Source of the DNA: Verrucomicrobiota bacterium
GTDB lineage: Bacteria; Verrucomicrobiota; Verrucomicrobiia; Limisphaerales; UBA8199
Assembly: GCA_012517205.1 (NCBI GenBank)
Contig: JAAYVL010000040.1
Coordinates: 1-45,579 of the forward strand
Reading direction: 5' to 3'
Length of the DNA stretch: 45,579 nucleotides
Position numbers and translations under genes: made by a program. How positions within the stretch are numbered: position 1 is the first letter of the stretch; each line of letters begins with the position of its first letter. Below the pieces are notes generated by a model. The model was given only the letters and a program-made list of their open reading frames with translations. It did not search any database and was not told the DNA's origin. Of this stretch, positions 1-45,579 are shown in pieces.

Positions 1-216
1 GCGCTTTGAGAGGGTATAAGGAGGGGGATTTCCGGGGAAACGCCCTTTGGCGGAGGGAGGGGGTATGGGGCTGCGGCTGGGCGGGCGGGTGGGGGGCGAG
101 GCTCTTTTTCCCGGTTCTACGAGCCAATGGGGGGTGCCGGCCTGTTGGTCTCCGTTGACAACTGTTGCCGGGCGAACCAGTCTTGAGCGGTGAGCATTGA
201 CGGAACAGGGCCTCGC

Positions 217-2325
217 ATGAGCGCCGTCAACCGGTTCTTGATTCGGTTGCCGCGGCTGTTGTCCAAGCGCCTGTGGGCCGTGCCGCTGGCTGGAGCCCTG
301 ATCCTGGGCATTGTCGGGCTGTGGGTGGTCAAACGGGTGGAAGAAACCACCCGCGGCGAGCTGGCGGCGCGCTTGCAGACGTTGCTGCAGGCGGACGTCA
401 ATGCCTTGCGTTTGTGGTTCACGGAGCGGCAGTATGCCGCCAAATCCTTTGCGTCGGATGCGCGCGTCGAAGCCGCAATTATGCAACTGGCGGCCCTGGC
501 GCAGGATCCCCGCGCCACGCCGCAGTCCCTGGCAGATTCCGCGCCGGCCCAAACCTTGCGGCACTACCTGCAGCCGCTTCTGGAGGCCCAGGAATACCTT
601 GGCTACGTCGTGGTGGCGCCGGACAAGCGCATCCTGGCCACCACCGGTCCCGAGGAAATCGGGGTCCGGGCGCCGACCGCTTACAACCTGTTCCTTAACA
701 AGGTGTTGGACGGGCAACTGGCCACCTCGCGTCCATTTGTCAGCCAGACCAACCTGAGCCGGCGGGTCGAGGGGCCGACCATGTTTGTGGCCGCCCCTAT
801 CAAGACCACCAACGACGTCGTGGCCGCCGTCCTGGGCCTGCGCATGCGGCCGGAGAAGGAGTTCACCAGCATCTTTTCCGTCGCGCAGATCGGCCAGACC
901 GGGGAAGCCTATGCCTTTGACCGCAGCGGCCTGATGCTCACGGCGACCCGCTTTGATCAGTCGCTCAAGACGCTGGGGCTCATCCCGCCGGGGCGCACCA
1001 ACACCGCCATCCTGAACCTGAAGCTGCTGGATCCCGAGGGGGAATTGCACCCGGGCGTTCCGCACCCCAAGCCGCGCAGCCAACTGCATCTCACCCGCAT
1101 GGCCGCCTCCGCCACGATGGGAAACAATGATTTCGACGTGCGCGGCTATCGCAACTACCGCGGGTTGAAGGTGATCGGCGCCTGGGCCTGGCTGCGGGAT
1201 TGCGGCATGGGGGTGGCCGCCGAGCAGTCGCTGGATGAGGCGTTCCAGACGCTCTACGTTTTGCGGCGCGTTTTCCTGGTGCTCTTTGGGCTGCTCCTGG
1301 CCAGCGGCGGCGCCATTTTTGGCTTCACGCTGCTGGTCGAACACCTCCAGGCCGCCGGGCGAAAGGATGCGCTTACCGCCCGCCGGCTGGGCCAGTACGT
1401 GCTGATGCAGGAGATTGGACGCGGCGCCAACGGCATGGTTTACCGCGCCCGCCATTCGCTCTTGCGCCGCCCGGTCGCCATCAAGCTGCTCAACCCCGAT
1501 CAGACCAACGAAACCAACTCCGCCCGCTTCGAACACGAGGCGCAGATGACCAGCCAGCTAACCCATCCGAATACCGTCGCCATTTATGACTACGGGCGCA
1601 CCCCGGAGGGGTTGTTCTATTTCGCCATGGAGTACCTGGGCGGCATTGACCTGGACCAGTTGGTGCGCCGGTTCGGGGCGCAACCCGAGGGACGGGTCAT
1701 TCACATCCTGCGCCAGGCCTGCGGCTCGCTGGCCGAGGCGCACCGCATCGGCCTGATCCATCGCGACGTCAAGCCCGCCAACATCATTCTGACCCGGCGC
1801 GGCGGCGTTTGCGACCTGGTCAAGGTGCTCGACTTCGGGCTGGTGGCGGCCGCGCATCCGGGAGCGGCGTTCGGCCCGGCGCCCCGGGATATCGTGGGCA
1901 CGCCGCATTTCATGTCGCCGGAGGCGGTCGAAAAACCGGAGAGCGCAACGATCCAGAGCGACCTTTATTCGCTGGGCGCGGTTGGCTATTGGCTGCTTAC
2001 CGGCAAGACGCTCTTTGATTCCGACACCGTCGAGGGGTTGTTCAGCCGGCAGGTTTCAAGCCCGCCTCCGCCCCCGGCCGAGCGGCTGGGCCAGCCCGTC
2101 TCGGCGGACCTGGCTGAACTTCTCCTGCGCTGCCTTGCCAAGCAGGCCGCGCAGCGCCCCGCCAGCGCGGAGGCCCTGGATCAGGCTCTGGCGGCGTGCG
2201 CGTCGGCGGGAACCTGGACCGGGCGCGACGCCGAACAGTGGTGGATGCAGCACCTGGCAGACATTGAAACCCTGCCCGCCACGGTCATGTCGGAAAAGAC
2301 CCTGGTGATCGCGCCGCGTTCCTGA
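217..2325 (+). CDS. Membrane Ser/Thr protein kinase with extracytoplasmic Cache-like sensor
   Basis: About 702 residues. A short N-terminal tail leads to TM1 (about residues 22-45), then a roughly 300-residue extracytoplasmic region with Cache-like features (a VVVAPDKRILATT stretch and a GEAYAFDRSG stretch), TM2 (about 349-376) and a C-terminal Hanks-type kinase. Kinase motifs are all visible: glycine loop GRGANGMVY (about 400), VAIK lysine (about 423), HRDVKPAN catalytic loop (Asp about 517), DFG (about 539) and an SPE in the activation segment. The protein therefore should sense a periplasmic ligand and phosphorylate cytoplasmic Ser/Thr targets. I chose ATG 217 because AGGG lies 8 bases upstream; an in-frame GTG at 190 is possible. 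It converges on the hydrogenase operon with a 35-base gap. Ligand and substrates are unknown; a role in controlling the neighbouring operon is only positional inference. Confidence 0.88.
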   Translation: MSAVNRFLIRLPRLLSKRLWAVPLAGALILGIVGLWVVKRVEETTRGELAARLQTLLQADVNALRLWFTERQYAAKSFASDARVEAAIMQLAALAQDPRATPQSLADSAPAQTLRHYLQPLLEAQEYLGYVVVAPDKRILATTGPEEIGVRAPTAYNLFLNKVLDGQLATSRPFVSQTNLSRRVEGPTMFVAAPIKTTNDVVAAVLGLRMRPEKEFTSIFSVAQIGQTGEAYAFDRSGLMLTATRFDQSLKTLGLIPPGRTNTAILNLKLLDPEGELHPGVPHPKPRSQLHLTRMAASATMGNNDFDVRGYRNYRGLKVIGAWAWLRDCGMGVAAEQSLDEAFQTLYVLRRVFLVLFGLLLASGGAIFGFTLLVEHLQAAGRKDALTARRLGQYVLMQEIGRGANGMVYRARHSLLRRPVAIKLLNPDQTNETNSARFEHEAQMTSQLTHPNTVAIYDYGRTPEGLFYFAMEYLGGIDLDQLVRRFGAQPEGRVIHILRQACGSLAEAHRIGLIHRDVKPANIILTRRGGVCDLVKVLDFGLVAAAHPGAAFGPAPRDIVGTPHFMSPEAVEKPESATIQSDLYSLGAVGYWLLTGKTLFDSDTVEGLFSRQVSSPPPPPAERLGQPVSADLAELLLRCLAKQAAQRPASAEALDQALAACASAGTWTGRDAEQWWMQHLADIETLPATVMSEKTLVIAPRS

Positions 2326-2360
2326 CCCTTCCCGGCAGGGGCAACCCGCGGCCGCGCGGC

Positions 2361-2879
2361 TTACGCCAGCGACCGAAGGGCCCGGCCCACCCGCTCCACG
2401 ATGGCGGGCAGGGCGGCCTGCAAAGCGGGGGACAAAGCGGTGCCGAGCGTGAAGGGGTCGGCGACTTCGATGGCAAAGATGCGGACCTGTTGCGGCATGG
2501 GCAGCCCCAGGTGCCGGCCCAGGGCAAGGGTTTCGCCAATGCCGACGAAGTGGGGCGTGCGCCCGGTGAGCTGCCGCAAGGCGGCGGCGTCCAGTTCATG
2601 CACGACGCCGGGCGCCACGCGGCCGGTCTGGATGGAGTCCACGAGCACGACCGTCTCATAGCCGCTGATAAAGTCCAGGAGCGCCAATCCCATCTCCATG
2701 GTCTCACGGACATCAATCGCCGGGCATCCGGCCAGCGTGGCCCGAAGCTGGCGAACCACGTAAAGGCCGACGCCGTCGTCGGTGAGGATGTCGTTCCCCA
2801 GCCCCAGCAGCAGGGTGCGCCGGGCCGGAGCGGATGACGGCTCCGGCGCGGCGGTCATTTCGGGCGCAAGCGGCAGCAT
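2361..2879 (-). CDS. [NiFe]-hydrogenase maturation endopeptidase (HyaD/HycI family, M52)
   Basis: A 172-residue protein of the peptidase family M52, which removes the C-terminal tail of the hydrogenase large subunit after nickel insertion. The sequence shows the family N-terminus GLGNDILTDDGVG, a central VVLVDSIQTG strand with the second acidic metal ligand, and a VHELDA histidine. The start at 2879 is supported by GGAGGTG 5-6 bases upstream; longer upstream reading frame has no support. It is the last gene of the minus-strand series and lies 67 bases after the large subunit gene, whose product carries the DPCxxCxxH cleavage motif. Other maturation genes (hypABCDEF) are not in this window. 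Confidence 0.9.
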   Translation of the reverse strand: MLPLAPEMTAAPEPSSAPARRTLLLGLGNDILTDDGVGLYVVRQLRATLAGCPAIDVRETMEMGLALLDFISGYETVVLVDSIQTGRVAPGVVHELDAAALRQLTGRTPHFVGIGETLALGRHLGLPMPQQVRIFAIEVADPFTLGTALSPALQAALPAIVERVGRALRSLA

Positions 2880-2946
2880 GACGCACCTCCGCAATCCGGA
2901 ATCCAGGATTCGCCGGCGGGCGGAACCTTGAACTCCGAAGAACGGG

Positions 2947-4476
2947 TTAGTCCTGCACGAGTTGTTCCACCAGGTTCCGCTGCCGGTCGTAAATGTTGAC
3001 GCGCAGCGGCAGATGGCCGGGGAGCGAGTGAGTGGCGCACCCGAGGCAGGGGTCATAGGCGCGGAAGGCCATTTCGACCTTGTTAAGGAGGCCCTCGGTG
3101 ACTTTGCCGTTTTTGATGAGGCCCTTGGCGGCGCGATCCACGCTCATGGCGATGCGCGCGGCGTTATTCTGGGTGGCCACAATCAGGTTGGCCATCGTGA
3201 TGCAGCCGCGTTCGTCAGTCCGGTAGTGGTGGAACAGCGTGCCGCGCGGGGCTTCCACCACGCCGAAGCCTTCTTTGGGGATGCTCGTGGGAACGCGCCG
3301 CACGTCCGGGTTGATGATGTCCGGATCGTTCACCAGTTCCTGCATGCGCTCGGCGGCATAGATCATCTCAATGGCGCGCGCGAGGTGGTTGGCCAGGGTG
3401 AAATGGACCGGCTTGCCGCCGAGGGTTTTGTAAAAGTCCTCGTAGGCGGCCTGGGCCTTGGGAGTGGCCATGCCATCGGAGGCATTCAAGCGCGCCAGCG
3501 GGGCCACGGCATAGATGCCGGTGTCGGGGCCTTCCACGAAATCCTTCCAGCCGCGCTGTTTGAGGTAGGTGAACTTCATGTAGCTCCAGGGCTCGACGTG
3601 TTCGGCGACATAATCGAGGTACTGCCGGGTCGGGAATTTGCAGATTTCCTTGCCGTTGCAGTCCACCACGCGGAGCTTGCCGTCATAGAAGTTGACGCGA
3701 TTCTGTTCGTCCACCATGCCCATATAGCAGGTCTTGTGGGTATAGGCGTCGCTGGTGACCATCTTCAAGTATTCGGGGTTCTCCAGGACGATTTGCTTGA
3801 GCACGGCGAGCGTCCATTCGGCAAACTCGACCGCGTCCCGGGCCAATTCCTTGAACCGGGGCAGGTCGGCCGGGTCCAGCGCCTTGCTGACGCCGCCGGG
3901 CAACCCCAGCACCGGGTGCACCACCTTGCCGCCGAAATAGGCGATGAGCTCGCGCACGCGGCGGCGGGAGGCAATGACTTTCTTGCCCGCCTCCAGCCCC
4001 ACCTTGCCGATCACGCCGACGATATTGCGTTCGGCCGGGGGGGCTTCCGGGCCGACGATGAAATCCGGCCCGCCCAGCACAAAGACGTGCAGGGCATGGT
4101 CTTCGAGAATGAAGGCGTTATAGACCAGCTCGCGAATCTTCCGGCCGGGCACGGTCGGCTCGACCTGGTAAAGATCGTCGAGGCATTTGGTCGAAGCCAT
4201 GTGGTGCGAGGTGGGGCAGACGCCGCAGATGCGGCTGGTAATTTGCGGCATGTCCTCGGCGGGGCGCCCGAGGCTGAAAACCTCGAAGCCGCGCAATTCG
4301 GGGACCTGCATATAGGCCCGCTCGACATCGCCTTTGTCGTTTAGAAAGATATCGATCTTGCCGTGGCCTTCGAGGCGCGTGATGGGCTCGATGGTGAAGC
4401 GGCGGCGGCCCATTTGATAGGCCGCGTTGGCGCGGGCGGCGCCCTGGTTGAATGTCTCTTTAACGGTTTGGTCCAT
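2947..4476 (-). CDS. mvhA: F420-non-reducing-type [NiFe]-hydrogenase large subunit (group 3c-like, MvhA)
   Basis: A 509-residue NiFe catalytic subunit. The N-terminal metal-binding motif is RICGVCPTSH and the C-terminal one is DPCLGCATH, giving the four cysteines that hold the Ni-Fe site. About 26 residues follow the final histidine, and these should be removed by the endopeptidase encoded next. The TRLEGHGKI start and overall length fit cytoplasmic group 3 enzymes; the MvhG and MvhD genes directly upstream point to group 3c, where the hydrogenase feeds electrons to HdrA. No signal peptide is seen, as expected for a cytoplasmic enzyme. AGAGAT precedes the ATG. Subgroup assignment rests mainly on neighbours and would need a phylogeny. 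Confidence 0.93.
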   Translation of the reverse strand: MDQTVKETFNQGAARANAAYQMGRRRFTIEPITRLEGHGKIDIFLNDKGDVERAYMQVPELRGFEVFSLGRPAEDMPQITSRICGVCPTSHHMASTKCLDDLYQVEPTVPGRKIRELVYNAFILEDHALHVFVLGGPDFIVGPEAPPAERNIVGVIGKVGLEAGKKVIASRRRVRELIAYFGGKVVHPVLGLPGGVSKALDPADLPRFKELARDAVEFAEWTLAVLKQIVLENPEYLKMVTSDAYTHKTCYMGMVDEQNRVNFYDGKLRVVDCNGKEICKFPTRQYLDYVAEHVEPWSYMKFTYLKQRGWKDFVEGPDTGIYAVAPLARLNASDGMATPKAQAAYEDFYKTLGGKPVHFTLANHLARAIEMIYAAERMQELVNDPDIINPDVRRVPTSIPKEGFGVVEAPRGTLFHHYRTDERGCITMANLIVATQNNAARIAMSVDRAAKGLIKNGKVTEGLLNKVEMAFRAYDPCLGCATHSLPGHLPLRVNIYDRQRNLVEQLVQD

Positions 4477-4487
4477 ATGGATCTCTT

Positions 4488-5462
4488 TTACTTTGAGGGG
4501 AGGGTGGCTTTGCGGCGCAACAGGCTCTTGGCCAGGCCGTACCGATAGAAGGTGCCCACCGGATCGGGGATGCCTTCAATTACTTTTTCGATTTCGCCCT
4601 CTTCTTTGGGGGCGATGTTGGAGCAGATCGAGGACAGGATTTTAAGGCCTTGATCGCGTACGCGGGAGGTGGGGCCGAAGCAGCCGGTGCATGGCATGCC
4701 GCCGACGGTGCAGGCCGCGTTGCAGCCGCTGCGGGTGGCGGGGCCCAGGCAAACGACGCCCTGGGCGAGGAAGCACAGGTTCGGGTCCATCAACGCCTGG
4801 TGGGGCCGTTTGAACTCGGTGAACGCGATATTGGCGGGCTTGGTGGCCTTGCGGGGGCACTCGTCGCACAACGCGATATCGGGCGCGATCACGCTTCCTT
4901 TGGGCGGCAGCCGGTTTTCCAGCAGGGCGGTCAGCGCCGTGCGGGTGACCCGCGGGGTGGGCGGACAGCCCGGCACGTAATAATCCACCTCGACCACCTG
5001 GTCGAGCGAGCGGACAACATGGTGCATGGCCGGCAGAGTCGGGGTGCGGCCCTGGTCGTCGGTGGTCACCTGAGGGCGGGTCTTTTGGGCGTTTGCCATG
5101 GTCGGGCCGCCCTCGTAATTGAACTGGAAGATTTGCTCGAGCGGAAACTGGTTGGCCAGCCCGGGAATGCCGCCGAGCTGCGCGCAGGCGCCATAGGCGA
5201 TCAGGTATTGGCTTTTGCGGCGCAACAGGTGGGCCATCTCCTCCTGTTCGGTGGAGCGGATGGCGCCGTTGAGCAGCGTGGCCACGATGGACTTGTCGGG
5301 CATGGCCTCGATGTCCTTGTATTTGAAATCCATCGCCACGGGCCAGAGCACGATGTCCACTTTTTCAACCACCCCGAGGATGTCCTCGGCGAGGTCCACG
5401 ACGGTTTCTTCGCAGCCTCCGCACGAGGCGCACCAGTAAAAGGCAATTTTGGGCTTAGGCAT
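4488..5462 (-). CDS. mvhG: [NiFe]-hydrogenase small subunit (MvhG-like)
   Basis: A 324-residue electron-transfer subunit. The start MPKPKIAFYWCASCGGCEE gives the CxxC of the proximal [4Fe-4S] cluster, completed by cysteines in GACAQLGG and PGCPPTP. The C-terminal third carries further cysteines (CDECPRK, CFLAQGVVCLGP, GCNAAC, CTGCFGP) for medial and distal clusters. No twin-arginine signal is present, so the enzyme is cytoplasmic. The ATG at 5462 overlaps the end of the MvhD gene by 8 bases, which implies translational coupling; reading frame upstream of this Met is out of family. The large subunit gene follows after 11 bases. In the Mvh scheme it passes electrons from the NiFe site to MvhD. 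Confidence 0.92.
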   Translation of the reverse strand: MPKPKIAFYWCASCGGCEETVVDLAEDILGVVEKVDIVLWPVAMDFKYKDIEAMPDKSIVATLLNGAIRSTEQEEMAHLLRRKSQYLIAYGACAQLGGIPGLANQFPLEQIFQFNYEGGPTMANAQKTRPQVTTDDQGRTPTLPAMHHVVRSLDQVVEVDYYVPGCPPTPRVTRTALTALLENRLPPKGSVIAPDIALCDECPRKATKPANIAFTEFKRPHQALMDPNLCFLAQGVVCLGPATRSGCNAACTVGGMPCTGCFGPTSRVRDQGLKILSSICSNIAPKEEGEIEKVIEGIPDPVGTFYRYGLAKSLLRRKATLPSK

Positions 5463-6021
5463 GAGCAGTCTCCAGAGTTTGAGGTTTGCCACCATGTTCC
5501 GGGCAGGCGCTGCCGGTGGCGGCTTCCCGGGCGGCGACGTGTTCGGCGAAGTGTTCCATTTCCCGGTCCCACTCGTCGAACTTTTGCGGGAGGCCCAGCG
5601 GGCCAAGCTGGGTGAGGGTTTCGGTCATCTCGTTGATGACGCGTTTGACTTTTTCGCCCTCGGCGGCGGAAATCCATTCCAGCCGCAGGCGTTCGGGCTC
5701 GATTCCCATGTCGGCGATCATGCGTTTGAGCATCTGGTAGCGGCGGAGGCATTTGTAGTTGCCTTCGACGTAGTGGCAATCATTGGGATGGCAGCCGCCG
5801 ATGAGCACGCCATCGGCGCCTTTGGCCAGCGCCTCAACGATGAACTGCGGATCCACCCGGCCCGAGCACATCAGCCGAATCACCCGCGCGTTGGCCGCAT
5901 GTTTCATGCGGGACACGCCGGCCAGATCGGCCGCGGTGTAGGTGCACCAGTTGCAAAAGAAGGCCACAATGCGTGGCGTCCAGGTTTCTCCAGAAGCGGA
6001 GGGTTTGGTTTGGTTCGTCAT
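5455..6021 (-). CDS. mvhD: MvhD [2Fe-2S] subunit linking hydrogenase to HdrA
   Basis: A 188-residue MvhD/DUF-type protein. The family core is visible: FFCNWCTY, LMCSGRV, GCHPNDCHY and YKCLRR, which together supply the cysteines for one [2Fe-2S] cluster. In methanogens MvhD is the physical bridge between the MvhAG hydrogenase and HdrA. The C-terminal 50 residues are charged and longer than the shortest homologues. ATG 6021 has AAAGGA about 9 bases upstream. It lies 25 bases after hdrA and overlaps mvhG by 8 bases, so the three genes hdrA-mvhD-mvhG are in the order expected for one complex. Confidence 0.93.
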   Translation of the reverse strand: MTNQTKPSASGETWTPRIVAFFCNWCTYTAADLAGVSRMKHAANARVIRLMCSGRVDPQFIVEALAKGADGVLIGGCHPNDCHYVEGNYKCLRRYQMLKRMIADMGIEPERLRLEWISAAEGEKVKRVINEMTETLTQLGPLGLPQKFDEWDREMEHFAEHVAAREAATGSACPEHGGKPQTLETAHA

Positions 6022-6046
6022 TTTTTAATCCTTTCTCGGCGGGCGG

Positions 6047-8089
6047 TTAAACCGGAACCGGCGCCAGCACGCCGTCAATTTCACTGAAGATTTCTTCGTC
6101 TTCGAACAGGTTTTGCACAATTGAGCCGCTCGGGCACGCCGCGACGCAGGTGCCGCAGCCCTTGCAGAGCGCCTCGTTGATGATGGCTTTCTTGCGCTCC
6201 TCGTCAAAGGTGATGGCCGTGTAGGGGCACAGCGGGATGCAGGATTTGCAGCCGCTGCACTCGTCGGCCAGGATGTAGGCGGTGTTGGGCTCCTGCTCGA
6301 CGTGGCCTTTGTCAATCAGCGCGAACGCCTCGGAGGCCGCGGCGCCGGCCTGGGCCACGGAATCGGGGATGTCTTTGGGCCCCTGGCAGCAACCGGCGAG
6401 GAAGATGCCATCGGTGAAGGTGTTGACGGGGGCCAGTTTCGGGTGCCGCTCCAAAAACCAGCCTTCGCTGCTGCAGCTCAGGTTAAACTGGCGGCGCAGG
6501 TTTTCGGAATCCGGCTGCGGCTCCAGCCCCACCCCCAGCACGACCATGTCCACCGGGATCTTGAGAATCTTATTGGTCAGCGTGTCCTCCGCCTGGACGA
6601 CCAGGCGGCCGGTGGCGCCGTTGTTCGGGTCGGGGTAAACATCCGCCACCTTGCCCCGGATCAGGTGCATCCCTTCCTCGGCAATCCGGTTGTAGAACTC
6701 CTCCATGCTCTTGCCGGGCGTCCGCATATCAATGTAGAAGTTATACACCTCGGCGTTGGTGTGCTCCTTGATGAGGTGCGCCAGTTTGAGGGAGTAAAGG
6801 CAGCAAACCCGCGAGCACCAGCGGTTGGTGTTTTCGTCACGCGAGCCGACGCAGTGGACGATCGCCACTTTTTTGGGCCGCTGGCCATTCCGCATGATGA
6901 GTTCGCCCTCGGTGGGGCCGGAGGCGTTGATGATCCGTTCGATTTCCAGGGCGTTATAGACGTTGGGATAGACGCCGTAGCCATAGAAGGGGGTGCGTTT
7001 GGCGTCAAATATCTGGAAGCCCGTAGCCATGATGATGGTGCCCACCGTGATGTTTTTGAATTCCTCGGTCTGCTTGAAGTCAATCGCTTTGCGATCGCCG
7101 CAGGCCTGGACGCAGGTCTTTTTGCATTTGTCCGAGACGGTATGGGTGCCGTCGGGATTCTTGCCGCGCTTGAAGTTGAGGCAGACCTCGGGGTCAATCA
7201 TCACCACGGGCGGAATGGCCTGCGCAAACGGGAGGAATACCGGCTTGCGCTTGCCCAGGCCGAGATTGAACTTGTCGGGGAACTTCGGCTCTTTGAAGAC
7301 GCAGGCATCCACGCATTCCTGGCAGCCGGTGCAGAGGTCTTCGAGAATGTAGCGCGGCTTGCGCCGGACGGTAATGTTGAAATTGCCGACATAGCCGTCC
7401 ACCTTGGCCACTTCCGAGTAGGTCCAGAGATGGATGTTGGGGTGCGAGCCTACGGCGGCCATCTTGGGCGACAGCACGCACATGGCGCAGTCCAGGGTGG
7501 GAAAGGTCTTGTCGAACATGGCCATGTGGCCGCCAATGGTCGCCTCTTTGTCCACCAGATAGACCATCTTGCCCGCATTGGCCAGGGTAAGCGCGGCGTG
7601 GATGCCGGCGATGCCGCCGCCAACGATCAGGACATTGGGGTTGACCGGGACCTTTTTCACTTCGAGCGGTTTATGGTGCGGAACGCGCTGGATGGCGGCG
7701 CGCGCCAGGGCCATAGCCTTGCGGGTGGCCTCGGTCCGATCGGTATGCACCCAGGAATTATGCTCCCGGGTGTTGACCATCTGGACATAGAACGGGTTGA
7801 GCCCGGCGGCTTCCGTGGCTTTGCGGAAGGTGAGTTCGTGCAACAGCGGCGAGCAGGCCTCGACCACAATGCGGTTTAGCCGGTGCTCGCGGATGTCCTG
7901 CTGGATCAACTCCTGCCCCGGATCGGAGCACATATATTTGTAATTCCGCGAAATAGCTACGTTGGGCAAGGTGGCGACGTATTTGGCGACCGCCTCGACG
8001 TCCACCATGCCGGCGATATTCGTGCCGCAATGGCAGATATAATAGCCGATGCGAATGGGTTCGTTCTTCTTCGGTACAATGGGTTTCAT
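6047..8089 (-). CDS. hdrA: Heterodisulfide reductase subunit A (HdrA), bifurcating flavoprotein
   Basis: A 680-residue full-length HdrA. In order: an N-terminal Fe-S domain (CHCG at residues 19-22 and a MCSDPG cysteine), a thioredoxin-reductase-like FAD domain (VGGGIAGIHAA near 157 and a second nucleotide-binding part), an inserted ferredoxin domain (CTGCQECVDAC near 252), and two C-terminal [4Fe-4S] motifs (CSGCKSCIPLCP and CKGCGTCVAACP). The conserved LDCAMCVLSPKM stretch is present. The second cluster of the inserted ferredoxin has unusual cysteine spacing (about residues 301-335; see findings). HdrA is the flavin-based bifurcation site that splits electrons between ferredoxin and a high-potential acceptor. 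It sits 15 bases after the HdrD-like gene. The start has only a weak ribosome binding site. Confidence 0.95.
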   Translation of the reverse strand: MKPIVPKKNEPIRIGYYICHCGTNIAGMVDVEAVAKYVATLPNVAISRNYKYMCSDPGQELIQQDIREHRLNRIVVEACSPLLHELTFRKATEAAGLNPFYVQMVNTREHNSWVHTDRTEATRKAMALARAAIQRVPHHKPLEVKKVPVNPNVLIVGGGIAGIHAALTLANAGKMVYLVDKEATIGGHMAMFDKTFPTLDCAMCVLSPKMAAVGSHPNIHLWTYSEVAKVDGYVGNFNITVRRKPRYILEDLCTGCQECVDACVFKEPKFPDKFNLGLGKRKPVFLPFAQAIPPVVMIDPEVCLNFKRGKNPDGTHTVSDKCKKTCVQACGDRKAIDFKQTEEFKNITVGTIIMATGFQIFDAKRTPFYGYGVYPNVYNALEIERIINASGPTEGELIMRNGQRPKKVAIVHCVGSRDENTNRWCSRVCCLYSLKLAHLIKEHTNAEVYNFYIDMRTPGKSMEEFYNRIAEEGMHLIRGKVADVYPDPNNGATGRLVVQAEDTLTNKILKIPVDMVVLGVGLEPQPDSENLRRQFNLSCSSEGWFLERHPKLAPVNTFTDGIFLAGCCQGPKDIPDSVAQAGAAASEAFALIDKGHVEQEPNTAYILADECSGCKSCIPLCPYTAITFDEERKKAIINEALCKGCGTCVAACPSGSIVQNLFEDEEIFSEIDGVLAPVPV

Positions 8090-8104
8090 AAAATGCTAAG
8101 CTTT

Positions 8105-9307
8105 CTATTCCAGGGACTCGGCCAGGAGTTCGACAACGTCCCGGACCACCATAGGTTTATTGTGCGGAACCACTTTGAGGGCGTCCTCAAACCGCGAAAC
8201 TTCGTAGGGACAGGCCACCGCGAGCACATCGGCCCCCGTGGCAACGGCTTCCTTGACCCGCCGCTCCGACAGCCGATCCATGCCCTGCTGCTTGTAGTAG
8301 GTATCCAGCCACATGCCGCCGCCGCCCCCGCCGCAGCAGACGGCATTGACGCGGTGGTGAACCATCTCGACCAGTTTTATGCCGGGAATCGCCCGCAAAA
8401 GCGCCCGCGGCTCGTCGTAGATATTGTCGGCCCGGCCCAGGCAGCATGGGTCGTGATAAGTGACGGTGAGATTGAGGGGTTTCTTGAGCCGGGGCTTGAG
8501 CTGGTCCAGGTGGCGCGCAAAGAATTGCGTGGTATGCTCGGCCGGCTGGGTCATGCCATACATCGGGTATCGGAAGCGGAACGCATTGTAGGCATGCGCA
8601 TCGCCGGTCACCAGGCGCCGGAATTTGTATTTATTGAACAGCTTGACGTTGTATTCGGCCAGGGATTCGAACAGCCCCGACTCCCAGGTCATCTGGCCGC
8701 AGTCACCCGCGCACTTCTCCTCGTTCCCCAGGATGGCGAAATCCACCCCGAGAGCCTGGAATAGTTTGGCGGTGGCCCGGCTGTTATCCTGCCCGCGGGC
8801 GTAGAAGGAGGTATAACACTCCACAAACCAGAGCACGTCCACCTCGCGCTTGATTTCGGCCAGCACGGGAATCTTTGTTCCGGCGGTGGCAGTCCAGGCG
8901 GCGCGTTTGCGCGGGGATTCGCCCATCGGGTTGCCGTAGCGATGTATGTTCTCCAGTGATTTCTGGAATTCCGCCGGCATTTCGGAGCGGGTGATAAGCA
9001 CCTGTTCCTTGACCAGCGGGAGCAGGATGTCCGTCAACCGGATGCCGCGCGGACATTTGGCCATGCAGGCATAGCAGGCGACGCAGCACAGCAGGCTGTC
9101 GGATTTGATCACTTCGTCCAGAAAGCCTTCCCGCAGCATGCCAATGACGCGCCGGGGCGAAAACTCCATGTGCTCGCCGTAGGGGCAGGTGCCGCCGCAG
9201 GTGCCGCATTGGATGCAGCTCATCATGCGCCGGCCCGCCGGCGTCTGGAGCAGCGTCTCCAGCGTGGTGGTTTTATCAACAACTGCCGGTTCTAACACAG
9301 CGACCAT
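8105..9307 (-). CDS. HdrD-like (HdrC-HdrB fused) Fe-S/CCG-domain oxidoreductase
   Basis: About 400 residues. The N-terminal part has two [4Fe-4S] motifs (CIQCGTCGGTCP near residue 31 and CCVACYACMAKCP near 74), as in HdrC. The C-terminal part has two cysteine-rich CCG-type repeats: a divergent one (EKCAGDCG) and a canonical one (HDPCCLGR followed by CCGGGGGG), as in HdrB, where such motifs bind the noncubane [4Fe-4S] clusters that handle heterodisulfide or another two-electron acceptor. ATG 9307 has GAAAGGAT upstream; the longer reading frame overlaps the repeat-derived tail of the previous gene and is rejected. It may form a second Hdr arm beside the separate HdrC/HdrB of this operon or pair with the EMO protein. 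The substrate is not known. Confidence 0.85.
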   Translation of the reverse strand: MVAVLEPAVVDKTTTLETLLQTPAGRRMMSCIQCGTCGGTCPYGEHMEFSPRRVIGMLREGFLDEVIKSDSLLCCVACYACMAKCPRGIRLTDILLPLVKEQVLITRSEMPAEFQKSLENIHRYGNPMGESPRKRAAWTATAGTKIPVLAEIKREVDVLWFVECYTSFYARGQDNSRATAKLFQALGVDFAILGNEEKCAGDCGQMTWESGLFESLAEYNVKLFNKYKFRRLVTGDAHAYNAFRFRYPMYGMTQPAEHTTQFFARHLDQLKPRLKKPLNLTVTYHDPCCLGRADNIYDEPRALLRAIPGIKLVEMVHHRVNAVCCGGGGGGMWLDTYYKQQGMDRLSERRVKEAVATGADVLAVACPYEVSRFEDALKVVPHNKPMVVRDVVELLAESLE

Positions 9308-9323
9308 TGCGATCCTTTCATGT

Positions 9324-11375
9324 TCATTTGGGGGACTCAGGTTTCGGATTGGTTTCAGGTTTCGGGCTGGGGGCCTCCGGCCGGGGCTCGGCCATGGCCT
9401 CCGCGACCAGTTCGGCCAGGTCTTTGACAACGATCTTGCCTTCCTGGCCCGCCGTCTTGACCGCATCGCGGAACATGGCGATGTCCTTCGGGCAGGCAAC
9501 GACAAAGGTTGTCACGCCCGCCAGAGCCGCAGCTTCGCGGATGCGGTTTTCGGCCGGACGCTCAGCGATTTTCTCCGTGTCTTCCATCCAGATGCGGCCG
9601 CCGCCGGCGCCACAGCAGAAGCTCTTGTCGCGGCAGCGCGGCATTTCGACCAACTCCACGCCCAACGCGCGAAGCACGCGGCGGGGAGCCTCGTAAACGC
9701 CATTGTAGCGGCCGAGGTAGCAGGGGTCGTGATAGGTCACGCGGCCGGAAAGTTTCTTCTGCAGCGGCAGCCGGCCCGCCTCCAGCAACTGCGCCAGCAC
9801 TTCCGTGTAATGCCAGACTTCCGGGCGATGGCCGTTCCAGGGATACTCGTTCTTGAGCGTGTGGTAGGTATGGGGATCGGTGGTGACGATTTTCCGGAAC
9901 TGCGCCTTGCCCAGCGCCTGGAGATTTTTATCCCGCAGCATTTCGAATAACCCTTCTTCCCCGACGCGGCGCACATCGTTGCCGGCGTTGCGCTCCGCCT
10001 CGTAGAGCAGGCCAAAATCCACGCCCGCTCGAGCGAAAACGTTGGCCGTCTGCCGGGTGATATCTTCGCAGCGCGGGTCAAAGCTGGCGTAATCGCCGAC
10101 GAACCACAGGTATTCGACGGCTTCCTTGCGGGCATCCTTGATCTTCAACCCGGAGGTTTGCGTCCATTTGGCGCGCATACGGTCGGATTTACCAAAGGAA
10201 TTGCCGTAGCGCTGCAGATTGGCGAGCATATCCTGCACGGTGCGCTCAACCTCACCCTGGCTGACAAGATGCCGCCGCAAGGTGACGATCAGGGGCACCT
10301 GTTCATTCCAGACGGCGCAGCAATTCATGCACGCCATGCAGGTGGTGCAGGCCCAGATTTCAGCCTCGGTGATCACATCGCCGATGAGCTTGGGCGCGCC
10401 TTCGCCGTTTCCGCCATTCAGAGCGGTATGGACCATGTGGTCCTTGATCTTCTGGATGATTTGCTGGGGCTGGAGCGGATAGCCGGAGGCCGTGGCCGGG
10501 CACGAGCGGTCACACCGTCCGCATTCGGCGCAGGAGAACCCGCTGAGCAGTTGTTTCCAAGTAAGCTCCTGCCAGCGCGAAGCGCCGGACGTCAAATCGT
10601 CTTTGGCGTCGAGCACGCCGAGATCGCCGACCGGGCGGGTGGCGGCCTGGCTGAAAAACACATTGAAAGGCGAGGCCAGCAGGTGCAAGTGCTTGGAATA
10701 CGGCAAATACACCAGGAAAAACAGCACCACAATCATATGCAGCCACCACATGGCCTGGGCCAGGGTGCCGGCGGTCTCCGGCGACAGGTCGGCAAAAGCG
10801 CGCGCCAACTGGCTGCTGAAAGGCAGCCAGGCAGACGCCGCCCCGCCTTCATGCACCATGCGGAAGGCAAAGAAGAAGACCATGCTGCACATGAGCAGCC
10901 CGATCAGCCCCAGAATCAGGTTGGCATCCAGGCTCAGATGCAGGTATTTCGGCGCAAAGAACAGGCGCCGCACGATCGCCACGCCGAGCGAGAGCAACAC
11001 CAGCACGGAGAACACCTCCAGAAAGAAGCTGGTGAGATTGACCTCGTCCGGGTACGGAACGGGGAGGAACGGGAACAGACCGCGCACCAAGCTCCAGTTG
11101 AAGCAGAGCGCATAAACGACAAAGCCCCAAAAGATAAGGAAATGGGGCAGGCCAATGCTCCGTTCGTTGAAGATGCGCGGCTGCCAGAGCACGTGGCGCA
11201 CGGCATGCAGAACCCGCCGGACCGGGTGATCGAAGCGGTTTTCGTAGCGTCCCTGCCGCAATAACCCAATGAGCTGCCAGGCTCGGCGGCCAAAAACACC
11301 AAAGGCCACAAGCGTAAGCAGCCACAGCAACCAGAGGCCCGGCAAACCAAATACAGGAAGTTTAACTGGATCCAT
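9324..11375 (-). CDS. Membrane-bound Fe-S/CCG oxidoreductase, Etf:menaquinone oxidoreductase-like
   Basis: A 683-residue protein. Five predicted membrane helices lie in the first 235 residues (about 11-30, 75-97, 114-135, 148-170, 208-234), with histidines that could bind heme b as in NarI-like subunits. Then come two [4Fe-4S] motifs (CAECGRCDRSCP near 285, CTTCMACMNCC near 345) and a CCG region ending with HDPCYLGR and CCGAGGGR. This is the architecture of membrane oxidoreductases encoded beside etfAB in syntrophs and sulfate reducers, proposed to pass electrons between EtfAB and menaquinone. The first CCG repeat is degenerate (ERNAGNDVRR, no cysteines). The last 20 residues (PRPEAPSPKP...) are encoded by a low-complexity repeat tract. 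The gene follows etfA after 169 bases. Confidence 0.82.
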   Translation of the reverse strand: MDPVKLPVFGLPGLWLLWLLTLVAFGVFGRRAWQLIGLLRQGRYENRFDHPVRRVLHAVRHVLWQPRIFNERSIGLPHFLIFWGFVVYALCFNWSLVRGLFPFLPVPYPDEVNLTSFFLEVFSVLVLLSLGVAIVRRLFFAPKYLHLSLDANLILGLIGLLMCSMVFFFAFRMVHEGGAASAWLPFSSQLARAFADLSPETAGTLAQAMWWLHMIVVLFFLVYLPYSKHLHLLASPFNVFFSQAATRPVGDLGVLDAKDDLTSGASRWQELTWKQLLSGFSCAECGRCDRSCPATASGYPLQPQQIIQKIKDHMVHTALNGGNGEGAPKLIGDVITEAEIWACTTCMACMNCCAVWNEQVPLIVTLRRHLVSQGEVERTVQDMLANLQRYGNSFGKSDRMRAKWTQTSGLKIKDARKEAVEYLWFVGDYASFDPRCEDITRQTANVFARAGVDFGLLYEAERNAGNDVRRVGEEGLFEMLRDKNLQALGKAQFRKIVTTDPHTYHTLKNEYPWNGHRPEVWHYTEVLAQLLEAGRLPLQKKLSGRVTYHDPCYLGRYNGVYEAPRRVLRALGVELVEMPRCRDKSFCCGAGGGRIWMEDTEKIAERPAENRIREAAALAGVTTFVVACPKDIAMFRDAVKTAGQEGKIVVKDLAELVAEAMAEPRPEAPSPKPETNPKPESPK
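9334..9368. repeat. GGTTTC-type repeat tract at the end of the EMO-like gene
   Basis: Units CAGGTTTCGGATT, GGTTTCAGGTTTCGGG on the plus strand; on the minus strand they encode the terminal Pro/Glu/Lys-rich residues of the membrane Fe-S oxidoreductase. A related tract lies at 11449-11474 in the gap upstream of the same gene. Confidence 0.6.
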
Positions 11376-11544
11376 AGGGCATTACTCGGTTATGCGCGGG
11401 ACGGCGCCCCGCGAATTCATCCCATAAAACCGGAACACCGAAGCAGCCCAAAACTCGAAACCCAAACCCTTTCGGTCAAGGCAGTTTGGCCGCGGGTTTT
11501 GCGTTATTCCCGAAAGATGGGTGGCTGACGGTGCTTCGCTCATT

Positions 11545-12516
11545 TTATCCCTTGCGCGCTTTAACTTTGTCCGTCAGGACCGGCAGCAATTCCAGCACGT
11601 CGCCGACCACGCCAATGTGCGCGCCGTCGAAAATCGGCGCTTTGGGGTCGGTATTGACGGCGATGATGCATAGCGAGTTTTGCATGCCTTCCCAGTGTTC
11701 CGGCGCACCGCTGATGCCGAGCGCGAAATAAACACGCGGCTTGACGGTCATGCCGGACTTGCCGACCTGCCGGCTCAACGGCTGCCAGCCCTGGTCAATC
11801 ACCGGGCGGGAAGCGCAAACGGCCCCGCCCAGCACTTGCGCGAGGTCCTCGGCCAGTTGCACGTTGTCCTGGCTCTGAATCCCCCGTCCCACCCCCACGA
11901 GGATATTCTGTTTCGTAATGTCCACATCGCCGGTTTCCGGCTCGATGTATTGCTTGAACGTCACCTTGGGCGCCTCCACGGGCAGGTCCAGTTTCTCGAC
12001 CGGCGGCGCCTGGTCGCTCTTGCCGTCGTCGGCGGGAAACGCCCCCGGGTAGAGGCAGGCGATGCCGCGCCCGTCCGGCAGCTTCACATCCGACAGGATC
12101 TTGCCGCCGAACAACTGGCTGGTGAGCTGAATGGCGGAGCCGTCGGCCCGGGCCGCGCGACAGAAGTTTACCAGCGGCAAACCGGTCTGCGCTGCGAGCG
12201 TCGAGCCAATCCCCAGCGACACGTTGGTGCATCCGACCAAAACCAGGCCCGCCTGGCTTTGGTCAATCACCGTCTTGAGCACCGCCGTAACGGTGGCAGC
12301 GGGTGCCAGATTAAGTTGTGGATTATCCGCCACGAATACTTTGTCCGCCTTTCCCAGTTTCGCGGCAAGCGGCGCGGCTTCGCTGCCCAGCAAGACCGCA
12401 TACAACGGGGCACCCACAGCGCTGGCCAACGCGCGCCCAACCCCCAGCATTTCAAAGGTGATGTCCGAGATTTCGCCCCGGAGTTGCTCGGCCAGAACGA
12501 GTATTGGATTTGCCAT
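11545..12516 (-). CDS. etfA: Electron transfer flavoprotein alpha subunit
   Basis: A 323-residue EtfA. The N-terminal ETF domain is followed by the C-terminal FAD-binding domain with LVGVGRGIQSQDN, ASRPVIDQGW, QVGKSGMTVKPRVYFALGISG, a conserved His in the APEHWEGM stretch, and NTDPKAPIF. These match the standard alpha-subunit FAD site. A strong AAGGAG precedes ATG 12516, and etfB ends 12 bases upstream. Together with EtfB it would carry electrons to or from the membrane Fe-S oxidoreductase encoded next. Whether the pair is bifurcating cannot be decided by eye. Confidence 0.93.
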   Translation of the reverse strand: MANPILVLAEQLRGEISDITFEMLGVGRALASAVGAPLYAVLLGSEAAPLAAKLGKADKVFVADNPQLNLAPAATVTAVLKTVIDQSQAGLVLVGCTNVSLGIGSTLAAQTGLPLVNFCRAARADGSAIQLTSQLFGGKILSDVKLPDGRGIACLYPGAFPADDGKSDQAPPVEKLDLPVEAPKVTFKQYIEPETGDVDITKQNILVGVGRGIQSQDNVQLAEDLAQVLGGAVCASRPVIDQGWQPLSRQVGKSGMTVKPRVYFALGISGAPEHWEGMQNSLCIIAVNTDPKAPIFDGAHIGVVGDVLELLPVLTDKVKARKG

Positions 12517-12528
12517 AACTGAGTCTCC

Positions 12529-13302
12529 TTAGATCACACTGTTTTTTGCCAGCACTTCCACCAATTGGTCCGCAACCTCTTCGGTGGATCCTTCAATCAT
12601 TTGCGCGCGGCCCGCAGCCTCCGGCTTGTACATTCGTTCAATATCAAGCTGGATCGGCTGCTCGGGCGATGCCAAAGCCGCCTCCTCGATTTGGGCGGAC
12701 TTCATCACGGCCCGCACTTTGGCCACCGGCACGTAGCGCGGCGGCTTTTCGGCGGATTGAATTCCCAGCACGGCCGGCAGCGTCACCTCGAACTCGCCGC
12801 GCAAGCCGCCGGCAAACTCTTTCAAGACCGTCACCTTCCCGGCATCACCCGTCACGCCGCAGACCACCCCGATATAGGGCAGTTTCAGCGCCGCCGCGAG
12901 CAACGGGGCCAGTTCGCCCTCCAGATCGTCGATCGCCTGCGAGCCGGGCAACAGCAGCGAATCCGAGGTCAGCGCCCCGGCGGCCGCAAAGAACTCCGTG
13001 AGGACTTTGGCGGACGCCACCGTGCCCAGGCTGGCCTGGTTAAGCGGAATTTTCACCGCACGGTCAGCCCCCTTGGCCAGCGCCGTAAACAATACATCGT
13101 CCACTTCCGGCGCGTCAAAAGCGACGACCGTCACCTTGCCGCCCATTTTTTCTTTCAGGATCAGCGCCTGCTCGAGGGCGTGATCGTCCGGTTCACTGAG
13201 TTTGAACCGGAGGAATTCTGAATCCAGCGACTTGCCGTCGGCGGCGACTTCGAGCTCTTCCACCGTATCCGGCACCATTTTGAGTAGGACGTAGAGGTTC
13301 AT
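12529..13302 (-). CDS. etfB: Electron transfer flavoprotein beta subunit
   Basis: A 257-residue EtfB. The N-terminus MNLYVLLKMVPDT and the SEPDDHALEQAL segment are typical. The nucleotide-binding loop reads GSQAIDDLEGELAPLLA, where standard EtfB has GxQAIDDDTGQVGPLLA, so the Thr-Gly-Gln part is changed. This loop binds AMP in ordinary Etf and a second FAD in bifurcating Etf. The alteration may affect the cofactor. The gene lies 14 bases after hdrB and 12 before etfA, inside the Hdr operon, which is an uncommon placement and suggests that Etf exchanges electrons with the Hdr proteins. Confidence 0.92.
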   Translation of the reverse strand: MNLYVLLKMVPDTVEELEVAADGKSLDSEFLRFKLSEPDDHALEQALILKEKMGGKVTVVAFDAPEVDDVLFTALAKGADRAVKIPLNQASLGTVASAKVLTEFFAAAGALTSDSLLLPGSQAIDDLEGELAPLLAAALKLPYIGVVCGVTGDAGKVTVLKEFAGGLRGEFEVTLPAVLGIQSAEKPPRYVPVAKVRAVMKSAQIEEAALASPEQPIQLDIERMYKPEAAGRAQMIEGSTEEVADQLVEVLAKNSVI

Positions 13303-13316
13303 AAAGGGTTAAAGGT

Positions 13317-14216
13317 TCATTTCGCGGCGAGAGCCGGCGCGGCTTCCTGCGCCTCGCGGATGGCCGGCATGACCGCCACCAGTTCCGAGCCGATGCCCAA
13401 CCGCTTGGGTGGGATGCCCAGCGCCAGGCCCATTAACTGGGTGAAATACATCACCGGCATCTTGTAATCCGTGCCGAACTCCTTGTTGACCTGCTTTTGG
13501 TAGCACTCGAGGTTCACCTGGCAGAGCGGGCAGGCGGTCACGATCACCGCCGCGCGCGCCTGAATGGCGGATTCGAGCAGGTTCCGCACCATGCTCAGCG
13601 CCGCCTCGCGGTTCGTAATGATCAGCGCGCCGCCGCAGCACGTCAGCCGCAGCGGGTACGGCACCGGCTCGGCCCCGCACGCCGCCACCAAATCCTCGAA
13701 GAACGTCGGCTGCTCGACGTTTTCCTTGGCCTGCTTGCGCGGGCGCAGAATCTGGCAGCCGTAGTAGGGTGCCACTCGCAGCCCCTTCAGGGGGTTTTTG
13801 ACGCTGGCCTTGACTTGCGCCAGCCCCACGTCATGGACAAACACCTCGATCAGGTGATGCACCTTCGACTCGCCCGAGAAGCTGAGGTTGTCCTCGGCCA
13901 GCGCCGCGTTGATATGCTCGGCCAGGTCCGCGTCGTGCCGCAGATGCTCGCGCGTGAAATACATATTCTTGTAGCACCCGCTGCACGGGGCCACCATCGG
14001 CAGCTTTTGCTGCTCCGCCATCGCCAGGTTCCGCGCGCAAAGCGTGTAGGCGAGCAGTTCGTCCACGTGGAAATAAGCCGTCGCGCCGCAGCAATTCCAG
14101 TCTTCCAGCTCCCGCAGTTCGACGCCCAGCGCCCGCGACGTTTCCAACGCTGAAATATGATAGCTGTGCGCCATCTTCTCCAGCGAGCAACCGGGGAAAT
14201 ATGCGTAACTCTTCAT
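13317..14216 (-). CDS. hdrB: Heterodisulfide reductase subunit B (HdrB)
   Basis: A 299-residue HdrB with two CCG domains. The first shows FPGCS, WNCCGA and APCSGCY; the second shows YYGCQ, TCCGG and ACPLCQ. In HdrB these ten cysteines bind two noncubane [4Fe-4S] clusters that reduce the CoM-S-S-CoB heterodisulfide in methanogens; bacterial homologues act on unknown acceptors. The ATG overlaps the hdrC stop in an ATGA junction (14213-14216), so the two are translationally coupled. About 25 C-terminal residues are Ala/Glu-rich beyond the fold. Confidence 0.94.
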   Translation of the reverse strand: MKSYAYFPGCSLEKMAHSYHISALETSRALGVELRELEDWNCCGATAYFHVDELLAYTLCARNLAMAEQQKLPMVAPCSGCYKNMYFTREHLRHDADLAEHINAALAEDNLSFSGESKVHHLIEVFVHDVGLAQVKASVKNPLKGLRVAPYYGCQILRPRKQAKENVEQPTFFEDLVAACGAEPVPYPLRLTCCGGALIITNREAALSMVRNLLESAIQARAAVIVTACPLCQVNLECYQKQVNKEFGTDYKMPVMYFTQLMGLALGIPPKRLGIGSELVAVMPAIREAQEAAPALAAK

Positions 14217-14833
14217 TCTTTGTCTCCCAGGGGGATGATATGCTTGATCATGCGCTTAAAGTTATCCAGCCGCTTAATGCGCGCCGGCAGCAGCGGCAAC
14301 CGACCTTTGAGCATCAGCGCCGTGCCCATGGTGGCCTCCTGGATCATTTCCGGCAGGCCGTAGGTGAACATATACGTCGGGGCCAGCACCGGCTCATAAG
14401 ACCGCCCCGTGCGCAGGATCATCTTCACAAAGGTCTCCGAGAATACCGGCCCAATCAGCCCCTCCTGATGTTCGGTTTTCCACACGGTGTAGCGCTTTAA
14501 TCCGTACATCAGCTCCGCGATATCTATATTCCGCGGGCACCGCACGGTGCACTGGTAGCAGGAGGCGCAATACCAGAACGTATTGGCCTTGAGCACCTGT
14601 TCCTTGAAGCCGGCCCGGATCAGGGCGATGATGCGCCGCGGCGAATTGTCCATGAACCCGCCCGAGGCCACCGGGCAGGTAGCCGAGCAGGTCCCGCATT
14701 GGATGCAGGTATTGATCGGATTGCCCTTCGAGGCGTACAGCAAGTGGTTGATTTCCTCGACAAAGGACATCGGGTTTTCCGGCGGCGCCGCGCTGGGGGC
14801 GGCGGGTTCCGCTACCGCAGTTGCTGTGCTCAT
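14213..14833 (-). CDS. hdrC: Heterodisulfide reductase subunit C (HdrC)
   Basis: A 206-residue HdrC. Two [4Fe-4S] motifs, CIQCGTCSATCP (near residue 43) and CASCYQCTVRCP (near 88), form the ferredoxin fold that connects HdrA to HdrB. The first 20 residues are an Ala/Pro-rich tail not needed for the fold. Both ends overlap neighbours by 4 bases (ATGA with the receiver gene upstream and hdrB downstream). The HdrC-HdrB pair is separated from hdrA by etfBA, the EMO-like gene and the HdrD-like gene. Confidence 0.94.
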   Translation of the reverse strand: MSTATAVAEPAAPSAAPPENPMSFVEEINHLLYASKGNPINTCIQCGTCSATCPVASGGFMDNSPRRIIALIRAGFKEQVLKANTFWYCASCYQCTVRCPRNIDIAELMYGLKRYTVWKTEHQEGLIGPVFSETFVKMILRTGRSYEPVLAPTYMFTYGLPEMIQEATMGTALMLKGRLPLLPARIKRLDNFKRMIKHIIPLGDKE

Positions 14834-15252
14834 TTGCTTTTGGCCTTTCGCGTTTCGGCAGTCTTGAGCAGGCTCGCCACCTTATCCAGCAGAAGTTTCG
14901 GGTCCACCGGCTTTTCGACCAGCTCATCCACCTCCACAAAGCTGGGATGCACCGCCTGGCCGGGGAACAGAAACGCCATCTGCTCGCGGATCCCGGTGAT
15001 GATCAGCACCGGCAACTTGCGCAATTTCGGGTCTTTCCCCAGCTTGCGGGCGATCATAATCCCCTCCGCGCCGCGCCCCATCATGACGTCCAGCAGCAGC
15101 AGATCATAGTTCTTGGTTTTCAAGGCTTGCAGCCCGTCCTTCGGGTTATGGACCACATCCACCGCGTACTTGGCTTTTACCAGAATGGACTTAATGCCCG
15201 CCACAAAATCCGGGTCATCATCAATAATCAGGAGTTGTTTAGCTTCGCTCAT
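14830..15252 (-). CDS. Single-domain response regulator (REC only)
   Basis: A 140-residue stand-alone receiver. LLIIDDDPDF gives the acidic pocket, LLLLDVMMG the phospho-accepting aspartate (about 54), ITG the conserved Thr position and VEKPVDP the lysine. No output domain follows, only a basic tail (TAETRKAKSK). Such proteins act as phosphorelay intermediates or by protein-protein contact. ATG 15252 has AAAGG upstream; it overlaps hdrC by 4 bases, so signalling and electron-transfer genes are translationally coupled. The segment between the Asp and Lys is longer than usual, with a hydrophobic FLFPGQAVHP insertion. Confidence 0.88.
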   Translation of the reverse strand: MSEAKQLLIIDDDPDFVAGIKSILVKAKYAVDVVHNPKDGLQALKTKNYDLLLLDVMMGRGAEGIMIARKLGKDPKLRKLPVLIITGIREQMAFLFPGQAVHPSFVEVDELVEKPVDPKLLLDKVASLLKTAETRKAKSK

Positions 15253-15262
15253 ATTTAAACCT

Positions 15263-16387
15263 TTATACTGGAGTTGGACTCGATTGGACCACGCCCTGCC
15301 CCAACGGCAGGTAAATCGTAAAAGTGCTGCCCTGCCCCGGCTCGCTTTCCACGGTGATGGTGCCCCCGTGGACCTCGGTAATCCGCCGGCTGATGGCCAG
15401 CCCCATCCCGCAGCCGGTCGCGCCTTCGGGTTGCGCCTGGCCCCGCGCAAAATCCTGGAAAAGCCGCGGCACATCCTCCTTCGCGATGCCCACGCCCGTG
15501 TCCGCGACCGCAATCAGCGCCTCGGCGTTCCGGGTTTCGACCCGCACGCGGATCTTGTGGTTCGGGAAGCTGTATTTGACCGCGTTCCCCAACAGGTTCG
15601 TCACCACCTCGGTCAGGCTGCCCGCGTCGCCAATGACGGACGGCATCCCTTCCGCGACCGAGGTTTCGATCTGCAGCCCTTTGCGCGTCGCGTGCGGCTG
15701 GGTGTATTCCACCGCCCGGGCCACGATGTCGGCCAGGGCCACCGGCTGGAAGGTCTCCTTCAGCTTGTTGATGTCCACCGAATAGACCCGCAACCACGAA
15801 TGAATCAGCTTCAGCAAGTCGTCCACCCGCGCCTGCAGGCGGGCAAACCGCTGCTGCTGCTCCTCCGCCAGCTTGTCTTCCAGTTCGGCGGCCAGCGCGT
15901 ACAAGTTCTGCTGGAGGGCGCCCAGCGGCGATTTGAGTTCATGGGAGACAATGGCGGCAAAGTTCTCCCGCAGCATTTCCTTCTCCCGCCGCAGGGCGGT
16001 GGTTTGCTGCACCAGCCGGCTGTGCTCCAGCCCGCGCCGGGCAATCAGGCGCAATTCATCGGGCGTGAACGGTTTGGGCAGAAAATCAAACGCCCCCTTC
16101 TTCATGGCCTCGACCGCCGAGCTCACAGTGGCGTAGCCCGTGATCACAATCACCACCATCAGCGGCAGCTTGGCCCGGATGCGCTCCAGCACTTCCAGCC
16201 CGGAAAGCCCGGGCATCTTGAGATCCAGAAAAACCAGGTCCGGCTGCAGCTCCTCCAGCCGCTTCAAACCTTCCGCGCCATTGTTGGCCAGCGCGACGCG
16301 GCAATCGCGGCTGTCCAGAATCTGCGTGCAGGCATCGAGCACCACTTCCTCGTCGTCAATCACCAGGATGGTATGCTTAAGCGGCAC
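15263..16387 (-). CDS. Receiver-histidine kinase hybrid protein
   Basis: A 374-residue soluble protein. Residues 1-120 are a receiver (ILVIDDEE, VFLDLKMPG, TGYATV, KPF). A short coiled linker leads to a HisKA domain with phospho-acceptor His in VSHELKSPLG (about 148), then a HATPase domain with N box (NLLGNAVKYS), DTGVGI, and GCGMGLAISRR. No membrane segment is visible. Start chosen at GTG 16387, with GGAG 9 bases upstream and an 11-base overlap with the preceding kinase gene. REC-HK proteins of this type usually take phosphate from an upstream kinase; the membrane kinase encoded just before is the obvious partner, and the REC-only protein encoded next a likely recipient. Confidence 0.87.
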   Translation of the reverse strand: MPLKHTILVIDDEEVVLDACTQILDSRDCRVALANNGAEGLKRLEELQPDLVFLDLKMPGLSGLEVLERIRAKLPLMVVIVITGYATVSSAVEAMKKGAFDFLPKPFTPDELRLIARRGLEHSRLVQQTTALRREKEMLRENFAAIVSHELKSPLGALQQNLYALAAELEDKLAEEQQQRFARLQARVDDLLKLIHSWLRVYSVDINKLKETFQPVALADIVARAVEYTQPHATRKGLQIETSVAEGMPSVIGDAGSLTEVVTNLLGNAVKYSFPNHKIRVRVETRNAEALIAVADTGVGIAKEDVPRLFQDFARGQAQPEGATGCGMGLAISRRITEVHGGTITVESEPGQGSTFTIYLPLGQGVVQSSPTPV

Positions 16388-18395
16388 GTGGCAGGTTCTC
16401 CTCTTCGTTGCTGACCGGCAAGCAAATTGTGAACGTGGCGCCGCGCCCCTCCTCGCTCTCCACGGTGATGGTGCCCTTGTGCTCCTTGACAATTCCGTAG
16501 CTGATGGCCAGCCCGAGGCCCGTCCCATGCCCCACCTCTTTGGTCGAGAAGAACGGGCTGAAGATCCGGTCCAGGTCCGCCTCCTTGATGCCGTGGCCCG
16601 TGTCGGCGAACTCCACCTCGACGGCCTGTTCCGCCGGCACGTGCCGGGTGGTGAGCGTCAGCCGCCCCCCGCCATGCATCGCTTCCGCCGCGTTCAGAAT
16701 CATATTCATAAACACCTGCTGAATTTGCGACGGGTCCATGAAGACCGGCGGCAGATTCGCGCTCAGATGTTGCACAATCCTGATGTTGTGGAACAGCACT
16801 TGATTGTCAACCAACGAAATACATTCCTCCAGCACCCGGTTCACGTTCGACTGCCGTTTCTCGGGTTTCCGCTGGCGCGAAAAGTCCAGCAGCCCGCGGA
16901 TAATATCCCGGCACCGGTCGGCCTGCTTGACGATCTTCTCCAGCGAGGCCCGCGTTCCGTCGTCCGCCGACGCCCGTTCCAGCAGCAAATGCGAATAGGT
17001 CACGATGCCGGTCAGCGGATTATTGATCTCATGCGCCACCCCCGCCGCCAATTGCCCGATATGGGCCAGCCGCTCCGACTGCATGATCCGCCGCGTCGTG
17101 AATTCCCGCACCTTTTCGTCCCGTTTTTTCAGCGCCGCCGCCATGAAGTTGAACGCGTCCGCCAGCTCCAGCAGCTCGTCATGCGAACGGATCTCAACCC
17201 GCGTGTCCAGGTTCCCGTGCGCCACCTGCTCCGCCGCCACCGCCAATTTCTTGATCGAAACCGAAATCTTGCCGGAAATGAAGGACGCCAGGCCCAGCGC
17301 GATCAGCGCGCCCACCACCGTCACGGCCAGAAACACCATCACCGCCCGATGCCGCAAATCCACATATTTCTGCTCCAGCAACCCGACATACAGCATCCCG
17401 ATGATTCTGCCCGTCAGATCCCGAATCGGCTCATACGCCGTGATGTACCAATGATTCACCACAAAAGCCCGCCCAATCCACGGCCGCCCGTGCCGCACCA
17501 CCTGCTCATAGACATCCTCCGCCACCCGGGTGCCCAGGGCGCGGGTGCCGTCCTCATTTTTCACGTTGGTGGAGATCCGCAGGTCATCCTGGAATATCGT
17601 CGCCGTCCCCATGTCTTTGCCCTTGTATTGCAGGTTCTGAAATACGGTCTGTTTGATGCGGTCCACAATCTCACAGTTGCGGTTCAGCAACACCCCCCCA
17701 TATACAATCCCCAGCACCCGGTGCGACGAATCCAGCACCGGCGCGGCCGCCTTCAACATCATGCCGGACGATTCCTCCGTCGCCGCGCGCGCCCGCGCCT
17801 TCGGGGTCTCGATAAACTGGAAATGCGCCTGCTCCGCCAGCGCCGGCGACTCCCGCCGCAGGTTCTCGGCCGAGACAAGGCAGGCCGCCGCCACCGGTTC
17901 CGCCCGCTCCATCACCGCGCGCACCAGTTCGTCCTGCGACTGGTCATCGCCCACCACGCTGCCGGAGGTCGCGCGCAGCACCACCCGCCCGTTCCGATCC
18001 GTCACCCCCAGCACGTCCAGCTTTTCGCGCTCCCGCGTCCGCACCAGCGCCTCCCACGCCGGCCGCGTGTCGCCCGACAGCAACGAGTTCAGCAGCAGCA
18101 CCCGGTCCGCCGTAAAGCGCACCACGTCGTTCACCGCCGCCAGTTTGTTCAGGTAGATCTCCCGCGCCGCATTCAAATCCGTATGCACCTTGGCCTGCGC
18201 CTCCGCGACGACCCGGTTCCCAATCACCCGCGCCCCCACCAGCCCAAAAACGCCGCTCACCAGCAAAATGATCAGCAGAAAACTCAGCACCAGCTTCGTG
18301 GCCATCCGCACCCGGAATAAACAGGATTTCCCGGACGCCGGCCCCCCAGACCGACCCCTGGTCAACCATCCTGCTATGTCCGATATTTTGCTCAT
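16377..18395 (-). CDS. Membrane sensor histidine kinase with double-Cache-like sensor and HAMP
   Basis: A 672-residue kinase. TM1 (about residues 32-56), a large extracytoplasmic Cache-type sensor (about 57-335, with LDVLGVTDRNGRVVLRA and the ISTNV...GRPWIGRAFVVNHWYITAYEPI part typical of chemoreceptor-like sensors), TM2 (about 340-365), HAMP, a HisKA domain with His in GVAHEINNPLTG (about 455) and a HATPase (NMILNAAEA, DTGHGI, GTGLGLAIS). It heads the minus-strand gene series that contains the Hdr/Etf/hydrogenase genes, overlapping the next gene by 11 bases. It probably senses a small extracellular or periplasmic molecule and starts the phosphorelay of the following two proteins. The start ATG 18395 has no clear ribosome binding site. 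Confidence 0.88.
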   Translation of the reverse strand: MSKISDIAGWLTRGRSGGPASGKSCLFRVRMATKLVLSFLLIILLVSGVFGLVGARVIGNRVVAEAQAKVHTDLNAAREIYLNKLAAVNDVVRFTADRVLLLNSLLSGDTRPAWEALVRTREREKLDVLGVTDRNGRVVLRATSGSVVGDDQSQDELVRAVMERAEPVAAACLVSAENLRRESPALAEQAHFQFIETPKARARAATEESSGMMLKAAAPVLDSSHRVLGIVYGGVLLNRNCEIVDRIKQTVFQNLQYKGKDMGTATIFQDDLRISTNVKNEDGTRALGTRVAEDVYEQVVRHGRPWIGRAFVVNHWYITAYEPIRDLTGRIIGMLYVGLLEQKYVDLRHRAVMVFLAVTVVGALIALGLASFISGKISVSIKKLAVAAEQVAHGNLDTRVEIRSHDELLELADAFNFMAAALKKRDEKVREFTTRRIMQSERLAHIGQLAAGVAHEINNPLTGIVTYSHLLLERASADDGTRASLEKIVKQADRCRDIIRGLLDFSRQRKPEKRQSNVNRVLEECISLVDNQVLFHNIRIVQHLSANLPPVFMDPSQIQQVFMNMILNAAEAMHGGGRLTLTTRHVPAEQAVEVEFADTGHGIKEADLDRIFSPFFSTKEVGHGTGLGLAISYGIVKEHKGTITVESEEGRGATFTICLPVSNEEENLPRAA

Positions 18396-18700
18396 ACCAG
18401 CAATGCACTGACGCTATTGGGTCTCTATGCCACGGCACTTAACGCTAATCCCGTCTGAAGTTCTCAACATGCCTTGCTAAACCCTTTCCATTTTTTGTGC
18501 GAAGTTCCAATCCCGCCCCGCGGCCCCCTCATTACAGCGCTTTCCGCCCCTGCCGGCAGGGCCGCTCCCGCCGCCGAAAACCCCTCGCCGGAGCGAGAAA
18601 ACGCGCGAGACGACGGGTTTTATCCGGCGCAGGAACCGGGAGCTGGCCGAAAAGCGCGGAGGAACGCCCTCTCTCCCCGGCGCGGATTTTCAAGCGCGGG
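18396..18700. other. Non-coding gap upstream of the histidine kinase/Hdr operon
   Basis: No convincing gene. This gap separates the end of rsmB from the start of the sensor kinase, both on the minus strand, so it should hold the operon promoter, but I see no confident -35/-10 or -24/-12 pair. It contains a perfect 14-base palindrome (18548-18561, centred on TGCCGGCA) and is very GC-rich from 18500 to 18700. Confidence 0.6.
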
Positions 18701-20026
18701 CTAGGAACCGCGGCTTATCCGCGCCACATAGCTGCCGTCCACGCCGTCCACAAACGGCAGCAGCTCGCGCGTCCGCTCCAGCTTGAACCCGGGATGCTGG
18801 CGCAAAAACTCCTGCAAGACGCCCGCGTTCTCCTCCGGCTCCAGGCTGCAAGTGCTATAAACCAGCGCGCCGCCGGGCTTCAACCGCGCAGCGGCCTGGC
18901 GCAGCAGTTCCCGCTGTTGCGCCTGCAGCCGGTCTATCTCCTCCGGCTGCACCCGCCAGCGCAACTCCACCCGGCGCCGCATCACGCCGGTATTGGAGCA
19001 CGGCGCATCCAGCAGGATGCGGTCAAACCCGGCAGCGGCGCCGGACGCCTCGAGGTCGGCGGGCGTCTGCGGCTGCACGCAGGAAACGCCCAGGCGCGCG
19101 CAGTTCTGGCGGATCAAATCCAGCCGTTCGGGGGAGGTGTCGTGGGCGAACAGGCGCCCTTCGTTGCGCATCGCCTGGGCCAGGGCGGTCAGCTTGCCGC
19201 CGGGCGCGGCGCAAAGATCAAGAACGCGCTCGCCGGGTTGCGCCCCCAGTTCGCTCACCGCCAGCAGGGTGCTGGGGTCCTGCACGTAAAACATCCCCTG
19301 CTGAAAGCTGGGCAGCCGGCTCAGCGGCGGATGCGCGCGCAGCTCGAAAACCAGGTTTTCCGCCAGCCAATCCCGGCGGACCAGGCCATACTCCACCTCC
19401 TCGGCGCGCCACTGGGCAAGAAGCCGGTCCGCGTCGGTCTTCAGCGTGTTGACCCGGGCAAAGACCCTCGGCGGCGTGTTGTTCCAGTCCATCAGCTTTG
19501 CCGCCGGCTCCGGCCCCCAACGCTCCCGCCAGCGCGTCACCAGCCATTCCGGATGCGAATACCCAAGATGCGGCTGCCGGGTTTTCAGCTCCGCCAGCAG
19601 GCGCCGGGTGGCCTCCTGCTCGCGCAAATAACCGCGCAGGACCGCATTGATGAACCCGGTTTGGGCGTGCAAGCGGCTGGCCCGGGCCAGCGCGACGGTC
19701 TCGTGGACGGCCGCATGGGGAGGGATGCGTTCGAGCCAGAAAATCTGGTAAAGCCCCAACCGCAGCAGGGCGCGCAAAGCGGGCTTGAGCTGGCGGGCAT
19801 CCGTCTTGCGCGCGATCAGCCAATCCAGCGCCGCCTGCCAGCGGACGACACCATAAGCCAGCTCCTGGCAAAGATGACGGTCGGCGGCCGACAACCGCCC
19901 TCGGGCCAGCGCCGCGGCCAGCCGATTCTCAATAAAATCTCCCCCGGCCTCCCGCTGCAGAAGGCGCAAAGCTATTTCTCTTGGTTTTTCCGCGCGCACT
20001 TCGTTTAATAAATGGATTCTCCTCAC
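18701..20026 (-). CDS. rsmB: 16S rRNA (cytosine(967)-C5)-methyltransferase RsmB
   Basis: A 441-residue RsmB/Sun. The first 140 residues form the NusB-like RNA-binding domain (EIALRLLQREAGG...LAYGVVRW...HETVALAR); the rest is the SAM methyltransferase with DLCAAPGGK (SAM loop), DAPCSNTGVMRRR (motif IV Cys) and YSTCSLEPEEN (catalytic motif VI Cys). It methylates C967 of 16S rRNA. The start is uncertain: GTG 20026 gives the full reading frame but overlaps the start of the divergent greA-like gene by up to 15 bases; a GTG ten codons later is an alternative. Confidence 0.93.
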   Translation of the reverse strand: MRRIHLLNEVRAEKPREIALRLLQREAGGDFIENRLAAALARGRLSAADRHLCQELAYGVVRWQAALDWLIARKTDARQLKPALRALLRLGLYQIFWLERIPPHAAVHETVALARASRLHAQTGFINAVLRGYLREQEATRRLLAELKTRQPHLGYSHPEWLVTRWRERWGPEPAAKLMDWNNTPPRVFARVNTLKTDADRLLAQWRAEEVEYGLVRRDWLAENLVFELRAHPPLSRLPSFQQGMFYVQDPSTLLAVSELGAQPGERVLDLCAAPGGKLTALAQAMRNEGRLFAHDTSPERLDLIRQNCARLGVSCVQPQTPADLEASGAAAGFDRILLDAPCSNTGVMRRRVELRWRVQPEEIDRLQAQQRELLRQAAARLKPGGALVYSTCSLEPEENAGVLQEFLRQHPGFKLERTRELLPFVDGVDGSYVARISRGS

Positions 20027-21886
20027 CGGAAGCGAGTGTTAAGATATTATATGCGCGAAGAATTCGAAAAAATGGCGGCAGCGGGCAAACTGGAACGGCA
20101 CCTCATCCCCGCCCTGGTGCAACTCACCGACACCGGCTTCTGCCTGCACCGAAGCTGGGGATTTGGACGCATCAAGACCCTGGACCCCGTCTTTGCGCGC
20201 TTCACGATTGATTTCGACAATAAGCCCGACCACTCCATGGACCTGGCCTTCGCCGCCGAATCGCTCAAACCCATCCCCAAAGACCATATCCTCGCCCGGA
20301 AAGCCTCGGAACTGGAAAATCTGCGCAAAATGGCCGCCACCCAGCACCTGGAACTCGTCAAACTGGTGCTGACCAGCCTCGATGGCAAAGCCACCGTGGA
20401 GCAGATTCAAAAAGCGCTGGTACCCGAAATCGTCACCTCCGATTGGCCCAAATGGTGGGAAACTGCCCGCCGCGAACTCAAAAAGGACGGCCATTTCCAC
20501 GTGCCCCTCAAAAAATCCGAGCCCATCATCTACGAGGACGAGGAAATCTCGCCGCAACAACGGCTGATGACCGCTTTCCGAACCGCCAAAGGCCTGAAAG
20601 CCCACAGTTCCACCGCCCTCGAGGTGATCAAAAATGTGGACGATTTAACCGACCCGGCGGCGGCCGGCGCGGAAATCGTCGCCCTGCTCAACACCGAAAT
20701 CGCCAGTCACTTGCGCACCCAGCCCGCCGTGGCCCTCGAAGCCATCTTTGTCCGGGACGACGTCCGGGCGGCCATCGGCCTGCAGCCCGCCGCGGAGGAA
20801 AGCACCCCCCAGACCGTCTGGACGCAGGCGTCCGAGCCGGGCCTGCTGCTGGAGCAACTCCCCAACGCCCGCCGCCGCCGGGCGCTGGAATCCTTCAAAA
20901 CCAACTTCCCCGACCGCTGGCTGGACGTGCTGCAACTGGCGCTCAATACCGTCTCGGCCCGAACCTGCGGCGAACTGGCCGGCTTCCTGATTCAAAATAA
21001 CCACCTCGAAGAACTCAAGGAAACCCTGGCGCGCCTGATCAGCCAGCACAGCGCCAGCAGCGAATTGCTCCTCTGGCTGGCCAAAGAACGCAACGACTCC
21101 TTCGCCGACATCCTGGGACCGGAAGTCTTCCGTGCCATGCTCACCGCCCTGGAGCGCGACCAGTTCAACGAACGGCGCTCCAACCGGCTGCGGGACTTCA
21201 TCGTGGACGACCCCAGCCTCCTCCTGGAGCTCATCAGCTCGGCGGACTTCGAAGTCATCAAGGACCTCACCCGGGCGCTGCAGCTTTCCCCCTCGTTTGA
21301 CGACATGGACAAACGGTCGCTGCTGGCGCGCATCGTCAAAAGCTACCCCACGATGCAATCCCTGATCTCCGGCGAACCAACCCGGCAGGAATCCACACTG
21401 GTGGTCTCCTGGGAAAGCCTCGAACGGCGCAAACACGAATATCACGAACTGGTCCAAAAGAAGATCCCCGCCAATTCCCGGGAAATCGCCATCGCCCGCA
21501 GCTACGGCGACCTCAGCGAAAACCACGAATACAAAGCCGCCAAGGAAATGCAGAAACTCCTTCTGCGGCGCAAAGCCGACCTGGAAGCGGAACTGGTGCG
21601 CGCGCGCGGCACCGACTTCGCTGGCGTGCGCACGGACGTCGCCGGAGCCGGCACCGTGGTATATGCAACCGACCTGGCCACCAACCAGTCGGAACGCTTT
21701 ACCATTCTCGGCGCCTGGGACTCTGACCCGGAAAGGAATATCGTCAGCTACCTCTCCCCCGTGGCCCAGGCGTTGATCGGGCACAAAGTCGGCGACGAAG
21801 TCGAATTCGAAGTCCACCAGGTCGCCCACCGCCACCGCCTCGACGCTATTGAACCTTACAAAACCGAAGAACCCTCTCCGGCATAA
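20012..21886 (+). CDS. GreA/GreB-family transcription factor with long N-terminal extension
   Basis: A 624-residue protein. Residues from about 465 form a complete GreA: a coiled coil whose tip carries the acidic ARSYGDLSENHEYKAAKE segment that reaches into RNA polymerase, and a C-terminal FKBP-like domain (ERFTILGAWDSDP, SPVAQALIGHKVGDEVEFEV). Canonical GreA is about 158 residues, so about 450 extra residues precede it. The start of the extension (GFCLHRSWGFGRI...FARFTIDF) resembles a CarD/TRCF-type small beta domain; the rest is helical and unassigned. Long GreA proteins are known in Chlamydiae and other PVC bacteria. ATG 20051 is an alternative start. It rescues backtracked RNA polymerase; the extension's role is unknown. 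Confidence 0.9.
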   Translation: MDSPHRKRVLRYYMREEFEKMAAAGKLERHLIPALVQLTDTGFCLHRSWGFGRIKTLDPVFARFTIDFDNKPDHSMDLAFAAESLKPIPKDHILARKASELENLRKMAATQHLELVKLVLTSLDGKATVEQIQKALVPEIVTSDWPKWWETARRELKKDGHFHVPLKKSEPIIYEDEEISPQQRLMTAFRTAKGLKAHSSTALEVIKNVDDLTDPAAAGAEIVALLNTEIASHLRTQPAVALEAIFVRDDVRAAIGLQPAAEESTPQTVWTQASEPGLLLEQLPNARRRRALESFKTNFPDRWLDVLQLALNTVSARTCGELAGFLIQNNHLEELKETLARLISQHSASSELLLWLAKERNDSFADILGPEVFRAMLTALERDQFNERRSNRLRDFIVDDPSLLLELISSADFEVIKDLTRALQLSPSFDDMDKRSLLARIVKSYPTMQSLISGEPTRQESTLVVSWESLERRKHEYHELVQKKIPANSREIAIARSYGDLSENHEYKAAKEMQKLLLRRKADLEAELVRARGTDFAGVRTDVAGAGTVVYATDLATNQSERFTILGAWDSDPERNIVSYLSPVAQALIGHKVGDEVEFEVHQVAHRHRLDAIEPYKTEEPSPA

Positions 21887-21953
21887 CGTCACGACTGTCG
21901 CTCGAAGCAAACGGAAATAAACCGTTAGTCATTCGGTAGTAGCTACTTAAATA

Positions 21954-21995
21954 GATTCTTCCCCTGGGCAGGCCTTTGCCCAAAGAATCCTTTTC
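21954..21995 (+). terminator. Candidate terminator of the greA-like gene
   Basis: A hairpin 68 bases after the stop: GATTCTT (21954-21960) pairs with AAGAATC (21983-21989), and inside it TGGGCA pairs with TGCCCA across a 6-base loop, with a CCCC bulge. It is followed by CTTTTC. The tail is short, so rho-independent function is plausible but not certain. Confidence 0.5.
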
Positions 21996-22313
21996 CCGGC
22001 CGGTGCCCTGCTCCGCACACATCGGCCTTGGATCATTAACTATCTGATTTGACAAGGCTTCAGGCCCGCCTTGCAACCAGTGAAACGAGGGCGCAAGATT
22101 GGACAATACCACGTCAACGTTTCCGATAAGGCATTCGCGAAGCCAAAAGCCATACAAACGCCCTTCCGCCCTTGAAAAACCCACTTCCGCCAGCCTCAGG
22201 TTTATAACTAATTGCTTTTACTGAACTTATTACTCGCCACCCCGCCCTTTCTCATCGTTTCGACCTTTCCAGGCATCCGCAGCCATAACCCAGATGCCTT
22301 AGCTTTACCTTAT

Positions 22314-22424
22314 CTTTAAGCCGTGTACAAGGGGTGTACAAGGGATGCCCATCGGGTGTACTAGCTAAAATCCTATGAACTTCCGGTGAGCATCCCTTGT
22401 ACACCCCTTGTACACGGCTTAAAG
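22314..22424. repeat. 35-bp perfect inverted repeat with TGTACA array
   Basis: The left arm (22314-22348) is the exact reverse complement of the right arm (22390-22424). Each arm holds two copies of GTGTACAAGG spaced 11 bases apart, giving four self-complementary TGTACA hexamers (22324, 22335, 22398, 22409). Pairing continues into the 41-base centre with few mismatches (22350-22356 with 22382-22388) and weakly outward. An RNA from either strand would form a very long hairpin; as DNA, it looks like two double operators. See findings. Confidence 0.9.
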
Positions 22425-22617
22425 GCAGGGTAAATCAAAGGGATCTTCAAGGTGCGCCAAAGCCGGCATGATTCGGGTTTTGCCTCTATTTTACCCCCTT
22501 TTATGCCTGATCTATTGATTTTACCAGCGAAAGACCTGGGATCCAGCAGCCGTGCCCTTGAATTGGCCAGAGCATGTTAAATAATACTGTAGTTTCGAGG
22601 CAAAACCCTTCGCGGCA

Positions 22618-22656
22618 AGAAAAAGGCCGGAATCCTGCGAACAAGACTCCGGCCTT
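22618..22656 (-). terminator. Rho-independent terminator of the exopolysaccharide gene series
   Basis: AAGGCCGGA (22623-22631) pairs perfectly with TCCGGCCTT (22648-22656) across a 16-base loop. On the minus strand the stem is followed by a run of five T (complement of 22620-22624). It lies 50 bases after the stop of the last minus-strand glycosyltransferase gene, in the right direction. Confidence 0.75.
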
Positions 22657-22705
22657 AGCCAAGAATTGGAAACGGGGCTCGCTGCCCTCAACGACTAGCA
22701 GTGCA

Positions 22706-23911
22706 TCACTGTCCCTCCAGTTCGGCAACCAGCCTGGGCAGAAGAGTCTCCCTGGAAAACATGGAGCTGATTTTGGGCGGCTGGCGGACTAGCGCGGCGG
22801 ATTCCCGACGAACCCTCAGGATCTGTTCCACTACTCTTTCCACGTCGCCGTGGTGCGCCGCGGCGCAAGTATAGTGGCCGTCCAGCGTGTCCAGGATTTC
22901 CGAAATGTGGCTGGGCGAAGGACCAATATACAGCACTGGCGCGCCTACGCTTAAAGCATTGTAGATCTTGCAAGGATGCACCAAGCCCACGAAGTCGTTG
23001 CCCATTACAACCACGTGGAGGTCTGCGGCGGACAGGGACCCCGCTAGCTGGTCTAGCGGCTGGTAGGGCAGGCAAATTATGTTGGAAAGGGTGCGGTCCG
23101 TTTTCTGCTTTTCCTGGATCTTTCTCCACTCGCTCCCGCCGCCGATGAAGCAGAAAGTCACGTCGGGGTTGGACGCAAGCTGCCGAGCCGCCGCGAGTAG
23201 TGTATCGAGCGGATGCACCGGGCTGTGGTTGCCCGAATACATGACCACGAATTTGCCGTCCAGGCCGTGCGCCTTGCGGAATCGTTCCCGGCCCTCGGCA
23301 TCGAATGTCACCTCCGTGTCGTGGGACCAGGGCGGAATGACGAGCACCTTCGCCGGCGCGATGCCCTTGGCAACGATGCGCTCGCGCATGAACCGGTCGA
23401 GCGCGAGGATTTTACGGGCCTGCCGCAGACTGAAGCGCGAAATCCAGTCCAGCACCCTCGCGACGGGTGAGTGGGGGCGAAGCCACCCGGCAGCGATGGC
23501 CTCGTCGGGATTGAAATCCATGACCCAGTAAAAGAAGCGGCTGCGGCGGAGCCTGGCCAACCCGGCGCCCAGGAAAGAAATCAACGGCGGCGAGGTCAGG
23601 GCCACCACCACCTCCGGGCGGGGCAACCGCGCGAGCCGCAAAGAGGCGAGTGCCAGGAAACTGGCAAAATCCGCGGCCCGCCGCCATTTGGCGCCTTTGC
23701 CAAATCCGGTGGTTCCGACGCGATACACGCGGATCCCGCGCCACATCTCCTCTTTGGGAAACTGCGTTCGAGGTTGATCGTAGGCGCGCCGGCTGGTGAC
23801 TACGGTTACTTGGTGGCCGCGCTCGACGAGGCGCAGGGCCACGTCGGTCAAGTACTGCCCGGTTGCCATGACGTCCGGGTGAAAGGTCTGGTTCAGGAGG
23901 AGGAAGGTCAC
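22706..23911 (-). CDS. Glycosyltransferase family 4 (WbuB-like)
   Basis: A 401-residue GT-B enzyme. The N-terminal acceptor domain starts MTFLLLNQTFHPDVMATGQYL with DVALRLVERGHQVTVVTSR; the C-terminal nucleotide-sugar domain has VVMYSGNHSPVHPLDTLL and a CKIYNALSVGAPVLYIG segment in place of the usual E-x7-E acceptor loop, as in WbuB/WbpI-type enzymes. It should transfer a sugar onto a growing lipid-linked glycan at the inner face of the membrane. It is the last gene of the cluster and is followed by a clear terminator. Confidence 0.87.
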   Translation of the reverse strand: MTFLLLNQTFHPDVMATGQYLTDVALRLVERGHQVTVVTSRRAYDQPRTQFPKEEMWRGIRVYRVGTTGFGKGAKWRRAADFASFLALASLRLARLPRPEVVVALTSPPLISFLGAGLARLRRSRFFYWVMDFNPDEAIAAGWLRPHSPVARVLDWISRFSLRQARKILALDRFMRERIVAKGIAPAKVLVIPPWSHDTEVTFDAEGRERFRKAHGLDGKFVVMYSGNHSPVHPLDTLLAAARQLASNPDVTFCFIGGGSEWRKIQEKQKTDRTLSNIICLPYQPLDQLAGSLSAADLHVVVMGNDFVGLVHPCKIYNALSVGAPVLYIGPSPSHISEILDTLDGHYTCAAAHHGDVERVVEQILRVRRESAALVRQPPKISSMFSRETLLPRLVAELEGQ

Positions 23912-23985
23912 AAAAGGATGCTCAGGCGCCGGGACGCCGGATAGATCCGGAGGCGGGGGCGGCGTCAGTGGTCAGCGATGAGCCT

Positions 23986-25575
23986 TCAATGAAATGAGGG
24001 CCTGCGCGACAGGTTGAATAGAATGGCGCACAGGATCAGGAAGAGGAAGACGATCGAATGCATCTGGAATGGAAAATCAAAACGCGCATGGATGAAGCAC
24101 CCGCCCAGCGCCAGCCATAACAACATGACAAAGCGCCTCCCGCTGTAGATGCCTCCGCCGCCAAACCAACGCAGCAGCACCGTCGCAAAAGCCAGGGCAA
24201 TCAACGCACTGCCAACCCAGCCGAACGTGATGCGCGTTTCCAGCCAGTCGTTGTGCAGTTGCGCCCACCAATTGGCCTCGGGGGAAATGCGGTAGAGCTT
24301 TGAGACGTTCTCGAAGGAGCCCGGGCCGGTGCCGAAAACGGGATAATCTGCCGCGATAGGCCGGGCTCTGTCGTAGTCGCGTTCCCGCTGCTGGAAGCCC
24401 TCGCTCAGCCTGGCCATTCGCGGCTTCAGCGCTTTCCATCCCAGCGAGTACCCCAGGGCCAGCGCGCCGACGAAGAAAAGCGCCAGAACGCCCAATGTAG
24501 TTGCGCGCGTTCTCCCGGCTGCCTGGCCGGACGCGGGAAGAACGAAATGCGCGGCGGCCAGGAGGAGTCCGACCAAGCCGAGCAGCCCAAGTGTTATCAG
24601 CGTGCCGCCGCGACTGGTGGAAATGATCGGGCATGCGGCCATGATGCCGCAGCAAAGGAGCACCACATAGTGGTCGTGGCGCCCAAATCCGCGCGACCGA
24701 TGCAGCATCCACCAGAATCCGAGGCAGACCGGCCAAAGCAGGTTGAAGTATTGCGAGGCGTTCGCGTAGTAGGCGTACGGGCCAAACTGAGTGTCCGCCG
24801 TCTTGTGGATGTTTGGCCGAACAAGAAATAACAGCTCGCCGGATCCATGGAGCCGTTGAATGATTCCTTCCACGCCAAGCAGCCCGCCATTGATCGTCAG
24901 CAACCACAAGAGGCGGCGCAACCGGGCAGGAAGGAACTCTGCCTGGGCCACCCCGCCCGGCCCATTCGCCCGGCGCGCAGGCCGTTGTTCGGCCGCGGAC
25001 TTTCCCAACAACCAATCGCGGATGGCCCAAAACGAGAGCGCCAATCCGAGGTAGCTCCAGAACGCAAACCAGGTCGCGCCCCGGTCGAAGCTATGGGGAA
25101 GCCAGGGGACATACTGGCGCCGGTAGGTGAAAGCGAGCGTTTCCGGATTATAGGCAGCACGCGCGTTTAGGGCGCTGATCAGGCAATAACCCAGAATCGC
25201 CGCTGTCAGCAGCGCGAGGATTCCGGTGAGTCTGGCGGGGGTGAGCAGTCCGCGGGCGGCACCAGCGCCCGGTGGCTCTGCCCCGCCGTCGGCCCAGCGC
25301 GGCGGCCGGTAGCCCTTGAGATGGCGTATGGCTAATTTGACGGCTAACAATGCCCCCAGGCAGTAGCCTGCGCTGTTCATGATCCAGATGGACCAGGGCT
25401 CGCTGGTGCCAAAAGCCCAGGGGCTGAAAATGACCATGGGGTAGATCAGACACTCGGTCAGAACTTCGCAGGCCTGATAAATCTGCACGTCCCGGGCGCG
25501 CAATGGGTGGCTCTTGTGGGCCAAACACGGGGCGCTTGTCGTGTTGGGAATCCTGTGCCCCATCAGTTTTGGCAT
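23986..25575 (-). CDS. O-antigen ligase/polymerase-like membrane protein (Wzy_C family)
   Basis: A 529-residue polytopic protein with about ten hydrophobic segments. The signature region lies near residue 400: YDRARPIAADYPVFGTGPGSFENV followed by a HNDWLE motif, typical of the large periplasmic loop of WaaL/Wzy_C proteins, where the conserved His and Arg act in transfer from undecaprenyl-diphosphate. It would polymerise or ligate the glycan made by the surrounding transferases. The first 40 residues before the first helix are atypical and the true start may be downstream of 25575. It sits 68 bases after the exosortase gene, an association common in exosortase loci. Confidence 0.85.
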   Translation of the reverse strand: MPKLMGHRIPNTTSAPCLAHKSHPLRARDVQIYQACEVLTECLIYPMVIFSPWAFGTSEPWSIWIMNSAGYCLGALLAVKLAIRHLKGYRPPRWADGGAEPPGAGAARGLLTPARLTGILALLTAAILGYCLISALNARAAYNPETLAFTYRRQYVPWLPHSFDRGATWFAFWSYLGLALSFWAIRDWLLGKSAAEQRPARRANGPGGVAQAEFLPARLRRLLWLLTINGGLLGVEGIIQRLHGSGELLFLVRPNIHKTADTQFGPYAYYANASQYFNLLWPVCLGFWWMLHRSRGFGRHDHYVVLLCCGIMAACPIISTSRGGTLITLGLLGLVGLLLAAAHFVLPASGQAAGRTRATTLGVLALFFVGALALGYSLGWKALKPRMARLSEGFQQRERDYDRARPIAADYPVFGTGPGSFENVSKLYRISPEANWWAQLHNDWLETRITFGWVGSALIALAFATVLLRWFGGGGIYSGRRFVMLLWLALGGCFIHARFDFPFQMHSIVFLFLILCAILFNLSRRPSFH

Positions 25576-25643
25576 TTGAGATTCGTGCTATCCGGGACTG
25601 CCTTAATCGGCTCGCGGGCGTCTCAAATCGGGCAGCGGGCGAT

Positions 25644-27305
25644 TCAATGCTTTGGCGCAGGAGCTTCCACTCGGATCAGCTTCCCCAGTTCCTGGGCCAG
25701 AGCGGCTTTGGCTGCTTCAGGCCGGTCATACCCGGTGACCGCGAGTTCGAGAAAACGCTGGCCGTAGTTCCGGCTCCCGTCCAGGGCTGCGGCCACACGG
25801 CTCCCGAAGTCCTTCCGCCGATTGGCCAGCTTGGCGCTTCCGGTCGGGTCCTCGTAGATCCCATAAAAGACGTGAAGCAACCGGCCTTCGGCGCTGAACA
25901 TGTAGTGCTGCATGACGAGTTCGAGGCCCGCAATGGGAACCGTGATAATTCCCAGATCCGCCTTCAGGCTCATTCCCACAGCGGGGAGACACTTCTCCGG
26001 CCCGTGCGTCTTTGCCATTTGAATGGCCACCCGCTTCTGCAAAGAATGGGCGGGAAACCAACGAAAGTAGTAGAGTTCCCAGGGATTACCGTGGTCATCC
26101 ACCCACTGGACATGCTTGTCTTCATCGGAACGGAATTGGCCGAGAATCTCGGGTGGGATCTTCACCTCGCTGTAATTGGCGCTCGGGGCCGGGGGACGCA
26201 CCGACCATTCTACGCTGGCAGCCATCGAAGATTCGTGAGAACGATACCAAAACTCGGTGCCGGCTTCGACGACAAGAAGCCAGGCGAGGAGGGACAACGA
26301 GACAACGGGACCACGGGCCACGGGAATACTGGCCATTGGCCTTGCCGCTCCGGTTTCGGCTGTCAGCATTTCAGATTTCAGGTGTTCGGTGTCCCCCCTG
26401 AGCCGCCAAGCCAGGAGCCAGACAGAGAGAAAACAGGCAACGAGAATGGTGATGCTGGCGGGATCGTGCCAGGAGGAGACTGCCGCGACCCCCTTTACGA
26501 AGGCGACGCCAGTCAACAGGAGCGTGCGCCCTACGTTAAAGGCGAAGGCCAGGACGAAGCCCAGCAGAACCACTCCAAACCTGCGGGCCGGGGCAAGGCG
26601 GTAGAGTTCCCCCAGGAACAGGGAGATCATCAGCGTGGCTTGGAAGGATCGGATGCCGCTGCATGCCTCGTCAACACCCACCATTCCGGCGCCGATCTCA
26701 ATGACGTTGCCATGCTGGACGGCTGGGATTCCGAAGAGCCCAAGCAATTCGATCGTCGTCGCAACATTCAGCCGCATCAGAGACTGGATCAGGAAGTTTT
26801 CCACGCCGGAGGGCCAGGGGACGGCCACGAGGAAGAAGCAGATGGGGAAGACGAGCCCACGGGACCACGAGACCTCGGGGCCACGGGAACGGAGCACGAG
26901 CAGCGTGAGACTGATAACAATGAGGGTCCAAAGGAGGCTGGTAAGACGCCAGATCGGGTTGGCCTCGTGCAGGAAGCGTGTGGGCGCGTAGAGCAGCGCA
27001 CAGACCAGCAGGCCCCACCAGATCAGCGAGCGGCCACCTCCCGGATTCCCCCCGGCATAATCCAGTCCCCCGGCCGCTGTTTGTAGTCCATAGCCTCGCA
27101 GCCCGGCAGCCCCATCGCCCGGTAATCCTTTCTCTACTTTCTGCTTTCTGCTTTCTGCTTTTCGCCAAAGCAGATAAAGGCACAGAAACGGCACCGCCCA
27201 GCCGTAGTGGTATTGCTCATAAACAGACCACTGTGCGCCAAGCCAGTAGATGAGAACCAGCCAATAGGCGGCGAGGGGAAGGAGATAGAGGAGGGAAGGG
27301 GCCAC
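25644..27305 (-). CDS. Exosortase with C-terminal EpsI-like domain
   Basis: A 553-residue membrane protein. About the first 320 residues are an exosortase with eight or so helices and the catalytic triad region VDEACSGIRS (Cys), FNVGRTLLL (Arg) and SWHDPAS (His). The C-terminal 200 residues, after a further helix, resemble the EpsI/DUF3485 domain (SLQKRVAIQMAKTHGPEKCLPAVG). Exosortases cut and anchor PEP-CTERM proteins; no substrate gene is seen here. GTG 27305 is the start. Three repeat-like tracts are read in frame: KAESRKQKVEK (near residue 50), RSRGPEVSWSRG (near 140) and HLKSEMLTAET followed by PVARGPVVSL (near 310-335). These lie in loops between helices. Confidence 0.9.
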   Translation of the reverse strand: MAPSLLYLLPLAAYWLVLIYWLGAQWSVYEQYHYGWAVPFLCLYLLWRKAESRKQKVEKGLPGDGAAGLRGYGLQTAAGGLDYAGGNPGGGRSLIWWGLLVCALLYAPTRFLHEANPIWRLTSLLWTLIVISLTLLVLRSRGPEVSWSRGLVFPICFFLVAVPWPSGVENFLIQSLMRLNVATTIELLGLFGIPAVQHGNVIEIGAGMVGVDEACSGIRSFQATLMISLFLGELYRLAPARRFGVVLLGFVLAFAFNVGRTLLLTGVAFVKGVAAVSSWHDPASITILVACFLSVWLLAWRLRGDTEHLKSEMLTAETGAARPMASIPVARGPVVSLSLLAWLLVVEAGTEFWYRSHESSMAASVEWSVRPPAPSANYSEVKIPPEILGQFRSDEDKHVQWVDDHGNPWELYYFRWFPAHSLQKRVAIQMAKTHGPEKCLPAVGMSLKADLGIITVPIAGLELVMQHYMFSAEGRLLHVFYGIYEDPTGSAKLANRRKDFGSRVAAALDGSRNYGQRFLELAVTGYDRPEAAKAALAQELGKLIRVEAPAPKH

Positions 27306-27643
27306 GGCCTACGGTGCCACGCTAAGGGCTGGGCAGATAAACCGCTGAGAAGCCGAAATCAGGCGCCTTGCCTCTTCGCCCGCCTCGTGCAGCGCCCGAA
27401 GTTGCCGAAACAAATCATGCACCACCCTCGCAGGTCAGCGTAATCCAACCGAACGATTGGCTCCCGCTCAAGGTAGCACACAATGCGAGAGTTCCCAAGC
27501 AAGGCCTTCATTGGGAAGTTGCGACTCAGCGATTGGAAGCCGGCCCCCGTGCTTCCACGAAACGGGACAACGCAAGGCAGAAACACAAGGGCAAAGAATG
27601 GCGGGCTGACGAAAAAGCTGAACGCTGAATGCCATATCAAAAG
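27306..27643. other. Intergenic gap between exosortase and acetyltransferase genes
   Basis: No recognisable gene. Reading frames up to 93 codons exist on both strands but show no family features. A GCTGAACGCTGAATG repeat tract lies at 27616-27630. Confidence 0.55.
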
Positions 27644-28213
27644 TCAGAGATCAGAGTTGGGCGTCTTGACGGTGCGGTCGCGGCGGGCTTTGGCGGGCGA
27701 TCCTACGCAGACTTTCCACGCCGGCAGGTCCGAGAACACGCTCGAACGCGCCCCGACCACGGTGCCCTCGGCGATCGTCACCCCCGGCCCGACAAACACA
27801 TCCGCGCACAACCACACTTGGTCCCTGATGACGATCGGCCGCGCAATGAGCCGGAAATCGGGCGACTCGAAGTCATGGGTGGCGGCGCATAAGTAGCAGT
27901 ATTGCGAGATGGTGGACTGCACCCCGATCTCGATCGGCGCGACGCAGTAACAGTCCACGTCAGGCCCCAGCACTGCATACTCCCCGAGCGTGAGATTCCA
28001 GGGCCCCCAAACCCTGGTGCTGGGATAGATGCGCACCCCGCGCCCAACAGTAGCCCCGAACAGCCGGAGCAGAAGCCGCCGCCACCCATGTATGAACCGG
28101 GGCGAGGGGCGGAACAGCAGCAACCACACGAGGTTCCAAAGCCCGCGCAGGGCCAGATGCGATGCTCGGAAGGGGGAAGGACGGTTACTGCGGACGGTAT
28201 AGTTGGCGCGCAT
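27644..28213 (-). CDS. WcaF-like left-handed beta-helix O-acetyltransferase
   Basis: A 189-residue protein of the hexapeptide-repeat acetyltransferase family. After a basic, partly hydrophobic N-terminus come hexapeptide turns (VGRGVRIYPSTRVWGPWNLTLGEYAVLGPDV, IVIRDQVWLCADVFVGPGVTIAEGTVVGARS) and the usual GSPAKARR end. The SQYCYLCAATHDF segment carries the active-site histidine region of WcaF-type enzymes. It should acetylate a sugar hydroxyl on the polysaccharide or its precursor with acetyl-CoA. Codon use matches its neighbours. Confidence 0.88.
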   Translation of the reverse strand: MRANYTVRSNRPSPFRASHLALRGLWNLVWLLLFRPSPRFIHGWRRLLLRLFGATVGRGVRIYPSTRVWGPWNLTLGEYAVLGPDVDCYCVAPIEIGVQSTISQYCYLCAATHDFESPDFRLIARPIVIRDQVWLCADVFVGPGVTIAEGTVVGARSSVFSDLPAWKVCVGSPAKARRDRTVKTPNSDL

Positions 28214-28547
28214 GATGAAATTCCAATCGGAGGTAGAAGACCAGACAAAAGAGCGGATGCCGATGGATCCCTGCGGGAGCTACGCTCTGACTCTGCATGA
28301 CGGGGGAAAACAAAGACCGCTCGGTTCGCCTCCGTCCCCCACTCTGCCCGGAGCGGTCTGGTCAGTGCCCTGGCGCGCCCGCAGCGACGCGTTTACCCCG
28401 GGCCTGAGGTGCAGGCAGGGGGAGCTATGCTACAAATGCCTCCAGGCCAATATTGGCTGTGCCTCTGCCACCCGCGCACGAACTTTCTGTCAGGAACGAG
28501 TATTCGAGCGGCGGCGAGATGAGACCAACTGGAGCAGGGGGAGTGCG
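28214..28547. other. Intergenic gap downstream of a GT4 gene
   Basis: No convincing gene. It contains a terminator-like hairpin on the minus strand (28301-28359). A plus-strand reading frame of 129 codons here has no recognisable features and runs against every gene of the region. Confidence 0.55.
28301..28359 (-). terminator. Candidate rho-independent terminator inside the polysaccharide cluster
   Basis: AGACCGCTC (28314-28322) pairs perfectly with GAGCGGTCT (28351-28359), with a 28-base loop. On the minus strand the stem is followed by TTGTTTTCCCC. It lies about 190 bases after the stop of the GT4 gene at 28548, so the cluster is probably not one single transcript. Confidence 0.5.
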
Positions 28548-29741
28548 CTAATCACCCCGAACGCACGGAGGACGAGGAATTTCATCCATTAACCAGCGGT
28601 AAACCTGAATCAAATCGGCACCGGCTTGCTGTGGGCTGAACCGTGCCGCCAGGCCCGCCGCCCGTTTTCCCATTTCCTGCCGCTGGGTCTCGGACATAGC
28701 CAAAGCCTCGCGCAGGGCTTTGGCCAACGACTCGACGCGCGGCGCCACCCACCAACCCGCTCCCGCGCGCCGTAACTCTTCCCACGGGGTGCCGGTGGTG
28801 GTAATAACGGGGACGGCGCATGACATGGCTTCCACAATAGCATTACCGAAATTCTCAAAATCGCTGGGCATCACGAACAAGTCCGCCGCCGCCAGTGCAC
28901 CCCACTTCTGCTTTTCATCGAGTTCGCCAGGGAAAACCACGCTGTCCCGGCATCCACACTCTGCGACCAGCGATTCGATTTCCTCACGGTGCCCTCCTTC
29001 ATCGGGCCCGGCCAGGATCAGTTGCCAGGTCTCATGGGTTGGACCACTGCTCCACTGACCTCTCACCGCGAACCTCTGCACCTCCGCCCATGCCTGGACG
29101 AGCCGCGCCAGACCTTTTACCGGATGCAGCCGTCCAAGGAACAGGACGGTGCGTCGGTTTGGGCTCTTGGACCACGGAGCAGAGACGACCGAACCACCGA
29201 CGGGCGGCGGAGCGATCGGGTTGGGGATGACCGCGACAGGGTTGCGCAGGCCGAAGGCGCGGATTTGCCGGTATTCCTGGTCGGATTTGGCGTGCAGACA
29301 TTGTGCGGCGCGCAACGCCCGATCCTGGAACCAAATCCGGACCGGCACTTTCTTCCACCCATGATGGCGCAACGCCCCAGGCATGAGCATGCCACACGGC
29401 GCCAGCAAATGCGGCACTCGGCGTGTCCTGGCGAGGTATCCTGCCAGCCGGTGGGCGTCAGTCCATAACCCGTGGGAATGGATGAGATTGATCTCGGCCG
29501 TATGCGCCTGCCGCCACAAGGCGGGACTGCGGCGAAAGCCGCCCCAGCCTGCCGCCGGTTCCTGCACGTGCCTGACCTTGGAATCCAGCGGAAACGATTC
29601 ACCGTCCGTGTCCCGCTTCGTGCTGTAAACCATGACCGAAAAACCGGCATCGGCCAGGAGACCGACGTAAGCCGCCATTCCGAGCACGGGCCCCCCCATA
29701 GCCGTGCCTGTGTAGGGAATGAAATGAGCGATGTGGGGCAA
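28548..29741 (-). CDS. Glycosyltransferase family 4
   Basis: A 397-residue GT-B enzyme. Features: N-terminal GGPVLGMAAYVGLLADAGF, central LIHSHGLWTD and LAPCGMLMPGALRHHGWKK, the C-terminal TVLFLGRLHPVKGLARLVQAW hinge, and the E-x7-E region SDFENFGNAIVEAMSCAVPVI. It starts with TTG at 29741, with no good ribosome binding site. Two short segments absent from typical relatives (VVSAPWSKS near residue 190 and GQWSSGPTHETW near 230) are encoded by tracts that resemble the cluster's GGACCACGG-type repeats. The sugar donor is unknown. Confidence 0.87.
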   Translation of the reverse strand: MPHIAHFIPYTGTAMGGPVLGMAAYVGLLADAGFSVMVYSTKRDTDGESFPLDSKVRHVQEPAAGWGGFRRSPALWRQAHTAEINLIHSHGLWTDAHRLAGYLARTRRVPHLLAPCGMLMPGALRHHGWKKVPVRIWFQDRALRAAQCLHAKSDQEYRQIRAFGLRNPVAVIPNPIAPPPVGGSVVSAPWSKSPNRRTVLFLGRLHPVKGLARLVQAWAEVQRFAVRGQWSSGPTHETWQLILAGPDEGGHREEIESLVAECGCRDSVVFPGELDEKQKWGALAAADLFVMPSDFENFGNAIVEAMSCAVPVITTTGTPWEELRRAGAGWWVAPRVESLAKALREALAMSETQRQEMGKRAAGLAARFSPQQAGADLIQVYRWLMDEIPRPPCVRGD

Positions 29742-30088
29742 GAGGACTATTAGAGGAAAAGCTGAAACGCTGAAACCTGAAAGCTGAAATCAAGGTCTGC
29801 GTTTGGTTGCCATGGACGTGAAACTCGCAGGCAGTTCAACGGTTTCGCACAACAATTGATCGAGGGCTCCACCTTGGATGCCTCACCCATCACGCAACAA
29901 TTCCAACCATAGTTACGACTCATGGCCTCTTGCAGCAGCCCGTCCAGCTTTGAGCAGAATTCCGAATTGGAGTGCGCTCGTGACACTTCCCGAACCTGAA
30001 CTGCGACCGAAGTTCCTGAACGCAGCTTTGCTTTCCCAACACCCGCGCTTCCTCTGTTCCTTCGGCAGCTTTACATAGCCCCGGATCG
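29742..30088. other. Intergenic gap with repeat tract
   Basis: A 347-base gap. A minus-strand reading frame of about 78 codons (29750-29986) has no recognisable family and its end is encoded by the repeat tract at 29761-29795, so I do not call it a gene. It may hold the promoter of the following GT4 gene. Confidence 0.5.
29761..29795. repeat. GCTGAAA-type heptad repeat tract
   Basis: Four near-perfect units of 7-8 bases (GCTGAAAC, GCTGAAAC, CTGAAA, GCTGAAAT) in an intergenic position. It is the cleanest member of a dispersed family described in the findings. Confidence 0.85.
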
Positions 30089-31765
30089 TCACCGTTGTAT
30101 ATGCCTTGATTCGGCTCCGAGCTCTTCACTCGGGCTTACATGCCAACATTTTCGCGTTTCAGCAGTTTTCACCTCCCAACCGCGCCTTGATGGCCTACTG
30201 GTTGTCACAGGCCGTCCGGCCAACTCCGCACGCACGGCGGGCAGGCACATGGCGGCAACGCACGCCACAATCGCAGCCTTCACGATGTAGTTGAGCACCG
30301 CGCCAATGTCGGTTTCAGCTTTCAGCGCCCAGTGGCCGACGTAAACCAGGATGGCCCACCATATTGGCGATGCGTGAGCACGTCGAGCCACCCAGCGAAA
30401 GCCCAGTCCTAGGACGAGCGCGTAGAGGCCGCAGCCCAGGATGCCGCCCCAATACCCGAAGTTGGCATACAGTTCGCCACCAAAACCCAAGTTCATGCTC
30501 GTGCCCTCTGTCAAAGTATAGCCGGCGAAGCACTGCATAAATTCTCTGCCACCAGCGAACTGCTTGTTAGGCGCCAAGATCCGTGGTAACATTGCGGCCT
30601 CAAAAGCCGAAATGATAGTTCTGCCTCGCGCGTACGGCTCTACGGATGGAACGTGGTGCAATATGCGGTCAATAATCCAGCCTTGATTGAACCGCACAAT
30701 CATCTCCCCCACTGAGTCGTCTGAGTAGCCGCCAGTCAAAGCCTTGGTTGTGCTTTGGACCAGACACAATCCTCCCAGCAGCGGACTATTCCATTTGGTT
30801 AGCGGGATGTCCTCGCCAAAAACCGTCGCCCGCGCACTGCCTTGTCGGAACTGCCACTTGGCGTCGTGGAGAAAGAATACCCCTGCGCAGAGTAACACCA
30901 GCCACGTCAGGAATACGGGCATTCTCGGGCGCCGCACGAACAAGTAAGTCACAAAAAAACCAAGGGTCCACAAGACCAATTCGTGGAACATGGTCGCTTC
31001 GACGGCCAGGATGATCTCGGAAACGAACAGGAGCGCGATGCGCCACCGCCAACCTGGTGCTCCGAGGAGCATCAGGCCGATGGCAGCCAAAAACCTCAAG
31101 TTGGCGAGCAACAAGATCAGGAAGGAGAGCCCACCGAGTTGTGCGGAACCGAATGCGAGCTTGAGCGCAATTCCTCCCCACAACAGGCAATCCAACTCGC
31201 GAACCAGCACAGGCGCGCGCCGGCCTTCGGAGATGGGGCACCCGGACGGCCGCAACCCAAAACAGCTTGCGATCCAGCCCAGCGTGATCGCCAGCAATGC
31301 CGGGCCCGCATAGGAGAAATAATGGGCAAAGTCCTCGATTAAATACACGGGATTATTGGCCGGATAGTAGTAGGCTCCCCAGGGAGCGATGCCATATTGG
31401 GCCAGGCAAACGATGACCGCCAGGTGCGGCAGGGCGACCACGCTTCCACAGGAATAACCCATATGCAACACCGTCATGGCCAGCAAGGCCGCGACCAAGC
31501 CAGCCCAGGGCGAGAAGTCGTGCCACAGAGGCGTGCTGGCCAAGGCGGCAATAGCCCCGGCAGCGAGCACCACCAGCCATTGCATGCCTGACACCACGGT
31601 GGCGGGCCCGGCTTCGGCAGAAACCGCCGAGGCCGACGCGCTTCGCCCCGAAGCTGCGCCGTGGCCTCTGCCATGAACCCGGGGTCGCCGAACTGCAGAC
31701 TTGGACGCCTCGATTTGCGAGTTTGGCGGCGAGGTTACCGGCAGCTCTCCATGCATATCATTCAT
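30089..31765 (-). CDS. Polytopic membrane protein, Wzy-like oligosaccharide polymerase candidate
   Basis: A 558-residue protein with a long polar N-terminus (about 60 residues, Arg/Ala/Ser-rich) and about eleven hydrophobic segments. A loop around residues 330-420 carries GGYSDDSVGEMIVRFNQGW and RGRTIISAFEAAMLPR, and the EGTSMNLGFGGELYANFGYWGG segment is typical of polymerase-like proteins of exopolysaccharide loci. I infer repeat-unit polymerisation in the periplasm; no catalytic motif proves this. The last 40 residues are polar and partly encoded by repeat-like sequence (KTAETRK). With the Wzy_C protein in the same cluster there are two candidates for polymerase and ligase roles. Confidence 0.72.
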   Translation of the reverse strand: MNDMHGELPVTSPPNSQIEASKSAVRRPRVHGRGHGAASGRSASASAVSAEAGPATVVSGMQWLVVLAAGAIAALASTPLWHDFSPWAGLVAALLAMTVLHMGYSCGSVVALPHLAVIVCLAQYGIAPWGAYYYPANNPVYLIEDFAHYFSYAGPALLAITLGWIASCFGLRPSGCPISEGRRAPVLVRELDCLLWGGIALKLAFGSAQLGGLSFLILLLANLRFLAAIGLMLLGAPGWRWRIALLFVSEIILAVEATMFHELVLWTLGFFVTYLFVRRPRMPVFLTWLVLLCAGVFFLHDAKWQFRQGSARATVFGEDIPLTKWNSPLLGGLCLVQSTTKALTGGYSDDSVGEMIVRFNQGWIIDRILHHVPSVEPYARGRTIISAFEAAMLPRILAPNKQFAGGREFMQCFAGYTLTEGTSMNLGFGGELYANFGYWGGILGCGLYALVLGLGFRWVARRAHASPIWWAILVYVGHWALKAETDIGAVLNYIVKAAIVACVAAMCLPAVRAELAGRPVTTSRPSRRGWEVKTAETRKCWHVSPSEELGAESRHIQR

Positions 31766-31850
31766 AAAGAACCCGGGCTTTCACATCTTTTATGGCTGTG
31801 TCGATGATCGGCCCCGCCAGTCGAAACCGGTTCCCTTGCCATGGCTTCGC

Positions 31851-31891
31851 GGAACATCTAAAAGCCAACATCGAACATCCAGCATCCAATG
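31851..31891. repeat. ACATCGAAC-type short repeat tract
   Basis: GGAACATCT, CAACATCGAACATCC and AGCATCC units follow one another upstream of the Wzy-like gene. They form a 7-9-base periodic tract in the gap between 31765 and 31910. Confidence 0.7.
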
Positions 31892-31909
31892 ATTGAGCCA
31901 GGTTCGGTT

Positions 31910-33028
31910 TTAGCCGTAAGTCCAGCAACGCTCACGAACAGGAGTTTTCAGGCGTTCCTCATGAACAGTGAGGATTTCGCGGGCCGCTGGCAGGTAGGTG
32001 TAGCCGCCTGCGAGGCAGCGGCGATGGCCTGCAGTGGCCACCTTCAAGCGTTCATCGGCGTGGTGCAGGAACCAGCGAGCTTTTTCCGCCAAGTCGTCTG
32101 GAGAGTTGAAGACCCCGCTTTCACTTCCCGGTGCAAAATAGTGCTCCAGCTCGGCCGTATGCTCATGAAGCATGAATCCGCCGGCCGCAGGGATCTGCCA
32201 GGTTCGGGCGGTGACCTGATCGCCAATGCTAGTCCCGCCACCTGCTTCGCTCAGCAGCGCCAAATTGATGCGCGATAAGCAGTAGATGGCCGCTAGTTCA
32301 TCGCCATACGCGCCCCGACCCTGCCACCGCTTCCGGACCAGCGCACCCGCCCGGGCCCAGCCAGGTCCCCAGACGCGCAAATCAATCCCAGCGCACCGCT
32401 CGAGCAAGGCTCGAAGCGTCTGTTCTTTCTTGGGGGACCAGCAGCCGACGAAGGAGACATCGCATTCATAGGCGGCCTGTGTTTTCCCGGACAGATGGAT
32501 GGTCCGATGCACGTCCGGATCAAAGCCATGCGATACGAGGCGCAAGTCCTTGAGCCGCCCACGCAGGGCGGCATCTGCCTGGTGGAAGGACTTGGTCGTA
32601 AAGACACAGTCGTAAAGTGGCAGGCAATCCCAGATGTCTCGGCCATGATCCAGAAAACTGACATCCGGATAGAAGAAATAAGCCGGCAGCCCGGACGCGG
32701 AGAATCGCTTGACTGTGCCCGGCTGAAGAAACTTGCCTTTGAACACGAGCAGAAAATCAATCGCCCGGTTGTTTAGATGCCGGAGGATGGTCCGGTTGTA
32801 TTCGCGCGCCAGCAATGGCCCCAAGGCTCGGCGGAGAATGCGCAGGGGCAGTGACGACCATTGGGAGGGTATGAAATCCTCGTAGTTGATCTCGATCACC
32901 GCGTGGCCGAGCTGCCGAAAGCCCACGGCCAGAGCCCGGGCGTCCGAACCCCACCAATCGGCGCCGAGAAAGAGGATCAGATAGTTTCTGGACACGGAGC
33001 TCGCCAAAGAATGCCGGACGGGGCTCAT
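31910..33028 (-). CDS. CgeB/DUF3880-like glycosyltransferase
   Basis: A 372-residue GT-B-like protein. The N-terminus (ILFLGADWWGSDARALAVGFRQLGHAV) and the YFFYPDVSFLD and CVFTTKSFHQAD segments match CgeB-type transferases; the C-terminal part has CDVSFVGCWSPKKEQ, a SRINLALLSE strand and RTWQIPAAGGFMLHEHTAELEHYF, the typical end of this family. ATG 33028 is chosen because it overlaps the previous stop in an ATGA junction. It probably adds a sugar to the exopolysaccharide unit. Confidence 0.82.
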   Translation of the reverse strand: MSPVRHSLASSVSRNYLILFLGADWWGSDARALAVGFRQLGHAVIEINYEDFIPSQWSSLPLRILRRALGPLLAREYNRTILRHLNNRAIDFLLVFKGKFLQPGTVKRFSASGLPAYFFYPDVSFLDHGRDIWDCLPLYDCVFTTKSFHQADAALRGRLKDLRLVSHGFDPDVHRTIHLSGKTQAAYECDVSFVGCWSPKKEQTLRALLERCAGIDLRVWGPGWARAGALVRKRWQGRGAYGDELAAIYCLSRINLALLSEAGGGTSIGDQVTARTWQIPAAGGFMLHEHTAELEHYFAPGSESGVFNSPDDLAEKARWFLHHADERLKVATAGHRRCLAGGYTYLPAAREILTVHEERLKTPVRERCWTYG

Positions 33029-34173
33029 GGACGGGAACCAAGCCCCAGCCACTGGACCGAGACCGGCGCGCCGTTGGCGGCGCGTCGCATCAGGTCACCA
33101 ATCACGTTCAGATAGCTTGAGAAGTCCAGGGAGTGAAGCATTCGGGTGCCGGCGGTCTGGAAGCCGTTTCGCACCGTGTCGTAGTTGGACGCGATTGACT
33201 GCAGGCACTGGATGAATGCGCCGACGTCCCCTGCAGGAAAACGAACGCCAGCGTTAAAGTGGCGGGCCAGCTCGCCCAGGCCGCCTGCATCCGCGAGGAT
33301 TACAGGCACCTGAGCTTCTGCGGCTTCGCAGAATATGCGTCCGAAGGGTTCGGCGAAGCTGGGGATGGCCAGCAGGTGGGTCGCGGCGAATTCTGCGGCA
33401 ACATCGTCGCGGTAGCCCCGGAACTCGATCCATTCCGTTAGCCTGTGCCGCTTGACCAGAGTTTTGATACGCAAGCCCTCTGCCGGAGTCGCGGCGTCGC
33501 CAACAAAGCGGAAATGAAAACGACGCAGGTTTGCCTGCTTCAGCAGCCGGGCAGCCTCAACAATGAAGTAATGCCCCTTTCCTTCACATACCCTGCCCAA
33601 CACGGTAACCTCAAGCAAACCGTGGCACGGGCTCGGGAGAGGAAGGGGGCGGCGGAGGCCTTTGGGCTTGTAACCTAAGTAGACGGTCGAGCGCCGGCCT
33701 ACGGGCACAGTGCAATGGTCGGCGATGAATTGCGAATTGCAGACGAAGGTCGAGACAAGATGGTGTTGGGCTGTGAGGCGGCTTACCCAACGGGCGTCCT
33801 CGAGCGTCTGTACCTGGCAGAGAACTGGAATGCGGAGCTGGCGGGCGATGGCGGCAGCAGGGCGCAAGATGCCGCCTTGATTGACATAAACGAGTGCCGG
33901 CCTATGGCGGAACCAGTGCCGTGCCAAACGAGCGTAACCGAGCAGCCTCTTCCAGCGAGACCGCTTTGCAGTAGTGGCGCCAAGCAGCTCCCGGCAGGTG
34001 ACGCCACTTCGGCGCAAGTGCGCGGCCAACGGGGCGGCGCGAGGCAGGACGGCCTCGATCTGAAACGCGCCAGGGTCAAGGGCCCCGAGGATTTCCAGCA
34101 GGGCGAGCTCGGAGCCGTAGAGAAGTCCAGACGGCTCCAAGACGCTGACTGGAGTAGGGAGCGGCACGCTCAT
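33025..34173 (-). CDS. Glycosyltransferase family 4
   Basis: A 382-residue GT-B enzyme. The N-terminus has LEPSGLLYGSELALLEILGAL, the middle LVYVNQGG and VCNSQFIADH, and the C-terminal domain VTVLGRVCEGKGHYFIVEAARLL and SFAEPFGRIFCEAAEAQVPVI (E-x7-E type). ATG 34173 overlaps the preceding stop in an ATGA junction; the longer frame reads into the neighbour. It is one of three glycosyltransferase genes linked by 4-base overlaps (31910-35348), which must be translated together. Confidence 0.87.
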   Translation of the reverse strand: MSVPLPTPVSVLEPSGLLYGSELALLEILGALDPGAFQIEAVLPRAAPLAAHLRRSGVTCRELLGATTAKRSRWKRLLGYARLARHWFRHRPALVYVNQGGILRPAAAIARQLRIPVLCQVQTLEDARWVSRLTAQHHLVSTFVCNSQFIADHCTVPVGRRSTVYLGYKPKGLRRPLPLPSPCHGLLEVTVLGRVCEGKGHYFIVEAARLLKQANLRRFHFRFVGDAATPAEGLRIKTLVKRHRLTEWIEFRGYRDDVAAEFAATHLLAIPSFAEPFGRIFCEAAEAQVPVILADAGGLGELARHFNAGVRFPAGDVGAFIQCLQSIASNYDTVRNGFQTAGTRMLHSLDFSSYLNVIGDLMRRAANGAPVSVQWLGLGSRP

Positions 34174-35348
34174 TCCCGACGGGTGGAGTCGGCCACGGCG
34201 GTTTTGATCCATCCCAAGACAGGCTCGAACTGGCGCTCGTAGTGGAATTGATCGAGGTGCAAGCTCCGTGAGTTCCGGGCCATGTCCTGCCGCACAGTAT
34301 GGCTATTCAGCAAGGCGCAGACGTCCCGGCCGATGGCCTCGGGAGAACGCGCATCCACACAGCGGCCGCAGCCGCCTTTCTCGACAATGTCCGCGACACC
34401 CGGGCCAGTATTCGTTATCTGCGCGAGGCCAAGGGCCATGTATTCGAACCGCTTATTGATTGCGCCGGCGGAGTAGAGCCAATTGCGGGTCGTGGGTTGG
34501 ATTAGAGCTATGCCGATGTCGGCCCCCGCCGCCAAAGCCAGCGCTTCGCGATGAGGCCGGCAACCAAGAAACAAGAGACGGTCCGCCGTCCCGACCTCCG
34601 CAGCAACCTGGTGAAGGCGTTGCTTAATGTCGGCGGAGCAGGGACCGATGAGAACAAATAGGCTTTGGGCCGGCCACCAAAGCATGGACGCTGCGGCCTC
34701 CAGCACTCCCTGATCCCATCCGACGCTTCCCAGATAGCAGACTGTCTTCCATCCGCTCTTGCCTTGTTCCGCCAATAGTTCTCCGAGCGGAGATGGCGGA
34801 ACAGTGTCCATCCTCATTGGGCAGTTCATCACGACGGTGGGCAGCTTCACCAAACGGACGTCCTGCTGATAACATTGAGCGCGCCAGGCGTCGGAGAACA
34901 CAACCAGGTCGGCCTCGCGGCTGAAGCGAGCGGCTCGGGCACGCCCCAGCCTCGGTCCCAATCCTTCGCCCGCTTCCGGATCCGGCAACTCATGGAAGTG
35001 GTACACGGTCCGGTGCCTGACCGCCTTGGGTTTGACAAAGACGCCAGCCAGGATGTCGTAAGCGAGTACGACTCGAGGGCAATAAACCTGAATTCGTGAG
35101 TGAACGGCGCGAGCAAACTTCAACCAGTTGGCCCACCGCCGAACGAACGATGGCAACGGCTCGGTTTTCGAATTCCAGGCCCGATGTACCTGCCAGCGCC
35201 GGACGGAGGGATGAAGTGCCGCCTCCGGAGAGTCTCCGCTCAACTCAAGGACGCCTACCCGCAGTCCCGCCTTCGCCAGAAGCGCTACCTGATTGAGGCT
35301 CGGCGGGTAATTCTCAAGCGGGGCTCGGAGGATGGTGAGGACGTCCAT
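34170..35348 (-). CDS. Glycosyltransferase (GT4-like)
   Basis: A 392-residue GT-B-like protein. Visible parts: MDVLTILRAPLENYPPSLNQVALLAKAGLRV, YHFHELPDPEAG, ADLVVFSDAWRAQCY, TVCYLGSVGWDQGVLEAAASM and a C-terminal INKRFEYMALGLAQITNTGPG. The family E-x7-E motif is weak, so it is a divergent member. ATGA junction with the next gene. Upstream, a 93-base gap to the GT4 gene at 35442 holds a repeat tract. Confidence 0.8.
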   Translation of the reverse strand: MDVLTILRAPLENYPPSLNQVALLAKAGLRVGVLELSGDSPEAALHPSVRRWQVHRAWNSKTEPLPSFVRRWANWLKFARAVHSRIQVYCPRVVLAYDILAGVFVKPKAVRHRTVYHFHELPDPEAGEGLGPRLGRARAARFSREADLVVFSDAWRAQCYQQDVRLVKLPTVVMNCPMRMDTVPPSPLGELLAEQGKSGWKTVCYLGSVGWDQGVLEAAASMLWWPAQSLFVLIGPCSADIKQRLHQVAAEVGTADRLLFLGCRPHREALALAAGADIGIALIQPTTRNWLYSAGAINKRFEYMALGLAQITNTGPGVADIVEKGGCGRCVDARSPEAIGRDVCALLNSHTVRQDMARNSRSLHLDQFHYERQFEPVLGWIKTAVADSTRRE

Positions 35349-35365
35349 TCAAAAAGCTGGGCCAG

Positions 35366-35401
35366 AAGACCACGAAACCACGGACTACGAGACTATGCGA
35401 C
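35366..35401. repeat. GGACCACGA-type repeat tract
   Basis: AGACCACGAAACCACGGACT followed by ACGAGACTATGCGAC: successive 8-9-base variants of one unit, between two glycosyltransferase genes. Confidence 0.75.
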
Positions 35402-35441
35402 TCCTAAACAGAGCGGAAACCGGGAAGGTGTAAAACTACAA

Positions 35442-36578
35442 TCAGGCTGCAGAGTTCTCTTTGAGCTGGGCCAAGAGATTCCGCAGGCGAGTCGCAACGA
35501 CTTCCGCCGAACTGACGCGGCCAAAAAGGTCAAGAGCGGTCCTGCAACGCTGTTCGTAGTCGTGTGGCGACTCACGGAGGATTCTTAGCATGGCGCCCGC
35601 TAGTGAGGACACATCCCTGGGAGGAACGAGAATGGCGGCCTTCGAACCGTTGAGAAGCTCCGGTATACTGCCTACCGTGGTGGCAATGACTGGGACGCCG
35701 TGCTGCGCCGCTTCCAGCAGGACCAAGGGATAGCCCTCATGGTAGGAGGGCAAGACCAGACAACGCGATCGCGACAGAACGTCCATGGCCTCGATCCGAG
35801 TTGAGAAGAAACGGAGCGTCACGTTTTGCGATACGCCCAGTTCGCGCGCCAGCGTTTCAAACGGCTTTTCATCACCTGCCCCGCAGATTAGGACGTTCAC
35901 GGCCGGGTACTCCCCGGCTACGATAGCTGTCGCCTTGATCAACTCACTCAGCCCCTTTTCGCTGTCCCGCCGCCCAAGGAAGATGAAGTCGGCCGCGAAC
36001 CCGTTGTCGCGCAGTCCCATGGTCCCGCTGTCCCATTTCTGCTTTCTGCTTTCTGCTTTCTGCTTTTCGGACTCGTCTTCCACCCAGAAAGGCAATCGCA
36101 AGATGGGACCTTGGTACCCGTAGGTCCGGCGGATGTGTTGATCAATGGCCTTGGAAGGAGAAAGCAGGCCGCGGCAACGGGAGAGCAACCGGGCGGCTTC
36201 CCGGTCAACGAACTTGTTGCCCGGATTGGCGTTGGTTAGTTCCCAGATGAGAAGTTGGTTCGCGCTGGCACTCTTTAGGAGATATCTAGCCAGCAGCGTC
36301 ACACCTGCCACGAAGACCAGGTTGGGTTGCTCGCGGCGAATGCGGCGACTTGCCTGCCAGGCAAGACACTGCCCCGGCCAATCCCTTCGGCAGCCTTTCA
36401 GCAGCCATGGCCGCACTACTTCAAATTGATCGGTGGATTCCTGTCCCGCCCATGACTCGTGTCGGGCGAAGCAGGTCACTTTCAGTCCCAGCCGTGCCAG
36501 TTCCCGGCAGAGCAACCAGGTCGCCAGGTAAGCCCCCGCCTTTCGCCCCAGAACGTCGCTGACGACAAACGCAGTCAT
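35442..36578 (-). CDS. Glycosyltransferase family 4 with in-frame heptad-repeat insertion
   Basis: A 378-residue GT-B enzyme: VLGRKAGAYLATWLLCRELARLGLKVTCF at the N-terminus, LSPSKAIDQHIRRTYG, the donor-binding DFIFLGRRDSEKGLSELIKA, and SYHEGYPLVLLEAAQHGVPVI with the E-x7-E type motif. Between the two domains lies SEKQKAESRKQKWDSGTMGL, encoded by a GCAGAAA-type repeat tract (36012-36068), exactly at the inter-domain linker. ATG 36578 is used; a TTG just upstream is possible. The insertion seems tolerated because the linker is flexible. Confidence 0.87.
   Translation of the reverse strand: MTAFVVSDVLGRKAGAYLATWLLCRELARLGLKVTCFARHESWAGQESTDQFEVVRPWLLKGCRRDWPGQCLAWQASRRIRREQPNLVFVAGVTLLARYLLKSASANQLLIWELTNANPGNKFVDREAARLLSRCRGLLSPSKAIDQHIRRTYGYQGPILRLPFWVEDESEKQKAESRKQKWDSGTMGLRDNGFAADFIFLGRRDSEKGLSELIKATAIVAGEYPAVNVLICGAGDEKPFETLARELGVSQNVTLRFFSTRIEAMDVLSRSRCLVLPSYHEGYPLVLLEAAQHGVPVIATTVGSIPELLNGSKAAILVPPRDVSSLAGAMLRILRESPHDYEQRCRTALDLFGRVSSAEVVATRLRNLLAQLKENSAA
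36012..36068. repeat. GCAGAAA heptad repeat tract inside a glycosyltransferase gene
   Basis: On the plus strand TTTCTGC repeats four times (36036-36066) after three GTCCCATG-like units (36013-36035). On the minus strand it is read in frame as Lys/Gln/Glu/Ser-rich sequence. Three units make 21 bases, so expansions by three keep frame. Confidence 0.85.
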
Positions 36579-36591
36579 CAAAACAAGACCT

Positions 36592-36704
36592 TAAATCAGG
36601 AAGCTGAAATCAGAGTCCAGAGAGCAGGGTAGCACGCTGAAACCTGAAATGCTGAAAGGGGACTACGGACTGCTGACTACTGGGCCACTGACCCCGGGAC
36701 TGCT
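36592..36704. repeat. Mixed GCTGAAA / GGACTACGG repeat tract
   Basis: Units GCTGAAAT, GCTGAAACC, CTGAAAT, GCTGAAAGG are followed by GGACTACGGACT, GCTGACTACTGGG and CCACTGACCCCGGGACT units. The tract fills the gap before the GT4 gene and runs into the 3' end of the GNAT-like gene, where it encodes the last 12 or so residues. Confidence 0.8.
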
Positions 36705-37844
36705 GCGGCGCGGGACAAAGCAGTGCTTGACGCGCTGGAGCCGGGAGATCAGGCAGTTTCTCCAGCTCCGTGACTTGAACACGATCCATTCCTGTTCATC
36801 GTGCCCTGTCGCGAGCGGTTCCTTGTATTCGTCGCCGCCCGGCATGAACTGGAATTCTTTCAGCGCCGGATTATTGAGGCAGTGGCGAATAACGGAAACA
36901 ATGGTAACGAATCCCGGCTTCGCCTCCGGGCAGGCTGCGTAGTTCAACCCGGACTGATAGAAATAGACTTTTCCGTCATGGACGAAGTTATATAGCAGGC
37001 CGACGGTCGGGCCCGCGGCGACGCGAACCAACTGGATTGCGCCTGCGGCAAACGTCCGCCGAATCAAGGTGCGGTGAAAGGAGACAAACCGCCTGGATGC
37101 GAAAGCGGTTCGTTCTCCCCGATGAGTCCAGGTCTGCCGACTCAACTCAGCGAGCTCATCGAGCATCAGCAGGGCCTCCTCCGCTGTTTGCGCTTGGACG
37201 ACCGTAGTTGGACCATAGTCCTTGAAGAATCGCCGGATCCGCGTCCGCGTCTTCGTCCGAAGCACGCTTTCGTACGGTTGCTGCGAATCCCTGAGCTGGG
37301 CAAGGTCCAGAAAGTAGTTCTTCCGGATAATTCTCTCTTCAAGGGCATCCGCAAACAAGCCCCGTAGTTCGTCGAGCGGCAGCCCCTGACAAAAGCCATC
37401 GAGGACACATTCATCCCATGGCTGACGGCAGATGTAATCGTAGAGCGCCCGGCATACGCACTTTTCCCAGCCCGCCAGGCAAAGTAGGTTGTTAAACTCG
37501 ATGTAAGGGCTGTCACCGGGGTCTTCCCCGCTGGTGTTGAGGAAGAGGCGTCGGACACGGAACGGGCCATGTCGGCGGAGCCGGCGCACCACGAGACAGG
37601 CGGCGACAGCGACGCTGCCGGCACGGACTATGACAATCTCAACCGGCATCACCGCCGCAAAGGTCGTCAGCCATGATTCCACCCACCCCTGCGAAACGAA
37701 GAACGTGGCGTAAGGGGAGTCACGCTCCAACTGCTTCCAAACACTCGCCACCTCGGTCCACGCTGCCGCTGGCCGGGAAACGATGGAAAGCTCCTTGGCG
37801 GCCTCCAGCTTGCCTGGATTGGCTTGGACTGCTAGATCTTTCAC
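36663..37844 (-). CDS. GNAT-fold acyltransferase of the CelD/BcsL (FemAB-like) type
   Basis: A 393-residue protein. An N-terminal domain with SPYATFFVSQGWVESWLTTF leads to a C-terminal GNAT-like domain with RTKTRTRIRRFFKDYGP, FHRTLIRRTFAAGAIQLVRVAAG, VGLLYNFVHDGKVYFYQSGLN and FQFMPGGDEYKEPLATG. These are marks of the Acetyltransf_6/CelD family that is frequent in exopolysaccharide and exosortase loci. It likely acylates a sugar or peptide group. GTG start with AAGG upstream. The last residues (SPGVSGPVVSSP) come from a repeat tract. Confidence 0.82.
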   Translation of the reverse strand: MKDLAVQANPGKLEAAKELSIVSRPAAAWTEVASVWKQLERDSPYATFFVSQGWVESWLTTFAAVMPVEIVIVRAGSVAVAACLVVRRLRRHGPFRVRRLFLNTSGEDPGDSPYIEFNNLLCLAGWEKCVCRALYDYICRQPWDECVLDGFCQGLPLDELRGLFADALEERIIRKNYFLDLAQLRDSQQPYESVLRTKTRTRIRRFFKDYGPTTVVQAQTAEEALLMLDELAELSRQTWTHRGERTAFASRRFVSFHRTLIRRTFAAGAIQLVRVAAGPTVGLLYNFVHDGKVYFYQSGLNYAACPEAKPGFVTIVSVIRHCLNNPALKEFQFMPGGDEYKEPLATGHDEQEWIVFKSRSWRNCLISRLQRVKHCFVPRRSSPGVSGPVVSSP

Positions 37845-37934
37845 CGTGTTGCCTTTTGCTGGGCGTCAGTTGGCCAAGGCTCAAATCACCGGCGATTTTG
37901 CCCATGCGGCTGGCCAATGATGGGTTCACGCCGG

Positions 37935-39068
37935 CTACCGTTTCACTCGGTCCTTGATCGTCTGGACGGCATTATCCCATTGCGCGGCGAAGCCGGCCAG
38001 TTGCGCGGCAAGCTCGGCCACCGGCGTTTCACTAACGAAAAAGCGCGGAATGGCCAGCGGATCTTCGCCAGCCCTGGCCGCGCCGACACAGCAGGTTACC
38101 GCCGTCTGGTGCCCGGCAGCGGCGAGCATTTGCCTCGTCTGTCCGTTGTAATCGCCGGTCTCCCCCCGTGGATAAGCAAAGTGCCGGCAGGCCTTGCCCA
38201 ACCGTGCTTCGATGGCCTGTTTGGCGGTTGAGATTTGAAGGCGGGCAAACTCCGGGTCCCGGCACAAACCAAGGATGCAATGTGTTTGCGTGTGAGAACC
38301 CACTTCGAGAACATCGCCAGCAGAGGCTAATTCTGTCCACGTAGCCAGACGAAAGCAGCCCAACTGGCTCTCACCCGATAAGGCATACTGGGATTCGATA
38401 GAACTCCACCAAGCGTCCATTTGCTCCTGTGGTACTTGCGTCAGGATGGCCTTAATCAAGGCTGCAGGCCAGGAGACGGAATCATCTATAACTGTAGGGC
38501 GCTGTTGGAACTGGCATTTTTCGTTCGCCAGGCACCGCAGTTCCTGGGCACGAGCGCTTGAGCCTGTCAACTGGAACCACCATGGGATGACTGCGCGTTC
38601 TATCCAACCGGGGTTGACATAGACGATCGCCTTCACCCCGTACTTCCTCAGCAGAGGAACCGCATTCCTGACCACGTTCGCATATCCATCGTCGAAAGTG
38701 ATCACGAAGCGCAAACCAGGCATCGGGCGAGCCTGTTGTTCTCCAGCGCAGCCTCCCAATTCATCCAGTGTCGCGACCTTTCCCCAGTTTTTGAAGAACT
38801 GCAAGTGCCGCTCGAACAAGTCCTTGGAAGTGAAGAGCGCCTGCGCATGCTCCGACACGCCGTGGTAGGCCAGTACCACATAATGCGTGCCCCGGTAACG
38901 CCGAGCGGCGAGGAACTTCGCCAGGCCGGTGTTGTACATAGCGGAAAAGGTTCCCGACCGCAGCTTCATCAGCCCGCGCCCGAGCCTGCTGCCGCGGCAG
39001 CGAATCCTGCCGCCGACCTGGCCAGCCGAACTGGTTAAGTCGGTCTGCCTGTCAGCCTCGCACATCAT
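37935..39068 (-). CDS. Polysaccharide deacetylase (NodB fold)
   Basis: A 377-residue carbohydrate esterase family 4 protein. The catalytic TFDDGY motif (residues near 128), the metal-binding SHTQTH motif (near 268) and the FAYPRGETGDYN motif are present. The first 35 residues before a basic/hydrophobic stretch may be dispensable; ATG 39068 overlaps the previous stop (ATGA) and a second Met at 38969 is an alternative. The YVVLAYHGVSEH start of the domain is typical of the exosortase-associated deacetylases. It should remove N-acetyl groups from the polysaccharide. Confidence 0.88.
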   Translation of the reverse strand: MMCEADRQTDLTSSAGQVGGRIRCRGSRLGRGLMKLRSGTFSAMYNTGLAKFLAARRYRGTHYVVLAYHGVSEHAQALFTSKDLFERHLQFFKNWGKVATLDELGGCAGEQQARPMPGLRFVITFDDGYANVVRNAVPLLRKYGVKAIVYVNPGWIERAVIPWWFQLTGSSARAQELRCLANEKCQFQQRPTVIDDSVSWPAALIKAILTQVPQEQMDAWWSSIESQYALSGESQLGCFRLATWTELASAGDVLEVGSHTQTHCILGLCRDPEFARLQISTAKQAIEARLGKACRHFAYPRGETGDYNGQTRQMLAAAGHQTAVTCCVGAARAGEDPLAIPRFFVSETPVAELAAQLAGFAAQWDNAVQTIKDRVKR

Positions 39069-41038
39069 CGCATTACTTCCTCTCCTCCGGCTTGGGGGCT
39101 CAGGGCCGCATCTGGATACAGGTGAGGATCAAAAACGGCATCACGATAGTAAGGTCCCCAGTACTCCGCGCCGTATCTCAAGGACGGCCGGAGCCTCCGG
39201 TAGGCAAATCTCGCAAGGCGGCCTTCTTCTCCCAACCATTGCGACAGCGCCCATTTTCGTCGCAACCGCTGCAGGTTTCTTGTCGCGACGGCGACTTCCG
39301 AGTCTTCCAGCGGACATTCCGGGTGGTGCAGCAGTTGACTCAGCCAGTCTAAATCCGCCATGGAGCGCGCGAAGTCACCTCGCTCACGGTGTCTGAGCTG
39401 CTGGCTGCCACGGCGATAGCCAGCCAAACCGCCATAGACCAGCAGGACGGGGGCGGTTCGGGCCATTTCCAGATGCAGCCGGGCGGGAGCTGAAGGACAA
39501 TCGGCCTTCAAGCCTCCAGAGGACTTCCACGCATCCCGACGATATACCATACCGGTGGGGCTTTCCCATAGAGTTACGGCGCCAAAATACTCTTGCTGGT
39601 AGGCCTCACGCGGGGTCTGAAGCTTGGGGGCCAGATACTGAGGGGCCACCCCCTCACACGACTGGATCAGTCCTGCCTGCCGATATTTCTGCCCGAAGTA
39701 CAACAGATGTTCCAGGCAGTGCGGATAGAGCAGATCATCCGCATGCAGGAACTTCACGAATTCTCCCCGGGCTGCCTCGGCACCGCGATTGTGATTGGCC
39801 CACTTGCCCAGTCGTTGCTCGTTCCGCAACAGGCGTACGCGCGGGTCGCTCGCAAAAGATGCGGCGATCTGCGCCGTCCGGTCGGTGCTGGCGTCATCCA
39901 CAATAAGTAATTCCCAATTGCCGAACCGTTGGTCCTGGACGCTCTTAATAGCTTCGCCAATGGTGCGCTCAGCATTGTAAGCGGGAATCAGCACACTCAC
40001 TACAGGGGGAGAAGCTGAAACGCTGACATGCTGAAAAGCTGAAACCTTCGCTGAGAGACCACTGACAATGGGACTACGGGACGACGGACTGGGTGAAAAG
40101 GGCTGAAAGCTGGGAACTGAGGCCTGAGAGCCGGCGGGCTGTACGCAGAAGGCCTTCAAAACCGCACTAAAGGAGAGGCCGGCTTCCTTGACCAACCGCC
40201 GAGCGAGGTCCAGTTTCATGTGGAGCATCGCGTTAATGACTGACCGCCCATAGTACGCGTGCCACTTTTGCGCAAACGCCTTTCGTTCCTGGATGCTCAG
40301 CGGACAATCCTCTGCCCAGAGCGCCTCCATGGCAAAGCGGAATCGTCGGCCGGACACCTCGGCGATAGCTGCAGCACTACGCTTCTCGAAGATACTCTCC
40401 TGCTCGTCATGGAGACGCCACCAGTAAAGTCCCGGAGCGATGATGGCCACCCCGTGGCGCCTGGCCATCGTCAGCCAACACAGTCCATCACTGGTATGTC
40501 GCGCCTCGTTGAACCGCCCAATGGCCTCGAAATCCGCGCGCCGGACGATGGTGCTCACCGGGCCGGCGTCCAACAACCCTCCCCCCCCATAATCGTAAAG
40601 GTAGGTCTCGCGGGGGGAAAGCATCGCAGGGGACAATACGCCAGGCACTGAAGAACTAATGCCGAACCCGGCTTGGGGAAACATTTCCATGGCGTGCACC
40701 ATGGTTTCCAGACAATGCGGATAGATCAGATCATCCGCATCCACATACTTGAGATACTTCCCTTTAGCCAGCGATGCCGCCCGGTTCCGATTGGCATAAT
40801 CGCCCAGATTGCGCTCGTTTCGATAGACTTTCACTCTCCGGTCAGCCTGATATCGCTGGGCAATCTGCAAGGATGGGTCCCGGGAACAGTCATCCGTGAT
40901 GATGAGCTCGAAATTGCGGTAGGTTTGGGCGAGCACACTTTCAATGGCTGTCGCCACATACTTCTCCCGGTTATACACCGTGATCAGCACACTGACCATC
41001 GGTTCCCCGTTTGTCTCGCCTTTCACCACCTCGGCCAC
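39065..41038 (-). CDS. Double-domain family 2 glycosyltransferase
   Basis: About 657 residues holding two GT2 (GT-A) domains. The first starts VSVLITVYNREKYVATAIESV with ITDDCS and KYVDADD; the second starts VSVLIPAYNAERTIGEAIKSV with IVDDAS and KFLHADD. The two have similar layout and each ends in a similar helical tail, so the gene arose by duplication or fusion. The 40-residue linker between them (PSFQPFSPSPSSRSPIV...VSAFQHVSVS) is encoded by a heptad-repeat tract (40012-40135). GTG 41038 overlaps the FkbM remnant by 16 bases; ATG 40999 with GGGGAA upstream is a good alternative start. Confidence 0.88.
   Translation of the reverse strand: MAEVVKGETNGEPMVSVLITVYNREKYVATAIESVLAQTYRNFELIITDDCSRDPSLQIAQRYQADRRVKVYRNERNLGDYANRNRAASLAKGKYLKYVDADDLIYPHCLETMVHAMEMFPQAGFGISSSVPGVLSPAMLSPRETYLYDYGGGGLLDAGPVSTIVRRADFEAIGRFNEARHTSDGLCWLTMARRHGVAIIAPGLYWWRLHDEQESIFEKRSAAAIAEVSGRRFRFAMEALWAEDCPLSIQERKAFAQKWHAYYGRSVINAMLHMKLDLARRLVKEAGLSFSAVLKAFCVQPAGSQASVPSFQPFSPSPSSRSPIVSGLSAKVSAFQHVSVSASPPVVSVLIPAYNAERTIGEAIKSVQDQRFGNWELLIVDDASTDRTAQIAASFASDPRVRLLRNEQRLGKWANHNRGAEAARGEFVKFLHADDLLYPHCLEHLLYFGQKYRQAGLIQSCEGVAPQYLAPKLQTPREAYQQEYFGAVTLWESPTGMVYRRDAWKSSGGLKADCPSAPARLHLEMARTAPVLLVYGGLAGYRRGSQQLRHRERGDFARSMADLDWLSQLLHHPECPLEDSEVAVATRNLQRLRRKWALSQWLGEEGRLARFAYRRLRPSLRYGAEYWGPYYRDAVFDPHLYPDAALSPQAGGEEVMR
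40012..40135. repeat. Mixed heptad repeat tract forming the linker of a double GT2 gene
   Basis: GCTGAAAC, GCTGACAT, GCTGAAAA, GCTGAAACC, then GAGAGACCACTGAC, GGGACTACGGGACGACGGACT and GCTGAAAGCTGGG units. The coding strand reads the complement, which avoids the TGA present in the GCTGAAA orientation. Confidence 0.8.
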
Positions 41039-41757
41039 ACCCAGAAGACCTTGCTATAGAAGGCGAGCGCGTTGTTCGCATACTGCTTCAAGAAGCTGTC
41101 ATGGACATAAAAGCAGTCATAGCCGGGTATCTCTTTGATGAGGACATAACTGTGCTCGCTCAGCTTCCTTCGCAAGCCCGGGCTCGGGCGTTCGACGGTC
41201 ATGCACTTGAAACCATACTCCTGCAGATCAAAGCCCGCGAAGACTCGCTCTTCCGCTCCCTCGACGTCAATCGAGAGGTAATCCATCTGCCGGGGCGCGC
41301 CCTGCTTCCTCAACAGGCTATTCAGGGTCGTCGTCCGCATGGGCACGACATTCCGGCCATCACTCGCCCGGTTGTCCGTGTCCGGCGACACAATACCTCC
41401 GAATGCGCCTTCCGCGGCAAATTGGACTGAGCGCTCACACGAGTCGAGGCAGGCGTTGACGCAAGTGGCCTTGCGGTTCTTTTGAAGCTTTAAGAACGTA
41501 TCCCGGTTCGCCTCAATGCAAATGCCAGACCAGCCATAGCGGCGCTCCAGAAGATAGGTGTTGCTGATGTGAATTCCATCATGGGCGCCTATGTCCAGAA
41601 AGTATCAATTTCTCTTCTCATTGAACACTTCGCCAAAAACCCAGAGATCCTGAGCTGCCTGCGCCAGGCAAACAGGCTCAAGTCGCAGCAGGCGCCTGAT
41701 TGCTTGCTTTACCGCCGACGGGGTCCACCGAGCCACGGAACGTATCAGTGTATGCAT
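41023..41757 (-). pseudogene. FkbM-family methyltransferase interrupted by one in-frame TGA
   Basis: Translation from ATG 41757 (GAGGG upstream) gives 50 codons ending in WVFGEVFNEKRN, then TGA (41607-41605), then YFLDIGAHDGIHISNTYLLERRYGW and an uninterrupted frame to 41023 (244 codons in all). The family expects Gly between the Asn and the Tyr-Phe, so a single GGA-to-TGA change explains the break. The rest keeps SAM-binding DIGAHDG, CIEANRD, LSIDVEGAEERVFAGFD. Other genes here use TGA as stop, so recoding to Gly is unlikely. Overlaps at 41023 with the next gene remain intact. Either a recent nonsense mutation or a sequencing error. Confidence 0.85.
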
Positions 41758-41769
41758 GAGAAATTGCCC

Positions 41770-42759
41770 TCAGCAGTCCGCAGACCGTTGTTCCTTTACG
41801 ATAGCACGCTCGGGAAACCAGAGGCACTCAGCGTGCGGGCGGGTGGCCATGATCACGGGCAACTGCGGGTTGAAAATCTTGCTCCACCCCGAGAGAATTG
41901 ACGCGGTCTTGATCAAGGCGGTGCACTTCGATAGGAGGAGACAATCAACCAGCGCCTCCTCCCCTTTGGCGTAGGCGTCCTTGTCGCCTGTCTGATTGGC
42001 CAAGTCGAAAGCGGGAGTCTGCCCGCGCGCGTAGTGCTCGTGCTGGACGAAAAGGATGGATTTGGCCGGGAAAGCCCGCTGCAGATGCGCGATGAAAGCG
42101 CTCTCGTCCGTCGCGACGAAAATTGTGTCAATCGCAGGATGCTTCGACAGATAGTCCCGGGCCAGTGCGGCAAAGTCACTGTACGAGATCCCCGGCGCCT
42201 CGGAATCGGGGCTGGTCTTATCCGAGCCCCGGTAATGCAGCCCCAAAACCAACCGACCCGCCATGTGCTGATTTTGGAACCGCGCACAGCGGTCGAGAAT
42301 CTCGCGCTTGATTCCGACGTATTTCTCGAACAATTGGTGCGCATGAATCAGAGTCAGTGCGGGCATCCCGCGCCAAATGAACCCTATCTGACTTATATGC
42401 TGCACGCGATAGGTGGTCAGGCGTCGCGGTTTCGGTACCTGGTGTCTGTGGTAAAAGTAATACCCAAACCAATCCTCCCCCTTCCGCCGAATGAGGTAGG
42501 GCGTTGAAACGACAATATGCGGCTCGAGCCCGTTTGCCTCGCAGTAATCCAGGATCTCCAGGACCCAGGTGAGATGGGCGAAGAAGCGGGGGCCCTGTGC
42601 GCAAATGTCAACGGCAAATACCTTGTTCGAGCTGACCCGGTTCAGACGCCGGCGAAGGTGGTTTAGTTTGCGGCTAACGTCATCCCGCGAGCCGATCACG
42701 TGCTTTGTCAGCCTTCTTAACAACCGCACGGGCTTACAATTATCTGGCAGGGATTTCAT
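41770..42759 (-). CDS. Fucosyltransferase-like protein (GT23/NodZ-type fold)
   Basis: A 329-residue protein. The motif GLHYRGSDK near residue 190 resembles the donor-binding arginine motif of alpha-1,6- and O-fucosyltransferases (HxRxxD type), followed by FVATDESAFIAHLQ and a C-terminal ALVDCLLLSKCTALIKTASILSGWSKIF, also typical of this superfamily. I infer transfer of fucose or a related deoxyhexose; family membership is judged by motif only. ATG 42759 overlaps the stop of the truncated aminotransferase gene (ATGA), and the FkbM remnant follows after 12 bases. Confidence 0.72.
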   Translation of the reverse strand: MKSLPDNCKPVRLLRRLTKHVIGSRDDVSRKLNHLRRRLNRVSSNKVFAVDICAQGPRFFAHLTWVLEILDYCEANGLEPHIVVSTPYLIRRKGEDWFGYYFYHRHQVPKPRRLTTYRVQHISQIGFIWRGMPALTLIHAHQLFEKYVGIKREILDRCARFQNQHMAGRLVLGLHYRGSDKTSPDSEAPGISYSDFAALARDYLSKHPAIDTIFVATDESAFIAHLQRAFPAKSILFVQHEHYARGQTPAFDLANQTGDKDAYAKGEEALVDCLLLSKCTALIKTASILSGWSKIFNPQLPVIMATRPHAECLWFPERAIVKEQRSADC

Positions 42760-43256
42760 CGTGGCACTGCTTGAGTGGATTGCTTGATTCTGTTCTGGAA
42801 GACTCGTGATGCACCAATGAGCGATGGGGTCAAGTCCTCGCCGCCTTGCGGAATTGCCCGCCCCATTTCTTCCACAGATGCCTCACGATCAAAGAAGCAG
42901 CGCGGCGCGGTCGGGCCGCAATGAAACCGCGCAATCTCACGGGCGGGAGTTTGAATGCGCTGCGCCTGAGCAATTCCGGGCAGCCAGTGTCTCCAACCCG
43001 CCGTGCCCGTTGGCATAAAGGTCTGAGCAGGAATAACGACTTCGTCGCCTGGGCTGGCGCCCGCACCGAGTATGGCGAGTTGAACCGCAGCGGTCCCGCT
43101 ATTCAAAGCAAGCTCACGAGACAGTGCGAACTGGCGGCAGAAAGCCTCCTCAGAGGCTTTTATCTGCCTGCCCTCGCTCAGCCACCCCACGCGCAATGTT
43201 GCCGCTACCGGTTCCACGACAGGCTCGGGAAGGCTCGGTTGGAATAGAGAAATCAT
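42756..43256 (-). pseudogene. Truncated DegT/DnrJ/EryC1 aminotransferase
   Basis: The first 80 or so residues are a clear DegT-type sugar aminotransferase N-terminus (ISLFQPSLPEPVVEPVAATLRVGW, EEAFCRQFALSRELALNSGTAAVQLAILGAG, GDEVVIPAQTFMPTGTA). The family needs about 370 residues including the PLP lysine; here similarity stops after AQTF and about 85 unrelated residues follow, with no lysine motif. The end overlaps the fucosyltransferase-like gene in ATGA. An internal deletion that fused the start to another 3' end is the simplest reading. It is probably inactive. Confidence 0.78.
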
Positions 43257-43314
43257 CACTTTATCGCGTGCTCATTCATGGCCGAAAACGGCGGTCACTG
43301 AGGAAGGAGACATT

Positions 43315-43743
43315 CTAATCATGGAGCGGATGCGAATACAACTCTTGGCGCACCTTAAGTATCACCGCAGGTGCGGCGAGTGCGGATTCGAAGGTTCCTC
43401 CCCGAGGAAAGTACTCGGCAGGCAGCAGCTTCATAGCCAAGCGGCGCGCCACGCGCAGAAGCAAATAGGCCTTATTACAACAGGCCAGGGCCAGACGGAA
43501 ATAGGCGCGAACCACCACCCGCCCGGCTGGTCCGGAGCGGAAGTGCCGCTGCCACTCGGCCAACACCCTGTCAATCGCGGCCCGTGAGCCGGCCACGTTA
43601 AACAGCAAGAACTCCGCTTCAACGAAATACCGCCCTTCCCAAAGCTTGAAATACTCTGGCCGGACAGCCGCCACCCCGGAGAAGACGGATTGCTTCCTCC
43701 AGAAACACGCGACGGGACTCAACCTAACCAGAGGCATCTTCAC
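43315..43743 (-). CDS. Small protein of unknown function, possibly a remnant
   Basis: A 142-residue protein starting at GTG 43743 in a GTGA overlap with the preceding glycosyltransferase gene. It is rich in aromatic and Arg residues (EYFKLWEGRYFVEAEFLLFNVAG, RAYFRLALACCNKAYLLLRVARRL) with one amphipathic or hydrophobic segment near residues 85-105. I do not recognise a family. The form could be the C-terminal part of a larger transferase that lost its start, which would fit the decay around it. Confidence 0.5.
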   Translation of the reverse strand: MKMPLVRLSPVACFWRKQSVFSGVAAVRPEYFKLWEGRYFVEAEFLLFNVAGSRAAIDRVLAEWQRHFRSGPAGRVVVRAYFRLALACCNKAYLLLRVARRLAMKLLPAEYFPRGGTFESALAAPAVILKVRQELYSHPLHD

Positions 43744-45074
43744 AGGAGGGCGAAAGGTTGGGGGCGGGAGCCCGGAGCGCCAAGAGCCCGTGCACGCGCA
43801 TCAAGAGGAGTCTGAAGAGCCTGTACAGCCTCACTTCCCTTGAGCAGGTTTGAAAGTGCCTGGTCAACGAGAGCCCCGACCACATCCCAATCGTATCTTG
43901 TTTCCACCAGCTTCCGGGCGTTAGCTTGAAGCCGGTGAAACAGGACCGGTTCGTTCAGGAGGCGTTTGATTGCCGCGGCAAATTCGGCCGGCTCATCCGC
44001 CAGCAGGAGGTGTTCACCGCCGCCGGCCTCGATGCCCTCGGCGCCAATACGCGTCGAGACCACAGGCGTGCCGATGCTCATAGCCTCCAAAATCTTCAGA
44101 CGCGTCCCGCTGCCGGCGCGAATGGGGCAAATCGCCACGGCCGCCTCCCGATAGAAGGGCTGCACGTCCGCGACCTCCCCCACGAAACGCACCCGGTCGT
44201 CATTGGCGAGACCGGGGATCTTGCCGGATTGACCGCACCGTCCCACGACCGCCAGCCGCAGGCCGGGACTTTCTTTCCGCAATGTTGGCCAAACCTCGCC
44301 TGCAAACCAGGACAGCCCCTCGAAATTGGGAGCGTAGGTCAGGCTGCCGCAAAAGAGCAACTGTTGCGTCCGTTCTCGCTGCGAGGCTCTGGCGAGCTGG
44401 AACCGCTTTGTATCCACGCCGTTGGGAATGCTAAAACCCTTGATCCCGCTGCACGACTCCAGCAGCCGGCGGTCATCTTCCGAACAGGCGAAAAATGCCT
44501 TTACCGATCTGCCGAGATTCTGCTCCACCGCCAGAAGCCGCTGGCATTCCTTCTCCCACGCCCGCCGTCTTCGCAGCGGGGCGCCATCCCCGGGCGGCAT
44601 CCTGCGGGCTAGACGGTGGTTGACATTGTGCATGTCCACGATACGACAGGTGCGGGGAGCGATCCTGGCGACCAAGGGAGCCGCCTGCATCGTCGCGATT
44701 TCGTTGAAAATGACCACATTGATGGAGGTGCGCCGAAGCACTTCGCCCAGCAAATGATAGGCGCGCAGCATGGTGGCCTCGGCCGGGCCGCGCCAGCTCC
44801 GCCGCAGCCAGCGGTAATGCAGCGCGGCGCCCATCCGGCGCGGCAGCAGATCGAAAAGAGACCTGGGAGAAGGACGATCCACAGTGCTATACACAGCGAT
44901 ATTCTGTGGCACGGCGCAGCCCTCCATGCCCCGGCGCAGTTCCACCTCCCGCTGCGGGATGACCAGATGCACCTCGTGAAAACGGCCCAATTGGTTGAGC
45001 AAATGGTACGAGCGCAAGGTGCCACCTCCCCGTATGGGCAGGAACGGATAGGGACAAACGTACAGGATTCTCAT
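43740..45074 (-). CDS. Glycosyltransferase family 4, exosortase-system type
   Basis: A 444-residue GT-B enzyme: MRILYVCPYPFLPIRGGGTLRSYHLLNQL, HEVHLVIPQ, VDMHNVNHRLARR, FACSEDDRRLLE, IPNGVDTKRF, LLFCGSLTYAPNFEGLSWF and AVAICPIRAGSGTRLKILEAMSIGTPVVST with E-x7-E. It resembles the transferases annotated as PEP-CTERM/EpsH1-associated, consistent with the exosortase in this cluster. ATG 45074 has GGAG upstream. It is the first intact gene of the minus-strand series next to the mosaic of fragments. Confidence 0.88.
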   Translation of the reverse strand: MRILYVCPYPFLPIRGGGTLRSYHLLNQLGRFHEVHLVIPQREVELRRGMEGCAVPQNIAVYSTVDRPSPRSLFDLLPRRMGAALHYRWLRRSWRGPAEATMLRAYHLLGEVLRRTSINVVIFNEIATMQAAPLVARIAPRTCRIVDMHNVNHRLARRMPPGDGAPLRRRRAWEKECQRLLAVEQNLGRSVKAFFACSEDDRRLLESCSGIKGFSIPNGVDTKRFQLARASQRERTQQLLFCGSLTYAPNFEGLSWFAGEVWPTLRKESPGLRLAVVGRCGQSGKIPGLANDDRVRFVGEVADVQPFYREAAVAICPIRAGSGTRLKILEAMSIGTPVVSTRIGAEGIEAGGGEHLLLADEPAEFAAAIKRLLNEPVLFHRLQANARKLVETRYDWDVVGALVDQALSNLLKGSEAVQALQTPLDARARALGAPGSRPQPFALL

Positions 45075-45102
45075 GGTGCTCCAGCCAGCGACGGGTGCGG
45101 CC

Positions 45103-45195
45103 TCAGGCCTCCGCTGGCTCAATGACGAACTCCTCCACGCTGCGACTTAGCACGAAAATGTTGTGCCAAAACGACAACCACTTCCCAGTTAGTCG
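45103..45195 (-). pseudogene. 3' fragment of an unidentified gene
   Basis: About 30 codons read GKWLSFWHNIFVLSRSVEEFV and end IEPAEA-stop; a TAG closes the frame just upstream at 45196. The composition looks like a real protein C-terminus, but it overlaps the glycosyltransferase 2 fragment that precedes it in another frame. Family unknown. Confidence 0.35.
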
Positions 45196-45288
45196 CTAGC
45201 TGAGCTCGTACGGACTCGAGAGCAGCCTCGAGCAGATGAGCCCAGTTGAAGTGTGGAATGACGATACTGACTGGAAGCTTGGCGATTG
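45160..45288 (-). pseudogene. N-terminal fragment of a family 2 glycosyltransferase
   Basis: A frame reads [20 protein letters not shown] and continues to [16 protein letters not shown], which is the first beta-alpha-beta unit of a GT2 enzyme, then loses similarity where DDGS should come. It has no start of its own and is cut at both ends. The upstream edge coincides with the end of the acyltransferase fragment near 45282. Confidence 0.6.
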
Positions 45289-45464
45289 TCCATCAGGATG
45301 CCCGCGATCAGAAAGCCCGAAAGGGCAAAGAACAGGTCCACCCCGGCCCACCCCAACGTGAGAGGTTTGAGCAGATAGGCCCCCATGCTCTTCGGAGCAA
45401 CGGTAACCTGGCAGTAGATATAATGATATAGCAGGACGCCTAGTGTTATGTAACAGATAACTCT
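45282..45464 (-). pseudogene. Internal fragment of an acyltransferase 3 (OafA-type) gene
   Basis: A frame reads [15 protein letters not shown], then [34 protein letters not shown]: the first two helices of an acyltransferase 3 protein with the FLSGF-type motif. A TAA stands directly upstream (45465-45467) and similarity ends after MDNR, so both ends are lost. The family normally has about 350-400 residues. The IS630-type transposase start lies 35 bases beyond. Confidence 0.7.
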
Positions 45465-45498
45465 TTACAATGTCGTTTGGCGTGGTATGCTGGGCGGC

Positions 45499-45579
45499 AT
45501 GTGGAAATCCGCACAACCTCTCGTCATGGCTCCAGCGCAACAAAGACAGTTGGAAGCGTGGGTCAAAGCGCCCAGCACC
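45499..45579 (+). CDS. IS630-family transposase, N-terminal part (runs off the window)
   Basis: The last 27 codons read MWKSAQPLVMAPAQQRQLEA and on to WVKAPST, like the start of the helix-turn-helix region of IS630-type transposases. Only the N-terminus is inside the window. It is the only plus-strand gene of the right half and abuts the mosaic of fragments. Terminal inverted repeats could not be recognised from this end alone. Confidence 0.6.
   Translation, partial: MWKSAQPLVMAPAQQRQLEAWVKAPST

Follow-up and report, generated by a model that had tools for sequence, protein, structure and literature searches.

A verrucomicrobial gene cluster predicted to join an HdrA-hydrogenase core to ferredoxin and menaquinone through HdrD, EtfAB and an EMO-like protein

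Gene content and organization of the cluster

The window analyzed here is a stretch of 45,579 nucleotides (contig JAAYVL010000040.1) from a Verrucomicrobiota bacterium. Positions 2361-18395 hold 14 open reading frames, all on the minus strand and lying in the order of Table 1, whose families, assigned from ORF calls and family profiles, are those named in an earlier note on this DNA; domain profiles likewise bear out the two kinases and the receiver that it had placed in the cluster. At the four junctions for which overlaps of 4-11 bases had been given we measured 11 bases (Cache kinase/receiver-kinase), 4 bases (receiver/hdrC), 4 bases (hdrC/hdrB) and 8 bases (mvhD/mvhG), with the receiver-kinase gene starting at GTG 16387 and mvhG at ATG 5462. 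The remaining intergenic gaps are 10-25 bases, apart from about 67 bases upstream of the protease gene, which starts at ATG 2879, and 169 bases separating etfA from the EMO gene, the widest gap in the cluster and the only one above 100 bases. An Rfam scan of the whole window gave no matches, and promoter-like and terminator-like sites in the window were at chance level (observed and expected numbers 2 and 4.0 for the former, 22 and 18.9 for the latter). The identical gene set and order recurs in other genomes, implying that the cluster is more than a chance assembly.

Table 1. Genes of the cluster, with their positions in the window and the matches on which they were named
Gene product	Position	Strand	Matches and remarks
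Cache-HAMP sensor histidine kinase	16377..18395	-	sCache_3_3, HAMP, HisKA, HATPase_c
Receiver-histidine kinase hybrid (REC-HK)	15263..16387	-	Response_reg, HisKA, HATPase_c; GTG start
Lone receiver (REC)	14830..15252	-	Response_reg only; no DNA-binding family found
HdrC	14213..14833	-	two Fer4 sites; TIGR03290 72 bits, under cut-off 160
HdrB, two complete C-CC-CxxC motifs	13317..14216	-	CCG x2
EtfB without bifurcating motif	12529..13302	-	ETF family; closest solved chain 1o94_C
EtfA	11545..12516	-	ETF, ETF_alpha; best solved chains 7qh2_A, 6fah_A
EMO-like membrane Fe-S protein, predicted Etf:menaquinone oxidoreductase	9324..11375	-	CCG, Fer4
HdrD-like HdrC/EtfD chimera, sHdrB3 relative	8105..9307	-	EtfD and HdrC matches
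HdrA, full length	6047..8089	-	methanogen HdrA 8rvu_a 701 bits, residues 10-675
MvhD	5455..6021	-	FlpD 181 bits
MvhG, hydrogenase small subunit	4488..5462	-	Oxidored_q6; VhuG model 190 bits, under cut-off
MvhA, NiFe large subunit	2947..4476	-	NiFeSe_Hases; motifs RICGVCPTSH and AYDPCLGCATH
Hydrogenase maturation protease	2361..2879	-	HycI 27.1 bits against cut-off 23; start is one choice among several

Sequence features of the Hdr, hydrogenase, Etf and EMO components

The two MvhA motifs listed in Table 1 conform to the patterns ICGxCxxxH and AYDPCxxCATH as given in PMC6085437. HdrA has its FAD and Fe-S sites, retains its cysteine motifs in the alignment to 8rvu_a, and is accompanied by MvhD. 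HdrB has two noncubane-type CCG motifs, as do all 14 HdrBs of the locus types that we term III and C1, and scores almost alike with TIGR03288 (219.6 bits) and with the SdhE model NF042965 (219.2 bits), in both cases under the cut-off. The MvhA motifs, MvhD, full-length HdrA and two-CCG HdrB are shared with the methanogen MvhADG-HdrABC complex (H2:CoB-CoM heterodisulfide, ferredoxin reductase; group 3c), to which the window adds HdrD, EtfAB and EMO as a predicted quinone outlet, together with the phosphorelay. To our knowledge CoM and CoB are not to be expected as acceptor in bacteria.

For the hdrD-like gene we place the start at ATG 9307, giving 400 aa, and not at the TTG that opens the long frame. 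Its product matches EtfD (9ojn_A) with 162 bits overall and 157 bits for the C-terminal stretch, and HdrC (8rvv_C) with 61 bits; a reading of it as a catalytic HdrB/HdrC-type fusion was rejected, as the back half that fits EtfD gives 24-27 bits with HdrB. The HdrC model TIGR03290 gives 80 bits with the front of HdrD, compared with 72 for the true HdrC of the window and 36 for EMO. In the HdrC-profile run HdrD averages 106, 103 and 94 bits in the Mvh-linked types III, II and C1 and 57 bits in the sHdr-linked type, the EMO maxima of 101-102 bits in that run coming from frames (in L039, L046 and L099) that read on into hdrD. On these matches HdrD is a chimera with an HdrC-like front and an EtfD-like back, and is evidently related to sHdrB3 from the type II sulfur-oxidizing sHdr systems. 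Its predicted fold is nearest to EtfD; the structure model has a mean pLDDT of 76, with values of 31-63 across most of the first 60 residues, and is poor across the HdrC-like half.

EtfB lacks the GDTAQVGP motif found in 5ol2_B and 6fah_B, which we take to be bifurcating EtfB chains, and has DDLEGELAP at that position; a motif of this type is likewise absent from every aligned EtfB row shown. A bifurcating EtfAB as the core of the system was rejected on this ground, which leaves HdrA as the likely bifurcation site. The EMO-like protein, with five hydrophobic segments, shares its membrane part, two Fer4 sites, and the second CCG (D2) site with its histidine with the Etf:quinone oxidoreductases EtfD/EMO, FadF and DgcB, and His78 and His231 are present in 46/46 and 48/48 aligned rows, respectively. 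It differs from EtfD/EMO in that the first-CCG (D1, linear cluster) cysteines are lost, as is also described for FadF and DgcB in PMC13083937, and in that its Etf partner belongs to another subfamily.

EMO-type proteins such as EtfD are known to act elsewhere as outlets for other dehydrogenases (PMC13083937), and EtfBA-EMO could accordingly be an independent module that delivers to menaquinone the electrons of dehydrogenases acting on fatty acids or other substrates, and is merely co-transcribed with an ordinary HdrABC-Mvh set, a view that the 169-base gap between etfA and the EMO gene would suit. We consider this quite unlikely: the family scan found no acyl-CoA dehydrogenase family in the cluster; the EMO-Etf loci of the ordinary kind found in the same order fall into a separate subfamily that keeps the first-CCG cysteines (mean EMO identity to type III 31%) and have an Hdr or Mvh neighbor in 0 of 4 stretches; and at type II loci EtfBA-EMO-HdrD stays beside HdrA despite the absence of HdrBC.

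Distribution and exchange of modules

The combined set had been supposed to be unusual for Verrucomicrobiota, and the neighborhood search proposed alongside recovered it, as a merged set, from eight genomes of this phylum (in one of them broken across contigs). The rarity stands, as the HdrD ortholog occurs in the window's own genome only among the 387 of a phylum sample and in 19 of 293 genomes of an order sample, but the set is not peculiar to the phylum: seven Chloroflexota genomes carry it in a different gene order. Searches of an open-licence library did not find a prior description of the exact set. A further 14 relatives show the arrangement etfBA-EMO-hdrD(-hdrA) with hdrCB not adjacent; in 11 of these hdrCB(A) occupies a locus of its own elsewhere in the genome, and two lack an HdrB match. 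In the eight merged genomes neither such an additional hdrCB(A) locus nor another HdrA at 60% identity or more was seen. From this exchange of outlets EtfBA-EMO-HdrD appears to take the place of HdrBC as an outlet of HdrA. The phosphorelay, as judged from sequence, is real and travels with HdrCB. Among the best 120 of 6983 matches to the Cache kinase, listed without genome context, one row, at 64% identity, is titled Bacteroidota, so that the spread may extend to phyla beyond Verrucomicrobiota and Chloroflexota.

The linkage to hydrogenase is not universal: of nine informative type II loci, three have no mvh genes next to hdrA, and an MvhA match is absent altogether in 4 of 22 genomes (in G022 both hdrA loci stop at contig ends). 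In the HdrA tree types II and III join with a support of 0.239 (supports are FastTree local values). Trees, alignments and identity tables cover 57 loci, mostly from draft MAGs, with each tree built from rows reaching at least 60% of the query length; the same-contig duplicates L040, L044, L045, L047 and L050 were left out, G463, whose hdrD is split over two contigs, was excluded from typing, and the type assignments of L097 and L098 are based on little flank. Also left out were ten remoter Chloroflexota loci (L118 and L121-L129), in which HdrD-like or EMO-like matches lie beside other HdrA forms, with Etf genes also near in L126, L127 and L128.

Comparison with other Hdr- and Etf-linked systems

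An sHdrB3-like HdrD, EtfAB and EMO are also clustered in type II sHdr systems (shdrC1B1AHB3 with etfAB), and HdrD, EtfA, EtfB and EMO show 41-44% mean identity to Chloroflexota type II sHdr-like loci (C2 against III), raising the question of whether the cluster is a variant of this sulfur-oxidation system. This is highly improbable, as the window has a hydrogenase and a full-length HdrA instead of the short sHdrA (356-aa core), and as lipoate-binding protein and lipoate ligase families, both present at L105, occur in none of the 14 cluster and five flanking genes scanned. Neither sHdrH nor LbpA was found among these genes, and a plain type II sHdr system was rejected given the full-length HdrA and the missing lipoate families.

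The class II benzoyl-CoA reductase (Bam, BamOP) also includes an HdrA-like component, BamE; its counterpart here would have a hydrogenase as predicted donor. A Bam-type system was rejected, as no BamB-type tungsten enzyme or aryl-CoA reductase family was found in the 14 cluster and five flanking genes. The bamD gene of D. multivorans shares a cluster with an Etf (PMC5109826). Thermotoga maritima EtfABCX is reported to use ferredoxin and menaquinone as acceptors, as predicted for the window, but with NADH as donor and the Etf complex as the bifurcating unit, rather than the H2 and HdrA predicted here. In Desulfobacterium autotrophicum hdrA4 is followed by hdrD2 and hdrF3 occurs with etfBA (PMC2702500), so that the pieces united in the window lie, on that account, at different loci.

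Proposed mechanism and energetics

We think it somewhat probable that the cluster encodes an H2-driven, flavin-based bifurcating system with ferredoxin and, via HdrD-EtfAB-EMO, menaquinone as acceptors. MvhADG would feed electrons from H2 into HdrA, where bifurcation would send the low-potential electrons to ferredoxin and the high-potential electrons through HdrD and EtfAB to EMO, which would reduce menaquinone. HdrD may dock on HdrA through its HdrC-like part and contact EtfAB, here presumably a shuttle only, through its EtfD-like part. HdrCB would serve this HdrA as a further high-potential outlet, its use possibly adjusted by the Cache/REC-HK/REC phosphorelay; given its presence in the cluster, the Etf branch is not necessarily the main outlet. 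The link between H2, ferredoxin and the quinone pool envisaged in the earlier note is thus kept as the best-supported reading, to which module exchange and the HdrC/EtfD chimera point, with the amendment that the Etf is probably not bifurcating and HdrA is the likely site.

The computed energetics, -59 to -49 kJ at 1 bar H2, allow bifurcation, and this direction is downhill from 1 bar to 1e-4 bar H2 and would prevail over the reverse at ordinary H2 levels. The complex might alternatively run mostly in reverse, with reduced ferredoxin and menaquinol jointly yielding H2 in a fermenting cell: the window's genome has a PFOR fragment, COX1 and CdhC matches were both absent from it in a genome search, and the energy change computed for 1e-5 bar H2 is close to zero. 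Besides the energetics, however, a COX1 match in 12 of 16 examined genomes with such clusters suits H2 oxidation, and a separate Hox-type hydrogenase set could release H2 instead; we therefore hold mostly reversed operation to be unlikely.

Points for the H2:ferredoxin:menaquinone reading are the linkage kept in two phyla, the outlet exchange, the HdrD chimera, the EtfB motif loss, the EMO features, the energetics and the MqnA/MqnD-type genes present in the window's genome. Against it count the loci without mvh and genomes without MvhA, the HdrA tree support, the etfA-EMO gap, the poor half of the HdrD model, and the possibility that EtfAB and EMO serve other dehydrogenases.

Conclusions

As a tentative proposal, which we advance with less than even confidence, the cluster may represent the first H2:ferredoxin:menaquinone bifurcase, with HdrD-EtfAB-EMO as a transferable quinone outlet for unlike HdrA machines (hydrogenase-type here, sHdr elsewhere), and with one HdrA-hydrogenase core in the window's lineage serving both outlets, between which the phosphorelay that travels with HdrBC would choose. 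The natural single-outlet and double-outlet loci make the question of the acceptor testable. If true, the membrane quinone pool would be a new outlet for an HdrA-type bifurcating enzyme, joining cytoplasmic bifurcation directly to that pool, and reduction of ferredoxin from H2 would be paid for by the drop to menaquinone. This would answer, for these bacteria, what the high-potential acceptor of the HdrA complex is where heterodisulfide is unknown, and H2 users without methanogen coenzymes could run such bifurcation, with a swappable outlet module common to hydrogenase and sulfur-oxidation systems.

Cluster organization

The cluster comprises 14 frames, which in order of transcription encode a Cache-HAMP sensor kinase (CacheHK), a receiver-kinase hybrid (RECHK), a lone receiver (REC), HdrC, HdrB, EtfB, EtfA, a predicted Etf:menaquinone oxidoreductase (EMO), an HdrD-like HdrC/EtfD chimera (HdrD), HdrA, MvhD, MvhG, MvhA and a HycI-type protease. 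Family assignments of all frames bear out the 14 gene families named in the earlier note, and the gene overlaps that it described (sensor kinase/hybrid, receiver/hdrC, hdrC/hdrB and mvhD/mvhG) hold at 11, 4, 4 and 8 bases with the chosen starts. The remaining intergenic gaps are of 10-25 bases, except for about 67 bases ahead of the protease gene and 169 bases between etfA and EMO.

Coordinates of the cluster, its surroundings and features of related loci
Sequence	Positions	Strand	Feature
Window	190-2325	+	By cluster end; convergent or flanking protein, Cache-like sensor part and Ser/Thr protein kinase domain
Window	2361-18395	-	Cluster
Window	18497-20008	+	503-aa frame divergent from sensor kinase gene; no Pfam matches
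Window	20012-21886	+	624-aa protein; GreA/GreB domains confined to residues 465-603, long front without family assignment
Window	22706-45122		Polysaccharide locus: several glycosyltransferases, O-antigen ligase-like protein, GNAT acetyltransferase
L130 (own genome, C53:34001-52000)	6890-11391		810-aa NuoE/NuoF/Fer4 fusion beside 709-aa Pyr_redox/Fer2/Fer4_20 protein
L094 (genome G506)	12460-14899		mvhG and mvhA beside type II hdrA, broken by frame changes

Conserved gene-neighborhoods and exchange of proposed HdrA outlets

A contig scan with the EMO protein as query recovered 14 related loci: 10 in records titled Verrucomicrobia, Verrucomicrobiia, Opitutia or Opitutaceae, three in Chloroflexi or Anaerolineales records and one in a record titled bacterium. 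The 14 cluster proteins were compared by tblastn with all 14 loci, and then with 17, 40 and 4 more stretches. The arrangement of the window (type III) was found in 8 genomes, being contiguous as far as the contig extends in 7 and split at contig ends between hdrB and etfB in one (L133 and L093); two type III loci, L091 and L092, are truncated near their mvh or hdrA end. Fourteen genomes have type II, etfB-etfA-EMO-hdrD-hdrA; mvhDGA often accompanies it, and in L043 and L046 the contig stops ahead of hdrA. Type I is a separate hdrC-hdrB-hdrA locus, seen 11 times; mvhDGA follows its hdrA in 6, lies beyond the contig end in 4 and does not follow in the 2.9 kb visible in L073. Seven Chloroflexota genomes show the order hdrD-etfB-etfA-EMO-CacheHK-RECHK-REC-hdrC-hdrB-hdrA-mvhDG(A) (arrangement C1), one locus (L052) starting within EMO at a contig end.

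Upstream of etfB, hdrCB and the phosphorelay are absent from 9 of the 14 type II loci, with at least 4.7 kb visible (two of these, L064 and L066, give kinase matches, all weak at 66-107 bits), and from the 3.1 kb visible in L043; three loci are too short to judge. In L099 (G558), CacheHK-RECHK-REC-hdrC lies downstream of mvhG and not ahead of etfB, an HdrB-like match (34%) lies upstream and the stretch contains no mvhA match. The mvh genes lie downstream of hdrA in 6 of 9 sufficiently long type II loci, and other genes take this place in L066, L097 and L098. An MvhA match at E<=1e-20 is missing in 4 of 22 genomes, including G022, in which each of the two hdrA genes is located at a contig end. 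The frame breaks in L094 reflect either sequencing error or decay.

A type I locus is also present in 11 of the 14 type II genomes, the two loci lying at 1.08 and 0.71 Mb in the single contig of G506; the HdrB search, run on genomes other than G558, gave no match at E<=0.001 in G062 and G067. Each of the 8 type III genomes has one HdrA of at least 60% identity (split over two contigs in G468), with further HdrA matches of 37-43% in 4, and no second good HdrB was found in 6/8 type III genomes covered by the HdrB search; G059 has an HdrB match of 26%. HdrA cores thus occur in three settings, beside HdrBC only, beside HdrD-EtfBA-EMO only, or beside the two together; the merged-form genomes are without a separate HdrBC pair. 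Both types, split and merged, were found within the GTDB-type families f1 and f15; therefore the arrangement changes over short distances.

Phylogenetic trees place the HdrBs of type III with those of C1 (14/14, support 0.943) and those of type I separately (8/8, 0.997). The HdrDs of types II, III and C1 form a single clade (28/28, 1.0) apart from sHdr-linked HdrDs. In the HdrA tree type I is a clade (7/7, 0.968), and types II and III are joined with a support of only 0.239.

Sequence features and the probable site of bifurcation

MvhA in the window contains the motifs RICGVCPTSH and AYDPCLGCATH, which served to select bifurcating MvhA in PMC6085437. HdrA residues 10-675 align with methanogen HdrA (701 bits). 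The window HdrB has two complete copies of the C-CC-CxxC motif, as do 14/14 HdrBs from type III and C1 loci; it scores alike to an HdrB and an SdhE model.

The best solved relative of EtfB is W3A1 ETF, which we take to be non-bifurcating, and EtfB lacks the GDTAQVGP motif, which belongs to EtfB and not to EtfA. The best solved relatives of EtfA are LctC and CarE, subunits of presumably bifurcating complexes, and this likeness counts against a simple reading of the Etf. We infer from the missing EtfB motif that bifurcation would be located at HdrA.

Against the HdrC model TIGR03290, HdrD reaches 80 bits, compared with 72 for the true HdrC of the window and 36 for EMO, all under the cut-off. With a profile built from 22 true HdrCs, mean scores for HdrD are 106 (type III), 103 (type II), 94 (C1) and 57 bits (sHdr-linked arrangement C2). 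The back half of HdrD matches M. smegmatis EtfD (157 bits), and its predicted fold is nearest to EtfD, then LutA and HdrB. According to PMC13083937, the bridging cysteine of the second CCG cluster is replaced by a histidine in EtfD, and FadF and DgcB are without first-CCG cysteines. Among the rows listed, EMOs of types II, III, C1 and C2 have lost the first-CCG cysteines and kept the histidine; these cysteines are retained in 4/4 ordinary EMOs from the same order. HdrDs of types II and III retain some first-CCG cysteines and not the CxxC. The EMO membrane residues His78 (46/46 rows) and His231 (48/48) are conserved and are putative heme-holding residues.

Related systems

EMO presumably has a role in type II sHdr systems. 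The module adjoins sHdr-like genes in 16 further Chloroflexota loci, 15 with an HdrA-core match, and C1 and C2 HdrDs share 42-51% identity. L105, the one scanned in detail, encodes HdrC-like and HdrB-like proteins, a 356-aa HdrA core, an HdrD-like protein, EtfBA, EMO, two GcvH-like proteins and a lipoate ligase. This content fits type II sHdr, which PMC11582611 defines as shdrC1B1AHB3 together with etfAB, where shdrB3 is a C2-B2 gene fusion. Separately, Chloroflexota loci L121-L129 have remoter HdrD-like or EMO-like proteins by MvhD and by HdrA forms that are large or doubled, with EtfAB also present in L126, L127 and L128.

In the literature searched, mostly outside subscription papers, we found no cluster described that joins HdrA and a hydrogenase to an Etf/EMO outlet. 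The nearest there were hdrA4-hdrD2 and hdrF3-etfBA of D. autotrophicum (PMC2702500), the bam cluster with Etf (PMC5109826) and the Thermomicrobium roseum Hdr-Etf sulfur cluster.

Phosphorelay and phyletic spread

The three signalling proteins gave no match to a DNA-binding family. The phosphorelay adjoins HdrCB in type III and in C1; among type II loci it was seen in L099 only. With up to six candidates scored per genome, RECHK was detected at E<=1e-70 in 5/301 Chloroflexota; the same five have HdrD above 430 bits and a cluster read as C1, a co-occurrence with a probability of 5e-11 if independent, uncorrected for shared descent. HdrD at E<=1e-70 is present in 19/293 genomes of the order sample. 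In the phylum sample 10/387 gave matches at 1e-40, the window's own being the only HdrD; the other nine are of 33-40% identity, eight in 665-808-aa frames. Of 7924 database matches to Chloroflexota HdrD, the best 120 show at least 80% identity, and the five of these that name an organism belong to Anaerolineales or Chloroflexi. Among the matches listed, P0209, a Bacteroidota-titled Cache kinase homologue (64% identity), is nearer than the Chloroflexota ones, which suggests that the set may extend to a third phylum.

Metabolic setting and proposed mechanism

The window's genome (93% complete) has two MqnA/MqnD-type matches, a PFOR fragment and a Hox-type hydrogenase set, and gave no CdhC or COX1 match; in a set of 16 genomes, MqnA/MqnD-type matches were found in 14, COX1 in 12 and CdhC in one. 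The gene pair in L130, whose 709-aa product we take to be NfnB-like, resembles another putative bifurcating-type set.

In the proposed mechanism, MvhA would oxidise H2 and electrons would pass through MvhG and then MvhD to the FAD of HdrA, from which one electron would go to ferredoxin. The other would reach menaquinone by way of HdrD, first its HdrC-like front and then its noncubane site, followed by the EtfA flavin and EMO. HdrCB would serve as a second outlet. Taking -414 mV for H2, -450 to -500 mV for ferredoxin and -74 mV for menaquinone, the reaction energy is -59 to -49 kJ with H2 at 1 bar and -1.5 to +8 kJ at 1e-5 bar; because of the latter values, the reaction could reverse when H2 is very low.
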